Assembly: GCA_026874595.1 (NCBI GenBank)
Contig: CM049308.1
Span: 15,932,001 to 15,996,000 of the forward strand
Length of the DNA stretch: 64,000 bases
Reading direction: 5' to 3'
Source of the DNA: Sipunculus nudus
Taxonomy: Eukaryota > Annelida > Sipuncula > Golfingiida > Sipunculidae
Shown here: in pieces, positions 1 through 64,000 of the stretch
Layout of the letters: the number at the start of each line of letters is the position of its first letter
How positions within the stretch are numbered: the first letter of the stretch is position 1
Made by a program: the position numbers and the translations under genes
Notes under the pieces: model-generated
The model's input: the letters and a program-made list of their open reading frames with translations, nothing else
Told to the model about the DNA's origin: nothing
Database searches by the model: none

Positions 1-430
1 TTCACCGGCCCTTGCGTCTTCCCAAATTTCATGATTGAGTGACCCTGCAAAAAAAGTCTTATGATGTGTTTAAATAAAATTCCCAAGGAATTTTAAAGTG
101 AACAGTAATGGCCGAGCCGCAACCTACGCGTGTTCATTTCTAGATGATAGCTTGATTGTCTTTTGTCAAATCATTCCGTAGCGAAAGTTGGTGCGGTTTT
201 AAAGGGGGGTTTTTAGTATTTGAGCCCCTCGCGGTGTCTCACCTGGAATTTCGGCGAAGTCTGGGTGCGGTTTTAATCGGAAGTGCGGTTTTAAGTGGAG
301 ATTTTACGGTAATGTACAAACCAGAGATACACATTACAACATATATGATTACAATGATTACAAGATTCAAAGTTTCATGAAGTCATACTGACTTTTACAG
401 CAGATATCATGGAAATATAGAAGTTCCACA
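1..430. repeat. CpG-containing repeat fragment with three 12-mers
   Basis: The motif GTGCGGTTTTAA occurs three times, at 191-202, 265-276 and 283-294, in a stretch visibly richer in CpG than the DNA that follows. This looks like the edge of a dispersed DNA element, but no terminal inverted repeat or target duplication can be seen because the window starts inside it. The short ORF across it (156-380) shows no domain and I do not regard it as a gene. Confidence 0.4.
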
Positions 431-594
431 AATTAACTGATAAATAATCTATCATCTGTCATTCATTTCTTTTGATCATCAACAAATACCTACCACTAGT
501 AGTTATGTTCTCTTTGAGAGTTTACTAACATTACATGTGCTGTACAATGACACAGGACCAGGGGTTTTGCACCTACTTCCCTCATGTGGATGTA

Positions 595-680
595 GGACAA
601 AAGCCCCCCCCCCCCCCCCCCCCCCTGTTGGACAAAAGACCTCCATGTAAAAAGTCCATAGGACAAAAGCCTCCCAGATC
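595..680. repeat. Poly-C tract in a ~33-bp GGACAAAAG repeat
   Basis: GGACAAAAG (the second copy TGGACAAAAG) recurs at about 595, 629 and 661, a spacing near 33 bp. The first interval holds an uninterrupted run of 22 C at 604-625. The ORF with a proline run here simply translates the poly-C. From 740 to 900 the sequence becomes CpG-richer and may be another repeat fragment. Confidence 0.6.
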
Positions 681-904
681 AAAAAGCCCTCCTACCTTAA
701 TGAAAAAGAAGGCAAAATCCCCCCTCCCCCATAAAAAAATATACCGTATTTATTCCAATTTGGCAATCCCTCTTATTTCTCGACCCCAAAAAATATTTTG
801 AAAGCATAATTTCTAAAATGACTAATTTCGCGACTGCCAACAATGTTTCCTGTCGACGACATTTAGGTGAAATACCTCCGTCTCCCGCGGGCACCGCAGT
901 TTGT

Positions 905-1732
905 ATCTGACTAGATTCTTATTACTCTGAGCATCCACATCAAACTTGTATGCAATACAATTTTTGAAGATACAAAGATGCGTATTTCATAATATATAAA
1001 CATGATAAAGCGTTCAAGTTCCAAATGGGTGTCCGTGACGAAGCAATCTCGTGTACCATTCCTGGTATGCACGTGCCTCGTGTGCAATTCACATGGAATA
1101 TTTAGCAATAATATTTACAAGATAAAATGAAGCACGGGTGGTGGAACAACTGTCACACAGTTGGAACAGTCATCTTAGTTAAGTTAAAATGACCCCGGTA
1201 AGTTTTTGGATGGGTGACCGCGCGTACAAAACAGGGCCTGATCGAGGGCACCGGAGCTGGAACATTTTCGGTTGTATATATTTAACGCACTTTTACTTTC
1301 CTACATTTATTGCGTATTATGCAAATATAAGTTATCTGATAATTTTTTATATAGTCTTCTTCCAATTTGCGTGCAGCTGCTTGTCCCTTTACAGCCCACC
1401 GATATCGCCGCCTAGTGGGTAAACTTAAAACAACTGGTAGTTACATGAGTTGCCGTCTATCTCAAGTGATTGTACCTGTACGCGAAGTAGTGACCATTTT
1501 GAAAAGTGACTGAGCTCAGTTTGATTAATCATTTGCGGACTCCATATAATTCATGTGACAGATGCAAGCCTGTTTGTAGAAAATACTGTTAAGCTAACAA
1601 ACAAACTTATAATCCAACCGCATGCCTCTAAAATCTCGACCACCGCAAATTCTTGAGGAAGGTAATTTTCAAATATCCTCCATTATCTTGACCTCTGAGA
1701 AAATTAATTATTTTTAAGTGGTTGACAAATTA
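905..1732. other. No feature recognised
   Basis: The stretch is AT-rich and single-copy in appearance within this window. I see no plausible exon, tandem array or inverted repeat in it. Confidence 0.5.
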
Positions 1733-2960
1733 AAACTAGAATACGGGTAGTCGACAAGCGACTACGTGTATCCGCCGAAATCAGAGTGGAATGGGTGAAG
1801 TGAGGCATGGATTGAGTGGCAAGGGAAAATAGAGTGAGATGTGTTGCATATTAGCATGGATGTCTGCAGCCAAAATGGATATGTAGGTTGTGCCACCTAC
1901 CACAAATGCAGAAAGCTGTCACATAAATGTAGGTGGCGCCACCTGCCACAAAAAAATCGAGAAAGCAATCCAAGATGTATAAACTCGCAAAATCTTTAGG
2001 CAGATAAGTCAAACTACTACAGAGATATGAGTGATTTTAGCCCATGGCAGACAAATAGACGCTGTGCAAAAATTGTTGCATGTGGCCCCTTCAGTTTTGT
2101 GTATGATAAAGAGCTATGTGATATCTATACACATGCAAAATTTTGGCCTAATCAGTGAAAAGGTTCCCGAGATATGAGCTTGGCTGTCTGCAGCATAAAC
2201 TAGAATGTAGGTGGCGCCACCTGTCATAAAATCCAGAAAGCTGTCTAGGATGTATAAACCTGCAAGATTTTAGGTAGTTATGTCAAACCACTACAGACAT
2301 ACGAGTAATTTTATCCCACGGCAGACAAACAGACGGACGCTGTGCAAAAATGGTTGCAGGAGGCACCACCATTTTTAGTGAATGTTATAAAGCTATCCAA
2401 GCTTAGGGCAACATTTGTATAAAATTTTTAGCCTGATTGGTCAAATGGTTCCAGAGATATGTGCTTGGATGTCTGCCGGGTAAACTTGAATGTAGGTGGC
2501 GCCACCTGTCACAAAATCAAGAAAGCTTTCCAGGATGTATACGCATGCTGAATTTTAGGTGGATAAGTCCAACCAATGCAGAGATATGAGTGATTTTATC
2601 CCAAGGCAGATGAACAGATGGACGGAGTTCAAAATTGTTGCAGGTGGCGCCACCATTTTTAGTGTATGTTATAAAGCTATCCAAGGGCTACATTTGTGTA
2701 AAATTTTTAGGCCTGATCGGTCAAACGGTTCCGGAGATATGTGGGTTTATGTGTGGAAACAGATGCATAAATGGACACAGAGCGCAGAGGAAAGGTCAGA
2801 GGTCAAAACAAAATCGGGGCGCAGCAGACATGTGACCCGAACATAATCCCAGGTTTCGTAAAATTCTGCCCAGCGGTTACAGAGGAGTTCTCTGGACACC
2901 TGTGCGGCGGCGGCGGTGGCCGGCTGAAAACAAAACTCTGTTTTGGCGGATACAATAAAT
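1733..2960 (+). mobile_element. F3 pearl-like non-autonomous element
   Basis: The element starts with AAACTAGA (1733-1740). A perfect 7-bp hairpin follows: GTAGTCG at 1747-1753, a 5-nt loop, and CGACTAC at 1759-1765. Next comes the subterminal motif GTATCCGCC (1768-1776). The 3' end carries its exact inverse GGCGGATAC (2945-2953), followed by an A-rich terminus. The core is a tandem array of roughly 280-bp units marked by the palindrome GGTGGCGCCACC near 1931, 2209 and 2494, with a degenerate copy near 1884 and another near 2643. No ORF of credible length exists, so it would need proteins supplied in trans. A short AAAACA/TGTTTT stem lies just before the 3' motif, weaker than the 3' hairpins of F1 and F2. 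The architecture matches pearl-like or Helentron-associated elements; that assignment is from memory. Confidence 0.7.
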
Positions 2961-3769
2961 ACGGTACATACGTTTGTATATTAAGATGTTTTAAACAATT
3001 AACGGTTATACAAAGGTGATGTCTTTAAATTTACTTAATCCTAAAACACTGAAAACTCAAATTTACAATATATTTTATAATTCCGGCTTATTAAACAAAA
3101 GCAATATCAATGTATATTTCTCATAATTTTATGAGCTACACTAGTAAAGTTATGAAAATACAAATAATTAGTTGAATGTAAATAGTATATAATCAGTATT
3201 TTGATGAAATATTATTCATGAGAATGATGTATATATTGTTGATGTTTATATTGTTGATATCAAGTAACTCATTAATTATGTATATATACAATATTCTTAC
3301 TATTGCACAATGTAACTTCGGCACAGTAGCAGGTTTCACTTGTAATAAATTAACAAAATTTTAAATGTATTCATGCAAGATTCTGCCCCTCTGCAGATTA
3401 ATAGCAGGCATAAGTGAATACAAGTAAGTGGCAAAACTTTAAAGTCTAGTCCACTTAATGACTGCTCAATACCAGGTATCCAGACTTGCATCATGTCTTC
3501 AGATCAGGTGTTATGGGAGTAAAGTGCTTTTTTTACTAAAGGCTTGTCCAGTCACGAACAGCCTGTCCAGTGGAGTAAAACCCTTATATGCAAATAAAGT
3601 TGCATAGAGCTGCCAACTTCCTCTCACTAATATATTAGTATGTCACACTTTAAGTTAGGGAAATAGGCACTAAAGAATATGGTCATATTTGTTGAAAACT
3701 AATAGTTAAACTTCAGAACTGGATGAACGTTTTTACTGCTTGGTGGTTACAAGTGTCACTTAAGTGAGG
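2961..3769. other. No feature recognised
   Basis: The stretch is AT-rich with several TA-rich short palindromes. It is presumed intronic or intergenic, and I found no exon signals or arrays. Confidence 0.5.
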
Positions 3770-4006
3770 TCATCTGTGCTCTGACAGGCAGAGCTGACAT
3801 ATGATGTAACCATCAAGTTGGTGAACTGTGACATACATTTCTCTTACTCTTGGCTTGGATTCACATACTTTACATAGAACACACAGAAAAGTTTGATCGG
3901 ATCCTGGAAATATTCCACACCTGGTGATCCAGAATACTGGTGGAGGAAGATATGCAGTCTCTGAGTACTCTCTACTGAAGACTGCATCATTCTTTTTCTG
4001 TGACAT
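3770..4006 (-). CDS. Small ORF with two CxxC pairs, possible zinc-binding domain
   Basis: An ATG-to-stop frame of 78 codons runs on the minus strand. It is not low-complexity and does not derive from a tandem array. The C-terminal half has CVLC, then a further Cys (KVCESKP), and about 30 residues later CQLC followed by LSEH. This spacing would suit a small zinc ribbon or a degenerate B-box-like fold. I do not recognise the family. Nothing upstream looks like a promoter and no splice sites were identified, so it could be an intact small gene, the last exon of a larger one, or an ORF remnant of a mobile element. It lies in a region otherwise free of recognisable repeats. Confidence 0.3.
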   Translation of the reverse strand: MSQKKNDAVFSREYSETAYLPPPVFWITRCGIFPGSDQTFLCVLCKVCESKPRVREMYVTVHQLDGYIICQLCLSEHR

Positions 4007-4369
4007 TATAATATACCCGTCCCAATATCCTCCCTAGCTATTTTATTCAACACTGAATAATTAGTTTTTCTATTTAGCCTTCTCCTCTGTTTTTGATTCA
4101 CAGACCCTTTTAACTTCAATATCAAACTGTTTCCAAGGGCCTGACTAATGATTAAATATAATGATTTAATTAAGTTTAGGCACTTTTTCCAAAAATATTT
4201 AAAGTGAGGTGAGTCACCTCCTGCACTTGGTCTTTGAATTACACATGGTCAGGTTAATTGGATTACGAGAATGACTGACGGGCCATGGAACACAGACCAA
4301 GAAGACTGAACAGATGTTTCCATCACACAAATGAACACAGAAAAGAAAGCTTAAGACACCTGATGGGTG

Positions 4370-4490
4370 GAAAATATCCACACTGTACATAATCAGACTC
4401 ATATGAGTACAACTCTGCTGGTTGGGGTTTGTGGGCATAGAAATCTAAGCCCCACAATGCACCGGGGCTTCTACATACACCAGCGGTGTA
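4370..4490. repeat. Dispersed repeat, copy 1 (pair at 50850-50985)
   Basis: The block contains AACTCTGCTGGTTGGGGTTT and, about 40 bp on, CACAATGCACCGGGGCTTCT. A second copy at 50850-50985 keeps the same order and spacing with scattered substitutions. The pair shows this is an interspersed repeat. No termini were resolved. The ORF at 4214-4438 (minus) overlaps it and is not treated as a gene. Confidence 0.6.
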
Positions 4491-5485
4491 GTAAGTCCAT
4501 CAATCAGTAAAAAAATTTTTGTTTCCAGTTGAGTCTCCTGGTGTCATTTTCTTCTACCTGCCTGCAAATTATGATATTTATGATGAGTGGAACTGAAATG
4601 TGTTAAAATGTGCATTTCAACTTTAAAATCAGTATTGCATGGAGAACATGTTCAAACATGCAAATACCATTGAGCCCAAGCATACTGCAATGTGGTTTTA
4701 TTTGGGTGGTGGATCATGGAAGTTTACACTGAGGAATGTATTGCCATGTGTGGCGTGTCAAAGGATATGCAGAAGAAAAATATTTAAAAAATCTGTTAAC
4801 ATACCAGGGGGTGGGGGGGGGGGATGGAAATGGGATGGGACATCTTAAGTACTTCATTAAATATTTTACTAATTTTTTTTCAAAATGATTAACTTTAAGA
4901 AACAATATTTAAAGTTATTTATGCAACGAACATGGAATCACAATGCCTGAATTTACGTGTATAGTATTATTTATGTTTCAAATAAAATATTGATTCCTGC
5001 ATACAGAAAAATATTAAATATATATACTTAATGTAGAGTAATATTGCATTCTTATTATCACAGCTGCTATCACCAAGGTCAATAGATACCAATCCTGGAC
5101 AGTCCCGTTAGATGCTGCGGTAGAACTGTAACTGCCTGTTAGCATTTTGCCGCTTACGTGAAAATACAATCAAACGTCAACAGTTTTAAAGCCTTCCACG
5201 CATGGGCACTTGTTGAGTTATGTCACATTTTGGTTTCTTTCAGCTGAGTCATAACAGTTTTGTTAATGAAAGTGAAAAGTTTCTTCTTGAAATCTGTTTT
5301 GAATCCACTTCGGCCCAAAAACTGAACTACTAATGAAGGCATAATGAATTTGACTCAAGGGGTTTCAACAAAGTAGCAGAGGCCAAACAAACTACTTTTC
5401 ACAAAGATGACTTTGACCTAGTAATTATGTTCATCTGTTTGTAACACAGTTTAAGGTATGTTAAATGTTGGAAGTTATTTAAAGG
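4491..5485. other. Gap with a G-run, no gene
   Basis: A G-rich run at about 4807-4823 (GGGGG T then 11 G) is the only distinct feature. The rest is AT-rich DNA with no exon or array recognised. Confidence 0.5.
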
Positions 5486-5489
5486 ATGT

Positions 5490-5665
5490 TATATACGTTA
5501 ACAGAGGAAGGATCCTATACCAAACTTTATATGGGGAACTGATAAGGTTCCTATAGAATTCCTATAAGTTTGCTATAAATTCTGATAAGTTACCTGTAGA
5601 TTTCCTTAAAATTTCCCTTAAAAATTCTGAAAAGTTACCTATCAGATTCCTATGAGTTTCCTATA
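5490..5665. repeat. Degenerate short tandem repeat, TTCCTATA-like units
   Basis: Variants of TTCCTATAAG, ATTCCTATAG and AAGTTACCTAT recur about every 20-25 bp. The units are strongly diverged, so the array is probably old. It abuts a possible transposon terminus starting at 5666. Confidence 0.45.
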
Positions 5666-5745
5666 CAGGGTTCGTACACTTATCATGAGAAAAATTTCAA
5701 GCACTTTTCAAGGACCTGAAAAGTATTTTCAAGGACATCAAAATT
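5666..5745 (+). mobile_element. Possible DNA-transposon end, CAGGGTTCGTACAC
   Basis: The 14-mer CAGGGTTCGTACAC at 5666-5679 is followed by alternating 'TTTTCAAGGAC' and 'CCTGAAAAG' phrases. This style is common at the ends of dispersed elements in aquatic animal genomes. A partner terminus was not found nearby. A related but diverged right-hand end (GTGTGCAAACCCCGAAC) lies near 21350. Which transposon superfamily this belongs to is not determined. Confidence 0.35.
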
Positions 5746-8217
5746 TATGGACGGTCAGTGCACCCTACCCATGCATGTTGCCGACATCGAAAGGCTTGTA
5801 ACACAAAATGCAAAATAATATTTATAATGAAATGGACCATATAGTGTGATAAAAAAGGCTAGGAAATGTAAAATAAATAATAGTTATAAGGAAATGACTC
5901 AGAAAATAACAAATTTAGCCGAAATCTACACTAACAGCAATTGAAGCGCTTGTGAAATATCCTTCGGTATAGCCAGTCGCGGTTTAATACACAGTGGCCT
6001 ATTGTTTTAACTTTACATTCAAAATGATCACTCATCTTTGGCATGACCTTGACAGATTTAACTAATCTGATAACGAGGGTCTAAAACCTATAATATCTTG
6101 AAAAGGGATCTCTGATTTGACAACTAGCTCAAACTTTAGCAAATTATATGCTATGGCAGAAAGGGTGCCGAAAAACTCTGACAGTTCGGCGATCGTGGGG
6201 GATATTCATTCAAGTTTTCAATGGCAAAAAAAATAAAAGCCTGTAATATGTTACCCTTATACGATATTTTGGTATAGTATTATCAAATTATTCAAAACAA
6301 TACTAGTCAAACTTCGTATCAGCACGTTTGATATGACGACCTTGTCGTGCACGAGGTTTCTGCCGTTTACCGCCAAGTCACTGGCCGCATGTGTCAACAA
6401 ATGGCCCGGCAACACCTGTGAAGGTTGTTATCTAACGATCACAGACGCAGCCAGATTTCTATTCAAACATATCCAATATTTAATTAGAACTAAAAATGTG
6501 AAATCTTATTTTAAAAAAAAACTGTAAGAGTATGTACCAGCAGGCTTGGTGGACAAAAAGCTGATATATATTAAAGGGCCATTGATGCTGTCATATTATA
6601 TCACCAATCAAAAACTTGGAAAATCTGACAGGTCACACAAAAATTCCTGTAACATCCTTTTATTCCTTAATTGAAGACATCCTGTTTTTTTTTATTTTTT
6701 TTGGTTGAGAAAATATATATTTAACAAAAAAATAAGAATATATGGACACACGAATGTGTAATAAAATGAAGACTTCTCCCATTCATGAAGCAAGTACAAT
6801 ATTTCTTTAAGTTGATAAAGACAAGCAGTCCCAGCAAGACCTCATAAAACATGTTAAACTTATCAGCAAATCTTCACTGAGATCATCTGTAGACAACTTC
6901 AAAAACAGACATCGCAATAGATACCACTACATAAATTGCTCATTTCCTTTTTTTCATTCCACATCTGGGCAGCATTTAAATACCAGAAGCTAGGGGAAGA
7001 CCTGTTTATCCATGAGTACTTCAGGTGATATGCTGTTCCATTTGAGTTTTTTGCACCTTCTGTCTACCTGCATTCAGCTGACATCGCTTGGCTGTAAAAA
7101 CAGGCGTATTTACATGGGTTTTCATTTGCTGCCATGCTCCGTATCAAATTCACTCTTAATCCTGCATGGACTATTTACCTGTCAGTGAAAGTGCATTATG
7201 AATATCTTTGTTCTGGTTTTATCATGCACTTTGATAATTGTTAACAAGTGCCTTATGTCAATAATATGCTCACATTGACAGTTTCCTCTGACGATCTGTT
7301 TCTACATGATGCCAAGTTGCTGGCAAAACAAAACCTATCCCACATATCTAATACTGATGTATCACAGCAGAAGTGTCCAATTGCAAACTACAAAAGCTTT
7401 CTATGCAATAAAAGTAAGTCTGTGTGCAACAAACTACCTGTGGTGATGTGCTTAAGTCCATAAAATGGTTTTGACAAATAAGTTGAGCTGTTCAATGAAC
7501 TAACCGACAGAACCATTGCAGCTTCTAATAAAAGCAGAGAATGATTTCTAAATGTACATAAATGCACAATATCTGCCACTGAAATTCAACTCCACAAACA
7601 CTTCTAAACTAGAAAGCACTGAGAGACCACAAGCCTCCACCAAGCTTTGTGGTACACAAGTGCATTATAAATATATATGAAAAGAAGGTGAGGGAAATGT
7701 GTTTCAAAGTTAACTAACTCAGAGTCAGAGATTATATTCCAGGTTAGTACTGCTCTCAGAACAATGGAAACTCCCATTAGGTCACACCTACATTTGTATG
7801 CAGGGAAAACTAATCTAGTTTGGAAACTTATACTTAAAGTTTGCCCTAATAGTAGTGAATGAAGATGGTATCACCCTCATGCAAGACAATGGTCAAGAAT
7901 CCTTTGAACAAAAACATATGATGATTCAGATATTCTCCAAACTGTAATGGATTGTTTCCTAGGGTCTGGTACAGAAAAACAAACAAACACAACAACAGAC
8001 AAACAGAGAAAATGAGAAACACTGTTCAATATGTATCACATGGCTGAGGTATAATACACAGCAACTTCTGTTATCTGTATAACAGGTGCTGATACTGGAA
8101 ATGATAAAGCTAGCCTGTCTGCCAAGTATTCTGCTTCTCAAATGATCAGAAGCCAAGCAGTTTGAAAGAAACATGCAGGTGTTAAGGGAGCTAGAATTTT
8201 GGAAGATCCAGAACCTA
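5746..8217. other. Gap without recognised genes; CpG-richer patch at 6170-6440
   Basis: Most of this is AT-rich. A patch at 6170-6440 has noticeably more CpG (GGCGATCGTG, CACGACC-type words) and contains a 64-codon ORF starting at 6333 with no recognisable domain. It may be the body of the element whose end is at 5666. No splice-bounded exon was found. Confidence 0.4.
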
Positions 8218-8740
8218 TTAAAGACAAATGATAATTTTTATTCTTTCTGGAGAAATACAGGAAACCTCACCAATCTCTTGTCTTCAGGCAAATGACAAAT
8301 CTCGTTTTTTTCCTATGATATAAAAGAATTAAGATCATTTCAAGGAAAAATGTGAATTTTATTCTTCTAAGGACATATGACAATTCTGATTCTTTCCAGG
8401 TCAAATGCCGGGGGAAAAAATGGACTATTCTGATTCTTCTCAGGACAACTGATAATTCTGAATCTTTCCAGGACTGATGAGAATTCTTATTTTTCCCAGG
8501 ACAAATGAGAATTCTTATTCTTCCTGGGACAGATGGGAATTTGTTTCTCCAGGGACAGACGAGATTTAAAATTCTTCCCAGGACAGATGAGAATTCTTAT
8601 TCTTCCCGGAATAGACAGAATTCTTATTCTTCCCGGGACCAATGGGAATTCTCTTTCTTCTTAGGACATAAGGCAATTCTTCCAGAGACAAATAAGTATC
8701 ATGGTTCTATCTGGGAAAAATGTTCTCATTCTTCTGTGAA
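8218..8740. repeat. Minisatellite, ~29-bp unit (GGACARATGAGAATTCTTATTCTTCC)
   Basis: The core unit reads approximately CCAGGACAAATGAGAATTC followed by TTATTCTT, repeated about 15 times with variable divergence; the best-preserved copies are at 8480-8640. The 148-codon ORF at 8505-8951 is a translation of this array plus downstream AT-rich DNA and is not a gene. A related array, partly in the opposite orientation, is at 39150-39365. Confidence 0.75.
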
Positions 8741-9952
8741 AAAGGAGACCTCGTATTTTGTAATCCCAGTTTTAAAGTTAATTAAAAGTAACTATAAAAT
8801 GAATCCAATTCTCCATAATTGCTTAACTCTTGCTTTTTTTCAAGAAACACTCAATTGTCCTGGAAGAAATAGAAAATTCTTTCACACTGTCTATAAATTA
8901 AATGTCATCAGCAAGAGAAGACAAAACATGATGATAGATGTATGCTATTGATTTCACACTCTCCCTGAAATATTTGATAAAAATCAACCTATAAATTTTT
9001 GTGAGTTACTGTGTACCCACACAAGCTGACAAGCTGCAGCTTTGAAGCCCCACAAAGTTAATTGTCCCTAATTCTATTAAAGCTTCAAACTGTTAACATA
9101 ATGTCGTTCAAGAAAATAAAATGTTCTGAGAGTGAAAATGTTAAAGGAAATTAGGTTCTTAAACCACTAAGGCCTGATTACAGAGACTAAAGGTTTCTGT
9201 CAGCACAATTAGCAAGAAAAAGTCCTTCCTTTGACATTTATAGAGTACTTTGGCAAACAAAATAACATATCACTGTGTTCTGATAATGCATCTAATTAAG
9301 TTAAGATAATATCCAACATTTAAAGATAGAGGATACATCAAGATATCCACAGTATGATATCCAAGGGTCTCGAAGAACGGTTTTTAAATGCCCAGCCAGC
9401 TACACAATGATATCCCTGGGTCTTGAAAAACAGTTGCTTCATCAAGCAAGGAAAAGAATGTTAACCATGGATGTTTAAGGCAGTTCGCTACATCCAGAAA
9501 TGCATAGAATTTTCAGGTCACTGGCTGTCTTGAAGTGTCTTATATGTGTGCTTGTTTTTATGAGTCAGTAAATATAATGTTAACTAATTTTGGAAAAGTT
9601 GCTTCATTGACGAGGTTAGCAATATTTAAACAGTACTGCTCCTATTTGTATGGTATTGTACTTTGTCAGCTGCGATCACACTCAGTGACAAACCTGAATA
9701 CACATGTGTCAAGGCCTAAAGCCATAAAACGAATCTTACATGTACCACAATGTACACATAGTTGACTGTTAAATTTCATTTCAGACATTCCCTACTTGAT
9801 TATTAATCCACAAACAGGAAATACAAGTTTTATCACTCTTTGTTACAATCTGATAATATTTTTGTTTGCATTATTGCGAAGCGCTGTACCCTAGTCCGTA
9901 TTTAATATGGGCAGCAATGTTACTCTGTTTTACATTAATAATATGACTGTGC
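8741..9952. other. No feature recognised
   Basis: This is AT-rich DNA without credible exons, arrays or inverted repeats. The 76-codon ORF at 9535-9765 shows no motif. Confidence 0.5.
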
Positions 9953-10236
9953 TTCAAAGGAATAGTAAACCTTGGCCATTCAGATGAGTTAGATGTCATT
10001 CTTGCAGAAGTCTGCAAGGACCTAGTAAGATACCGACATGGTATTAGCAGTTGTCTACTCACTTGTAGTGAGTGATTTTGCTCTTTTGGATTATATTTGT
10101 ACCACATAAGATAATTTCTATTATCTATTTTCTATTTTTCATTGTTTGTTCCTTGTAGTTTTTTTTTCAAATGAATATACATGCATGTGACCTTTTATGT
10201 ATTGTACGAACAATAAAATATCTATCTATCTATCTT
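9953..10236 (+). mobile_element. 5'-truncated LINE-like 3' end with (ATCT)n tail
   Basis: A 40-codon open frame at 9953-10075 ends with a stop and contains VCKDLVRYRHG, which resembles the C-terminal 'VC..L..Y' tail of many non-LTR retrotransposon polyproteins. A T-rich 3' UTR follows, then AATAAAATAT and a (TATC)n microsatellite at 10219-10236, a typical tail of LINE or SINE insertions. In-frame stops lie directly upstream, so only the extreme 3' end survives. The clade is not determined. The opposite-strand ORF at 9871-10107 is a shadow. Confidence 0.45.
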
Positions 10237-10381
10237 AATGTATGTCAATGGCACTTGAAACCATTGCTGTATCCAGCTCTGCTTTAATTAATATCTTAGG
10301 ACTAAGAATGCAGTTTTGGATCCAGATATTCTTAAAATCTTATAAAATGTTCTCTGAACACTGCTGGTCCATATAGTTATA

Positions 10382-10567
10382 CAGTGAAATCCTGCCTGAT
10401 GACCAATCTGCTATTACAACCACTCCACTAAGATGACCACTATTTTTAGTCCCAGACTAATTAATGCAAGTCATCATTAAAACCTCCCACTAACACGACC
10501 ATCCCCTTCACATGATCACTTTGGCTTAAATTGTGCTGCAGGTGGTCGTGTTAGTGGGATTTCACTG
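10382..10567. mobile_element. MITE with TA target duplication, pogo/Tigger-like ends
   Basis: The left end CAGTGAAATCC (10382-10392) is perfectly inverted at the right end, GGATTTCACTG (10557-10567). Both are flanked by TA (10380-10381 and 10568-10569). Similarity between the arms continues imperfectly for about 25 bp (GATGACCA against ACGACCACC). The interior repeats the phrase CCACTAA.A.GACCA. At 186 bp with no coding capacity, this is a non-autonomous element. CAGTG ends with TA duplications are typical of the pogo branch of Tc1/mariner; that classification is from memory. Confidence 0.8.
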
Positions 10568-10569
10568 TA

Positions 10570-11419
10570 TATGCTAATTAATAGGATATCCATGCCCTCT
10601 GACTGCAGCTGGTACATCTGGTCAGTTATACCAGGCTGTGTCAATTGAAATTTATTAATTTTTTAAATAAGATCATACAATTTTCCACAAAAGTGGATGT
10701 GGGACTGAAAATGAAATGAAAAAAAAAAATTTTTGACACATCTTTTTATATTAACATTTATATTAACTTTCTGTTTTTTTTTTAATCCTGTGGGTAAGCA
10801 ATATAGCATCTGCAATGGCAGTACCATTTACATAACATTAAATTTTACACTATATTCTAAACTTAAACTGGCTACATGATGGTCCAATGGTTAAATATTT
10901 TACAAGAAAACAAATCTGATGATGAACAGAACTGAACAAGCTACATAAAACCCTGAAGACTATACAATGAATTAATTATGAAGAGATCCTTCATGCAGTT
11001 CATCAGCCCCAAATGAACAAAATAATCACTGAAGAAAACAGGATCACTTGGGTAATTAACTTCTTAATCTTCATCTAATGAGAGCCATTCTCGGAAAACG
11101 TTAAACATTAGAGAAAGACCCCAGCGGATGCTTCATCTGGACTTTTTAATATCCCATAAACCCTTGGTTGAAATCGACTGGGTTACAATGAGAGGTTCTT
11201 TTTCTGTTAATTATGCATCTGGCAGAGCACCACACTGTGCCAAGACTGTCAGGAAAGAGGTCACACTGAGTCACTGATTGATATGTGGCGGGCACCACGA
11301 GTTCTGGATGTGTCTACCAAATACCTGAGAAATCAATATGGCCGGACAAGCACTGACAGATGTACATGCAGACAGTCAAATAAACACCAGACAGTGCTCA
11401 TCTGCCAGCCAAGAGCTAC
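10570..11419. other. No feature recognised
   Basis: The stretch is AT-rich with A and T homopolymers at about 10720 and 10770. No exon or repeat structure was seen. Confidence 0.5.
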
Positions 11420-11790
11420 CCTATTTCTGCTGTAAATAAACCTGCCTCACAAAACACAGTCTTGTGTGACTAAAGCATCATCCTACAATAGTCTTATATT
11501 CCTATGGTTTATTCCTTAATTTTGCTGTAATAAATCTGCCTCACAAAACAAAGTCTTGTGTGACTCGGCCTCCATCCTAAATGCAGTCTTGTATTCCTAA
11601 GGTTTAATCCTTATTTCTACTGTAAATAAATCTGCCTCACAAAACATAGTCTTTTGGACTCAGACTCCATCCTACAATACAGTCTTGTATTCCTAAGGTT
11701 TAATCCTTACTACTGCTATAAATAAATCTGCCTCACAAAACAAAGTTTAGTGTGACTCAGGCTTTATCCTACAGTCTTGTATTCTTCAGG
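11420..11790. repeat. Minisatellite, ~95-bp unit, four clear copies
   Basis: The phrase CTGCCTCACAAAACA recurs at about 11441, 11535, 11631 and 11727, giving periods of 94-96 bp. Each unit also holds AGTCTTGTGTGACT and GTCTTGTATTCCTAAGGTTT. Beyond 11790 the same phrases (TATCCTACA, CAGTCTTG) continue in degenerate form to about 12260, so the original array was longer. Confidence 0.8.
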
Positions 11791-12260
11791 TTTTATCCTA
11801 CAACTTAAAGCACTGTATAATCCTGGCTTTAAAATATACAGTCTCGTGTGACCAGTGTTTAAAGTTTTGTCTAAACTACAGGCTTGTGTATCTGAGATTA
11901 TCCAACAATAGTCATGTCTGAATCACCCTTATCCTACAGTTCTTTATTTCTCTGGCAACAACCTACAGTACAGTCTAGTTCAAGTTTTATCCTAGCATTC
12001 AGTCTGGTGGGATGGGGGGCTTTATCCTAGCATAAAGTCTTGTGTGACTAAGACTTAATCCTACAGTAAAATACTGTGTTCTTCACATTTATCCTACAAT
12101 ACATTTAGATTTTCCTCAGGCCTTATTCTTGCTAATGTAGTCTTGTACTCCTGATGAGACTTTAAGTGACATTAAAATTTGTTGTGATTCAGGTTTTAAC
12201 CTACAATACAGTCTTTTATTCCTAAAGATTTACCCTGCAATACAGTTTATATTTTTCTGG
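11791..12260. repeat. Decayed continuation of the 95-bp minisatellite
   Basis: Short phrases of the upstream unit (CAGTCTTGT, TTTATCCTAC, ATTCCTAA) recur irregularly through this stretch with indels. Periodicity is lost, consistent with an older part of the same array. Confidence 0.55.
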
Positions 12261-12659
12261 CCATTTTTAGACATCAAATTCTGCCAGTAGGCAGCCCCTT
12301 TGGGCTAAGACCCTGAAGTATTAAAGATATTACCTTTTCTTACATTTTTATCCCAAAGAAGAATAACGAGAACTTCAGCTGGTGTGTGTATTTTGAGAAC
12401 ACAGATAATTCTGTGGAATCTGTGTACGAAATACTTTACAACATTGTGTAAACCCTGCAAAACAAAGCACAGCAGAGCTCAACAGCCCGGGGCTTTATAC
12501 GTCTGTTAGTCGTTGAATTTGATATAACTGATAGTGCCAGTCTAGGTGGTACCTGTGAAACAGGAAATCTGGGAACCTGTACATACCCACCGTCATGCCC
12601 AACTAGTGTGCATATACTGCGGCCTGTATATTGCTAAAACAGTATCTGACTGTCATTTT

Positions 12660-12874
12660 AATGCAAGTAAATATGTTTTAAATATGTGTATGTTTAGATC
12701 ATTGTTTTAAACATTTTATTTTATTTTCAATGACTATTCTAATATGGGTATGTAATGTATATATCTTTGTCAATGTATATTTCTCTGTGATATTTCCAGG
12801 ACCCCATCAAAAAACAGCTGAACATGCTGAATGGGCCATCCTGGTAAAATATATGTATAAATAAAATAAATAAA
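12660..12874 (+). mobile_element. LINE-like 3' UTR remnant with A-rich (TAAA)n tail
   Basis: A T-rich stretch is followed by CAGGACCCCATCAAAAAACA, then a GCTGAATGGGCCATCCTGG phrase and a tail of ATAAATAAAATAAATAAA. This order is typical of non-LTR retrotransposon 3' ends in marine invertebrates (recalled, not searched). No coding part remains. Confidence 0.45.
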
Positions 12875-14690
12875 CAAGTACCACTCAAGGGGTTTTATTT
12901 TTATTTTAGAAATCAAGATTGTATGATATTATTTTTTCCTCTTTATCGTCAATGTTACAACCCTGGCCTGCACAGAACTGAAAATACTGTGGAAAATCTC
13001 TTAATTTATCAATAAATAATCCCAACAAAGAATATAAGGATCCCTAACTGACATAAAAACTCTTCAAACTCTTCAAAAACACAGCAGAAGACCTTTGAGT
13101 TAATTAACAGCAGATTTTCCTGTCTTACATTTAATACATGAATGACCATAAACACTTCCATTTTTAACATGTAAATTCTCTGTCTTTGCAGCTGATCAGC
13201 TCACCACAATGGCGAAAACTGGAATATTTATACTTTACAAAAATATAGCTCAAAGACTACTGAAAAAATATAATTTCTGAATTAAAAAAATCATTTTTAA
13301 TTCTAAGTTTATAAATGGGAATTTTAAAAGCAACTCTAAAGATTGCTGGTTTATACCTATTGAGCACGGTAGCCATAGAGAAAATTATCTGGCTGTTTCG
13401 TGCAGAACTGTAAAAAGCTGTTTGGTGCTGCACTGTAATAGACTCTGTGGTTGGTCTAGCTGTATCCAGGGTTGTCATGTTCACAAGCTTCCAGACAGAC
13501 CAGGCTATGGTAGTGGCAGCACGCAGCCGGGATCAGAGCTATTTCCTGGCAGCCACAGGACAAGGAGTACCAAAACCCAAGCATGGTCTCGTATACCTTT
13601 CCTTAAAAGTGTCCTGGTTTTGGACTAGGTATTCTATTTCACAAACTTTGCTTGAAATATTGTCCCATTTCTTAAAGCAACCATCACTTTATTAAAGCAA
13701 ATAGTGTTATCATTAAATTTAATGATTAATGGAAGATGGCAGAGCTATGATTGGGAGATTAATATCGAAAATTAGGAACTTAAACATGTTTTCTGTTATC
13801 ATGACACTGTATCAATGATCAGCATTATAATAACGGCAGCGATCTTTCACCACCAAACCCACACTGAGACTATCAAGTGTTCTGCATACAAACCAATGAC
13901 GTGATCACACTTAATCACAGATATCTATCTGGCCTGTCATATTTGCTCAACTCCACTTGTTTCTATGTTATTGATTACCCTTTTATTCATTAGTATATTA
14001 CTCAGAACTGCTATATCATTATTTGGTCAGGATCTGGCAAAAAGGACAAAACGCTATTACCAAAACAATCGAATGCAGCTCCACAGCCTAGAAATATTCC
14101 ACAACTATTCCATCATTTTAGATATTTCCTAGATGTGAATTCAACATAATTATTAATTATAAATACATTTATTTGTCATAGTTTATCAATCATAATGAAA
14201 TCAAACCCCTTTGACAAAGTTATATCCAGCTACAGCTGAGGAATGAAACCAATACTTAATAAGGATAAGCTACATAATTTGGGCCTGATGGGGACACCTC
14301 CAAAAACACTGAAAACAAGAAAAGTTGATCTTTGGAAAAGATGTTGTTTGTCCCAGACCTATCATGGAAGTAGCTGCATGAGAGGTTTAGAATAACAGTG
14401 GGAAATTTGAGGGACACTTCCTAAAAGGACTGATGATGTAATAACAGTAAAAAACATTGTTGTCTGTGTTACCTTGAAAACTAGCCCTTAATGCGAGGCA
14501 TCAATGGTGTAAGTATGGTGACTGTGCCTCAAATTCTAATAAGTTAAATGTTGCACTGACATCATTTTAGCAAGATCGCCTCTGTGAACTTAAACAATAC
14601 ATCAGGGTCATATATATTTGAACTTAACCTAGCTCTCTATGTGGGGCATCATTGGTGCGAGTATATTAAATGTATATATTTAGGATACAT
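12875..14690. other. Gap without recognised genes
   Basis: Overlapping ORFs at 13257-13695 on both strands reach 82 codons. None has a recognisable motif, none is supported by splice signals on both sides, and several frames are open at once, which argues against coding. The rest is AT-rich DNA. Confidence 0.45.
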
Positions 14691-14694
14691 GTAC

Positions 14695-14895
14695 ACTGGT
14701 GCAAACAATATTTTAACATAATATGGTCAGGACCAATATTATGTAATATGGTCAGGAACAATATAATAAATTATCATAGTCAGAACCAATATTATGTTAT
14801 ATGGACTTTTAACTAATTTTATAATGTAATATGGTCTTAACCAATATTTTAATGTAACACTGATCAGGACTAATTTTACAGTGTAATATTGGTCG
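14695..14895. repeat. Minisatellite, ~35-40-bp unit (AATATGGTCAGGACCAATATT)
   Basis: About five diverged units combine TAATATGGTCAGGACC with AATATTATG. Each unit contains the imperfect palindrome AATATGGTC/GACCAATATT, so the array could form a ladder of small hairpins. Confidence 0.65.
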
Positions 14896-15855
14896 ACCAG
14901 GATGACTGAACTTCCTTGAGTTTGTGCCTGTTAAACAAATGTGCAGTCCTTAGACTGCTTGCAGCATGCCTCCAACCTTGGGTTTCATGCAGTCTCCCCT
15001 TGGCTGAGCTGGTAAGCCTGTGATTACCAACCACAAATCAACAGGGATGTCTCCAGAAAATCACAAGACGACATAACCTGCATGGTTATCTGTATCTACA
15101 GAACATCAGATGCGGCAACTGGGAAATGATGCTTGTAAAGTAAGTGCTTAGTTTAATGCATAAATTAATTATTATGCCTGCACTAATGCAAGATATCCCT
15201 TTTTTGGTTCTTTAAAAATAGGTACCTAGGTCTATGGCAGGAGGCTCTGTCTACTGAATGGAGAAGGAATCAAATTGATAGGAATTAGGGGTTTAAGATT
15301 TCAAACTTTATATCATGTGAATGAGAATAGGAATAAACCAAATGTTAAAACCTGTTATTAATTTAGAGTACACCCCTGAGATTCTATCAATATTGCCCAT
15401 TCGCCCTAGAGGAAAAAAAAATTGCCTAGGGGACCAAACTGGAGACATGCTGTTCTAAAATACAATGCCTTAAAGCTTGATAACATTCATTAAATATAGG
15501 GTAAATCAATTAAATTTTGTGGCAGATATACATGAACTTTTATATTTCTAATTGCAGTGCCTTTTGACCCACTTCATCTTTGTTCACAACCGCATATAGC
15601 TTTTTTTTAGGGGGGGGGGGGACACATAAGCTGTAAATCCTTAAGGGTCATTATAGGGTTAAATATGCCCATGTATGGTCTTAAACAATAATTAATCATC
15701 TCAGCTTGATATGGGATCAATCAAGGTTCCAGATACATTCATTTTCTTTTGACCATAATACCTTCATAACTGAATGTATGTGTGGCCCATGAGGCATGAC
15801 ACTGTACCAGGGCCCTGACTGGTCAGCTACACTGTGCATTCAAGTGAAGTGTTAA
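14896..15855. other. Gap without recognised genes; G-run at 15610-15620
   Basis: The stretch contains TTTTTTTTAGGGGGGGGGGG around 15602-15620 and ordinary AT-rich sequence. A phrase at about 15000 (CTTGGCTGAGCTGGTAAGCC) resembles a tRNA A box, but no B box follows at the right distance. Confidence 0.4.
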
Positions 15856-16178
15856 GCTGTGTGGCCACTTATGCGGTACAGATCGGATACGGATGCGTTT
15901 TTAATCGCGCATATGGAATAAAGAAGGAGTGTGTCCACTTATGTGGTGCGGTATGCGTGCGACATGCGGAAACGGATACGTTTTTTAAAAAGCGGACCAT
16001 GTAGCCGCGGGTATGGAAACCGCGTGGAAACGTATGCGGAAACGTGCCATTTTGTAGAGGTTAAAGAGAGTGAAAGACCTAAAAACGCACTGAAAAACGT
16101 ATCTAATGGACACACACATACAAAATATCCGCATACGTATCCGCGGCGCACATGCACCGCATCCGTACAAGTGGACAC
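15856..16178. mobile_element. CpG-rich MITE with ~30-bp imperfect inverted ends
   Basis: The left end GTGTCCACTTATGTGGTGCG (15931-15950) is matched in inverse at the right end by CATGCACCGCATCCG followed by TACAAGTGGACAC (ending 16178). The arms share GTGTCCACTT, TGCGGT and GTGCG words. The interior is dense in CpG, unlike its surroundings, with repeated GGATACG, CGTATGCGG and CCGCGG words. A second partial left end (GTGGCCACTTATGCGG, from about 15858) sits just outside, suggesting a nested or partly duplicated copy. The overlapping ORFs on both strands reflect the absence of AT-rich stops, not genes. The superfamily is not determined. Confidence 0.65.
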
Positions 16179-16204
16179 GCGGCTTTATCCCCAGATGGCA
16201 AACA

Positions 16205-16396
16205 ATAACCTATTAAATGAAGTGTTCTGAAGAGGTGATCAGCAATGACCAATGGAATGAGGTATAACAGTGAGTGCTCAGTCAGTCTGACTAATCAAAT
16301 GAAATGTTGTAATCAGGTGATCAATATTGACCAACCAAATAAGGTGTTAAAATCATATGACCAACACTAACCAATCAAATGAGGTGATAATATAAT
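16205..16396. repeat. Degenerate minisatellite, ~48-bp unit
   Basis: AATCAGGTGATCAATATTGACC-like units (GGTGATCAGCAATGACCAAT, GACCAACACTAACCAATCAA, CAAATGAGGTG) recur four times with substantial divergence. Confidence 0.5.
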
Positions 16397-17980
16397 CTGC
16401 TGAATCGGCACCTTTGTTTCATGGTTGGTGATTAAGGTAACAAGGCCTGTAATGGCATCACAGACAGGTAACTGGTTCACTTCCAGATCATTTCATACAG
16501 TCAACAAGACTATTTCTTGGTTTATTTGCCCTGGGTTATCACAGTAAACCAGATATTTACATATACTGTGAAGTGTGCCCTGGAATCACAAGTATCCTGA
16601 CAGATCCCCATAAATTTTTAATACTTTAGCAATATATTAAATTCTTGAGTGGATGATGTTGATATTGAACAAGGTAAAGAAGCACAATGGAGACCAGAAC
16701 AAAGAGGAATGATGATAGTTTAGCGTGACTGGGCAGACTGCAGTAAAACACTACAGCTCACATTCCTTCAAGGTTTATAAAAACAGGCAAAATTGGTGAA
16801 GGTTTTCTAATGGTAATGGTAATCTTGCTGTATAACTGTCATCAATCTCATCATGTACTATCTATAATTAGCTAATTAATGATTTAACTTTAATCATAAA
16901 TATGTCAACAATATCATCCATGCTTCATGTTTTAACAATATCATCAATGTTTCAACAGTACAACCAAAATTTTAAATATATTATCACTAGCTACCAATCA
17001 CATAATGATATCCTTTAAGGCATTGTGGCCAGAACACCAATTAGCACCCCTCCCCCCCCCCCCCCCCCAGCACACATGCACATGTGTAAAACATAGGAAC
17101 AGTAACAGTTTATTTCTTTGGTGTAGCCTAACCTAAGAATAAATATTACAGATTCACGGGGTGAAAGAAGCAGCTCTCAATGTACAATCCCTCTCTTTAT
17201 CCATCCTGATATTCTGATTTTAATATACTTTAAATGCTATTTCCAAAATCTCTAGGTCTAAAGCTAAGAATACATATGTGCTGAATACAGATCTTACATA
17301 TAAAAATTCATATTTACTAAATAAGTAATGTGAGATTCCATATGTGCAGATCCAACAGTCTAAATGCAAATTCCTGCCAAACGAACTGCAACATATATAT
17401 AGCAATGTTCGCAGTTCTGCATGGTATCCTGGAGTTACACACATACAAAAATATGCATGTTGCCTAGCCAGTACCTATGAAATCTCTCAACACGTTTTCC
17501 ACACGCCATATTCTGCATGCCACATTCCACATTCTGTGCATGTGGAATCATATTTTAAGTCTATAACACTAAAGCTAATTCTTCAGATTACATTTATCAA
17601 GGAGAGGCCTGGATGGGAGACATGGTAATTAACTTCTTTGTTATAGCGACCAGCTTCTGTAGGTGGTGCTGTCTAAGAAGTATGACCATTTCATTATTGT
17701 TAATCTGCACCTATAGATATTGTGATTGTGATCACCTCCAAAATTTCAAACCATTTTTATTTCAAGAATATGTCGAAGCTGTTCAATTGTGTATTGAATA
17801 AGGATAAAGATAACCATATGATAAGAAGGATGTCTTATTGAGCCTTCTGCATTTCAGGATTTACAGACACGGAGCTAAGAATAATCAAGAAGTCATTACC
17901 AGTAATTACGATGGCACAAAGAACCTCTAAGGTTTTACTGAGACTACATCAGTATACAATTAAAGAACTATTGAGGGACC
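16397..17980. other. Gap without recognised genes; C-run at 17052-17068
   Basis: A run of 17 C follows CACCCCT at 17052. A small hairpin ATTCCACA/TGTGGAAT lies near 17526-17550. ORFs of 94 and 74 codons at 17220-17628 overlap on opposite strands and show no motifs. Confidence 0.45.
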
Positions 17981-17984
17981 TTTA

Positions 17985-18045
17985 CTCCATATAGTCCAAC
18001 ACCTTAACCACTGTGCTACAACCTGCTCCATCAACCAAAAGTTGG
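17985..18045 (-). mobile_element. tRNA-like A-box fragment, possible SINE head
   Basis: Read on the minus strand, TAGCACAGTGGTTAAGG followed by TGTTGGAC is a good match to the 5' half of a tRNA (A box and D arm). No convincing B box lies at the usual distance, so this is at most a truncated tRNA-derived SINE. Confidence 0.35.
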
Positions 18046-18119
18046 ATTTCTTATACACAGACAAATACAAAACATTGACAACAACATTGGTCAAAGTACA
18101 TTTCTTCAATTTTAGTTGT

Positions 18120-18690
18120 GGAGGTAAAAAAATGCCAAATAACAGTGAGCATCTTGGGAGGTAAAACTATGCCTAATTTCAGTGGGCATCTTTGGAAGTA
18201 AAACTATGCCTGATTTCAGTGGGCATCTTTGGAGGTTAAACTATGCCAAATTTCAGTGGGCATCATTGGAGGTAAAACTGTGCCTAATTTCAGTGAGCAT
18301 CTTTGGAGGTAAAACTATGCATAATTTCAGTGGGCATATTTGGAGGTAAAACTATGCCAAATATTTGTGGGCATCTTTGAAGGTAAAAATATGCCACATA
18401 TTAGTGGGCATTTTTTTAAGTAAAATATGCCAAATATTAGGGGGCATCTTTGAAGGTAAAAATATGCCAAATATTAGGGGTCATTTTTGGAGGTTAAAAT
18501 ATGCCAAATATTAGTGGGCATTTATGGAGGTAAAAATATGCCAAATACCAGTGGAACTTTTTGAGGAAAAAATATGGCTAATTTCAGTGGGCATCTTAGG
18601 AGGTAAAATAAGCCAAATATTAGTGGGCATCTCTGGAGGTAAAAATATGCCAAATATCAGTGGGCATCTTTGGAGGTAAAGATATGACCA
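18120..18690. repeat. Minisatellite, 37-bp unit, about 15 copies
   Basis: The consensus unit is near GGAGGTAAAACTATGCC followed by AAATTTCAGTGGGCATCTTT. About 15 consecutive copies run from 18120 to 18690. Two sub-variants are visible: 'CTAATTTCAG' mostly in the first half and 'AAATATTAG' mostly in the second, with the former returning near 18570. The minus-strand ORF at 18511-18711 merely translates the array. Confidence 0.85.
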
Positions 18691-19860
18691 GTGGACCAGC
18701 CAGAGAAACAAGACAAATGTTGGCCAGACCTATATTCCTAAGACCTGGTTCTGGGTCCTTGTCTGCACCTTGGGCTTAGCATGCAGTCGATCAAAGCAGG
18801 TGGATCAATTACTGCCAGCACATGGTGCGCTACTGATGCACCAGTCTGACCATATATTCCAGGCTGTCTGTACCGATACCAGCATCCTGTGGCAATTACT
18901 CACAGCCCTCATGGTAAACTTCATATACACACTGGTTTAATGAAGCAGCATTAATTCATTACACCTAATTAGCTGTCAATCAAACAAGACTGATTTACCC
19001 GCTACCAGTGGGTAAGTGTAGGTTTTCTGTTATGATGGCAGATTAATTTTACTGTTTGAGGTGGATTTAACCACAGGCTTTGCTCTCTGTTATAGATACA
19101 GATCCTTTAACATGGATTTAAACAGATTTAACATTCCTGGATCTCCATGAATGCACACAGAGTTTTAATTATGAACATTGTGTTTTGGTGGATTCAATAA
19201 TGAATAACTCACTGGGCTGAAATAATGGATTTGCAGTTGATTAGAGAAAGTATGGTGGTTTGTTGACAGAAGCTTTTACAGTAGAATTTTAAAGGCAAAA
19301 CATGCGACTCTTTGGAGAAAAATAGGATTTGTACAGCTCAACAGATTATGCTCTAAAGAGGGCACTGGGTTAGTGGACCTGTACAAGATCCACAGGGAAA
19401 CTCAGTTGACTGGACAGATACAGAAATAAAGGTGATCCTGAGATATAACAGTGGATCCTTGTTAAAACATGCAGACAAACCTTAATATATGCCTCTGCAG
19501 TATATATATATATATATTTATATGCTCTCACAGCATTTAAAAAAAAATACATTCAACTCTATACCCTTTGCATTGGATCTCAGACTGAGGTTTTGCTAGT
19601 CAAACTATTATTGAGGATTTGGGCCTAGTTCCAAATAAAGTGTTATCCCACCTTAACTTTTCTGACACACACATCCTTGCCACCAAATTCTGTCTGCAGA
19701 TAGATTTGCACCTGAATCCTGTATTCAGAGTACTTTTGTGTCAAATCCCATGCCCCTTATAAATTCTTGACAAGTTTATTGAACCTGCTTATGCAGGGTG
19801 CCATTTTGTGTACACAAAAAGACCTGTATTCCATAGGTCTCATTGTTGAAATCATGAGTA
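18691..19860. other. Gap without recognised genes; (TA)n at about 19500
   Basis: A short (TA)n tract lies at about 19501-19518. The remainder appears to be single-copy AT-rich DNA. No exon was identified. Confidence 0.45.
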
Positions 19861-20245
19861 AACCACAATTCAAAAGAACTATTTTCTGGACACCATGGCA
19901 AGAGACACCTTTCCGAACTTTTCCCCTACTAAACTAGTTCAGTGTCATCACTTGGAATATCATAAAGGAGTTGATTCATGGGTTTACAGAATACCATTTA
20001 TCTGCATTAAGCTTCACCGCTCATTTCTCTGACCTATATTCATTCACTACAGTGCTCATCCATCAGTTTAACAGTTGGAGATAGACAAGTCAAACCTGAA
20101 GTGGGGCGTTGTGTTTGCTTGTTAATTTGTTTGATGTTTTGTACAGTGACAATCTTTCATTGTGATATTTGTCCTGATGAAACCATGTATAGTGATGTTT
20201 TGTCCTGTTGCAATCATGAATAGTAATATTTTGTAGTGTTACAAT
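19861..20245. repeat. Segmental duplication, left copy
   Basis: About 385 bp beginning near CAAAAGAACTATT (19871) recurs at 20738 with an offset of 867 bp. It includes the phrase TTGATTCATGGGTTTACAGA and the beginning of the minisatellite. Copies differ by scattered substitutions and small indels, so the duplication is not recent. Confidence 0.8.
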
Positions 20246-20715
20246 CACACAGTTTTCTTTTGTCTTGTGATGTTTTGTCTGGTGACAATCACACAGAGTG
20301 ATGTTTTGCAGTATGACAATCACACAGAGTGATGTTTCATCAATTGATAATCATGTATAGTGATGTTTTGCCCTGCACAACAATCAAGTAGAGAGAAGTT
20401 TTGTCCTTTGACAGTCACACAGAGTGATGTTTTGTCTTGTGACAATCACACAGAGTGATGTTCGTCCTGTGACAATTATGTATACTGATGTATTGTAGTA
20501 TGACAATCACACAGAGTGGTTTCTCCATGTGATGATCATGTATAGTGATGTTTTGTCTTGTCACAATCACACAGTGATGTTTTGTCTTGTGAAAATCACA
20601 CATAGTGATGTTTTGTCTTGTGACAATCACACAGAGTGATGTTTTGTCTTGTGAAAATCACACAGAGTGATGTTTTGTCTTGTGATAATCACACACAGTG
20701 ATGTTTGTCAAAATT
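20130..20715. repeat. Minisatellite, ~31-bp unit (TGATGTTTTGTCTTGTGACAATCACACAGAG)
   Basis: About 18 units made of AGTGATGTTTTGTCTTG followed by TGACAATCACACAG. Homogeneity is highest toward the right (20560-20700). The minus-strand ORFs at 20090-20323 and 20415-20630 translate the array and are not genes. The array lies between the two arms of a segmental duplication. Confidence 0.85.
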
Positions 20716-20736
20716 ATAGGTATTTACCACACGTAC

Positions 20737-21095
20737 TCAAAAGAACTATTCTCTGGACACTGTGTAAAGAGACACATTTCCAAACGTTTCCCCTACTAAA
20801 CTAGTTCAGTGTCATTACTTGGCATTTCATGAAGGAGTTGATTCATGGGTTTACAGAATACCATTTATCTGCATTAAGCTTCACTGCTCATTTCTCTGAC
20901 CTATATTCATTCACTAGGGTACTCATCAATCAATTTAATATTTGGAGATAAACAAGTCAATTTTGAAGTTAAGTGTTGTGTTTGCTTGTTAGTTTGTTTA
21001 ATGTTTTGTACAGTAACATTCTTTCATTGTGATATTTGTCCTGTTGAAATCATGTTTAGTGATGTTTAGTCCTTTTGCAATCATGTATAATCAAG
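20737..21095. repeat. Segmental duplication, right copy
   Basis: This is the direct repeat of 19861-20245. It ends with the same transition into TGATATTTGTCCTGTTGAAA and two decayed minisatellite units, so the duplicated module comprises single-copy DNA plus the start of the array. Confidence 0.8.
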
Positions 21096-21099
21096 TTAA

Positions 21100-21365
21100 T
21101 CTTAACAGTCCTTGAAAATAGCTGTTTTTACTTTGAAGTTCTTGATGTCCTTGAATTTTTTAGCAGAGATACCACTTCTGTTTTGAGTTCCTCATACAAG
21201 CATATTAGTAGATTCTGTACATACACTCGTTTTTACCAACTTAGGTATGATTACAGTATCATATCAACCATTAAATAAGCTCTTCAAAATTTGTAAAATT
21301 GGAGCCTGAGTGACCTTGAAAAGTCCTTGAAATCTGACCCAAGAGAGGTGTGCAAACCCCGAACC
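21100..21365. mobile_element. Possible DNA-element remnant with CCTTGAAAAG phrases
   Basis: The right edge reads CCTTGAAAAGTCCTTGAAATC and then GTGTGCAAACCCCGAAC, reminiscent of the CAGGGTTCGTACAC end at 5666 in inverse orientation. The left edge has AGTCCTTGAAAATAGC. A short internal ORF (21075-21278) has no motif. Classification is uncertain. Confidence 0.35.
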
Positions 21366-21522
21366 TAATCATATCTCTTGGATTTTTGTCTTCACATGCA
21401 TGAATGCAGCAATGTTACATCAATCAGTCATTGAATGACTTGACAAGTGGATTTGCTATACGTGTGGTTGTTCAATCCGAAATATGTTGAGTAAGCATAC
21501 TATGAGGTGATCTATGACTGAC

Positions 21523-21619
21523 CTGTGAAGACGCTTGGAATCTTGGACATGAAGCTTTTAACAGTCCTAACTGGTACTCCTGTGTGCTCATCTTGCATCC
21601 GATCAACAATAAGCTCCAT
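21523..21619 (-). CDS. Internal exon of an R7-family RGS protein, start of the DEP domain
   Basis: This 97-nt minus-strand exon encodes 32 codons plus one base. It is preceded by a good acceptor (TTTTGTGTTTCAG) and followed by the donor GTCAGT (21517-21522). The peptide begins [11 protein letters not shown] and ends [17 protein letters not shown] recognise it as the first helix of the DEP domain of RGS6/7/9/11 and nematode EGL-10, whose vertebrate RGS7 version has ..RMQDEKNG.P.RTVKSFLSKIPSVFSG. The exon boundaries agree with what I remember for vertebrates (phase 0 start at Met-Glu, phase 1 end after the Gly codon's first base). R7 RGS proteins accelerate GTP hydrolysis by Gi/o alpha subunits, bind Gbeta5 through a GGL domain, and use the DEP region for membrane-anchor binding. 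The remaining DEP, GGL and RGS exons are expected at lower coordinates but were not found in the window, implying an intron longer than 21 kb. Which paralogue is unresolved; the sequence is closest to RGS6/7. Confidence 0.9.
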
Positions 21620-21707
21620 CTGAAACACAAAACTAACACTAATTTAAGGGGCCTAATCACATAATTAACCTTTTATAAATTAAAGGTAAACCTTTGGTGC
21701 TTTTATA

Positions 21708-24392
21708 AACAAGGGCCCCACAGGTCACGTCCCTCAGCTGAATTTTGGAAAATATTAGTAACTGCAAAATATTTTTATTTCTTATGGTTTTTCCATGTAT
21801 ATTACCATTTGAAAAGCTAAGAGAAAATAGCCCAGCTTAAATGAAACTCTGTAAATTATAGAATAATGGACATGAGCTAAAGCATATGGACTGAGAAATC
21901 AATGAAACTTTTGGCCTGAAACCATTTAGTGATGCACCCAGGGAAAAAATGGGCCTACAGTAAGTGTCATATAAAAATTCCATTTCATAAACAAATAATG
22001 TGTGAAGGTAATTAAGTTTTCAAAAGTTAAATATATGGCCATATGAGTTAAATATTAATCCCACAAAGTTTGACCAATATTCCTAATTTTAAAAACTAGG
22101 TTTAACAGTGTTATTCACACCTAGGCCTGCCAACTTTAAGAGATATATTTATATCTTCTTAAATCTTGTCAGTTAGCACTTACATTAGGTCCTAATATTT
22201 TACCATATTTGAATATTAGGATTAAATTCCTGAACATTTTTTCTTAAAAAAAAATCAAAATTGTCCAAGTCTCAACAAAAAGAATTTTTTTAACATTAAA
22301 ATTATAAGCTTTGTCTTGTATATTAGTCCTGTGTATCGAAGCGGTGGGTCAGGGAAGGGTCTCTGTTGTTACTGTTCATCGCTCAAAAAGTGAAATTATA
22401 AGATTCATTTTGTTTAGAGTACAGGTCTGTCAACATAATGGGGTGGGGGGGGGGGGGGGAGAGAGAGAGAAAGGCTCCCTGTGGTATTTATGCTGGAAGC
22501 CTGATCAAGCTCAACAAGAGAAAGGGCTTGCCCGAGTGATGGGATTACATAACAGCCTGGGGAGCATAGAGAGTTATATTTATGCTAATTACTTTAAAAA
22601 AATTGCAAATTTCAGATCTAATTTTCGGTATACAATTGAATCTTGATTAAATGATGTTATATTCCTGAAAAAAAGTCTCAGCCATTCTTATGTTAAGTGA
22701 GTAAATATATATCCTGATTTTTTACAAGGTGCATTATGTTTGGGCCTATAACTTCAACAAATTATGCAATACTGACCTAAATTTTGGTATGTACATAGGA
22801 AATGTATGGAAGAATATGAATATTTACAATTACATCTAACATTATGCCAATTTTTGGATTACCAGGTAAACAAAAGTGGGGTCATGATGCTAGAAAATAC
22901 AAATACATTATGGCATCTAAAAAACTTCAATAGCTAGACTTTTTTTTAAGCTTATACTTTCAAATTCAAAATTTATCAGATTAAATCCATATGTAAACTG
23001 GCTGTGAAAATTAAATCAAAAGTACTTATAAGAAAAAAACATGCCATGGTCAAATTTAGGCAAAAGTTAAGGTACCAATTTTTTATTTTTGCTAATATTT
23101 TAAAAATTTAACAGATTTTCATCTAATTTTGGGTATACAATTTAATTTTGATTAAAAAAAAAAGTCCATAGCTTTAAAATGTTTTGTGTTAAGTGATCAA
23201 ATATCTTTCCTGATTTTTTACAAAATGCATTATGTTTGAGCCCATAACTTTTTTAAATCATATAATACAGACCTATTTTCTGGCATGTACATAGGAACTA
23301 TATAGAGGAATATCTATGGTAAATATGAAGAAAAACAGATGAGTGGTTTTGATATTAGGCAGTCCTGAAGTGTGAAAATAGGTTTTTAATAAAAAATTGA
23401 GGTTTTTCCTTAATTTCTCAAAGGAATGAAGTCACAAAGACCCAGTTTTCAGCTTGGTAGGAGATCTTGGGGACATCTAACATTATGCCAACAACCTTGG
23501 GAGCATAGAGCGCTGCACTGAATGACCAACAGGGACCACAGTGGACTTCTAACATTATGCAAACATCTAACATTATGCCAACAACCTTGGGAGCATACAG
23601 AGCTGCACTGAATGACGAACAGTGACCACAGTGGACTGCTTGACAATGTAAGGGAATACAACAAGAGCCTCCAAAAAAATTCAATAACTAGCCTAATTTT
23701 GCAGCTTTTATTTTCAAATTTAAGATTTTAACAGATTAAATCTTTATTTGTACATGCTGTGAAAATTAGATCAACAGTACTTACAGGAAAAAAACGTGCC
23801 ATGGTCAAAGTTGGGCAAAATTTAAGGTACCAATTTTTTATTTTTTGTTAATATTTTAAAAAGTTTAACAGATTTTGATCTAATTTTGGGTATACAATTT
23901 AATTTTGATTAATTAAAGTTATATTACTGGAAAAAAGTCCATAGCTTTAACATGTTTTGTGTTAAGTGATCAAATATCTTTCCTGATTTTTTACAAAATG
24001 CATTATGTTTGGGCCCATAACTTTTTTAAATTATATAATACAGACCTAATTTCTGGCATGTACATAGGAACTATATAGAGGAATATCTATGGTAAATATG
24101 AAGAAAAACAGATGAGTGGTTTTGATATTAGGCAGTCCTGAAGTGTGAAAATAGGTTTTTAATAAAAAATTTAGGTTTTTCCTTAATTTCTCAAAGGAAC
24201 AAAGTCGCAAATACCCGGTTTTCGGCTTGGTAGGAGATCTTGGGGACATCTAACATTATGTTGAATTTTGGATTCCTAGGTCTTACGGTTTCAAAACGTG
24301 CCACATCTACGGACGGACGGACGGATGGACGGACAGACGGACAATGGACCACGACTATAGCTCAGATGACTTATAGTCAGCTGAGCTAAAAA
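21708..24392 (+). mobile_element. F1 pearl-like element, copy A
   Basis: The 5' end AACAAGGGCCCCACAGGTCA is followed by CCCTCAGCTGA. The 3' end has (ACGG)n at 24309-24343, then GGACAATGGACCACGACTA, then a 13-bp stem: TAGCTCAGATGAC at 24358-24370, loop TTATA, and GTCAGCTGAGCTA at 24376-24388 (one mismatch). It closes with AAAAA. The interior holds three repeats of a core unit aligned on GCATTATGTTTGGGCC at 22731, 23227 and 24000. The middle unit is interrupted by a separate 90-bp tandem duplication. No ORF is plausible as a transposition protein. The DEP-encoding exon ends only ~90 bp from its 5' end, so the insertion is within the adjoining RGS intron. Confidence 0.8.
23474..23640. repeat. 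90-bp tandem duplication inside F1 copy A
   Basis: ACAACCTTGGGAGCATA and CACTGAATGAC occur at 23491 and again at 23581, exactly 90 bp apart, with each copy ending CCACAGTGGACT. This block is absent from the corresponding place in the other F1 copies in the window, so it was gained by this copy. The minus-strand ORF here is a repeat translation. Confidence 0.75.
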
Positions 24393-25823
24393 TAGGCCAG
24401 AAAATGTGGATATCACCACAGACAGGCTGCTTGTATTTTTTCATATCAACCTGTTCATAATATGTGGGGGCCTGCCAAAATAAAACATATTCAACAGGAC
24501 AGGGGCATCTGGTAGCAAGTCAGATAAGCCAGAGCTCTGCAAATGGCGTTTTGCAACAAGTGACCTTTCTACTTTGGCATATATGCAACCTACCACCTTA
24601 GGTTATATGTTTTTCCCTTTTGTCAACATTGCTGTGTATACAAACACGTTGTTAATAAAAAAGTTCATACATCCTTCAAGGAGGAGTATTTGAACTTTTC
24701 ATAATCAGAATTACCCTTAGATCATTGATATACACACAGAGGAAGCCAGAAATCACATAAATTTTTTTTTAAAGGCAGGTGAATGGGCACCTTTAATGGC
24801 AAGACATGCTATATACCTATTACTGCAGCCAGGCACCACACACAGCTGAGAACACTGATGGATTACCTGCCACCACAGGTGGGCTTTAATCATGTCCACA
24901 TCAGCTGCATGATAACAACATCTAGAAACATTTAGTATTTAGCTATCAATATATAAAATAATACCAGGTACCAGATTTGCCACATAAATTTATGCAGTTA
25001 TGTGCTCACCATTAGTTGCCTCTACCTGCCTTTCATACTGATTTAATCGGTATCTTTGATGGCATGTCTAACCCATCATGAGGTCATACTGAATATATCT
25101 ATAACGCCACATGTTCAAATACCACTAACTTGATGATATACATGTGACACATCTGTGATATGAGTAAATTGAAAACATAATGCCAATGTAGAATTATGTT
25201 TCAGAATAATTATGTTGCAAGTTTTTTTTTTATTGTAACATCAATGTTAAAAATAGAATGTTCTAAAATAATTTAATGAAATGCCTATGGATGAGGGTTC
25301 ATCATGGCAAACAAAATGTTCAAATGTGCGCTCAGCATGGTATCTCATATATAATGCCGTGTCTGCATTTCTGTCTGCCTAGGTGATCACTGACTCATAT
25401 TTAGTCATCAAATAATTTGTTAGATATGACCTTCATTGGACTAACTTCAGTAGGAACAGATTATTCTAGCATTTAAAAATTTAAAAGGCTGAAACAAACA
25501 ATTTTTAAAAATAAATATTTTTTTTTAATTTAAAAAGAAAAGAATTTTTACTATATATATATTACACTGTAATTCAATATATTTCAATTGTGAATTAACA
25601 AGAGATAATTTGAAATTAATTCAATCATATATAGTTTATAAGCTTCCTAACGGTTTGCACTACATACTTATAAATGTGCAAAATCTGTTCCATTACTACA
25701 AGATTCATAGGTTAGCCCCATGGGAATGGTAAAAAGGTAGTTGGCAAGCCTGTCTGACTGAATGAATTACCAAAACTGATAACTCAAGTCAAACCATGTT
25801 AAAGCATCATAAAAATAAAATCA
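24393..25823. other. No feature recognised
   Basis: AT-rich single-copy DNA, with a poly-T at 25221 and an A/T-rich zone at 25500-25570. No exon signals found. Confidence 0.5.
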
Positions 25824-25826
25824 TTA

Positions 25827-26130
25827 GGCAAAAAAAAGGTATGGTTCTCAGGCACTTTTTTGCAGAAAACAGTGTGGGCGGGTGCTATTTTATTTTTGAC
25901 CTTTTTTTGTATGTTTCGCAAAAATGTCATATGATCAGGGAAAAGCATGAAAATAGCAGAATTTTATTTGCAAAATAGGTAAAAGCATTACATAACTAAG
26001 GAAATTTTTTCAAAATTGTATTACTTTATCTTCTTGAAGGATGAAAATCAAAATAAAAATTTTTGATGCAGGGGTTAAAATTGAGGCGGGGGGTGCCTGA
26101 GAACCATACCTTTTATTTTTTTTATCGGCC
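25827..26130. mobile_element. MITE with long inverted ends and TTA duplication, copy 1
   Basis: GGTATGGTTCTCAGGCAC (25839-25856) is perfectly inverted at 26093-26110, and similarity continues outward through A/T runs to GGC at 25827 and GGCC at 26130. Flanking TTA occurs on both sides (25824-25826 and 26131-26133). Three-base TWA duplications with GGC-type ends are typical of PIF/Harbinger-derived MITEs; that assignment is inferred. A second copy in the opposite orientation is at 62143-62428. The 60-codon ORF at 25796 is incidental. Confidence 0.75.
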
Positions 26131-26559
26131 TTAAATGATAACTTTTACTTTAAAACACTACTTTCAAAGGGAAGAACCATGGTACTTTAGTTAATATATC
26201 AAACAATTCCCAACAGGGATGTTTAAAGTTTCAGTGCTACTTTTTATAGTAGCCTGAGCATCCTAGTTTGACGTAGTGAGATGTCCAAACTTATTGTTTA
26301 TTCGGGAGTTGGTGGAGTCACACTGCATCCATTATGCATGCTCGTGACACTCTTGATTTAGACTGGTTCTAAATGCTCTCTCCACTAGAAACAGTCTCTC
26401 GTTACAGATTATAGTTTGTACCAGTGAAAGTATCCGCATGTTTTTCATGATTTTTTTAAGTATACAAGTTGGCTGATATGAAAATTTCTGATCCAAAGGT
26501 TTTTTTAAATAATTTTTTTTATAATTAACCGTCTCCATTTTTAATGCTAGCTAAACTAG

Positions 26560-26630
26560 GTTTGTACATCAGCAGAATTCCAATATTGTTTCAGACTATG
26601 TGACAGAGCAGTAGCACACACTTCCTCTCA
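26560..26630. repeat. Dispersed repeat, copy 1 (pair at 51285-51345)
   Basis: The phrases GTACATCAGCAGAATTCCA and GTGACAGAGCAGTAGCACA reappear in the same order and spacing at 51285-51345, just outside the fold-back element. The extent of the family beyond these blocks is not resolved. Confidence 0.55.
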
Positions 26631-26900
26631 TTTTATATCCTAGCTGGTGTCAACAAGACGTGGTAACTACTGCACCTGCTGGCCCAGGTTGTTGTAATTG
26701 TCTCCATTGCCACATCAGACCACTGCCGTGGCTATGAGAGTGGGTTATAGTGGGTTATATTTTACTTACAATATTTGGACACCAGATACTCGACACTGTT
26801 CAATATACTTAAACACTGGTGAAGGAGCTGGCTAGACCTATCACTTGTTATATGTTCAACAGTCCAGCTCAATCTTTCACTTCTCTTATTTTTTTATAAT

Positions 26901-27980
26901 AAACTGATTATAGTCAGTTTCACTACCCCTGTCCACCTAATTTTTCGCGATTATCTCTACATAAGACAAAATTGCTATACAAAATATGCACCAATTGCAT
27001 AAAGAGGCAAATGCGTAATTTTTGGTACCTTACCTGCTCATACGCTCCCAAGGCAGGGGAAATCTTACGCTTCTAAAGAAGCAACTGATTTTCACGCTGC
27101 CAGCTTTGACCGTTTATGATATATTTAGACACCAGATGGCGTTTCGTTGTCCGCTGAACAAAACCATATATATGATATGACAAGCAGCCAACCAGATGCC
27201 AATAAACAAAAACGTGACAGGCATCCTGGCTCTGCCCATAGCTGCGCTTCAAGCGCCGTTTGAAGACAAGTTTACATTCGAATTTTAATTGCTCCCTCTG
27301 CATTCTTGCATCATCGACCGATTCGATTCTGACAGTATGACTATGTTAGCGTAGCCATGTGTCTGGTGTCTACAGAACTGAAACTAGCCAGCGAGGTGTG
27401 CACGCAGCCTTTGTTGTTACGTTTCGTTTGAATTACAGCTCACCGACCGGGCATCCTATGTGCCCAAGGCCCTAAGTAAACCACGTCTGTGGCAATTCTC
27501 TCTGAGCCTGTGGCCTGTTCATACCGTTACTGGGGAGATGAGCTGTCACTCAAAATGAAATGAACATGATTGGCTCCGTGTAATCCTCGTTTGGCCGTGT
27601 CTTCAAGCACAAGGTCTCATCTGATTGGACAAAAATACAGTGCTCCCTCTGGTGTAGCAATTCAGGATACGAGGTCATTACAAACAGCACTTACCATATA
27701 GGAAGTAGACCTATAGTTAAAGCGCTGTGTAAAGAGCGTAACCTACTCACAATATAAATATTACTTACCTTACGGCCTGGTTGACAGACTAGTTCCTCAT
27801 AAAATGGTTTTAAATTGTTTACAGGAAAATGCCATAAGGTAGGCTTTTATTTCTATAATAGTTAATTACACATTTTCCTCTTTCTGGACAAAAAAGTTTT
27901 AACATTGTTTGACTATAAAAAAAAATAATTGCAAAAAAAAAACAGATGGACAGGGGTACTGGAACAGACTATAATCACTT
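26901..27980. mobile_element. ~1.08-kb segment bounded by inverted repeats with CpG-richer interior
   Basis: The left end TGATTATAGTC..TACCCCTGTCCA (26905-26939) is inverted at 27943-27977. About 30 of 35 positions agree, and weaker agreement continues inward (ATTTTTCGCGATTAT against TTTTTGCAATTAT). The interior from about 27030 to 27700 has more CpG than its surroundings and holds two ATTGG (inverted CCAAT) boxes at 27569 and 27624. Consensus splice donors on the minus strand lie at 27024-27033 (CAG|GTAAGG), 27687-27694 (GTAAGTGC) and 27761-27768 (AAG|GTAAGTAA). It could be a DNA transposon, a promoter with 5' UTR exons of the minus-strand RGS gene, or both. No coding exon with a supported acceptor was found inside; the 76-codon ORF at 27073-27303 shows no motif. 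Confidence 0.5.
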
Positions 27981-30894
27981 TCCCTCTTGTGTTTCACACT
28001 AGTCTTTATGTGCTACCTTAAACTGCAGAAGGATATGAACCTTATTGTACTATGATCCACTTTATACTGCAATATGGGATCTGAAATGTCCCTGTAAGGT
28101 AAATTTCTTGTATTAAATCAACCTTAAAGCACAAAGTAAGACTTGTACCCTACTTCAAATGCACTGTCGAGAAACTGCAAGCCAAGATGTCTGCAGTTAT
28201 CTGATCCAAGCGCTTCTGGTGGAAACATAAAACCCACTGACAGTTTGGCACCTACTCATTTAATTGAAATATTTGTATTGGCTTCCCTGAACATTTTATC
28301 AACTTGAGTTACAAAGGCTGAAAGGGACTGAAGTTACATATATATGTTTATCTAGTGTAATGTGCTATTAAAACTGACCTAAAAACAGTCTCCAGTCACT
28401 GATTTGACTGAAAAGTTTGCCTTTGATTTCCTGAATAAATATGCATATATATTTAAATCAAATTCTAATACACAAAAGATCTTTATTCTGTTTGTGATTT
28501 CTATTCCCTAAAGTTTGTGTGAATGTATGTCTCATTCATTATGTGCAAAAGTAAACTGCTACTGACCCTTCTGATCTCAAGACATTTCATACTACCCATT
28601 TATATGTAATACTTTTATCAAATTTAACTAAAATGTCCCCCCCCCTATGGGCCATCCCATAACATTAGGGGTAAAAAATGCACAAAGAATGATTCTAGAT
28701 TTCAGCACATTTGACCTTGAAGATATTTTTTCAGGAAATGTTGTTATTAGCATAAGTCAATTTTGATATTTATATAAATGTGAAGTAGATAGTTGGAGTC
28801 TGAGTATTGTCAGTCTGGAAGTTGCCCACGCCTTGCATATATATAATAAAAGTCATCACAAATACCATTGAAGTGCTTGTACAACCGGCTTGGAGGGGAC
28901 ATAACAATACCAACATTCATCCATCCATAAACCTAAAGTGTGACAGTTGGGGGAGAATCCAGGCTCCACCACTGACAAGATTTCTTGTACCACAAGCTTA
29001 GACATAACAACACCACTCAACTATCCATAAACCTGTAAGTGCCAATATGCTGCAACACCCATACAGAAAACAAGTAAAACAAAGGCCTGTAAGCAGAATT
29101 GTAATATCACATAGACCGGCAGGGCTTTCAATAGGAAGAAAAAGTTAAGAGTCCCAGATTCTCAGGCCAAAATTTTTGTTTGTCACATTTCAATAAAGCA
29201 CTTCCAAAGGGAGGCCTTCTGTGTCAAATATTGAAGTTTGTAAATTTGTTGGTTTTATTTTATTTTACATTATTTATGTACCATTACATGATTAGATATT
29301 GCGTCATTGTATGATTGTTTGATTAGAGTTACATCAAAGGCTCAGTTGTCAGCACAATGTTTACACAATTAACTGGTTTTTGAGGTAGTTGGCAATGACC
29401 AGTGACAGCTACAAAGGCCAACTTTCAGTCCATAAGCCAGAGTTTTCGCACATCCAGTTGGACGCTTGGACTCCCAGAACCGAGTGTCCCAGTTAGATTT
29501 TGAGCGACATAGACACTTACTCCCGCATTTCTGGAAGCCCTGACCTGTAAAACCTTGTAGGACAAATCATTTAAATCAAATAACTGAAATCTGGAAACTT
29601 AAATAAATTATCATCTGCTAAAATCTCCTTGTGTGGAGCTGAAACTCAGAGACATGTGTTTAATTTTTCTCTTGGGCCCTTTGACTTTGATATAACAAGG
29701 TCCCACTATATAGGTCAAGAAAGGGCATACATTAATTAAGTGAAAATACTGACTTTTATATTTAATTAGAAGCATCCTGTGTTAAAATAGTAACATAACT
29801 GTGTTATTAACATGTACTCATTAAAATAGTAAAATGACTAAGAGTAAACAGACTTGTCATGTCATATTTAACAACCATTTAACATAAGTACAGCTGGAGG
29901 CACATAACACTGTAAGAATATATTATTTCCCCGATGCAATTCATAAACATTATCCTAAAACAGTATTTAAATACAAAGCTGGTATATACAGGTTAACATG
30001 TGGACATCAGATGTTGCACTCAGAAGAGAACAAACATAACTATTAAAAGGAGTAATCCTGAGCTACAGTTAACAGTGTTTTATAACATTAATAAACAAAA
30101 CTTATTTACTTCACAGGATAGCATACAATATTGTACACATATTCAACTGGTCCGATGGGTATAACAAGCATCCTGTTTCAACAACAGAGAAATTACCTGG
30201 GCATAAACCTGTTTACATGTGGAACTTATAACACTCACAAAACAAATACAAAAACGATACAAATGATAAGAACACTGGTTCCCCTTGTATTGATCTTCAT
30301 CAATCTTCATTAATTAAAAGCCATGAGTACCAGCACTACAAGAGTAACATCAAAGGACATACGACCAGCAATCTCCATTCAGAAGCAATCAAGCTGCACA
30401 TCTATTTCTTAAACAGGTATCCTTAACACGCTTTTATTTCCGCTTAATTACCCTCTCGGAGAGAAGAGCCCCCTCAGCACGATATGCAGAACACAATCAC
30501 TGGATGAGCCCCCGGTAATGAAGCCAACATCATGGAATACACTTGCACCACCATTTATTAGCCATTAGCTCTCTCAATCACAGGCTTATTATGCCTTATG
30601 GGAGCTGTGCTGGACAGCACCAGTAGCATGCTAGCTGATCTGTTAAACAGGGCTGTAACCTGGAACCTACCAAGATGCTTACAGCTAGGGTTTTGCCCTG
30701 AAATAACCTGATGCTGGTTGTCACTATGAAACACCAGCACTGGTCATTAAGTAACAGTTTCAGTATTTCTGGACATTTTATATGATCCAGGCCTTGAAGC
30801 CAGTACCATGCCTCATTACCCAGTATCTGCTATTCATATGTGGGCTAAATGTAGGTACCATATCACAGGAGTCTTAACTTGTAAATGATGATGG
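27981..30894. other. Gap without recognised genes
   Basis: AT-rich DNA. Near 28899 and 29001 the phrase GACATAACAA.ACCA..CATCCATAAACCT is duplicated locally. A C-run of nine bases is at about 28637. No exon with matching splice signals was found. Confidence 0.45.
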
Positions 30895-30929
30895 AAACCC
30901 CTGATGGGAGTCACATATTACAAGTCTCA
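30895..30929. repeat. Left remnant of the 30-bp minisatellite split by F1 copy B
   Basis: CCCCTGATGGGAGTCACAT and AAGTCTCAA immediately precede the F1 5' end. They resemble the 30-bp unit that resumes directly after the F1 3' end at 33552, so the element appears to have landed inside the array. Confidence 0.5.
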
Positions 30930-33551
30930 AACAAGGGACCTATGGGTCACGACGCTCAGCTGTTATATATGATAAAAAAATATTATTTAGAAATGAGGCA
31001 CATGCTGGTTTTGTGTGGTAATAAATATAAGCTGTAGTATGAGTTGTTGTTGTTTAGCTTATGTATGATTTTGATAGTACCTTTGGAGACAGGGAAGAGG
31101 ATTGATTTCATTTATTTTATTAACAAATGGAGTACTATTGTCACACAGATTTTGACTTGGCCATATAACTTATAAGCAGAACATATAATATAAGAGTTTA
31201 ACTATTTATTAAAAAAAATTACAAATATTGTCCCAAATATAATTTTTATAAAAAAATAATAAGAGAATCATATGATTTTTTTAAATGAAATATAACTGAT
31301 ATGATTATTAAAATAATATTAAAGAATATATTCATGAATGCATTCATGAATACATTTTGAAAGTTTTTGCACGAGTATTCATATACTTTCATTTTTACCT
31401 AAATTCCTATTCCTTATGCAAGAAATTTTATAATGGAGTACATAATCATATTCGTATTTAAATACAATTACAAAGTATTCGCACCATGTCTGGTATTTAT
31501 TCAGTTTCACCAACCAATGATGTTGAGAATCCAGGATATACAAAATTCACACATTTAAATAATGATCATAAGTACCTGGTTTTATGGCTTTTATTTATAT
31601 TAAAAATAACTGTAAAAAATTCATTTTGGACTAATTTCACATCAATGTACACACTAGACACAGTAGGAATCTAGATTAATATTATCAACTGCATCTTTGT
31701 CTATCATTAATTTCCTTCATATGATCCCTAATGATTAGTAATGAATAATATGATTTACTTCTTTATCATTAAAATTGAACTGAAAAATGCCATAGGTGAC
31801 TGCATGGTGTTATTTGGAATATGTGACATTCTACTCATCGATACAAGATTCTTATATCATCAGTAACTGCAAGTTAATTTCCTGTTATTATAAACTAACA
31901 AATTCCTTTTCTATTTTTCTTTAATTTGTTATTAAAAACCAATAAAAATTTATTAATTTATTGTTTATTGTTATGTTGTTGGTTAAAACTACTAGATGAG
32001 TTGGGTTGGACACCTGGATCAACTGTGGCTGGCGTTAAGCTGCCTGGATGCCTCGCCTCAAGCGTGCATAATTTGATGAAAAGTCAACAAGGTCAACATA
32101 CAGGTGACTCAAGAGGGGCTGGAGAGAGCCAAAGTCTGACAGGGTCTCATAAAAAACATTAATAAAAGCTACAATTTTTGGCCAATTTCTTTCAGCTTTC
32201 TACACTAAAAAGCTGAAATCCTAATGTGTGCATGATATGAAAATTATATCAACAGTGCTCACAGGACACAAACGTGCCATGGTCACAGTTGGGCAAAATT
32301 TAAGGTACTAATTTTATATTTATACTAATAACTTATAAAATTTGAAAAATTCAGAACTAATTTTGGGTATTCAATTGAATCTTGATTAAATAATGTTACA
32401 TCCCTGACAAAAAAATCTCTAGCTTCAGCAATGCCCTTGTTAAGGGAGTAAATATATTTCTTGATTTTTTACAAAGTGCATTATGTTTGGGCCCATAACT
32501 TAAAACAATTACGCAATACTGACATCATTCTGGCATGTGCATAGAGAATGAAAAATATGTATATTATTTATGATTAAAGTCAGATCAGTGGTTTTGATAT
32601 TAGGCAGTCTTGAAGTGTAACAATGGGTTTTTAATGGAAAAATGAAGTTTTTCATTAATATCTCGAAGGTATTAAGTCCTAGTGACCAAATTCTTGGCAT
32701 GGTAGGGGATTTTGGAGACATCTAACTGTATGCCGAATTTAAGGAACTAAGAGCTGAAGCTGGGGAGCTGAGCTCTTGCAAACTGCATAACACTAGCTTG
32801 ATGTAAACAATATGTTATATGGTGCTTGAAAACTTATTAAAATCTACAGTTTTTGATCAACTGGTTTCAAATTTTTGGTGTTAACAGTTGAAATGCTAAC
32901 AAAAACATGCTGTGAAAATTAAATCCACAGTACTTATAGGGAATAAACGTGCCATGGTCAAAGTTGGGCTTAATTTAAGGTACCAATTTTTTATTTTTAT
33001 TAATATTTTAGAAAATTTAAAAGATTTTCATCTAATTTTGGGTATACAATTTAATTTTGATTAATTAAAGTTATATTACTGGAAAAAAGGTCGATAGCTT
33101 TAACATTTTTTGTGTTAAGTGATCAAATATCTTTCCTGATTTTTACAAAATGCATTATGTTTGGGCCCATAACTTTTTTAAATTAAATAATACAGACATA
33201 ATTTCTGGCATGTACATAGGAACTATATAGAGGAATATTTATGGTAAATATGAGGAAAAGCAGATGAGTGGTTTTGATATTAGGCAGTCCTGAAGTGTGA
33301 AAATAGATTTTTAATAAAAAATTGAGGTTTTTCCTTAATTTCTCAAAGGAACGAAGTTGCAAAGACCCAGTTTTCGGCTTGGTAGGAGATCTTGGGGACA
33401 TCTAACATTATGCCGAATTTTGGATTCCTAGGTCTTACGGTTTCAAAACGTGCCACATCTACGGACGGACGGACGGACGGACAGACGGACGGACGACGGA
33501 CAATGGACCACGACTATAGCTCAGATGACTTATAGTCAGCTGAGCTAAAAA
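30930..33551 (+). mobile_element. F1 pearl-like element, copy B
   Basis: The 5' end is ACAAGGGACCTATGGGTCAC followed by GACGCTCAGCTG. The 3' end has (ACGG)n at 33461-33501, the same 13-bp TAGCTCAGATGAC..GTCAGCTGAGCTA hairpin and AAAAA at 33551. The 5' 1.2 kb (TTATATATGATAAAAAAATA onward) is unlike that of copy A but nearly identical by eye to 57087-59717. The 3' half has two core units aligned on GCATTATGTT at 32478 and 33152. A 78-codon ORF at 31926-32162 recurs at 58082, but its middle is frameshifted relative to that copy, so it is not under evident protein constraint. Confidence 0.85.
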
Positions 33552-33975
33552 TGAGTCATCCCATGTGGGAGTCTCAGAATATGAGTCATCCCTTTTGGGA
33601 GTCTCAGACTACGAGTCATTCTATGTGGGAGTCTCAGAACATGAGTCATCCCATGTTGGAGTCTCAGAACACAAGTCATCCCATGTGGGAGTCCCAGAAC
33701 ATGAGTCATCCCATGTGGGAGTTTCAGACTACCAGTCATCCCATATGGGAGTCTCAGACTACGAGTCATCCCAATGGGAGTCTCAAATCATGTTTTTCTC
33801 CTCCATGGGCATCCCCGCAAGATTATCCCCCACTGGAGTCTCACAGGATTTCATTCTAACTGGGAGTCACACATCATATGTTCATACCCAATGGGAGTAA
33901 GACAAGTGATCATCCTCTATGGGAGTCTCACATGTTTAACACTGAGAGTCTTACAGTATGTTTATCCCACATGAA
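33552..33975. repeat. Minisatellite, 30-bp unit (GAGTCATCCCATGTGGGAGTCTCAGAACAT)
   Basis: Eight well-kept 30-bp units run to about 33780, then diverged units reach 33975. Because 30 is a multiple of three, the array is open in several frames and produces ORFs of 66-111 codons with a 10-residue period (MSHPMWESQN). These are array translations; no start context, splice sites or partner domain support a gene. The array abuts the 3' end of F1 copy B. Confidence 0.85.
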
Positions 33976-34570
33976 AGCTTAAACCTGAAGGAAGCCTCAG
34001 CATGCTCCCCCTCTTTTTAGTGCTGCCACCATTTTGTTTAGATAACTTGAATGGGTAACTTGTAACATCATCAAATGGTCAGTTTAAATGAAGCCACTGA
34101 CTTTTGCATGCCGAGTCTAGCCAAAAAATTTGGCTTACTACTAAAGTCAGCCATCTTTCTGTCCAAGCCAGCTGTTTTTTTGTGGCTCATAAAGCTCCAG
34201 GCTCTACCTCAGCCAATGAGAGTCTTGCAAAAAAGCAGTTTCTTTAATATGAATCAATTCTATGTAAGTTTAGCTCATCTTTCATATGAGTCTTTCATAC
34301 ATCTTTAATACATTCGAACAGCAACTTCATCCAGAAAATTCACCAACAGTTGTACACTGACCATTTATTCATTTCACATAAATGTCTTTATACACCTCTA
34401 TAGAGTACATAAAACCAATAAACCCTGTTGAGTACCTTTTGAGGACTAACATTTCCACAGGGTGCAAAGCTTCCCTGACTTGCTCAACCACATACAGACT
34501 CTTTGACCAACATAACTGTTAAACTGAATTATATTAATTACATGGACTGCACAACTAGTTATAATAACTC
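33976..34570. other. No feature recognised
   Basis: A 77-codon ORF at 34075-34308 has no domain or splice support. The remainder is ordinary AT-rich DNA. Confidence 0.45.
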
Positions 34571-34740
34571 TATGGCTCATTTGTCGACATTTGGTATAGT
34601 CTTGAGAGCTGGAGGAAATTAGCAGACATGGAGAAAACTACCAACAACTACTGACCTTGGACAGGCCACCGCGCCAAGGACTGAACCCAGATCACCAAAG
34701 GAGAAAGAGGAGTTTGTTACCACTCAACTGTTAAACATTA
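34571..34740. repeat. Dispersed 'CCACCGACCTTGGACAGG' repeat, copy 1
   Basis: ATGGCTCATTTG, GGAGAAAACTACC, CTGACCTTGGACAGGCCAC and GAACCCAGATCACC occur in the same order as at 55262-55440 and 61556-61740. The three diverged copies define an interspersed repeat that contains a tRNA B-box-like word on the opposite strand. Confidence 0.6.
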
Positions 34741-35155
34741 TCACCCAAACACCATGCTTTATATGTGACGAACTCATTGAAGACAGACTGTTACACTTAA
34801 GTCTGTTATATAAACCACAGCTCATGACTTTATGTTATGTTTAGCTTTCTCTTTACCACACAATCTATCAAAACACATCTAACAAACCCAAGTCTTCTTG
34901 TATATTTTGACATAATAGTCAGCTCTGCTTGCTTCAGTTTACATACCTGTTTGTCAAATAAACAAGACCTATGAGCGTACCCCAGCTTGGAGAAGTCACA
35001 TTTTTTTACTATATATTACAGCATTCTTTGTCTACTACATCAAAAAGCCTGGAATGTGAAACTCACTTTGTAGTGCTATCTCTCATCTGAAACCGTGTAT
35101 ATATCTTTCCACACAGCTTGTATCTGCTAGGAGTGCCAGGTTTACCTGGTTCAAC
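34741..35155. other. No feature recognised upstream of exon candidate
   Basis: AT-rich DNA. TTTCCACACAG near 35107-35117 could serve as a splice acceptor for the candidate exon that follows. Confidence 0.35.
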
Positions 35156-35237
35156 ATGATGAAGTGGCTAATTATCTTTTCTTCACTAATACCTCTGGGC
35201 CAAGGTAGAACTCCTGTACCTGTTGGTGGAGCATTAT
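35156..35237 (+). CDS. Candidate first coding exon with signal peptide
   Basis: An open frame starts at tandem ATGs and encodes MMKWLIIFSSLIPLGQG, a good secretory signal: a charged residue, a hydrophobic core, then small residues. About ten more codons (RTPVPVGGAL) follow to a textbook donor GTAAGT at 35238-35243. If the donor is not used, the frame ends at TAG seven bases later. A possible acceptor (TCCACACAG) lies 40 bp upstream. No downstream exon was identified on the plus strand, so the protein family is unknown. A hydrophobic ATG-started frame next to a donor can arise by chance in AT-rich DNA. Confidence 0.25.
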
Positions 35238-35754
35238 GTAAGTACTAGCAATAGAATTTTTCAGTACAAACAGTAAACCCATAATTTTGACACATGACCT
35301 GTCAAATCCAGGGTTTTAGAGTGCACCAAAAATGGCAGCAACCATGAGAGGTTCAAGAAACTAGGGCAAATAAACTTGTCAGGGTTTGATAGGGGTATAT
35401 AGATGTAACATGAAAGTACTCTGAGACAGCATCTAGACACTAGAATATATCTGCACAGTGTGCTTGATGGCAAGGGGACCTGTCTCAGCAAAGTTTCAAG
35501 TGTAATAATGCTTTTTCTTGGACCATGCCCATATCCTTTAAGTATAGCAGGGTGTATGGCGTATAGGGGACACTGTCTCTTAAATGAGAATGAAGATGAT
35601 ATTATTAGGATGAAATGTGATTATCAAGTTTTCTGGTTTTAAGTTTTCAGATGCATGTGTCTAGGGATAATCTCAAACACATAACCTGTAGTAGGGATAG
35701 CAGAGCAAATCTCGACTGTCATTTTACCAATTTGCCTTTTATAGCCTAAAGAGG
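35238..35754. other. No feature recognised
   Basis: The ORFs at 35261-35491 and 35460-35642 have no motifs. Nothing else was seen. Confidence 0.45.
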
Positions 35755-36190
35755 GTTTCACACTCGGCCTATTTAGAGTTGCACAGTACTGCGTACCAAC
35801 TAGTACGCAGAGCTTACGCTGCCCTGCACTGTGCCTACACTGGCCTACTTGGCAATAGGCTGTGGGATGCAAAGAGGTATGCGAGATGGACGCAAAACAT
35901 TTATTTTTTTGCATCGTGTCAGCATAGAGCACTGGATGCAGAAGGTATGCAGTTTATCATAAGTCTATGCAAAACAACACTACTGTACGCAAGACCTACG
36001 TATATGCACACAACCCCAGGCCTGTTATATGCAATACCATGAGTAGGAATGCCAATTTCAAATGCTGTATAGGTATGCCTTGCCTATGCACATGGTAAGC
36101 AACCATACCTCATCGTATGCACAACTATCAACATTTTTTTCATAAATACGCTAACTAATTTAGGTGTACTCGGTACGACGCATGCCCTTA
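35755..36190. mobile_element. Possible MITE-like block dense in TACGC/TATGC words
   Basis: The stretch is enriched in TACGC, GTATGC and TATGCA words and contains the perfect hairpin TGCGTAC/GTACGCA (35790-35796 and 35803-35809). GGGTTTCACACTCGG at 35755 has the style of a transposon edge, but a clean inverted partner was not located. The opposite-strand ORFs at 35639-35932 and 35779-36042 are open because the block is less AT-rich. Confidence 0.3.
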
Positions 36191-36540
36191 AGGGTAAAAC
36201 TAGGGACCTTCAGTTCCCATGTCTAGCTGTATAACCTCTAGGCTATGTGATACCCCCATATACTTTCTTGTATCATCTAGGACCAAAATATCTTACAATA
36301 AACACTTGTGAACACTTTAATGTGTTGACCATATCCTAGAACTATCAAAAGGTTCTGCAGATTTACTTAGACAACATACCACCTAGTTGTTAGGGAGAGT
36401 GACAGAATAGTGACAGAATTTGTAATAAATCAAGGTTAATTTAGTAAAAAGGTAATAAAAAGATATTGTAAAACATTCATAAATGGCAGAGATCCCTCTA
36501 AATGATAGACATTATTTTGGAACAAAACTGCATGAACTTA
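36191..36540. other. No feature recognised
   Basis: AT-rich DNA without exon or repeat structure. Confidence 0.5.
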
Positions 36541-36606
36541 CACCATGAAATAAACACAGACGGTGTTAAAAACACCATGAAATAAACACAGACGGTGTTA
36601 AAAACC
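36541..36606. repeat. Exact 32-bp tandem duplication
   Basis: CACCATGAAATAAACACAGA followed by CGGTGTTAAAAA occurs twice, the second copy starting at 36573, with no difference over the shared length. Each copy has AACACC/GGTGTT ends that could pair. The identity indicates a recent local duplication. Confidence 0.85.
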
Positions 36607-37295
36607 AAGATGAGGAAATGTCAAAAGGAACAAATCATTTTTTTTTTCAAGGGGAGGTGGGGGGAGGGAGGGTCGTTGTGACATTAAGTAGGATTTGGAC
36701 ACATGACCTAGCCCTGATATTTGTCCGTCTTTATTTGTCCTACAAACTCTGACATGAAATATGTCACATCAGCAAAATCTGGTATCCTACAGAGAAATTT
36801 ATGATAACAGTACAGTTGTGCTGCATGTTAACAGCCCTATCACGACAATCAGGACCAAACAAGTCCTGTAGGAAAACACAGTAATACAATGATAAAATCC
36901 ATCACGAGAGCCCACATATATGATTGAATTTAAGTATTAACGTGTGATTTTTTAAATTGATGATGTGTGTGCATGAAACACGCTAAAGTTAAACAACCTG
37001 CTTATGCATCAAAGTAATCAGCCTTATACTCCTTGCAAAGTTGATCATTACCTAGCAAACCTGTTTGGGTGTGTCATGCATGTAGGCTGTCTATCAATTC
37101 CTAGGGCTTTTAACTGTATGTGGAATTTTAAATGGGATAAAACCACACATCAGTAGTACATGGTGTCTGTACTTTATGACTGTGTTGTCTGTATGTGGAT
37201 CTCATCACTGTACAGCCTTGGTCCCAACCAGAAGTACGATTGTACATCCCCTGTGAAATTTGGATGCCATGGAGGTTGTAGAAGTAGAGAAAAAG
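36607..37295. other. No feature recognised
   Basis: There is a purine-rich G tract at about 36648-36672. Otherwise AT-rich, no exon found. Confidence 0.45.
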
Positions 37296-37790
37296 TCTTG
37301 GTCACAATTGGCTTACGGGGTCCCACTGCCTGTTTGTTTCCAAATTTTGTGCAGAATCTCATGTGCCAAGCATTTCTGTCTTGCAAAATTTTGATGTTGC
37401 AGACAATCTGTAAGCACATATGGAGGATGTTGGACAGCCATACTCAGCAGGCAAATGGCACTTGCTCCCTCACTGTGTGCCACATTCATCTTGGACCACT
37501 GATTTTCTTTCCATGGTACCTTAAAAATGTGCACATCTAAATTGCGAACTCCTTGCGGGGGGGGGGGGGGGGGGGGGGGGAGCAAGTTACACATACGGCC
37601 TCATTGTTCACTGGGAATTAGTAGAATTTGTTGGACATGTCCAACATCCTTAGTACATGCTAACGGGCTGTCTATAACCTCAAAATTTCGCAAGACGGAC
37701 TTGCTTGGCACGTGATATTATGCACAAATTTGGAGATAAACAGGCCATACGAGCCCGTACAGCCGATTGTGACCTAGGCTTAAGGAGTAG
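37296..37790. mobile_element. Large imperfect inverted repeat around a 24-G run
   Basis: The left arm (37296-37460) carries GGTCACAATTGG, CCTGTTTGTTTCCAAATTTT, GTGCCAAGCA, GTCTTGCAAAATTTTGA and GGATGTTGGACA. These reappear in inverse order and orientation in the right arm (37605-37790) as TGTCCAACATCC, TCAAAATTTCGCAAGAC, TTGCTTGGCAC, AAATTTGGAGATAAACAGG and CCGATTGTGACC. The spacer holds 24 consecutive G at 37557-37580. The arrangement suggests a MITE or fold-back element with long terminal repeats. The 126-codon ORF at 37160-37540 spans the left arm and is not treated as a gene. Confidence 0.75.
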
Positions 37791-39149
37791 TGGTAGGTAC
37801 TGGTTGTAAAATTATGATCAATGATTGAAAGATATTAACAATGATTGATTTAAATTAATTATTTAATGTTCCTTCTATATAACCAAGATATTGCCTGAGT
37901 AAATCCGGTCTGACTTGTACTGACAGGTAAAGGTAACAGCCGGGTTGTTGACACTTCTTTGCTGCCCAAGGTTATTAACTTATAATTAAATTATCTTATG
38001 TTTTAATGCTGTTTGATTCTTGTCTTTATTATATCTCTGACAGGATTAAAATATTTCTCTAGATAACATGACATCTTTGCATGTGCATACATAATCTGAT
38101 GAGTTATCAGAAAGTGCAAGTAATATTATCAATTATGAAAGAAAACAACCAATCACCCATATAATCAATTTGCACACCACCAAAAGGGAGTAAAACTTAA
38201 CACATCATTGACAAAAGATTACTAGTCATGGTTCAAACTCCACAGAGAGGATGATGGAGTCAATTGGGTTTTTGTTTTCTTTTAAATATTTACTGGTAAT
38301 TGTTGGAAACACATACCTAATATCCCTCTTTTCCTTTTTAGGCTCAGTCTCAAAAGATTGTCCATGTTTTCTTGGCTATCTTCGGAGTCTTAATAAGCAG
38401 TTACAATGAGAGGAACTCCTTCATCTCCTTTTTGCCCTCACAAACCTTTAGATGTTTTTATGACATCTAACTTTGGAGGTGATCTAGTACCAGAGAGACA
38501 GCTCCTCTAGGAAGTAGGCCCATTACTTTAGTTCACCACGCAAAATGTATTATGCATAAGTTTACAGAGAATAAACTATGTACATAATGGTTTCTATCAA
38601 ATCTTTAAATGTACATGTGAATAAGCACAGACACATACAAATGCACATGGATTGCTCTGAGTTTGCTGGGATGAAATAGACAAAATGTACTTCTCCAAAT
38701 GAGCCAATTATGTTATCTGTTATGTATATTGTACTACAAATATTCAGATTGACATGCATTGCATTTGACAACTTGAAATTACCTTAATTAATTTCCTACA
38801 TAATGCAAGTTAATATTCAGTAAAAATGTTAAAAATGTTATCTTCTGTAGGTAAGGAAAGTTCATTATTTGCCAGTTATTAAAATGATTGCAATAAGTGA
38901 AAGGAAAAAAGGAATGGGATAATAAGATACTAAATACTATTGTGCAGTAGTATCTATCTAATTTTATAAAAAGAATTTGATTTTCTTGGGTAACCAAAGT
39001 TAAGAATTTATGTGAAAAAGATATTAAAAAAAGACTTATGATGAATTTAATACTTTATGATAAAAATAAGAGTGGTATGAAATGACTGTTGTTTCCTTGA
39101 TAAACAGGAAATATCATTTTTCCAAGGTTTGAATTTCAAATCTGAATTC
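37791..39149. other. No feature recognised
   Basis: AT-rich DNA. The ORFs at 38562-38997 (minus) have no motif. No arrays were seen. Confidence 0.5.
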
Positions 39150-39365
39150 CAGTCTCTCCCAGGACAAATGAGAATTCTCAATCCTCCTGGAAGAGACTGG
39201 AATTCTCAATTAACCTGGGTAGAGTGAGGATTCTCATTTGTCCTGGGAAAAACAGGAATCCTTTCATACCATCTCTTGATTCTCATTTTTCCCTGGAAGA
39301 CTGGGAAATCTCATTTTTCACAGCAAAATTCTGTATCTTGCCAGATTCTCATTCTTCTCTTGACA
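39150..39365. repeat. Minisatellite related to 8218-8740, mixed orientation
   Basis: CCCAGGACAAATGAGAATTCTC (39158 onward) matches the 8.5-kb array unit. Further right the unit appears inverted, as GATTCTCATTTGTCCTGGG (from about 39229). The array thus contains units in both orientations and can fold back on itself. Confidence 0.65.
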
Positions 39366-39499
39366 TATGTATTGTTAGTTGTCCCTGTATCGATATATAG
39401 ACAATATTAGATCACCAAATAATTGTTTCAAAGCACCATACAAGACAAATCTTATCATGAGACAATGTATCCTTACAGCAATAATATACAATATGTTTG

Positions 39500-39995
39500 T
39501 AACAGGACTCAAGTCTGGACTTGAGTCAAAGTTTTAAGGACTCAGACTTGGACTTGGACAAGAGGGTCCTGGACTTGGACTTGTACTCGGCTTCGGAATT
39601 ATAGGGACTTGAGAAATCAGTCTATCTTGAACCCAGTAGAAAAAACAACAACTGTCAAAAATTATATGAAGACTGTGAAAATGGGGGAATTACCAACAGA
39701 ATAAAGAAAAAAATAAGACTATACAAGTTTTAGCACTGCATCAGGGGGTAAATGTAATTAAACATTCAAGTAACTGGAACTTGTAAACTAACATAAAATT
39801 TGCAGGATTAACCCAAATATCCTTTTAAAATTTCTGTTAATAGGAACATATGAATTGGACTTTGACTTTGACTCGGGTTTCAAATGACTCAGACTCTAAG
39901 GTGGACTTAGACTCGAACCACAAGGACTCAGACTTGGACTCAGACTTTTACTTAGACTTGGATGGTGCAGACTTGGACTTGACTGCATTGCTGGT
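39500..39995. repeat. GACTTGGACTT-rich repeat with terminal hairpin
   Basis: GACTCAAGTC/GACTTGAGTC forms a perfect 10-bp hairpin with a 2-nt loop at 39506-39527. Reiterated GACTTGGACTTGG and GGACTCAGACTTGGACT words occupy 39528-39600 and 39850-39985, flanking about 240 bp of ordinary DNA. This hexamer-like pattern looks like a decayed simple repeat within a mobile element. Confidence 0.6.
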
Positions 39996-41150
39996 TTATA
40001 AAGAAACAAGTGGCCAGAGGTGACCACAGTCTCCCTGGCAGGTAAGAAGACCAAGAGGATTTAACTGCCACTCAATTAAAAGTTGATACAGCTTACAGAT
40101 TTTCATGAATTCTTTTGTATACCAAAGTTTAAGATGATACTGAAAATGATGGCGCAAATAAGAAAATCACCCATGTATTTTAATGATCATTAAAAGATAA
40201 GACAAAATTTAGAAATTCCTTAAAAATATCACCCAAGCAAGACCAAAACCTATTAAGGTGAGTAGACCCCTGAGTTACATATGCCATTTGAAGCAGATCT
40301 CTGTTTTAATTGTCTTTTGAGAAATCCTGTTACATATGAAAACTTTATGGAAAGATGAACAGACTGATTGAGCTATCTAACATCTTTCAACAGGTACTAT
40401 GTAAAAATGCTGCTTAAAGAGAGAAAACAAAAAGAAAATGAAAACAAAAATTTCAGTTAATATATAATCAGACAACCGACAGACTGCTTATTTGGTTAAA
40501 GGCCCTACTTGCTTTGTGATACATAATTTATTATCTTACATTGGCACTAGAAATGGTGGTAAATCTACTAGACCTCGATAAATATGCATTAAGAACTAGC
40601 TTTATATAGGCCAAGGCACTTTCAAATTTAGAAACACTTTCTGAATAAAGGTTTTATGAGGTAAAGGGTCCAGTAATAACATGAACTTTTTTCTCTGAGA
40701 TGAGCTGCAAGACATAAAATAAGTCCAATTTAGCTGCATTAATCGATTACCAGGGAACAAACAAAAAGTGCAGGTTGGTTATCTCCAAATCATTGTGGGG
40801 CAGATATTTTTATTACATGTCAATCAGACATAAGAGAACCCATAGCACTGCCATACCACATATGACCAAGACTATTTGCTCGATGTTTTCAGCTATTCCT
40901 CGGGATCCTTTGGGCTCTGAGTACAAAATTCTTCTACTAGGTGTCAGCCCCTGCAGCTTTTCCGGGCTTAGTGTAAGAAATACAAAGGGACAAAAAACAT
41001 CCTATATCCACATCCAAAAAGAACCAGATCAACTCTAAAATTTATGAACCTCTTCCTTGCTTCATATTCAGAGTGTCCACTAAATTTTATGAGAACCCTG
41101 TGAGAAACACAGCTAAAATTAACTTAACAAAAGGGGAGACATTACTTAAC
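39996..41150. other. No feature recognised
   Basis: The 87-codon ORF at 40775-41038 shows no domain or splice support. AT-rich otherwise. Confidence 0.45.
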
Positions 41151-41545
41151 CTCCCCTGACAAAGTAATAAAAGTATCCCTGATCTCTCCCGCCCCCCCCC
41201 CCCCCCTTCCCAAGTGCAGAGTGATTTTTCCTCCTTAATCAGTGTTCCTGTATAATTGCACTGAGAAGAAACAGACGTACTGATGGACAGAAAGACAAAC
41301 TGATATGATTACAAAACCTCCACCCAGAAAAAAATTATACTCAGTGGTAGTTCTGATAGCTGATCCAGCGCAGTTAACCAGAGAGAAATCCCTCTTGCTC
41401 AGCATCCCTTTTGACTTCTACTCAGAGGAAACAGACAGAAGGAAAAACACAGAATATTACTCCACCACCACTAACAAAGTAATAGCAGTGATCCTGATGG
41501 CTGGATACAGTTAGGTTTATCCCTCTTGCTCTGCATCCCCCAGGA
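41151..41545. repeat. Degenerate ~145-bp triplicated block with a C-run
   Basis: ACAAAGTAATA.CAGTGATCCTGAT, CTCAGAGGAAACAGAC and TCCCTCTTGCTC.GCATCCC recur in the same order about every 145 bp over three diverged units. A run of 15 C lies at 41192-41206 in the first unit. The ORF at 41305-41514 crosses two units and is probably incidental. Confidence 0.45.
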
Positions 41546-42939
41546 CATTCACTGAAGCTGATATCTACACTGGCTCTGGAATGTCTTGATCATAATGCCC
41601 TACAGAGGTCATCCAGTGCACAGCAATCATTACTGTCAAACAATGTAGACCATTAATGACCTGTGGATAGGCATGGCAAATATCATGACATTACTGTTCC
41701 ATGTCGAAATGACCTAGCTTCAGGGGAACAAGATGATGATCAGATTTAACTTAAATATTTTGTTAATTTTATGGAAAATAGATCTGATGAACGACACATA
41801 TCCACCCTGCTGATCACATGTTGATATGCATACCCAGTTGTGCATCAGGTCAAGCACAAGTTTCCTTAAATAATTTATTAATTTCTGTAACAAATAAAGA
41901 TGTGTCATGAGAACTATATATCATGGTCCACCTGATTCAAGTGCATGCATATGAACCTTCAAAAGTGTGACATATCAGTTCAAAGAAAAAATGACCATAT
42001 TTAACTAAAATTTGAAACAGCTAAGGTTCTCCAATTAGTATAACAGCCACACATGAACCCTAAAAATTGTGTCAAATGTGTTACTGATGAATTCCATTAG
42101 GAAGCATCTGTAACTGAGGTGAATTGATAACATTAGCTAGTTCGGACAAAATGATACACTAAAATAAACAAATAATAAAAAAAGCAGTAATTTTGAGGAA
42201 AATGGTATGTTCAAAAAAACAAATTTAAGTTGTAGAGTTAAAGTGGAAGTCGCTCACCTGTTGATCTGGCAAGTCGCAGTACTGCCACACCTCGAGACAA
42301 CGCCAGCCCATACAAAGGGGCACCTTGAAAGCTTACTAAATAATTGATGGCTGGTCTGGTCTATTTTTCTTCAAGCTTCCATGCCATTTTCTCTTAAGCT
42401 AATCAGGTACAGTGGTAGAACCCCAACACATTACCACCTAAAAACCAGCCTCACACCATATAAGGAGTTCGCTGCATATACATAAGTTGTATTACCTCAC
42501 AATTACAAGAATATTCATAAGTTGCATTACCTCACATTACCATCCAGATAACAACTAGCACCTGCACATATGTCATATAAAGAAATAAATAATCTTTAGT
42601 CTAACATCTAATAACAGTAGAATTTGTACACTGCCACCTGCATACAATTAAACTTTGATGAACAAAAGCCTTATAAAAAAAATACAAAAAAATTGAAATC
42701 CTATGTCCAACAGTTCCATAACTCACAAAACTATCAAGAAGTGAATGTCATTATGCAAATACAGACCTAAATTTGTAAACTTAGTTGTCCATTTAAAATT
42801 TAAAACCACTAAAAATTAACTTTTTTACATTTATGAAACCACAGAAGATCAAACTGCCCCTGAATAAAATGTAAAACATATACCTACCAGATAATTAACA
42901 CATTATCTAGATTGACAAAAATCTTGAGAAAAAAATTAA
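41546..42939. other. Gap; weak exon candidate at 42258-42323
   Basis: On the minus strand, 66 nt between a possible acceptor (GCTTTCAAG) and a donor CAG|GTGAGCG is open in all three frames; one reads through PLCMGWRCLEVWQYC. I could not choose a frame or family, the polypyrimidine tract is weak, and GGTGAGCGAC is a word I associate with molluscan repeats, so I do not call a gene. The rest is AT-rich. Confidence 0.3.
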
Positions 42940-43290
42940 TGGACAAAATGCCGAACATCTTAGTGATTTTCATCCAAAGCAAAGGCACTGATGGACACTA
43001 CATGAAAATGACTGCAGATGGTGCCATCAGTCTTTAGCACAAGATATCCAAGATCTATAGAAATGCACAATTTCAGCCTAATACATCAAACCACTCCTGA
43101 GATATTTATAAGCTATTATCACTAAAAAAGGCACACAGATGGACATCAGTTCAAATGTGGCTTATAAAGGTGTCAGGTTTCAGAAGATTCTGTCCACTGC
43201 TGTCTCGATGAGAGGAGTTCTCCGGAAATGAATGCTATGGTGGCACCGGAGGAAATGTTTGGACAGATACAATTATTCCACAACACTAAT
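42940..43290 (+). mobile_element. Relic of an F3 element
   Basis: GATGGACACTACATGAAAATG, GATGGTGCCATCA, GAGGAGTTCTCCGG and the end TTTGGACAGATACAATTATT align in order with the F3 element at 1733-2960 (GAGGAGTTCTCTGG and TTTTGGCGGATACAATAA). The core is reduced to about one unit and the 5' terminus is not recognisable, so this is an old, truncated copy. Confidence 0.6.
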
Positions 43291-43379
43291 GGTTATTATT
43301 TACATTAATTAAAAGGCACTTAGCTCATGTAAATTCCAAATAAAATATCCACATTTATGCCAGTCAAACATCCAATTTT

Positions 43380-43960
43380 CAATCTGTGGATATTCTATCT
43401 GTTGTGTCCAGTGGCCCCTTGTGTGTGATCATTACATCTGTTGGCACATTGTCTGTGGATTTTATGTTCTTTGGCATTTTCTGTGTTGACATTTTGTCCT
43501 GTAACCTTTCATGTATGGACATCAATTATGTCTTGTTTAACTCTGTAAATGGTAAATATGGCCTGTGGTATTTTGTGTGTGGACATTGTCCTGTCATTTT
43601 GTGGGTGGACATTGCTTGGACTATGGATATTTTCTCCTGTGTGTTTTTGAGGATGGACATCAGGTTCTGTGTCATTTTGCACGAGAAGATTATGACTTGT
43701 GTCAGGATGTTCTATAGCATTTCTGTGTGGAAATTATATCCTGTATCATTTTGTATATGGACATTTTGTCCTTTACCATTTTGTATGTGGACAGTTTGTC
43801 CTGTATCCATTTGTATGTGGACATTTTGTCCTGTATCATTACGTGTCATTTGATATTTTGTGTGGGCATGTGATATGTGTTATTTTGAACTTGGACTATG
43901 TCATGTTGTGCATATACATAAAGCCTTGTTTCATATTGGGTATGGAAATTAAGTCCTGTG
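43380..43960. repeat. Minisatellite, ~33-bp unit (GTGGACATTTTGTCCTGTATCATTTTGTAT)
   Basis: About 17 diverged units run through the stretch; the best are at 43750-43840, where TATGTGGACATTTTGTCCTG repeats every 33 bp. The 155-codon ORF at 43386-43853, the longest in the window, is a translation of this array, as its recurrent FCMWTFCPV peptide shows. Confidence 0.85.
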
Positions 43961-45058
43961 GCCTTTATTGTCCCCATTGCAAACCTTTCTTCTGTGCTAC
44001 ATCGTTAAGGCCTGACGACTCTTTCAAACTGAACCACCTCCCAAGGGGAAATGTATTTTGATGTCTGCCTGCCAGGGTAAAAGCCAGGCACAAATAAACC
44101 TGGTAAAAAAACAGCAACTTCAGAATCACAAAAAGACTGAAACAGAAAACAAGTGGCCCAGTGATGACTTATGACAGCTTGCTAAGTCATGAATCTTGCT
44201 GGAGTCACAGGATTAATGACCGCATGTACAGTATGGGAATGCCAGGTCTGCAGTTCTAAGGGACCAGCATCTGTTCTGGTCATGGTTTATATCTATAGCG
44301 ATCTGTTATGCCCTTTTTTTATTCTTTTTGTTGGGCCACCTGGGTTACGCCCAACCATGGATCATGGTACTGTGCTGGAAAATGGAAAAGTGGCTTCTGT
44401 GTTGTTCTTAATATGAAAAAGTAGCTTTTCCTAGTAATTTTCCATATGATACTTTGTTTTAGGATTTAAGAATAATACTGATATATAGTAAAATTGCCAT
44501 CTATATCAAATTTAAAACATAATTTCTGCAGTTACAATTAACTAATTTGAAATATTACCTAAATTTGGGTAAAGATGACAAGACAAGTATATTATAAGGA
44601 TGACCGTATGTTATTATTGATAACTAAACTGGTACTCTAGCTCTTGATGGCTACACCTTCAAAATTAACATTCTGCCATGCATTTAAAAATAAATAAAAA
44701 GCTTTGTGTCTCAAATTTAATGGTACAGCAAATTTTAAAATTTAAACAAATAGCCCATGGGCCATAGCAATCAGCTAGCTGACTTATATGAATTTGAGTT
44801 TTTTTTAATAAATATGTACAAACTAGAAGCATAAAAAATCCCTTGCCATATGTTTAACTAAGAAAGTGTTGCATCAGTGATGCCCTTATATCCCAAAACA
44901 GTGGCCAGAACCCTTTTAAAATTAAAACAGATACAAAATACAAACTAGGTTGTGTTGTTATTTTTCTACATATCCAGGTATCACTGTTTTTGACTAAGAG
45001 AAATGAGTTATAATAACCAACAAAGATCTGAACAAGCTACCAAAGTGCCTGGTCTTAC
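43961..45058. other. No feature recognised
   Basis: AT-rich DNA. ORFs at 43699-44061 and 44189-44416 either derive from the minisatellite or lack motifs. Confidence 0.45.
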
Positions 45059-45079
45059 CTTGACACAAATATTGTCCAT
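45059..45079 (-). CDS. Candidate 7-codon first coding exon of the RGS gene
   Basis: On the minus strand, AGCATGG (A at -3, G at +4) starts a 7-codon frame, MDNICVK, ending at the consensus donor AAG|GTAAGACC (45051-45058). It ends in phase 0 on Lys, which suits the RGS exon at 21619, whose first codon is Met in phase 0. In the vertebrate RGS7 protein the segment before that Met ends in Arg-Lys. The link would require a ~23-kb intron containing two F1 copies. The evidence is only the donor, the Kozak context and the phase; seven codons cannot be recognised by homology. Confidence 0.25.
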
Positions 45080-45443
45080 GCTAATGGGTAACAAAACAAA
45101 CAGTGAAACTGAAAATTCTGTTGCAGCATATATCCAAAATAGGCGGTTGTCATGGTTGTGACCAAGAAACATGCCTGTAATATTTTATGCTAACAGCTCC
45201 AGCTGTTGCTGGGATATTTGGTACCTGATTTTACATTAGTTATGCAAACACCTGTACTCATAAAACTGTTTGATTGGTATCATTTGTATTTGCTTTCTAG
45301 TCAAAAACATTTATTTTTTCTTTGCTCTAAGACCAATTAGTTGGCCATGATATAAAAGCTTAATACTATTCAGGAATACGCAGAAAATACAATTTCACCT
45401 CACAGCTAGAGTAAACCAACAACAGGTGGCGCTATCTTCAGGT
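45080..45443. other. No feature recognised; possible upstream region
   Basis: Contains CCAAAATAGG (CArG-like) near 45133. If 45059-45079 is a first exon, a promoter could lie here, but nothing decisive is visible. Confidence 0.25.
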
Positions 45444-47134
45444 AACAAGTGATCCATGGGTCATGACGCTCAGCCGACTGACATGTTGACAATATGTCCT
45501 TGACAGGAAACTAATTAAGATAATATAGGTGGCATCATCATTCATGCATATTAGTTTAAGTTCTTCAAGACCCATTAGCACACCAAATTTGATGACAATC
45601 CAACCAGCCTTTCCTTAGGAACCTGGCAATTTGTGTGTATTTTTCATTACTTATAGGATGCTCAAACATACCCCAAAACTCTGAGAATATAGGTCACAGT
45701 GACCCAATTTCAGGTTTTGTGGGGAGAACTTTTGAAGAATTCTCAGGATGCCAAGTGAGAAGATTCTTGGTCCAATGGTTATCATTTATGCTCTACTTTG
45801 GTATCAAATTTTCAAATATTTTGGGGTGTACCTTTAAGCCCCATTGCTCAAAGATTATGGGTAACAGAGACCTAATTTCATGTTTCCATGGAGACTTTTC
45901 ATGGACCTCCCTGGATTTTAAGTAAGAAGATTCTAGGTCCAAGGGTTATAATTTGTGCCCTGCTTTGGTTTAAAATTTTCAATTATGCTAGATGTGCTTA
46001 TAAGCCCCATAGCTCAGATAATATGGGTAACAGAGACCTAATTTCAGGTTTCCAAGGAAATTTTTCATTGACCTCCCTGCCCTGATAACAGACGGCCGCA
46101 TCTTTGAAGGTCTCAAAAATAGAGAGAAAATGCATAAAATTAGATTAAATCCAGGTGACGCCACCAGTCTGCAAGAACTGATGAAACACTCCATGATGAA
46201 AATGCATGCAACGAATCATGGCAATCAATGCACAATTTATTGAGATACTAGAGCTTTTGTATCAAATTTTTAGTTGTTCTTGGGTGTACTTAAAAAAGCC
46301 CTATAGCTCAGAGATTATGGGTAACAGAGACCTAATTCCAGGTTTCCAATGGGCCTCCCTGCAGGTCATGATAGAAGATTCCAGGTCCAGTTGTTATGAT
46401 TTATTCCCTGTTAACAAATGACTGCATCTTTTAAGGTCTCAAAAATAGAGAAAAAAATTGAAAAAAATAAAAAAATACAGGTGGCGCCTCCTGTCTGCAA
46501 AAATCTGATGAATCACTCCATGATCAATATCTATGCAAAGAATCATGGTGATCAATGCAATAGTTGTTCAGATACTTTAGCTTTTGTATCAAATTTTCCA
46601 TTATTCTGGGGGTACTTCGGAGCCCCATAGCTCGAAGAGTATGGGTAACAGAGACCTTATTCCAGGTGTCCCAAGAGACTTTTCATGGGCCTCCCTGTAT
46701 GTCAAGAGGGAAGATTCTAGGTCCAGTCCTTAGGATTTGTGCATTGTTAACAGATGACCGCATCTTAAGAGGTCTCAAAAATAGAGAAAAAAATTTGTTA
46801 AAATCGAAAAAATACAGGTTGCGCCACCAATCTGCAGAGAGTGATGAAACATTCAATGACCAATATCCATGCAAAAAATCATGGTTATCAATGCATTAGT
46901 TGTTCAGAATTGGAGCTTTTGTATCAAATTTTCCATTATTCTGGGGGGTACTTCGGAGCCCCATAACTCGAAGAATATGGGAAACAGAGACCTAATTTTA
47001 GGTTCCCAAGGAGAATATTCATGGACCTTCCTGCATATTATGAGAGAAGATATTCTAGGTCCAGTTGTAATGACTTGTGCCTTGATAACAGATTAACATC
47101 TTTTAAGGTCTCAAAAATAGGTAAAAAAAATTGT
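45444..47134 (+). mobile_element. F1 element copy C1, 5' end and core, no 3' end of its own
   Basis: Starts AACAAGTGATCCATGGGTCA, then GACGCTCAGCCGACTG. The core is unlike that of copies A, B and D. It is built from units containing AATTTTCAATTATTCTGGGG, AGCCCCATAGCTC and GGGTAACAGAGACCTAATTT, repeated at about 45805, 45974, 46270, 46590 and 46925, with AATACAGGTGGCGCC linkers. No ACGG tract or 3' hairpin precedes the next F1 5' end at 47135, so copies C1 and C2 are head-to-tail. The ORFs at 45635-47096 are array translations. Confidence 0.7.
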
Positions 47135-49429
47135 AAACAAGTGACCCATGGGTCATGACGCTCAGCCGACTGGCATGTTGATAATATGTCCTTGCACAGC
47201 AAACAAATTAAGATAATGTAGGTGGCATCATAGTTCATGCATATTAGATGATGTTCATTAAGACCTATAAGCACATCAAATCTGATGACAATCCATCCAG
47301 CTGTTCCTGAGGAATCTGGCAATTTGTGTGTAATTTGCATTATTTCTGGGGTGCTCAAACATGGCCTGTAACTCAGATAATACAGGTCACAGTGACCTTA
47401 ATTCAGGTTTCTGAGGAGAACTTTAAGGAACTCTCAGGATGTCAAGTATGAAGATTAAGGTCAAATGGTTATGATTTGTGCCCTGCTTTAGTATCAAATT
47501 TTCAATTATTCTGAGGGGTGTTTATTAGCCCCATAGCTTGGAGAATACGGGTAATAGAGATCTAATTTCAGGTTTCCAAGAAGACTTTTCATGGACCTCC
47601 CTGGTTGTGAAAATAGTAGATTCTAGGTCAAATGGTTATGATTTGTGCCCTGCTTTGGTATCAAATTTTCAATTATTCTTGGGGTACTTGTAAGCCCCAT
47701 AGCTTGGAAAATATATGTAACAGAGACCTAATTTCAGGTTTCCAAGAAGACTATTCATGGACCTCCCTGGATGACAAGTAGGAAGATTCTAGTTCCAGTC
47801 ATAATGATTTGTGCCCTGTTAACAGATGATGGCATCTTTTAAGGTCTCAAAAATAAAGATAAACTAGATGTGTCGGAACGACACAAATGCCCCCGCCTTG
47901 GCAAATTAGAAACATTTGTAAAATTTGGAAAATTTTTTAAGTTCAGGAGGTGTCGTATGGTCAAAAGTAGGTCAACAAGGGCAAAATGCAAACTCGATCT
48001 GTAACGGGTCATTATCAAGCAACACACCAAAAATCATGCCAGTATATGCAGGCATTGTGAAAAAAAGTCCATACATGTGCATTTTCCATAAAAATTTCTG
48101 TCTTTCATGAAATTTTCTATGTTTAGGAGCCGTAAAACAATCAAAAGTAGGTCAACAGGGATGAAACACAAACTCGATCTGTAACTGTCATTATCTGCCC
48201 ACACAAAAAAAATCAGGGTGGTATCTGCAGGCATTGAGAAAAAGAGTCCATACATGTGCACCTTTTTATGAAATTTTCTGTTAGAGCACCGTCAAACGGT
48301 CAAAAATAGGTCAACTGGGACAAAACGTTAACTTGATCTGTAACTGGTCATTATCTGCCAACACACCAAAAATCAGGCCAATATCTGCAGGTATTGTGAA
48401 GAAAAGTCTGTACAAGTCTATTTGTCATGAAAATATATATTTTACATGAAATTTTCTATGTTCAGGAGCCGTAGAACGGTCAAAAGTAGGTCAACTGGGA
48501 CGAAACGCGAACTCGTTCTGTAACTGGTCTATATCTGTCCACACACCAAAAATCAGGCCAATATCTGCAGGCACTGCGATAAAAAGTCTGTACATGTGTA
48601 TTTGTCATGAAATTTCATATTTTTCATGAAATTTTCTATGTTCAGGAGCCGTAAAACGGTCAAAAGTAGGTCAACCAGGACGAAACGAGAACTCTATCTG
48701 TAACTGGTCTATATCTGCTCACACACCAAAAATCAGGCCAATATCTGCAGGCACTGCGAAAAAAATTCGTACATGTGTATCTGTCATGAATATTTCTATT
48801 TTTCATGAAATTTTCTAATTTTAGGAGCCGTAAAACGGTCAAAAGTAGGTCAACCGGGACGAAACGCGAACTCGATCTGTAACTGGTCTATATCTGCCCA
48901 CACACCAAAAATCAGGCCAATATCTGCAGGCATTGCGAAAAAAAAGTCCGTACAACTGTTTGATTTCGGAAGGACGGAAGGACGGAATGATGGACATGGG
49001 TAAAACTATATGCCCCGGCCACTTTGTGGCAGGGGCATAAAAATCGTAAAAATTGAAAAAATACAGGTGGCACCACAAGTCTGCAGAAACTGATGAAACA
49101 CTCCATAAACAATATCCATGCAAAGATACATGGTGATCAATGCATTAGTTGTTCAGATACTTGAGCTTTTGTATCAAAATTTCCATTATCCTGGGGGGGG
49201 GGGGGGTTCTTTGAAGCCCCATAGCTAAAATGATTTGGATAACAGAGACCTAATTTTAGGTTTCCAAGAAGACATTTCATGGGCCTCCCTGCCTTTAAGA
49301 AAGAAGATTCCAGGTCCAGCGGTTACGATTTGTGCCCTGTTAACAGACAGATGGCCGGATGGCCGGACGGACAATAGACAAAGGGTGATCACTATAGCTC
49401 AGATAACTAACAGTCAGCTGAGCTAAAAA
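47135..49429 (+). mobile_element. F1 element copy C2, interrupted by an F2 element
   Basis: Starts AAACAAGTGACCCATGGGTC; TGACCCATGGGTCA (47142-47155) is a perfect 14-bp palindrome. The core matches C1. The 3' end at 49350-49429 has GGCCGGATGGCCGGACGGAC, then AGCTCAGATAACTAACAGTCAGCTGAGCT in hairpin form, then AAAAA. An F2 element occupies 47866-49043; the sibling units of the core show the uninterrupted sequence GTCTCAAAAATAGAGAAAA, supporting a secondary insertion. Confidence 0.75.
47866..49043 (+). mobile_element. F2 pearl-like element nested in F1 copy C2
   Basis: The 5' region has AAACTAGA, the hairpin TGTGTC/GACACA (47869-47874 and 47880-47885) and the subterminal motif ATGCCCCCGCC (47887-47897). 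The core is a regular array of about 180-bp units marked by CAAAAGTAGGTCAAC near 47962, 48142, 48301, 48481, 48661 and 48840. The 3' end has GGACGGAAGGACGG (48971 onward), then the stem ATGCCCCGGCCAC (49010-49022), loop TTT, and GTGGCAGGGGCAT (49026-49038) with one mismatch, then AAAAA. The 5' motif matches the 3' arm's inverse at 10 of 11 positions. Sequence is unrelated to F1, but the layout is the same. Confidence 0.8.
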
Positions 49430-50139
49430 TCACTCAGAAGTCATCAAACATGTCTACCAAATTTGGTAATGACTGGTGGCAAAGTTCATAAATAAAAGTA
49501 CAATTTAACACCTTATGTTCACACGTGACATCAGAAATTTGACATTAAAGAAAATTTCAAAGTCATGTGGAAAGATCACTTTGAAAACAATTAAACTCAA
49601 CATAGTATTCATATCATTCTCCTTTCTCCTTCTGGGATACAAGTATCACATTCCTATATTCAAAAGGGATGTAACTTTATTTTCAGAAATTGAAACTTTT
49701 GGGTTATATTTCCCAAAGTAAAATTTAAATAAACAGCAAGGCTATTTATTGCAAGCAATGAAACTTATGTTTGCAGTGTGATAAAAATAAACTTACATGA
49801 CACCTTAGAATGTAATTTGACTTTTAACTTAATAGGTGGTTTAAAATTTTCCACATGGTTCATATGACTCAGTTAAAGAATCCTGTGTGTAATGTGTCTG
49901 GCCATGAACAAAAGATAAGCTGGTTCTAAGTCAGGAAATAAGTTGTACAAGGACGTCTGAGGAAGTTCTATGAAAACTGGCTTGGTTTATAAACATTAAC
50001 ATATGACAAATATATATATTGTATTATGTTTCATATCATGAGCAAACTATCACAATACATAAAATATCAACAGACCACGTGTCATTACAGCCTGAGTAGC
50101 ATTGATATCCCCATTCTCTGAGAGTATATCACCTGTATT
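49430..50139. other. No feature recognised
   Basis: AT-rich DNA with a 68-codon ORF at 49515-49721 lacking motifs. Confidence 0.5.
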
Positions 50140-50345
50140 TACAGTGGCAGATCCAGAGGCGGGTTCCAGAGCATACAAACTGCCTACCTCCTTTTAAACC
50201 TCAACAACTTTTTTTCCGGGTTTTCTACGAATTGGACCCCCTCCCGTTCTGGATAGGGGGACTTTTACATAGGTTTTATTATTAGACTTCCTGGGTTCCC
50301 TTTTCCAAAATCCTGTATCTGCTCCTGGACTTATACACTCTAATA
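50140..50345. repeat. Dispersed repeat with GGCAGATCCAG / CTGTATCTGCTCC edges
   Basis: ACAGTGGCAGATCCAGAGGC at the left and TCCTGTATCTGCTCCTGGA at the right are roughly inverted. Between them lie CCCCCTCCCGTTCTGGATAGG and GGTTCCCTTTTCCAAAATCC. 'GTGGCGGATCCAG..GGG' repeats are widespread in aquatic invertebrates (recalled), so this is probably a short mobile element. No target duplication was resolved. Confidence 0.4.
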
Positions 50346-50849
50346 CACTCTCCATACTGGCTTCATCCTCATTTATAGATCTTGTTATATATACATAAAT
50401 GATCTCCCTGATCCACTGAGTCAACTATGTCTGTTGTTGCATCAATACCTGATGCCCGTAGCCATGACCCGGGTCACAGGTCAATAAGTATATGTAAAGA
50501 TCACACCAGAGCAGTCACCTTTGAGTTTGAACAGTAATAGATCCGACCAAACATCAAGGGAACCCAGTGGATCAGTTGTCAACCTTGGGACCACGGAAGA
50601 CAGATGTTCTGTTATATACAGGATTAGTATAAATAACTGTGGTAATCTTTATTCTCTGGTTAATCAGATATAGCCAGGTGTCAGGTACATATGGCACAGC
50701 CTCAGTGTGGCTCCACCACTACCTGGTGTTAACACAGCATGCTTGTAACTGCCATCTTTGCTATTTTATCATTATACTTCTGACAAGGAGGTTTTGTTTT
50801 CATCCCTGTTTGTTCTAGGACCCCAGATTAGGATTAAAACTACTGAACC

Positions 50850-50985
50850 GATTCCCCACACTGCAAAGAATCCTACTCCCATGAGTATGACTCTGCTGGT
50901 TGGGGATTGTGGGTAAAGAAATCCTTTCCTCACAATGCACTGGGGCTTCTAAATACACCAGTGGTATAGGCATAAATGTGGTGAA
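50850..50985. repeat. Dispersed repeat, copy 2 (pair at 4370-4490)
   Basis: GACTCTGCTGGTTGGGGATT and CACAATGCACTGGGGCTTCT appear in the same order and spacing as in the first copy. The minus-strand ORF at 50815-51093 spans it and is not a gene. Confidence 0.6.
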
Positions 50986-51284
50986 GAGGTACATGAAGCC
51001 ATTTAAAGTATGTTGGATTAGAATTGTTTCAAGGCAAATTATATAAATGTTTTTGCTGTAAGAACTTAACAGAATAAGTGGTATTGGGTGCAATTACAAT
51101 GTCAAAAGAAGTTTTTTTCTTGAATTGTGACAAAATTTTATTTTGCCGTTTGACAGTTGAGAGAGTTAAGTAGTACTGGCCTTAATTCCCACAATACCTA
51201 ACTAGAAGACATTTGATTTGAATAGAAACAACCTCTGGTAGAAGGGTGCCTAATTTCAATGTAATTTCAATTAAGTATATGTAC

Positions 51285-51345
51285 ATCTGCAGAATTTCAT
51301 ATCAGATTCAGACCACATGACAGAGCAGTATCACATGCTTCCACT
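51285..51345. repeat. Dispersed repeat, copy 2 (pair at 26560-26630)
   Basis: GTACATCTGCAGAATTTCA and ATGACAGAGCAGTATCACA match the first copy. It ends close to the left end of the fold-back element, which may have inserted into or beside this repeat. Confidence 0.55.
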
Positions 51346-52443
51346 AACGTTAAATCGTGGTGATAACCAAGATTGAAATCCAGCCGGATTTCAAATTCGC
51401 CTAGACGAGATTGCAATTGTGATCTCGCCCAGGCGAGATTGCGATTGTGATCTCGCCTAGACAGATTTTAAACTCACCTAGACGAGATCACAATCGCATT
51501 CTGGCCTAGGCGATATTAAAATCCATCATGGAGCGGGCCAGGATTTTAATCTCGCCTAGGCGAGTTTAAAATCTGTCTGGTATCATCCAGGTGAGTTTAA
51601 AATCTGCCTGATAACACAGTGATATCACTTAGGCGAGGTTAAAATCTGCCTAAGCGAGATTAAAATAGTGATCTGATCTGATTTCCTAATATATTATGTA
51701 TTGTAATTGACATATAAAAGATGTTTTCAGTCAGATTTTAAATATTTTAACACTGAATTGTTATGTATAGTTCACAAGTAATATATTTATTAATGTTTAC
51801 AGAATATTATATTATTAATGTAAAAATCAACATTAATTTTGGAAATTTTTTTTATTATATATTTTTATAAATATGGGTATGTATAGTTCACAAGTAATAC
51901 ATTTATTAATTTTTACAAAATATTATATTATTAATGTAGTAATTAACAATTTTTTTTAATTTTATATTTTTTTTTTATAATTTAAGTAATAGGAAACTTA
52001 ACTTACATGGTAATTGTTATTGCATATTTAAATTGTATATGATGTGGGCTGCTGCTGATTATTTACATGATAATTTTGTTGTTAATATTAATTAATTTGA
52101 AGTGAAACTGGTGTTAGTAATATTAGTAATGTAGTATTTTAAAAAGACAAAAGGAGACTGAATATAATGTTTAATTACATTAATTAATATATATGATGTT
52201 TAATTACCAAAAAAAGGAATAGTGTATCAAAGTCCATCATAAATACTGATACCCTACATATTTTGTACCATAAGCATACATGTTTTGACTGTTGACTGTG
52301 GAATACCTGGGTGAAAAGAAACATTTGAACTAGATCAACCAACTAATTTGTTCTGTTTGTCCTGTAAGGATTATCAAATAGGATGACTGTTTATGTTAAT
52401 GTGTAATATACTCTTTAAATAATGAAATAATATCTATCTAGAC

Positions 52444-52475
<32 letters not shown>
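52444..52475. repeat. (ATCT)n microsatellite
   Basis: Eight uninterrupted ATCT repeats, preceded by AATATCTATCTAGACTT. They may mark the tail of an old LINE or SINE within the fold-back loop. Confidence 0.9.
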
Positions 52476-52504
52476 GATTGATTCAGTATGCAAGTGGATG
52501 ACTT

Positions 52505-52529
52505 CCCCCCCCCCCCCCCCCCCCCCCCC
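52505..52529. repeat. 25-nt poly-C tract
   Basis: An uninterrupted run of 25 C lies in the loop of the fold-back element. It is the longest homopolymer in the window. Confidence 0.95.
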
Positions 52530-53268
52530 GAGATTTGCTCTTCATAATATCTCATAAATGTGCTTCAATATACCTCTTGTTACTCTCTAATTGCCATATA
52601 TTAAATACAATTACAAATTATTTTTTTGGTATAAATTATTAGTGATTTTTACAACTCCAAGGTTGTTAAGAAAACTGGGAAGAAAATAAAGATTAATTAA
52701 TTTTTAGCAAATAATTGGTATGATATGGATGCTGTAGACAGATGATACTCAAAGGTGCAAGTAATAATCAAATACCTATTTAATAATTCCATTTCCAAAA
52801 TTAATGTTAATTATTACATTCACATTATAATATTCTGTAAATATTAATAAATATATAACCTGTGAACTATATATAACCCTTCAGTGTTAAAATATTGAAA
52901 ATATGACTGAAAAAAATCTTTCATATGTCAATTACAATGCATAATATATTAGGAAATTAAATCAGATCACTATTTTAATCTCGCCTAGGCAGATTTTAAA
53001 CTCGCCTAATTGATATCAGGCGGATTTTAAACTCGCCTGGATGATACCAGATGAATTTTAAACTCGCCTAGGCGAGATTAAAATCCTGGCCTGCTCCATG
53101 ATGGATTTTAATCTCGCCTAGGCTAGATTGCAATTGTGATCTCGTCTAGGCAAGTTTAAAATCTGTCTAGGCGAGATCATAATCGCAATCTCCCCTAGGC
53201 GAGATCACAATTGCAATCTGGTCCAGGCGAATTTAAAATCCACCTGGATTTCAATCTCGTATCTGACG

Positions 53269-53269
<1 letters not shown>

Positions 53270-53334
<65 letters not shown>
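53270..53334. repeat. (TA)n microsatellite
   Basis: About 30 TA repeats with one early interruption, starting some 12 bp outside the right end of the fold-back element. Confidence 0.95.
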
Positions 53335-53337
<3 letters not shown>

Positions 53338-54329
53338 TTATACAGAAAAATGTCACATATTTTTGAACATCTAAATTGATTTTCTCATTAATTAAATAAA
53401 TTTATCTCTGATAGACTGTATAATTGAAAATTATTTGGCCTTGCTTGGTACCAGCTATAGCCATGAGTTCACAGGTGACATATATTTATACCACTGACTG
53501 GACCCAGCTTCCGATTTCAACAATTTTACAACCTGTTGCTTCAACAGAACAGATTCCATTGCAACTCCTGCATTTCAAGTTAAATTAAAGTTTCAATCAC
53601 TAGTTTAGTTTGATTTATATTTGATTTTCAAATCTGCCAATATGATTTAGAACAGTCTGCCCTAAGCTTTGAAACTTCTGTTTATATGCAAAACGTTTAA
53701 CTAAAAATAATACTTTTGTAATAATAAAAATGACAAATGAAAAAAGTTATTGTTTCATGATTTGTTTTTCTAAATATATCCCGGAACTTTTTTTCAGTGG
53801 AGGGGTTGGGTAATGATTAACACCAAGTCCTGGACAATGTTACTTATTTGTGTACATATCGCTTATACAGTTGACTTACATTCAGGGGCGTCAATATAGG
53901 GATATGTGTGTGTGTGGGGGGGGGGGAGTTTGGGGGTTGCTAGGGGGGATGATCAATGTAATCATCCCTCCCCCCTTTCAGAGAATAACTGTAATATATT
54001 GCAAATAATATATTATGAATTATAATTTACCATGAAATATTTTATCTTAACCTGGTTTAAAAGTCTAAATGTTTTGTCCTCGATTGTAAATTAAAATAAG
54101 TGGCCAAGCTTCGATTGAAAGCCCCTTTGATTAAAATATAATTTCCCCCTAGGAATTATACATATTATATAAAAAGAATTCTGATTTTAATGGAAATATC
54201 ATTGGAGCTAAAAAAATTATAAATATCTGTTTAAATCAAATAAATTTGATTGAAATAAAATAATCCCTTTTATTATATTTTTCTTTTATACATAATTTTA
54301 GAACAGCGGACAAGGATAGAAAAAACATT
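53335..54329. other. Gap with a G-rich hairpin at 53917-53976
   Basis: GTGTGTGTGGGGGGGGGG precedes GGGGGGATGAT, loop CAATGTA, ATCATCCCTCCCCCC, a strong short hairpin (53943-53975). It is probably the edge of a dispersed repeat. The rest is AT-rich with no exon recognised. Confidence 0.4.
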
Positions 54330-54605
54330 TCTTTGTTCTACAGAATTATATATCAAATAGGTAACGTACAAATGAACCAGTCTGGTTATAAATGTTCCAG
54401 TTCTTTTGTGTTGAAGGTGAAAAGAAGCCATTCTTGTCCGATGCAAATGACAAAAAACAGAACATGTTCTATTTTTTTCATTTGGATAGCATCGTTCGGA
54501 TTAGGTGTGTATGCACCAACATAAAACAAAGGATTTTATTTTTTCGTTCGTACAGCAAATTTTCGTTCGGATGTAAAATTCGTTAGGACCCATCAGGTGT
54601 GAAAC
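54330..54605. mobile_element. Possible DNA-transposon remnant ending AGGTGTGAAACCGCC
   Basis: The right part repeats TTCGTTCGTACAGC and TTTTCGTTCGGATG and ends CCATCAGGTGTGAAACCGCC. These phrases are in the style of the ends of MITEs with TTCGTTCGG-type subterminal repeats. The matching left end was not found. Overlapping ORFs (54333-54586) show no domain. Confidence 0.35.
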
Positions 54606-54654
54606 CGCCTTAAGCCTGCAGTGCCCTTACCCTGGGTGGGGGCTGACTGTGAAA

Positions 54655-54742
54655 AATTTCACCGGCTCGGCTGAGATTCAAACTCACAATCTCCCGGCTT
54701 TGAGTCCTCTGGTCTACCCCTGAGCCACATAAGCTGATCCGG
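54655..54742 (-). mobile_element. tRNA-derived SINE head
   Basis: On the minus strand, TGGCTCAGGGGTAGACC (54711-54727) fits a Pol III A box and GTTTGAATCTC (54673-54683) fits a B box, separated by a tRNA-like span with a CCGGGAGATTGTGA anticodon/T-arm region. The flanking tail toward 54600 (GTGAAATTTTTCACAG) is probably the SINE body. A functional tRNA is unlikely because the acceptor stem does not close. Confidence 0.65.
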
Positions 54743-55261
54743 GCATTAATTCTTCTTGTGGATCCTATCTAAAGAATGCACCTTTGAAGCTAGCTGTATT
54801 CTTAGCTTGGGACATGTACATTACTAGCATAGCAGATGCACTGTCAGTCAGTATTTGGGATGACATTTTACAGTAAGCAGTTTTCTTTGTGGTAAAATCA
54901 CGCAAAAAATTACTGATTTTGTTGAACTGTTGGACATGGGCAAAGGAAGAACCCTGGATTTTATCCTACTGCAGAGGACGGAATCCAGAAACTTTTTATT
55001 CACCTTGGAGGAGATCTGGACTCTGCTGACTGTCCTCTAGTTTCTGCCGTTTTTGAATGGACACTGCTGCAATTAAGTGGCAGTATCCACTGGATAAGGT
55101 TGAAAGTAACCATATATTTTATAATAACAATTTTTAAGTTTTTGTTACTTGGCAGAAGCCTAGGGTCAATCTAAAAGTAACACTTAATCTGTCAGGTTCT
55201 CTTGAGATTTTTTTATTAACTTTTATGAACCTTTTTTACATGGATAAAAAACTAATAAGAA
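54743..55261. other. No feature recognised
   Basis: Moderately less AT-rich DNA. No supported exon. Confidence 0.45.
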
Positions 55262-55440
55262 CACTCTCCATGGCTCAGATAGTTGCATTCTGTAGTCTGC
55301 AGGGGTTCAGGAAACTGGAAGACCCAGAGAAAACCACCGACCTTGGTGAACCAGTACAACCCACTGTCATATAGCCACATCCACCTGGGATCAAACCCGG
55401 GTCACCAGTGGAGCGTCGCTGAATTCCAGATTTTTCATAG
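55262..55440. repeat. Dispersed 'CCACCGACCTTGG' repeat, copy 2
   Basis: This is the best-preserved copy. It has TCTCCATGGCTCAGATAGTT, GTAGTCTGCAGGGG, GAGAAAACCACCGACCTTGG and GGGATCAAACCCGGGTCACC. The last is the inverse of a Pol III B box (GGGTTTGATCCC), so the family may be a tRNA-derived SINE. The ORF at 55283-55486 overlaps it and is not a gene. Confidence 0.65.
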
Positions 55441-56669
55441 AAGTCCAATGTCTAAAACACCAATCAACAATCAAACTATGCTGTGAAAAAGGTTAACACC
55501 CTATACCTTTTAGTAAATTAAGCATCCCATGTGTCTCATGCTTCTACTGTTTCCAGACTATGGCACCCCTGCCACATGTTATGCACATAACCTGCTTTTC
55601 ATTAAAATAATTGCCATGTTAGTATTTCTGATGGTTCTTCTAAATTATAAGATGGTAATGTAATGTTTTATATCAAAACTATAACAGAGCTTTTTACTTT
55701 CTCTTGTAAGATCTGAATGAATTTCAGATTTTAAAATGTTTATCAGTAAATGAAACGATATTAGTTTTGATACAAGCAATGCATAGTCAGAAAAGATTAT
55801 CCTACAAAAGTTTTAACCCAAGGAACAGTTTCATGTCAAAACCACAAACTTTTAGACCCATAACATTTCCTGAATCTACACTAACATTATTATAAAGGCT
55901 TCTGGTTTTCAAGATTCATGTGCTGCTTCAAAGGGGTATGAAAAATATAGCAATAAAGTCATCACCAGCTAGTTAGACATAAGAGCAGGATTCACACAAT
56001 TCAAGAGGTTAAAATTTTCAAAATTTCTTCATGACCAAAAACAAAAAGCATGTATTTTCCAGGGCCTGGGAACCCTGTAGAGCAAGGCTCTGAGGTTCTA
56101 TAGGAGATATTCATCATTTTATCACTGAGGCATTAACCCAAAAGCCTGCAATTCCATATGCAAAAATTTGCCACATAGATATGTGTTGTAGATTCTCTCT
56201 AGTGGTAGAAATTGGGTTTCTATTATGTTTGATGACTGAAAGAAAGAAATGACCCATGATCAATTATTAATTGATTATTTATGTACCTTCTATTTTACAG
56301 TGAAATCTGCCGTAATTTATAAATTTTACAAAATATACTGACCAAGTAAATTTAGTTTAATTTGTACATCATGCTGAAAGGTCATGGTACTGGTCGTGTT
56401 TCTGATACATGTTCTATACACAAAGTTCAGTTTTAAAGGGGATCACCATTTTGAGTTCCGTCTTTCTTATATCTCTGACAGGTTAAACTATTTTTTTCTG
56501 GATAATAAGACTTATTTGCATGTGCATACATAATCTTTTTGACAGATTATGCAAAAAGCAACCAATATAATCGATTATGGAAGAAAACAACCAATCATGG
56601 ATATAATCGGTTTACTGGCACACCACTAGTTTTCTGACATGAAGACTTCTGCTATTCCTAGAAAAAGTG
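55441..56669. other. No feature recognised
   Basis: AT-rich DNA without exons. ATTAATTGATTATTTATGTACCTTCTAT near 56268 and CCAATCATGGATATAATCGG near 56591 resemble 37844-37880 and 38145-38170, suggesting a further diverged repeat pair. Confidence 0.4.
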
Positions 56670-59600
56670 AACAAGGGACCCATGGGTCACGGCGCTCAGC
56701 TGAAGTTTGGAATTAGTGCAAATGCAAAATATGCAAAATATTCTATTGTAATGTTTTTCATTTATATAAGCATATGAGAACCTAAGAGGAAAGGGGCCCT
56801 CCTACTTGGTTATATTAAATTCTAAATATATGGTTGCAAACTAATACTCTGACAAGACTTTCATGTAGAAAAACAGTAAAAGTCTTGAGATACTGTGATG
56901 CATATGAAAAATTTACAGACTGATAGGCAAGTGGACAGAATGGACTAATACCTTTATTTCACTATCAAGGGAATAATGCATTTAAGTTTATATATAAGCC
57001 TATTTTTTTAGCATATCCACATTTTCCATTAATAGTTTTTATCTGATTATTTTTTTTATTTACAAGTTTTATAAATATGTAATAAAAACAAGGGACCTAT
57101 GGGTCACGACGCTCAGCTGTTATATATGATAAAAAAATATTATTTAGAAATGAGGCACATGCTGGTTTTGTGTGGTAATAAATATAAGCTGTATTATGAA
57201 TTGTTGTTGTTTAGCTTATGTATGATTTGGATAGTACCTTTGGAGACAGGGAAGAGGATTGATTTCATTTATTTTATTAACAAATGGAGTACTACTGTCA
57301 CACAGATTTTGACTTGGCCATATAACTTATAAGCAGAACATATAATATAAGAGTTTAACTATTTATTAAAAAAATTACAAATATTGTCCCAAATATAATT
57401 TTTATTAAAAATAATAAGAGAATCATATAATTTTTTAAATTGATATATAACTGATATGATAATTAAAATAATATTAGAGAATTTATTCATGAATGCATTC
57501 ATGAATACATTTTGAAAGTATTTGCACGAGTATTCATATACTTTCATTTTTACCTAAATTCCCTTTCTTTATGCAAGAAATTTTATAATGGAGTACATAA
57601 TCATATTCGTATAAATACAGTTACAAAGTATTCGCACCATGTCTGGTATTTATTCAGTTTTCACCAAACAATGATGTTGAGAATCCAGAATATACAAAAT
57701 TCACACATTTAAATAATGATCATAAGTACCTGGTTTTATGGCTTTTATTTATATTAAAAAATAACTGTAAAAAAATTCATTTTGGACTTATTTCACATCA
57801 ATGTACACACTAGACACAGTAGGAATCTAGATTAATATTATCAACTGTATCTTTGTCTATCATTAATTTCCTTCATATAATCCTTAATGATTAGTAATGA
57901 ATAATATGATTTACTTCTTTATCATTAAAAATGAACTGAAAAATGCCATAAGTGACTGCATGGTGTTATTTGGAATATGTGACATTCTACCCATTGATAC
58001 AAGATTCTTATATCATCAGTAACTGCAAGTTAATTTGCTGTTATTATAAACTAACAAATTCCTTTTCTATTTTTCTTTAATTTGTTATTAAAAACCAATA
58101 AAAATTTATTAATTTATTGTTTATTGTTATGTTGTTGGTTAAAACTACTAGATGAGTTGGGTTTGAACACCTGGATCAACTGTGGCTGGCCATCAGCTGC
58201 CTGGATTCTCCCCTCAAGCGTGCATAATTTGATGAAAGGTCAACAAGGTCAACATACAGGTGACTCAAGAGGGGCTGGAGAGAGCCAAAGTCTGACAGGG
58301 TCTCATAAAAAACATTAATAAAAGCTACAATATTTGGCAAATTTCTTTCAGGTTTCTAAACTAAAAAGCTGAAATCCTTATGTGTGCATGATATGAAAAT
58401 TATATCAACAGTGCTCACGGGAAACAAACGTGCCATGGTCACAGTTGGGCAAAATTTAAGGTACTAATTTTATATTTATACTAATAACTTATAAAATTTG
58501 AAAAATTCAGAACTAATTCTGGGTATTCAACTGAATCTTGATTAAATAATGTTACATCCCTGACAAAAAATATCTCTAGCTTCAGCAATGCCCTTGTTAA
58601 GGGAGTAAATATATTTCTTGATTTTTTACAAAGTGCATTATGTTTGGGCCCATAACTTAAAAAAAATTCACAATACTGACATCATTTCTGGCATGTGCAT
58701 AGTGAATGTATAGAAAAATATGTATATTATATATGATCAAAGTCAGATCAGTGGTTTTGATATTAGGCAGTCTTAAAGTGTAACATTGGGTTTTTAATGG
58801 AAAAATGAAGTTTTTCATTGATATTTCGAAGGAATTAAGTCCTAGTGACCAAATTCTTGGCATGGTAGGGGATTTTGGAGAAATCTAACTGTATGCCAAA
58901 TTTAAGGAACTTAGAGCTGAAGCTCGGGAGCTGAGCTCTAGCAAACTGCATAACACTAGCAATATGTGACATGGTGCTTGAAAACTTGAATAAAATCTAC
59001 AGTTTTTGATCAACTGGTTTCAAATTTTTGGTGTTAACAGTTGAAATGCTAACAAAAACATGCTGTGAAAATTAAATCCACAGCAGTTACAGCAAAAAAA
59101 CGTGCCATGGTCAAAGTTTGGCAAAATTTAAGGTACCAATTTTTTATTTTTGCTAATATTTTAAAAAATTTCAAAGATTTTGATCTTATTTTGGGTATAC
59201 AATTTAATTTTGATTAATCAAAGTAATATTACTGGAAAAAAAGTGCTTAGCTTTAACAAGTTTTGTGTTAAGTGATAAAATTTCTTTCCTGATTATTTAA
59301 AAAATGCATTATGTTTGGGCCCATAACTTTTTTAAATTAAATAATACAGACCTAATTTCTGGCATGTACATAGGAATTATATAGAGGATTATTTATAAGA
59401 AATATGAGTAAAAACAGATGAGTGGTTTAGATATTAGGCAGTCCTAAAGTGTGAAAATAGGTTTTTAATAAAAAATTGAGGTTTTTCCTTAATTTCTCAA
59501 AGGAATGAAGTCGCAAAGACCCAGTTTTCGGCTTGGTAGGAGATCTTGGGGACATCTAACATTATGCTGAATTTTGGATTCCTAGGTCTTACGGTTTCAA

Positions 59601-61100
59601 AACGTGCCACATCTACGGACGGACGGACGGACGGACGGACGGACGGACAGACGGACGGACGACGGACAATGGACCACGACTATAGCTCAGATGACTTATA
59701 GTCAGCTGAGCTAAAAACTTAAAATATAAGTTAAAATATAAGAATTCTAAGTTGCAATCATTATATATCCAGAGTGTAGCTCATATTCGGTTATATTATG
59801 CATACACATATATTTTATTATTTTTAAATCACAAATGTTTAAAATGAATTTAATATGTTATCTACAAGATTATTCCTTGAATCACTATTTAAAAGTTTTG
59901 CACATTGGAGTTTTCAGTACATGCTTAATTTTATTCACCAAAATAAAATAAAAGATTCAGTAAATGTGATAAAATAAAAACATCTTTTCAAATAAAATAT
60001 ACACACTGTTGGTTGAATGAGAGACAAACAATATCATTGTGCTAATTACTATCTCAGCTATAATTTATTACTGGAATTAATAGTCAATTTCACACCTGGT
60101 GAAGTTTTTACTCTTCTGAAGTAAGGAATTACTTATCTGATAAACATCCTCACTTTCATAGCAATACACCACTTTGTGGACACAATTAAATGTACACTTT
60201 AATCTTTGTAACCCTGGTGGTACAATACAAAATCTAAAATGTAGCATAGCCAAGAATAAAAGGAAGCCTGCTAGTAGTGGCCAAGCTGAGCCAAGGCAAG
60301 GTGCCTGGGGTGAGTTACATAATGCAAGTGAAGGCTGTGTTACTAGGTTGGCTAGATGTAAACAACACTTGACATGGTGTATGAAAACTTGAATAAAAGC
60401 TACTCTTTTCAATCAATTCCTTTGAAATTTCAGATTTTAAAAGATTAAATCATTATGTATATATGCTGTGAAAATTAAATCAACAGTGCTCACAGGGAAA
60501 AAACGTGCCATTGCCAAAGTTGGACAAAATTTAAGGTATTGATTTTTCATTTATGCTAATAACTTGAAAATTTGCAAAATTCAGATCTAATTTTGGGTAA
60601 ACAATTGAATCTTGATTAAATAAAGTTATATTCCTGAAAAAAAGTCTCCAGCTTCAGCAATTCTCATGTTAGGTGAGTAAATATATTTCCTGATTTTTTA
60701 AAAATTGCATTATATTTGGGCCCATAACTTCAAAATAATACCCAATACTGATCTAAATTTTAATATGTTCATAGAAAATGTATGGAAGAATATGAATACT
60801 AAATATGATCAAAAACAGATCAGCGGTTTTGATATTAGGCAGCCTTGAAGTGTAACAATGGTTTTTTTTTATGGAAAACAGAGGTTTTTCCTTAATATCT
60901 CGAAGGAAGGAAGTCCTAATGACCCAATGTTTGGTATGGTAGGAGATTTTGGGGACATCTAATGGAATGCAAAATTTTGGATTCGTAAGTCCAATGGTTT
61001 TAAAACATGCCCTGTCAACAGACGGACAGCTGGACGGCCGGACGACGGACAAAGAACCACAACTATAGCTCAGATGACTTATAGTCAGCTGAGCTAAAAA
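56670..61100 (+). mobile_element. F1 element copy D, outer, interrupted by an inner F1
   Basis: The 5' end is ACAAGGGACCCATGGGTCAC followed by GGCGCTCAGCTGA, a 5' domain (56701-57086) related to copy A. After the inner element (57087-59717), sequence resumes at 59718 and contains a core unit aligned on the GCATTATATTTGGGCC of 60707. It ends with GGACGGCCGGACGACGGAC, the TAGCTCAGATGAC..GTCAGCTGAGCTA hairpin and AAAAA at 61100. Nesting of two start and two end motifs in the order start-start-end-end supports insertion of one copy into another. The 111-codon ORF at 60077-60412 (minus) lies in this copy and has no domain. Confidence 0.75.
57087..59717 (+). mobile_element. F1 element copy D, inner
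   Basis: From AACAAGGGACCTATGGGTCA to the AAAAA at 59717 this is nearly identical by eye to copy B (30930-33551), including the unusual 5' domain, the two core units (GCATTATGTT at 58635 and 59305) and the terminal hairpin. Its (ACGG)n tract (59615-59667) is longer than that of copy B. The similarity makes these the youngest pair of F1 copies in the window. Confidence 0.85.
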
Positions 61101-61555
61101 CTGTAAGCAATTAACACAAAATTTCAGCATAAGAGGCCCAGTTTACATGCTGGTCTTCTGTATAAAATACCTCCCAAGATTTTCCAGGTTACCTGGGCAG
61201 TTAGTGCACCTGCAGAACAAAAGTGCTCTGTCACTTACAGCAATGAGTAATGGCCACTTGCTGCTGATGAAAGACTGCAGAAAGGGGTCGAGCGTTTGCC
61301 AGCCCTACTTGTCATAAATACACAGACGCTGATGACAGCTGAGGTCAGTCAGTGCTAAATACTTAGTCACCTACGTCAAATCAACCTGGATTTATAAATT
61401 TATGAAATAATGATATTACTTCTGTTTTTTTTTACATAAATCACTCAAATTTTTAAATAAAGTCATCTCTACCAAGTTGGTAATTTTTTGGTAACTTTTG
61501 TATATACCTTTTTACATGGATTTTGCAAGTATAGTTACAATTACTGATGCAAGGC
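61101..61555. other. No feature recognised
   Basis: No exon or array. ACTTACAGCAATGAG near 61235 contains a donor-like word on the minus strand but lacks a supported acceptor. Confidence 0.4.
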
Positions 61556-61740
61556 ATTCTCCATGGCTCAGATGGTGGCACTCAGTAGTCTGTAGAGATG
61601 GAGGAAATCAAAAGAGAGAGAAAACCACCGATCTTGGACAGGCCACAACTCACTCTTACAGCCATGCTAAGAATCAAACCCAAATCACAAACAGAGAAAG
61701 CCAAGCTTGCACCAATTGATTGTCCCGGCCCAACAGTGGT
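61556..61740. repeat. Dispersed 'CCACCGACCTTGG' repeat, copy 3
   Basis: TCTCCATGGCTCAGATGGTG, GTAGTCTGTAGAG, GAAAACCACCGATCTTGGAC, AGGCCACAACTC and AATCAAACCCAAATCAC follow the order of the other two copies at 34571 and 55262. The overlapping ORFs are not genes. Confidence 0.6.
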
Positions 61741-62142
61741 TATCATTTTAGATTACTGTATTTATATTTTTTTTATAGGTCCATGGCCACTAGATGGTAC
61801 TTTCTACTGAAAAAGTATGAAGGTAACCATATGAGAAGATTGTTATGCCCGTATTTACTTTCAGATTGAACATGTGCATGGGGACTTAATAATCCAAAAG
61901 CTATGACATGTAATTAAGACTACAGAGTGCACCAAGCTTCTTGTAAGGGTCTGGGCATATTCAGATCAAAGTCCAATACCTAAACTACCTGCTTTAAGTC
62001 CAAATCTCGAACAAGTTTTTATTAAATTCTGATTCACCTCAGTGTTTGGTTTATTGTCACTGCACATCCAGTAAGTCTGTACTGCAGCAGCCAATGATTA
62101 GATACAGACTGATGAAGACATTCTACCTGTCTTTTAACTTAT
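61741..62142. other. No feature recognised
   Basis: AT-rich DNA without exon or repeat structure. Confidence 0.5.
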
Positions 62143-62428
62143 AAGGTTCTGAGGCACTGTCCATATAAATTTTAACTCCCCCACATCAAAAATTTTTATT
62201 TTGATTTTCATCTTTCAAGAAGAAAAAATAATACAATTTTGATAAGATTTTCTTTGATATATAGTGCTTTTACCTGTTTAACCCTAAAATTCTGTTATTT
62301 TCATGCTTTTTCCTGATCATATGACATTTTTATCAAGGCATACAAAAAAGGTCAAAAATAAAATATTGCCCGCTGGCACTGATTTCTGAAAAAAAGTGCC
62401 TGAGAACCATACATTTTTTTGTTTGGCC
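62143..62428. mobile_element. Inverted-end MITE, copy 2, opposite orientation
   Basis: The right end reads GTGCCTGAGAACCATAC followed by a T-run and GGCC at 62428, then TAA. The left end (AAGGTTCTGAGGCAC at 62143) is eroded. The interior (TTGATTTTCATCTTTCAAGAAG, TTTTCATGCTTTTTCCTGATC) is the reverse complement of the copy at 25827-26130. Confidence 0.7.
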
Positions 62429-62486
62429 TAACAGAAGACGCCTCACAGGTAAACACAGGATATAGAAGAGGGGGAGGGGGAGAGTT

Positions 62487-62506
62487 GGGGGGGGGGGGGG
62501 GGGGGG
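62487..62506. repeat. 20-nt poly-G tract
   Basis: Twenty consecutive G follow GAGGGGGAGGGGGAGAGTT. The proline- and glycine-rich ORFs across it on both strands are artefacts of the run. Confidence 0.95.
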
Positions 62507-63178
62507 CCACAGAGGCAGAGGGTACTGAATTGGCAACCTATTCCTACATTGTAGAAACTGTTAGAATTTATCCTGTAATGGTACAATTGGGGAAGTTTGA
62601 AAATTCTAGGTCTGTTTATAGGTGCTGTTATGAGTCTTGTTTCCCCTGCACTACCACCCCCTAAATCCACCCCTGGTAGACTCGTTAGAAGCCAGGGGTA
62701 GAAATGCCACCAGACAGAATGTCTGAAAAAAATTAAAATGTCTTAGTGAACTTTTTGTTCTTTCTCTTTTCTGCAATGATTTATCTCTCAGCAGGATCTA
62801 ATTCAGTAAAGAATCCATAAAATTTTGCACCTGATGACCTTTGTCAGTTTCCATCTATCTCTAACATCTACCAATAACCTATAAAATGTTAACACAACAC
62901 TGAGACACATCAATGAAATTTATATGCAAATCCTATTTCTAACATGCTTTTATACTGGGAATATAAACTGAGCATACATATAACATATTTCATGAAACAA
63001 AGAAATATTTAAGGTTACTTTATCCAATACATCAACCTGAAAGGTTGTCTGTGGGAATAAAGTCAAATAATGCAATGAAACACAGCTGGTATGATACATA
63101 ATGGCATATATGGAAGCCATATCACATCTGGTCATTCATAAATCACTTGTAAAAAAGATCATATGTAAAAATATTGCG
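62507..63178. other. No feature recognised
   Basis: Contains CTACCACCCCCTAAATCCACCCCTGG, a phrase like the edges of the repeat at 50140, then AT-rich DNA. No exon found. Confidence 0.4.
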
Positions 63179-63538
63179 TAATTATGCAGGTATACTAACA
63201 ATCTGTTAGAGTTTCACAATGGTGTGACCACCAGCTTTGGGCGATTATTGTCATATCTTCATAGATTTCTATTGAATATTTGATCATATGAGCACTCAAG
63301 TGATAGAGTATTTCAGAAATTGGCCAATGATGAATCAATTAGATTTTGGTGTGTTCCAGCACATGATCTGGATTCAGAAAAATCATCAAGGAATAATCAC
63401 AAATGTACAATCTCTTATGCAAGAATGAACTTGGAAATATGGGTCAAATACGTGAATGTTAACATGGTTTTGGGAGCATCCCAAAATAGGGACCACCACA
63501 TGATGGAGGCTTGCATACCTTATAATGCAGATTTCTAG
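63179..63538 (+). pseudogene. Possible decayed coding segment of unknown family
   Basis: From just after a TAA at 63179 the plus frame stays open for about 115 codons to TAG at 63538, apart from one TGA at 63281. The peptide has mixed composition (IRFWCVPAHDLDSEKSSRNN, then IWVKYVNVNMVLG) and is neither repeat-derived nor low-complexity. The downstream 86 codons contain several Met but no well-placed ATG at their start. I do not recognise it. It might be a pseudogene or mobile-element fragment, or simply a chance frame. Confidence 0.2.
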
Positions 63539-64000
63539 TTTATACATTTTTAGGGATTTTCGATGCGTCTCCATACATGGACAGCCCTGGATGATATTGT
63601 TTCAGCTGATGGTGTATTTTGGAATATTTGTAGCACCAACAAGGACAATATGTAATCAACATCAGTCACAAGTAATTGTTTATGCATGTGACTGATTAGC
63701 GTCCTTAAAACTGGACCTGTCACTTCAGTTGAAATTCATGACAATAAATTCTTTTATCTAAATATGTTTAGTAAAATTCTTTGGAAGGCACAGTCTTTGT
63801 ATCCTTCTTCATATTTGCTAGAGTATCTGATTCATACAAAGTTTAGTAATTTTTTATAATACATAACAAGGGTAACTTTTTAAATAAGGCCGTGTATGCA
63901 CTGGCATTTGGGATGGCATGATCTGGTGAGGGGTGAATCTTCTATCACAAGTTTCAAAGTACATTATGCTTATTTCATAAAATGTTTAATATTGAGATCT
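63539..64000. other. No feature recognised
   Basis: AT-rich DNA to the window end. No exon, array or inverted repeat seen. Confidence 0.5.

What the first reader, a model, noticed from the sequence alone, without database searches (positions are those of the whole stretch)
1733..49043. Three unrelated element families share one end architecture
F1, F2 and F3 have no visible sequence similarity in cores or termini, yet each has a palindrome or hairpin at the 5' end, an adjacent 9-11 bp motif that recurs inverted at or beside the 3' end, a tandem-repeat core of family-specific period and an A-rich terminus. F1 and F2 also share a GGAC-type tract and a 13-bp terminal hairpin; F3 has only a weaker 6-bp stem near its 3' motif. 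F2 and F3 both begin AAACTAGA. Subterminal inverted motifs plus a 3' hairpin fit what is known of Helentron-type rolling-circle elements and of bivalve pearl-like elements. The families may therefore be parasites of one replication system that recognises shape more than sequence.
Basis: partly seen in the sequence, partly recalled or inferred. Interest (0 to 1): 0.75.

Follow-up and report, generated by a model that had tools for sequence, protein, structure and literature searches.

The report
Helentron parasites with matched autonomous partners
Three repeat families with different sequences share one end layout because all three are built like cut-down rolling-circle transposons (Helentrons); for two of them full-length parent elements with matching ends were found in the same genome, for the third none was found in a partial search.

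Summary
The shared end architecture is real but was read backwards. On the minus strand F1, F2 and F3 have the anatomy of HINEs (non-coding Helentron derivatives such as Drosophila DINE-1 and oyster Cg_HINE): 13-14 bp 5' subterminal repeat with an imperfect inverted copy, microsatellite, tandem repeats, 3' subterminal repeat, palindrome, then CTNG and T. The 'AAACTAGA' of F2 and F3 is the complement of that terminus (TCTAG|TTT). Genome-wide the 3' ends occur 7,099 (F1), 4,074 (F2) and 10,484 (F3) times, reversed-pattern controls 0. One F1 and one F2 empty site show insertion into a T run, with at most 2-3 extra bases. Their Rep domains are 31-41% identical, so one shape-reading system is not supported for F1 and F2. 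F3: no partner in 43 sampled Rep loci, sampling incomplete. New members of a known kind; naming partners of tandem-repeat HINEs is the advance.

The parts
1736..2953 (-). F3 HINE-like element: 5' end 2924-2953 (inverted copy lost in this copy), GCC microsatellite, ~285-bp tandem repeats, 3' subterminal repeat + hairpin + CTAG at 1736-1776
47864..49038 (-). F2 HINE: 5' hairpin 49010-49038, GTCC-type microsatellite, ~180-bp tandem repeats, 3' end 47864-47896 (hairpin + CTAG); inserted into an F1 array; T run to 49043
47138..49425 (-). F1 HINE split by the F2 insertion: 5' end 49392-49425, 3' end 47138-47166
45446..47137 (-). further F1 tandem array ending in a second F1 3' end (45446-45474), without a 5' end of its own
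30932..33547 (-). F1 HINE inserted in a 30-bp tandem array; empty site reconstructed
21710..24388 (-). F1 HINE; 3' end diverged (7 mismatches)
56672..61096 (-). two F1 5' ends (59680-59713, 61063-61096) and two F1 3' ends (56672-56700, 57089-57117), probably nested copies; which ends belong together is not settled
44747..44775 (-). weak F1-like 3' end (8 mismatches), possibly a diverged subfamily

Best explanation
F1, F2 and F3 are HINEs: non-coding derivatives of Helentrons that move by rolling-circle transposition. Read on the minus strand each starts with a 13-14 bp 5' subterminal repeat and a nearby imperfect inverted copy (hairpin), then a microsatellite, tandem repeats, a 3' subterminal repeat complementary to the 5' one, a palindrome, and CTNG directly before T. 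Shown: F1 and F2 share both end sequences, and their tandem arrays, with full-length elements that encode Rep, a PIF1-type helicase and a C-terminal endonuclease; one F1 and one F2 copy sit in T runs with no duplication beyond possibly 2-3 T. Inferred: those proteins nick at the T-flanked ends, copy from the 5' end, stop at the 3' palindrome, and move the HINEs in trans because the end sequences match. F1 and F2 are served by two different Helentron groups; F3 is assigned by anatomy only. The common layout is inherited superfamily machinery, not one shared enzyme.
For: Copies with different flanks keep both ends. Genome-wide 3' ends: 4,074 F2 (<=1 mismatch), 10,484 F3 (<=1), 7,099 F1 (exact degenerate pattern); reversed-pattern control 0 each. 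F1 partner: five copies (contigs C17, C5, C10, C1, C9) start at the F1 5' end with different flanks; 3' letters read in C17, C5, C10; six other copies at 94-99% identity stop at query 513-520, CTTG ending at 514 by my arithmetic; F1 core 83.8% identical over 970 bp at the Helentron 5' end. F2 partner: C5 and C3 copies both start at the F2 5' end in different flanks; 3' end 346 bp after the endonuclease frame; 28 of 42 non-self matches stop at query 1101-1111, CTAG ending at 1103 (40 of 674 candidates scored); window F2 85.6% identical over 1,028 bp to the Helentron 5' part. Domains; RGSPH in 14 of 14 aligned Rep domains. Empty sites.
Against: F3: no partner in 43 sampled Rep loci, and its microsatellite is GCC, not GTCY. 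Many sampled windows may miss the terminus; one group (C13, C8, C11 copies) runs beyond 8.2 kb. 14 of 42 non-self matches stop elsewhere. F1's two subterminal repeats match perfectly in only 6 of 27 rows. The two empty sites carry 2-3 extra bases in T runs, so a 2-3 bp T duplication cannot be told from T that belong to the element. Movement in trans is inferred from shared ends. The C5 F2 partner has a broken frame and a stop in Rep. Near both junctions of the C5 F1-Helentron stands AGTGCG, unexplained.
Confidence: 0.9

Rival explanations
1. One replication system serves all three families by recognising hairpin shape rather than sequence.
For: All three have a 13-14 bp 5' hairpin with one consensus defect at stem position 8-9, a 3' palindrome and CTNG before T; F3, with the highest 3'-end count, has no partner found.
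Against: F1 and F2 ends match in sequence two different Helentron groups with Rep domains 31-41% identical; all ten F1-ended Rep domains aligned are 65-99% identical to each other, though for nine of the ten the F1 end was only seen in a downstream window, not tested as the boundary.
Confidence: 0.07
2. They are MITE-like cut-and-paste elements moved by a TIR transposase.
For: Inverted repeats near both ends, no coding capacity, high copy number; DINE-1 was once classed so (PMC2374699, passages). A TT duplication cannot be excluded at the two empty sites.
Against: The inverted repeat is clearly internal at the 3' end; Rep-helicase elements carry the same ends.
Confidence: 0.03
3. They are non-autonomous canonical Helitrons.
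For: 3' hairpin followed by CTAG in F2 and F3.
Against: No 5' TC; F1 ends CTTG in 92 of the first 100 of 7,099 matches (by eye), not CTRR; sites next to T runs; partners carry a C-terminal endonuclease and RGSPH rather than RGLPH (criteria from PMC4067079).
Confidence: 0.03
4. The F1/F2 ends at the Helentrons are HINEs that inserted beside them, so the partnership is only apparent.
For: The F1 Helentrons have a second F1 5' end 0.7-1.1 kb inside the first; nesting is common here.
Against: Five F1 and two F2 Helentron copies begin at these ends in different flanks; many copies stop at the 3' ends; no F1 or F2 core was seen between coding region and 3' end.
Confidence: 0.03

Closest known systems
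Cg_HINE elements of the oyster Crassostrea gigas (PMC7492417: abstract, Results and Discussion read)
   Same: Same modules in the same order: 5' subTIR, complementary IR, microsatellite (GTCY, GTCC, GTCK in several), satellite-like repeats, 3' subTIR, palindrome; T-rich/TT sites; several families unrelated in all modules (their group 3).
   Different: They could not relate any of 10 autonomous elements to their Cg_HINEs; here F1 and F2 have matching Helentrons that carry the same arrays. Sequences were not compared with Cg_HINEs.
DINE-1/INE-1 of Drosophila (PMC2374699: passages only)
   Same: 13-bp subTIRs, a partial or interrupted inverted repeat beside the 5' one, (CCGT)n(CTGT)n microsatellite, variable central repeats, 7-11 nt 3' stem, TT preference.
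   Different: Different end sequences; three families in one 64-kb window here; F3's microsatellite is GCC.
Helentrons and HINEs of a mite, Culex and Drosophila (PMC4067079: abstract, Results part 1 of 3, sections 8 and 9, passages)
   Same: Rep/helicase/endonuclease with RGSPH; ends shared with non-coding derivatives; variable T number at the ends.
   Different: The window F1 and F2 copies are 84-86% identical to the partners, not >95% as in Culex; here the arrays also lie in the autonomous element's 5' part.
Pearl elements, DTC84, MgE of bivalves (as described in PMC7492417; originals not read)
   Same: Short arrays of ~160-bp repeats between conserved ends.
   Different: Not compared by sequence.

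Membership tests
HINE (Helentron-associated interspersed element) | Complementary subterminal repeats of about 11-15 bp at both ends | tested here: met
   3' repeat against the 5' consensus: F2 (11 bp) perfect 12 of 15 rows, one mismatch 3; F3 (9 bp compared) perfect 11 of 16, one mismatch 3, two rows out of register or unrelated; F1 (11 bp) perfect 6 of 27, one mismatch 11, so only loosely met in F1
HINE | Inverted copy (IR) beside the 5' subterminal repeat | tested here: met
   F1 16 of 16 rows kept by my filter; F2 17 rows from 19 loci given, L007 and L043 missed by the ungapped match; F3 12 of 13, and the nested copy L040
HINE | Palindrome downstream of the 3' subterminal repeat | tested here: met
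   F1: 87 A..T and 11 G..C, 2 A..C, 0 G..T among the first 100 of 7,099 matches, counted by eye
HINE | GTCY-type microsatellite in the 5' part | tested here: inconclusive
   present in F1 and F2; F3 has GCC instead
HINE | TT/T-rich insertion without target-site duplication | tested here: inconclusive
   T-rich site met: first base after the 3' end is T in 16 of 16 F3, 13 of 13 F2, 27 of 27 F1 rows; TT in 16, 10, 25 (F1 rows prefiltered for CT). One F1 and one F2 empty site show 2-3 extra bases in the T run, so a short T duplication is not excluded. No empty site for F3
HINE | Non-coding, outnumbering an autonomous Helentron with the same ends | tested here: met
   F1 and F2; not met so far for F3, no partner found
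Helentron (the F1 and F2 partners) | Rep + PIF1-type helicase + C-terminal AP-like endonuclease | tested here: met
   F1 partner: Rep, PIF1, Exo_endo_phos E 3.7e-4 but below Pfam's cut-off; F2 partner: PIF1 and Exo_endo_phos above cut-off, Rep 95.0 bits
Helentron | RGSPH signature of Rep motif 2 | tested here: met
   14 of 14 Rep domains aligned
Helentron | RPA or OTU accessory genes | not tested
   not searched for
Canonical Helitron | 5' TC, 3' CTRR, insertion between A and T | tested here: not met
   5' ends TAGC, ATGC, ATTGTATCC; F1 mostly CTTG; T-run sites
MITE of a TIR transposon | Inverted repeats at both termini | tested here: not met
   the 3' repeat lies some 30-40 bp inside the end

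The most novel reading that the evidence does not exclude
The three copies of the subterminal repeat form a pairing switch that does not depend on the letters. In F1, F2 and F3 the 5' repeat pairs with its neighbour (IR) with one consensus defect at stem position 8-9: F1 mismatch at 9 in 16 of 16 rows, F2 mismatch at 8 in 17 of 17 rows, F3 a one-base bulge in the 13 copies that keep the arm. No stem with that defect mended was seen among the rows scored. At that position the distant 3' repeat restores pairing (F1 26 of 27 rows, F2 15 of 15, read by eye). The 5' repeat could thus swap a weaker local partner for a better distant one, joining the ends during rolling-circle transfer; the shape rule would be what Helentron families conserve.
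Probability: 0.15. Interest if true: 0.65.

Novelty: new member of a known kind. Interest (0 to 1): 0.45.

Why it matters
Tandem-repeat HINEs are abundant in oyster and are thought to spread satellite-like repeats, but there their autonomous partners could not be named (PMC7492417). Here two families with different ends are each matched to a Helentron group, and those Helentrons already carry the family's tandem array at their 5' end. That makes the origin of the arrays and the specificity of end recognition directly testable. The single defect kept in the 5' hairpin is a concrete, cheap hypothesis for how Helentron ends are handled.

Tried and rejected
Search for an F3 partner: downstream windows of 43 Rep loci besides the F1-partner loci C17:35630192 and C5:42912065 (5, 18, 20; nine extended). 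An F1-type 3' end was seen in 15, the F2 3' end in 1, an F3 3' end in none; 27 gave no known 3' end. One window (L090) holds an F3-like 5' end with 2 mismatches, taken for an F3 insertion, not followed up. Many windows may miss the terminus; a boundary search for the C13/C8/C11 group ran off the query. C5:42912065 was first sampled too far inside and again.

Generic terminus finders: one search gave one chance-like repeat in C13a, an F1 end and one unassigned hairpin-CTTG in L032 (not followed up), an F1 end, nothing, 15 rows, all F1, F2 or F3 (some overlapping), against 1 in six simulated 64-kb single strands. Rfam and ARAGORN on the window: nothing. ORFs of 130 aa or more in the window: two, not examined further. 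Text search for four end motifs: one unrelated chitinase paper. A first pattern search with two AAACTAGA was uninformative. The two F1 palindrome classes are subfamilies, so their paired changes are few events, not many. Row filters: F1 5' rows had to carry C at position 9 (to drop the same hairpin read on the other strand), so a change of that C would have been missed there; the unfiltered list shows none that I can see.
Full report
WHAT IS THERE. F3 lies at 1736-2953, F2 at 47864-49038, and F1 has five hairpin ends and seven ends of the other kind. All are on the minus strand. The same thresholds gave two hits, both for the F1 3' model, in 20 simulated windows. F2 sits inside an F1 array.

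ORIENTATION. Read on the minus strand, each family has the order known for HINEs: 5' subterminal repeat, short loop, imperfect inverted copy, microsatellite, tandem repeats, 3' subterminal repeat, palindrome, CTNG, T. F1: TAGCTCAGCTGAC/GTCATCTGAGCTA, GTCC/GTCT microsatellite, palindrome TGACCCATGGGTCA, CTTG. F2: ATGCCCCCGCCAC/GTGGCCGGGGCAT, GTCC-type microsatellite, GTGTCG-TTC-CGACAC, AT, CTAG. F3: GTATCCGCCAAAAC/GTTTTGCGGATAC, GCC microsatellite, GTAGTCG-CTTGT-CGACTAC, CCGTATT, CTAG.

CONSERVATION AND COPY NUMBER. I fetched 15 F2 and 15 F3 loci, the best of 79 and 56 listed matches (40 candidates scored each). The 3' end was recognised in 13 of 15 F2 and 15 of 15 F3 loci, the 5' end in 15 of 15 (L007 with a deletion) and 13 of 15. 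One of 16 F3 3' rows ends CTAT instead of CTAG. Whole-genome counts of 3' ends are 4,074 for F2, 10,484 for F3 and 7,099 for F1, with 0 for the reversed patterns.

TARGET SITES. After the 3' end the next base is T in 56 of 56 rows (F3 16, F2 13, F1 27); TT follows in 16, 10 and 25. Before the 5' end F2 has five T in 14 of 14 rows; F3 has no T run there but a fixed T two bases before ATTGT. The F2 copy in the F1 array and the F1 copy in the 30-bp array near 33.6 kb have paralogous empty sites in the window. Joined flanks align through the junction with two to three extra bases in the T run (F2 against two of three units tried; the third aligned less well) and two for F1, with further small gaps. 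There is no longer duplication, but a short T duplication cannot be told from T of the element. No empty site was available for F3.

AUTONOMOUS PARTNER OF F1. A search for Helitron_like_N gave 143 matches. At C17:35630192 an open frame of 2,342 codons is followed about 1 kb later by an F1 3' end. Searching with the last 514 bp plus 226 bp of flank, six further copies at 94-99% identity stop at query 513-520, where CTTG ends at 514. Upstream, C5, C17, C10, C1 and C9 all begin at the F1 5' end; alignments among them start there and the bases before it differ by eye. 3' letters were read in C17, C5 and C10 only. The element is about 16.1 kb in C5. Its first 2 kb are an F1 array, 83.8% identical over 970 bp to window 46136-47088. 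A second F1 5' end lies inside this array in all five, and an F3 copy sits at the same place in the C17 and C5 copies. C10 carries a second F1 3' end just downstream of the first. Pfam finds Rep, PIF1, DUF6570 and an endonuclease match below its cut-off.

AUTONOMOUS PARTNER OF F2. Of 23 downstream windows scanned one, at C5:20308942, held the F2 3' end. It lies 346 bp after an endonuclease frame, with no F2 core before it. Of 42 non-self matches 28 stop at query 1101-1111, with CTAG ending at 1103; 14 stop elsewhere. Two copies (C5, C3) start at the F2 5' end in different flanks; the C5 copy spans 12.4 kb. The window F2 is 85.6% identical over 1,028 bp to the Helentron's first kilobase. So F2 looks like the Helentron's 5' part plus its 3' end, with the coding part missing.

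ONE SYSTEM OR SEVERAL. Fourteen Rep domains were aligned: ten F1-ended, two F2-ended, two without a known end. F2-ended ones are 31-41% identical to F1-ended ones; F1-ended ones are 65-99% identical to each other; C13b (end unknown) groups with F1; C11 (end unknown) is nearer F2 (47-53%). No tree was built. For nine of the ten F1-ended loci the end was only seen in the downstream window and could be a separate insertion. With that reserve, ends follow enzyme group in this sample, which argues against a single shape-reading system for F1 and F2. The similar layout is what PMC4067079, PMC7492417 and PMC2374699 describe for the superfamily.

F3. No F3 3' end was found downstream of 43 sampled Rep loci. 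Some windows end before the terminus; one group continues past 8.2 kb. F3 is a HINE by anatomy only.

A REGULARITY WORTH TESTING. In all three families the 5' stem carries one consensus defect at position 8 or 9 from the outer end, kept in 16 of 16 F1 rows, 17 of 17 F2 rows, and as a bulge in the 13 F3 copies that keep the arm (a few rows carry further mismatches). The 3' repeat lacks that defect in F1 26 of 27 and F2 15 of 15 rows, although in F1 its inner two bases vary between subfamilies. Copies within a family are not independent, so this is three observations; DINE-1 is also described as having a partial or interrupted inverted repeat. I offer a pairing switch as a hypothesis.

LITERATURE. 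PMC7492417 states that ten autonomous oyster Helentrons could not be related to Cg_HINEs. Four paper searches on the topic listed no title or abstract start that names such partners in bivalves; of the bivalve papers listed I opened PMC7492417 and read passages of PMC11136912 and PMC12628747. PMC7992393, PMC8268682 and PMC10294476, which mention Helentrons, were seen in listings only. Most subscription papers and all preprints are outside the library.

Noticed in passing
window 1932, 2210, 2495, 2643; 46154, 46480, 46817, 49066: The 12-bp palindrome GGTGGCGCCACC (exact in the F3 places, one to two mismatches in the F1 ones) recurs in the tandem units of F1 and F3.
   Followed up: partly
window about 31700-32351 and 57850-58507: Flank and F1 repeats of two regions 26 kb apart are near-identical (97% over 300 bp; flanks by eye), suggesting a segmental duplication.
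   Followed up: no
L047 (C10): An F1 Helentron with two F1 3' ends in tandem, as if copying had read through the first terminator and stopped at the next.
   Followed up: no
L024: F3's CTAG is followed by tt and then directly by the F2 5' end: an F2 element inserted at, or read on from, the F3 terminus.
   Followed up: no
L071:2900-4175: 17 of 42 non-self matches begin at query 692-693: copies sharing only the last ~415 bp of the F2 Helentron, pointing to another non-coding derivative family with F2 ends.
   Followed up: no
L046 and L048 (C5 F1-Helentron flanks): AGTGCG occurs near both junctions of the C5 copy; chance, or an unexplained short duplication.
   Followed up: no
L053, L055, L057, L068: A related Helentron group has tandem arrays downstream of Rep, so its 3' ends may lie far away.
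   Followed up: partly
L032, oriented position 3399: An unassigned hairpin followed by CTTG and TT.
   Followed up: no
window 51397-51522 and 52987-53230: Inverted and tandem repeats with CTCGCCTAG-type motifs, apparently a different repeat family.
   Followed up: no
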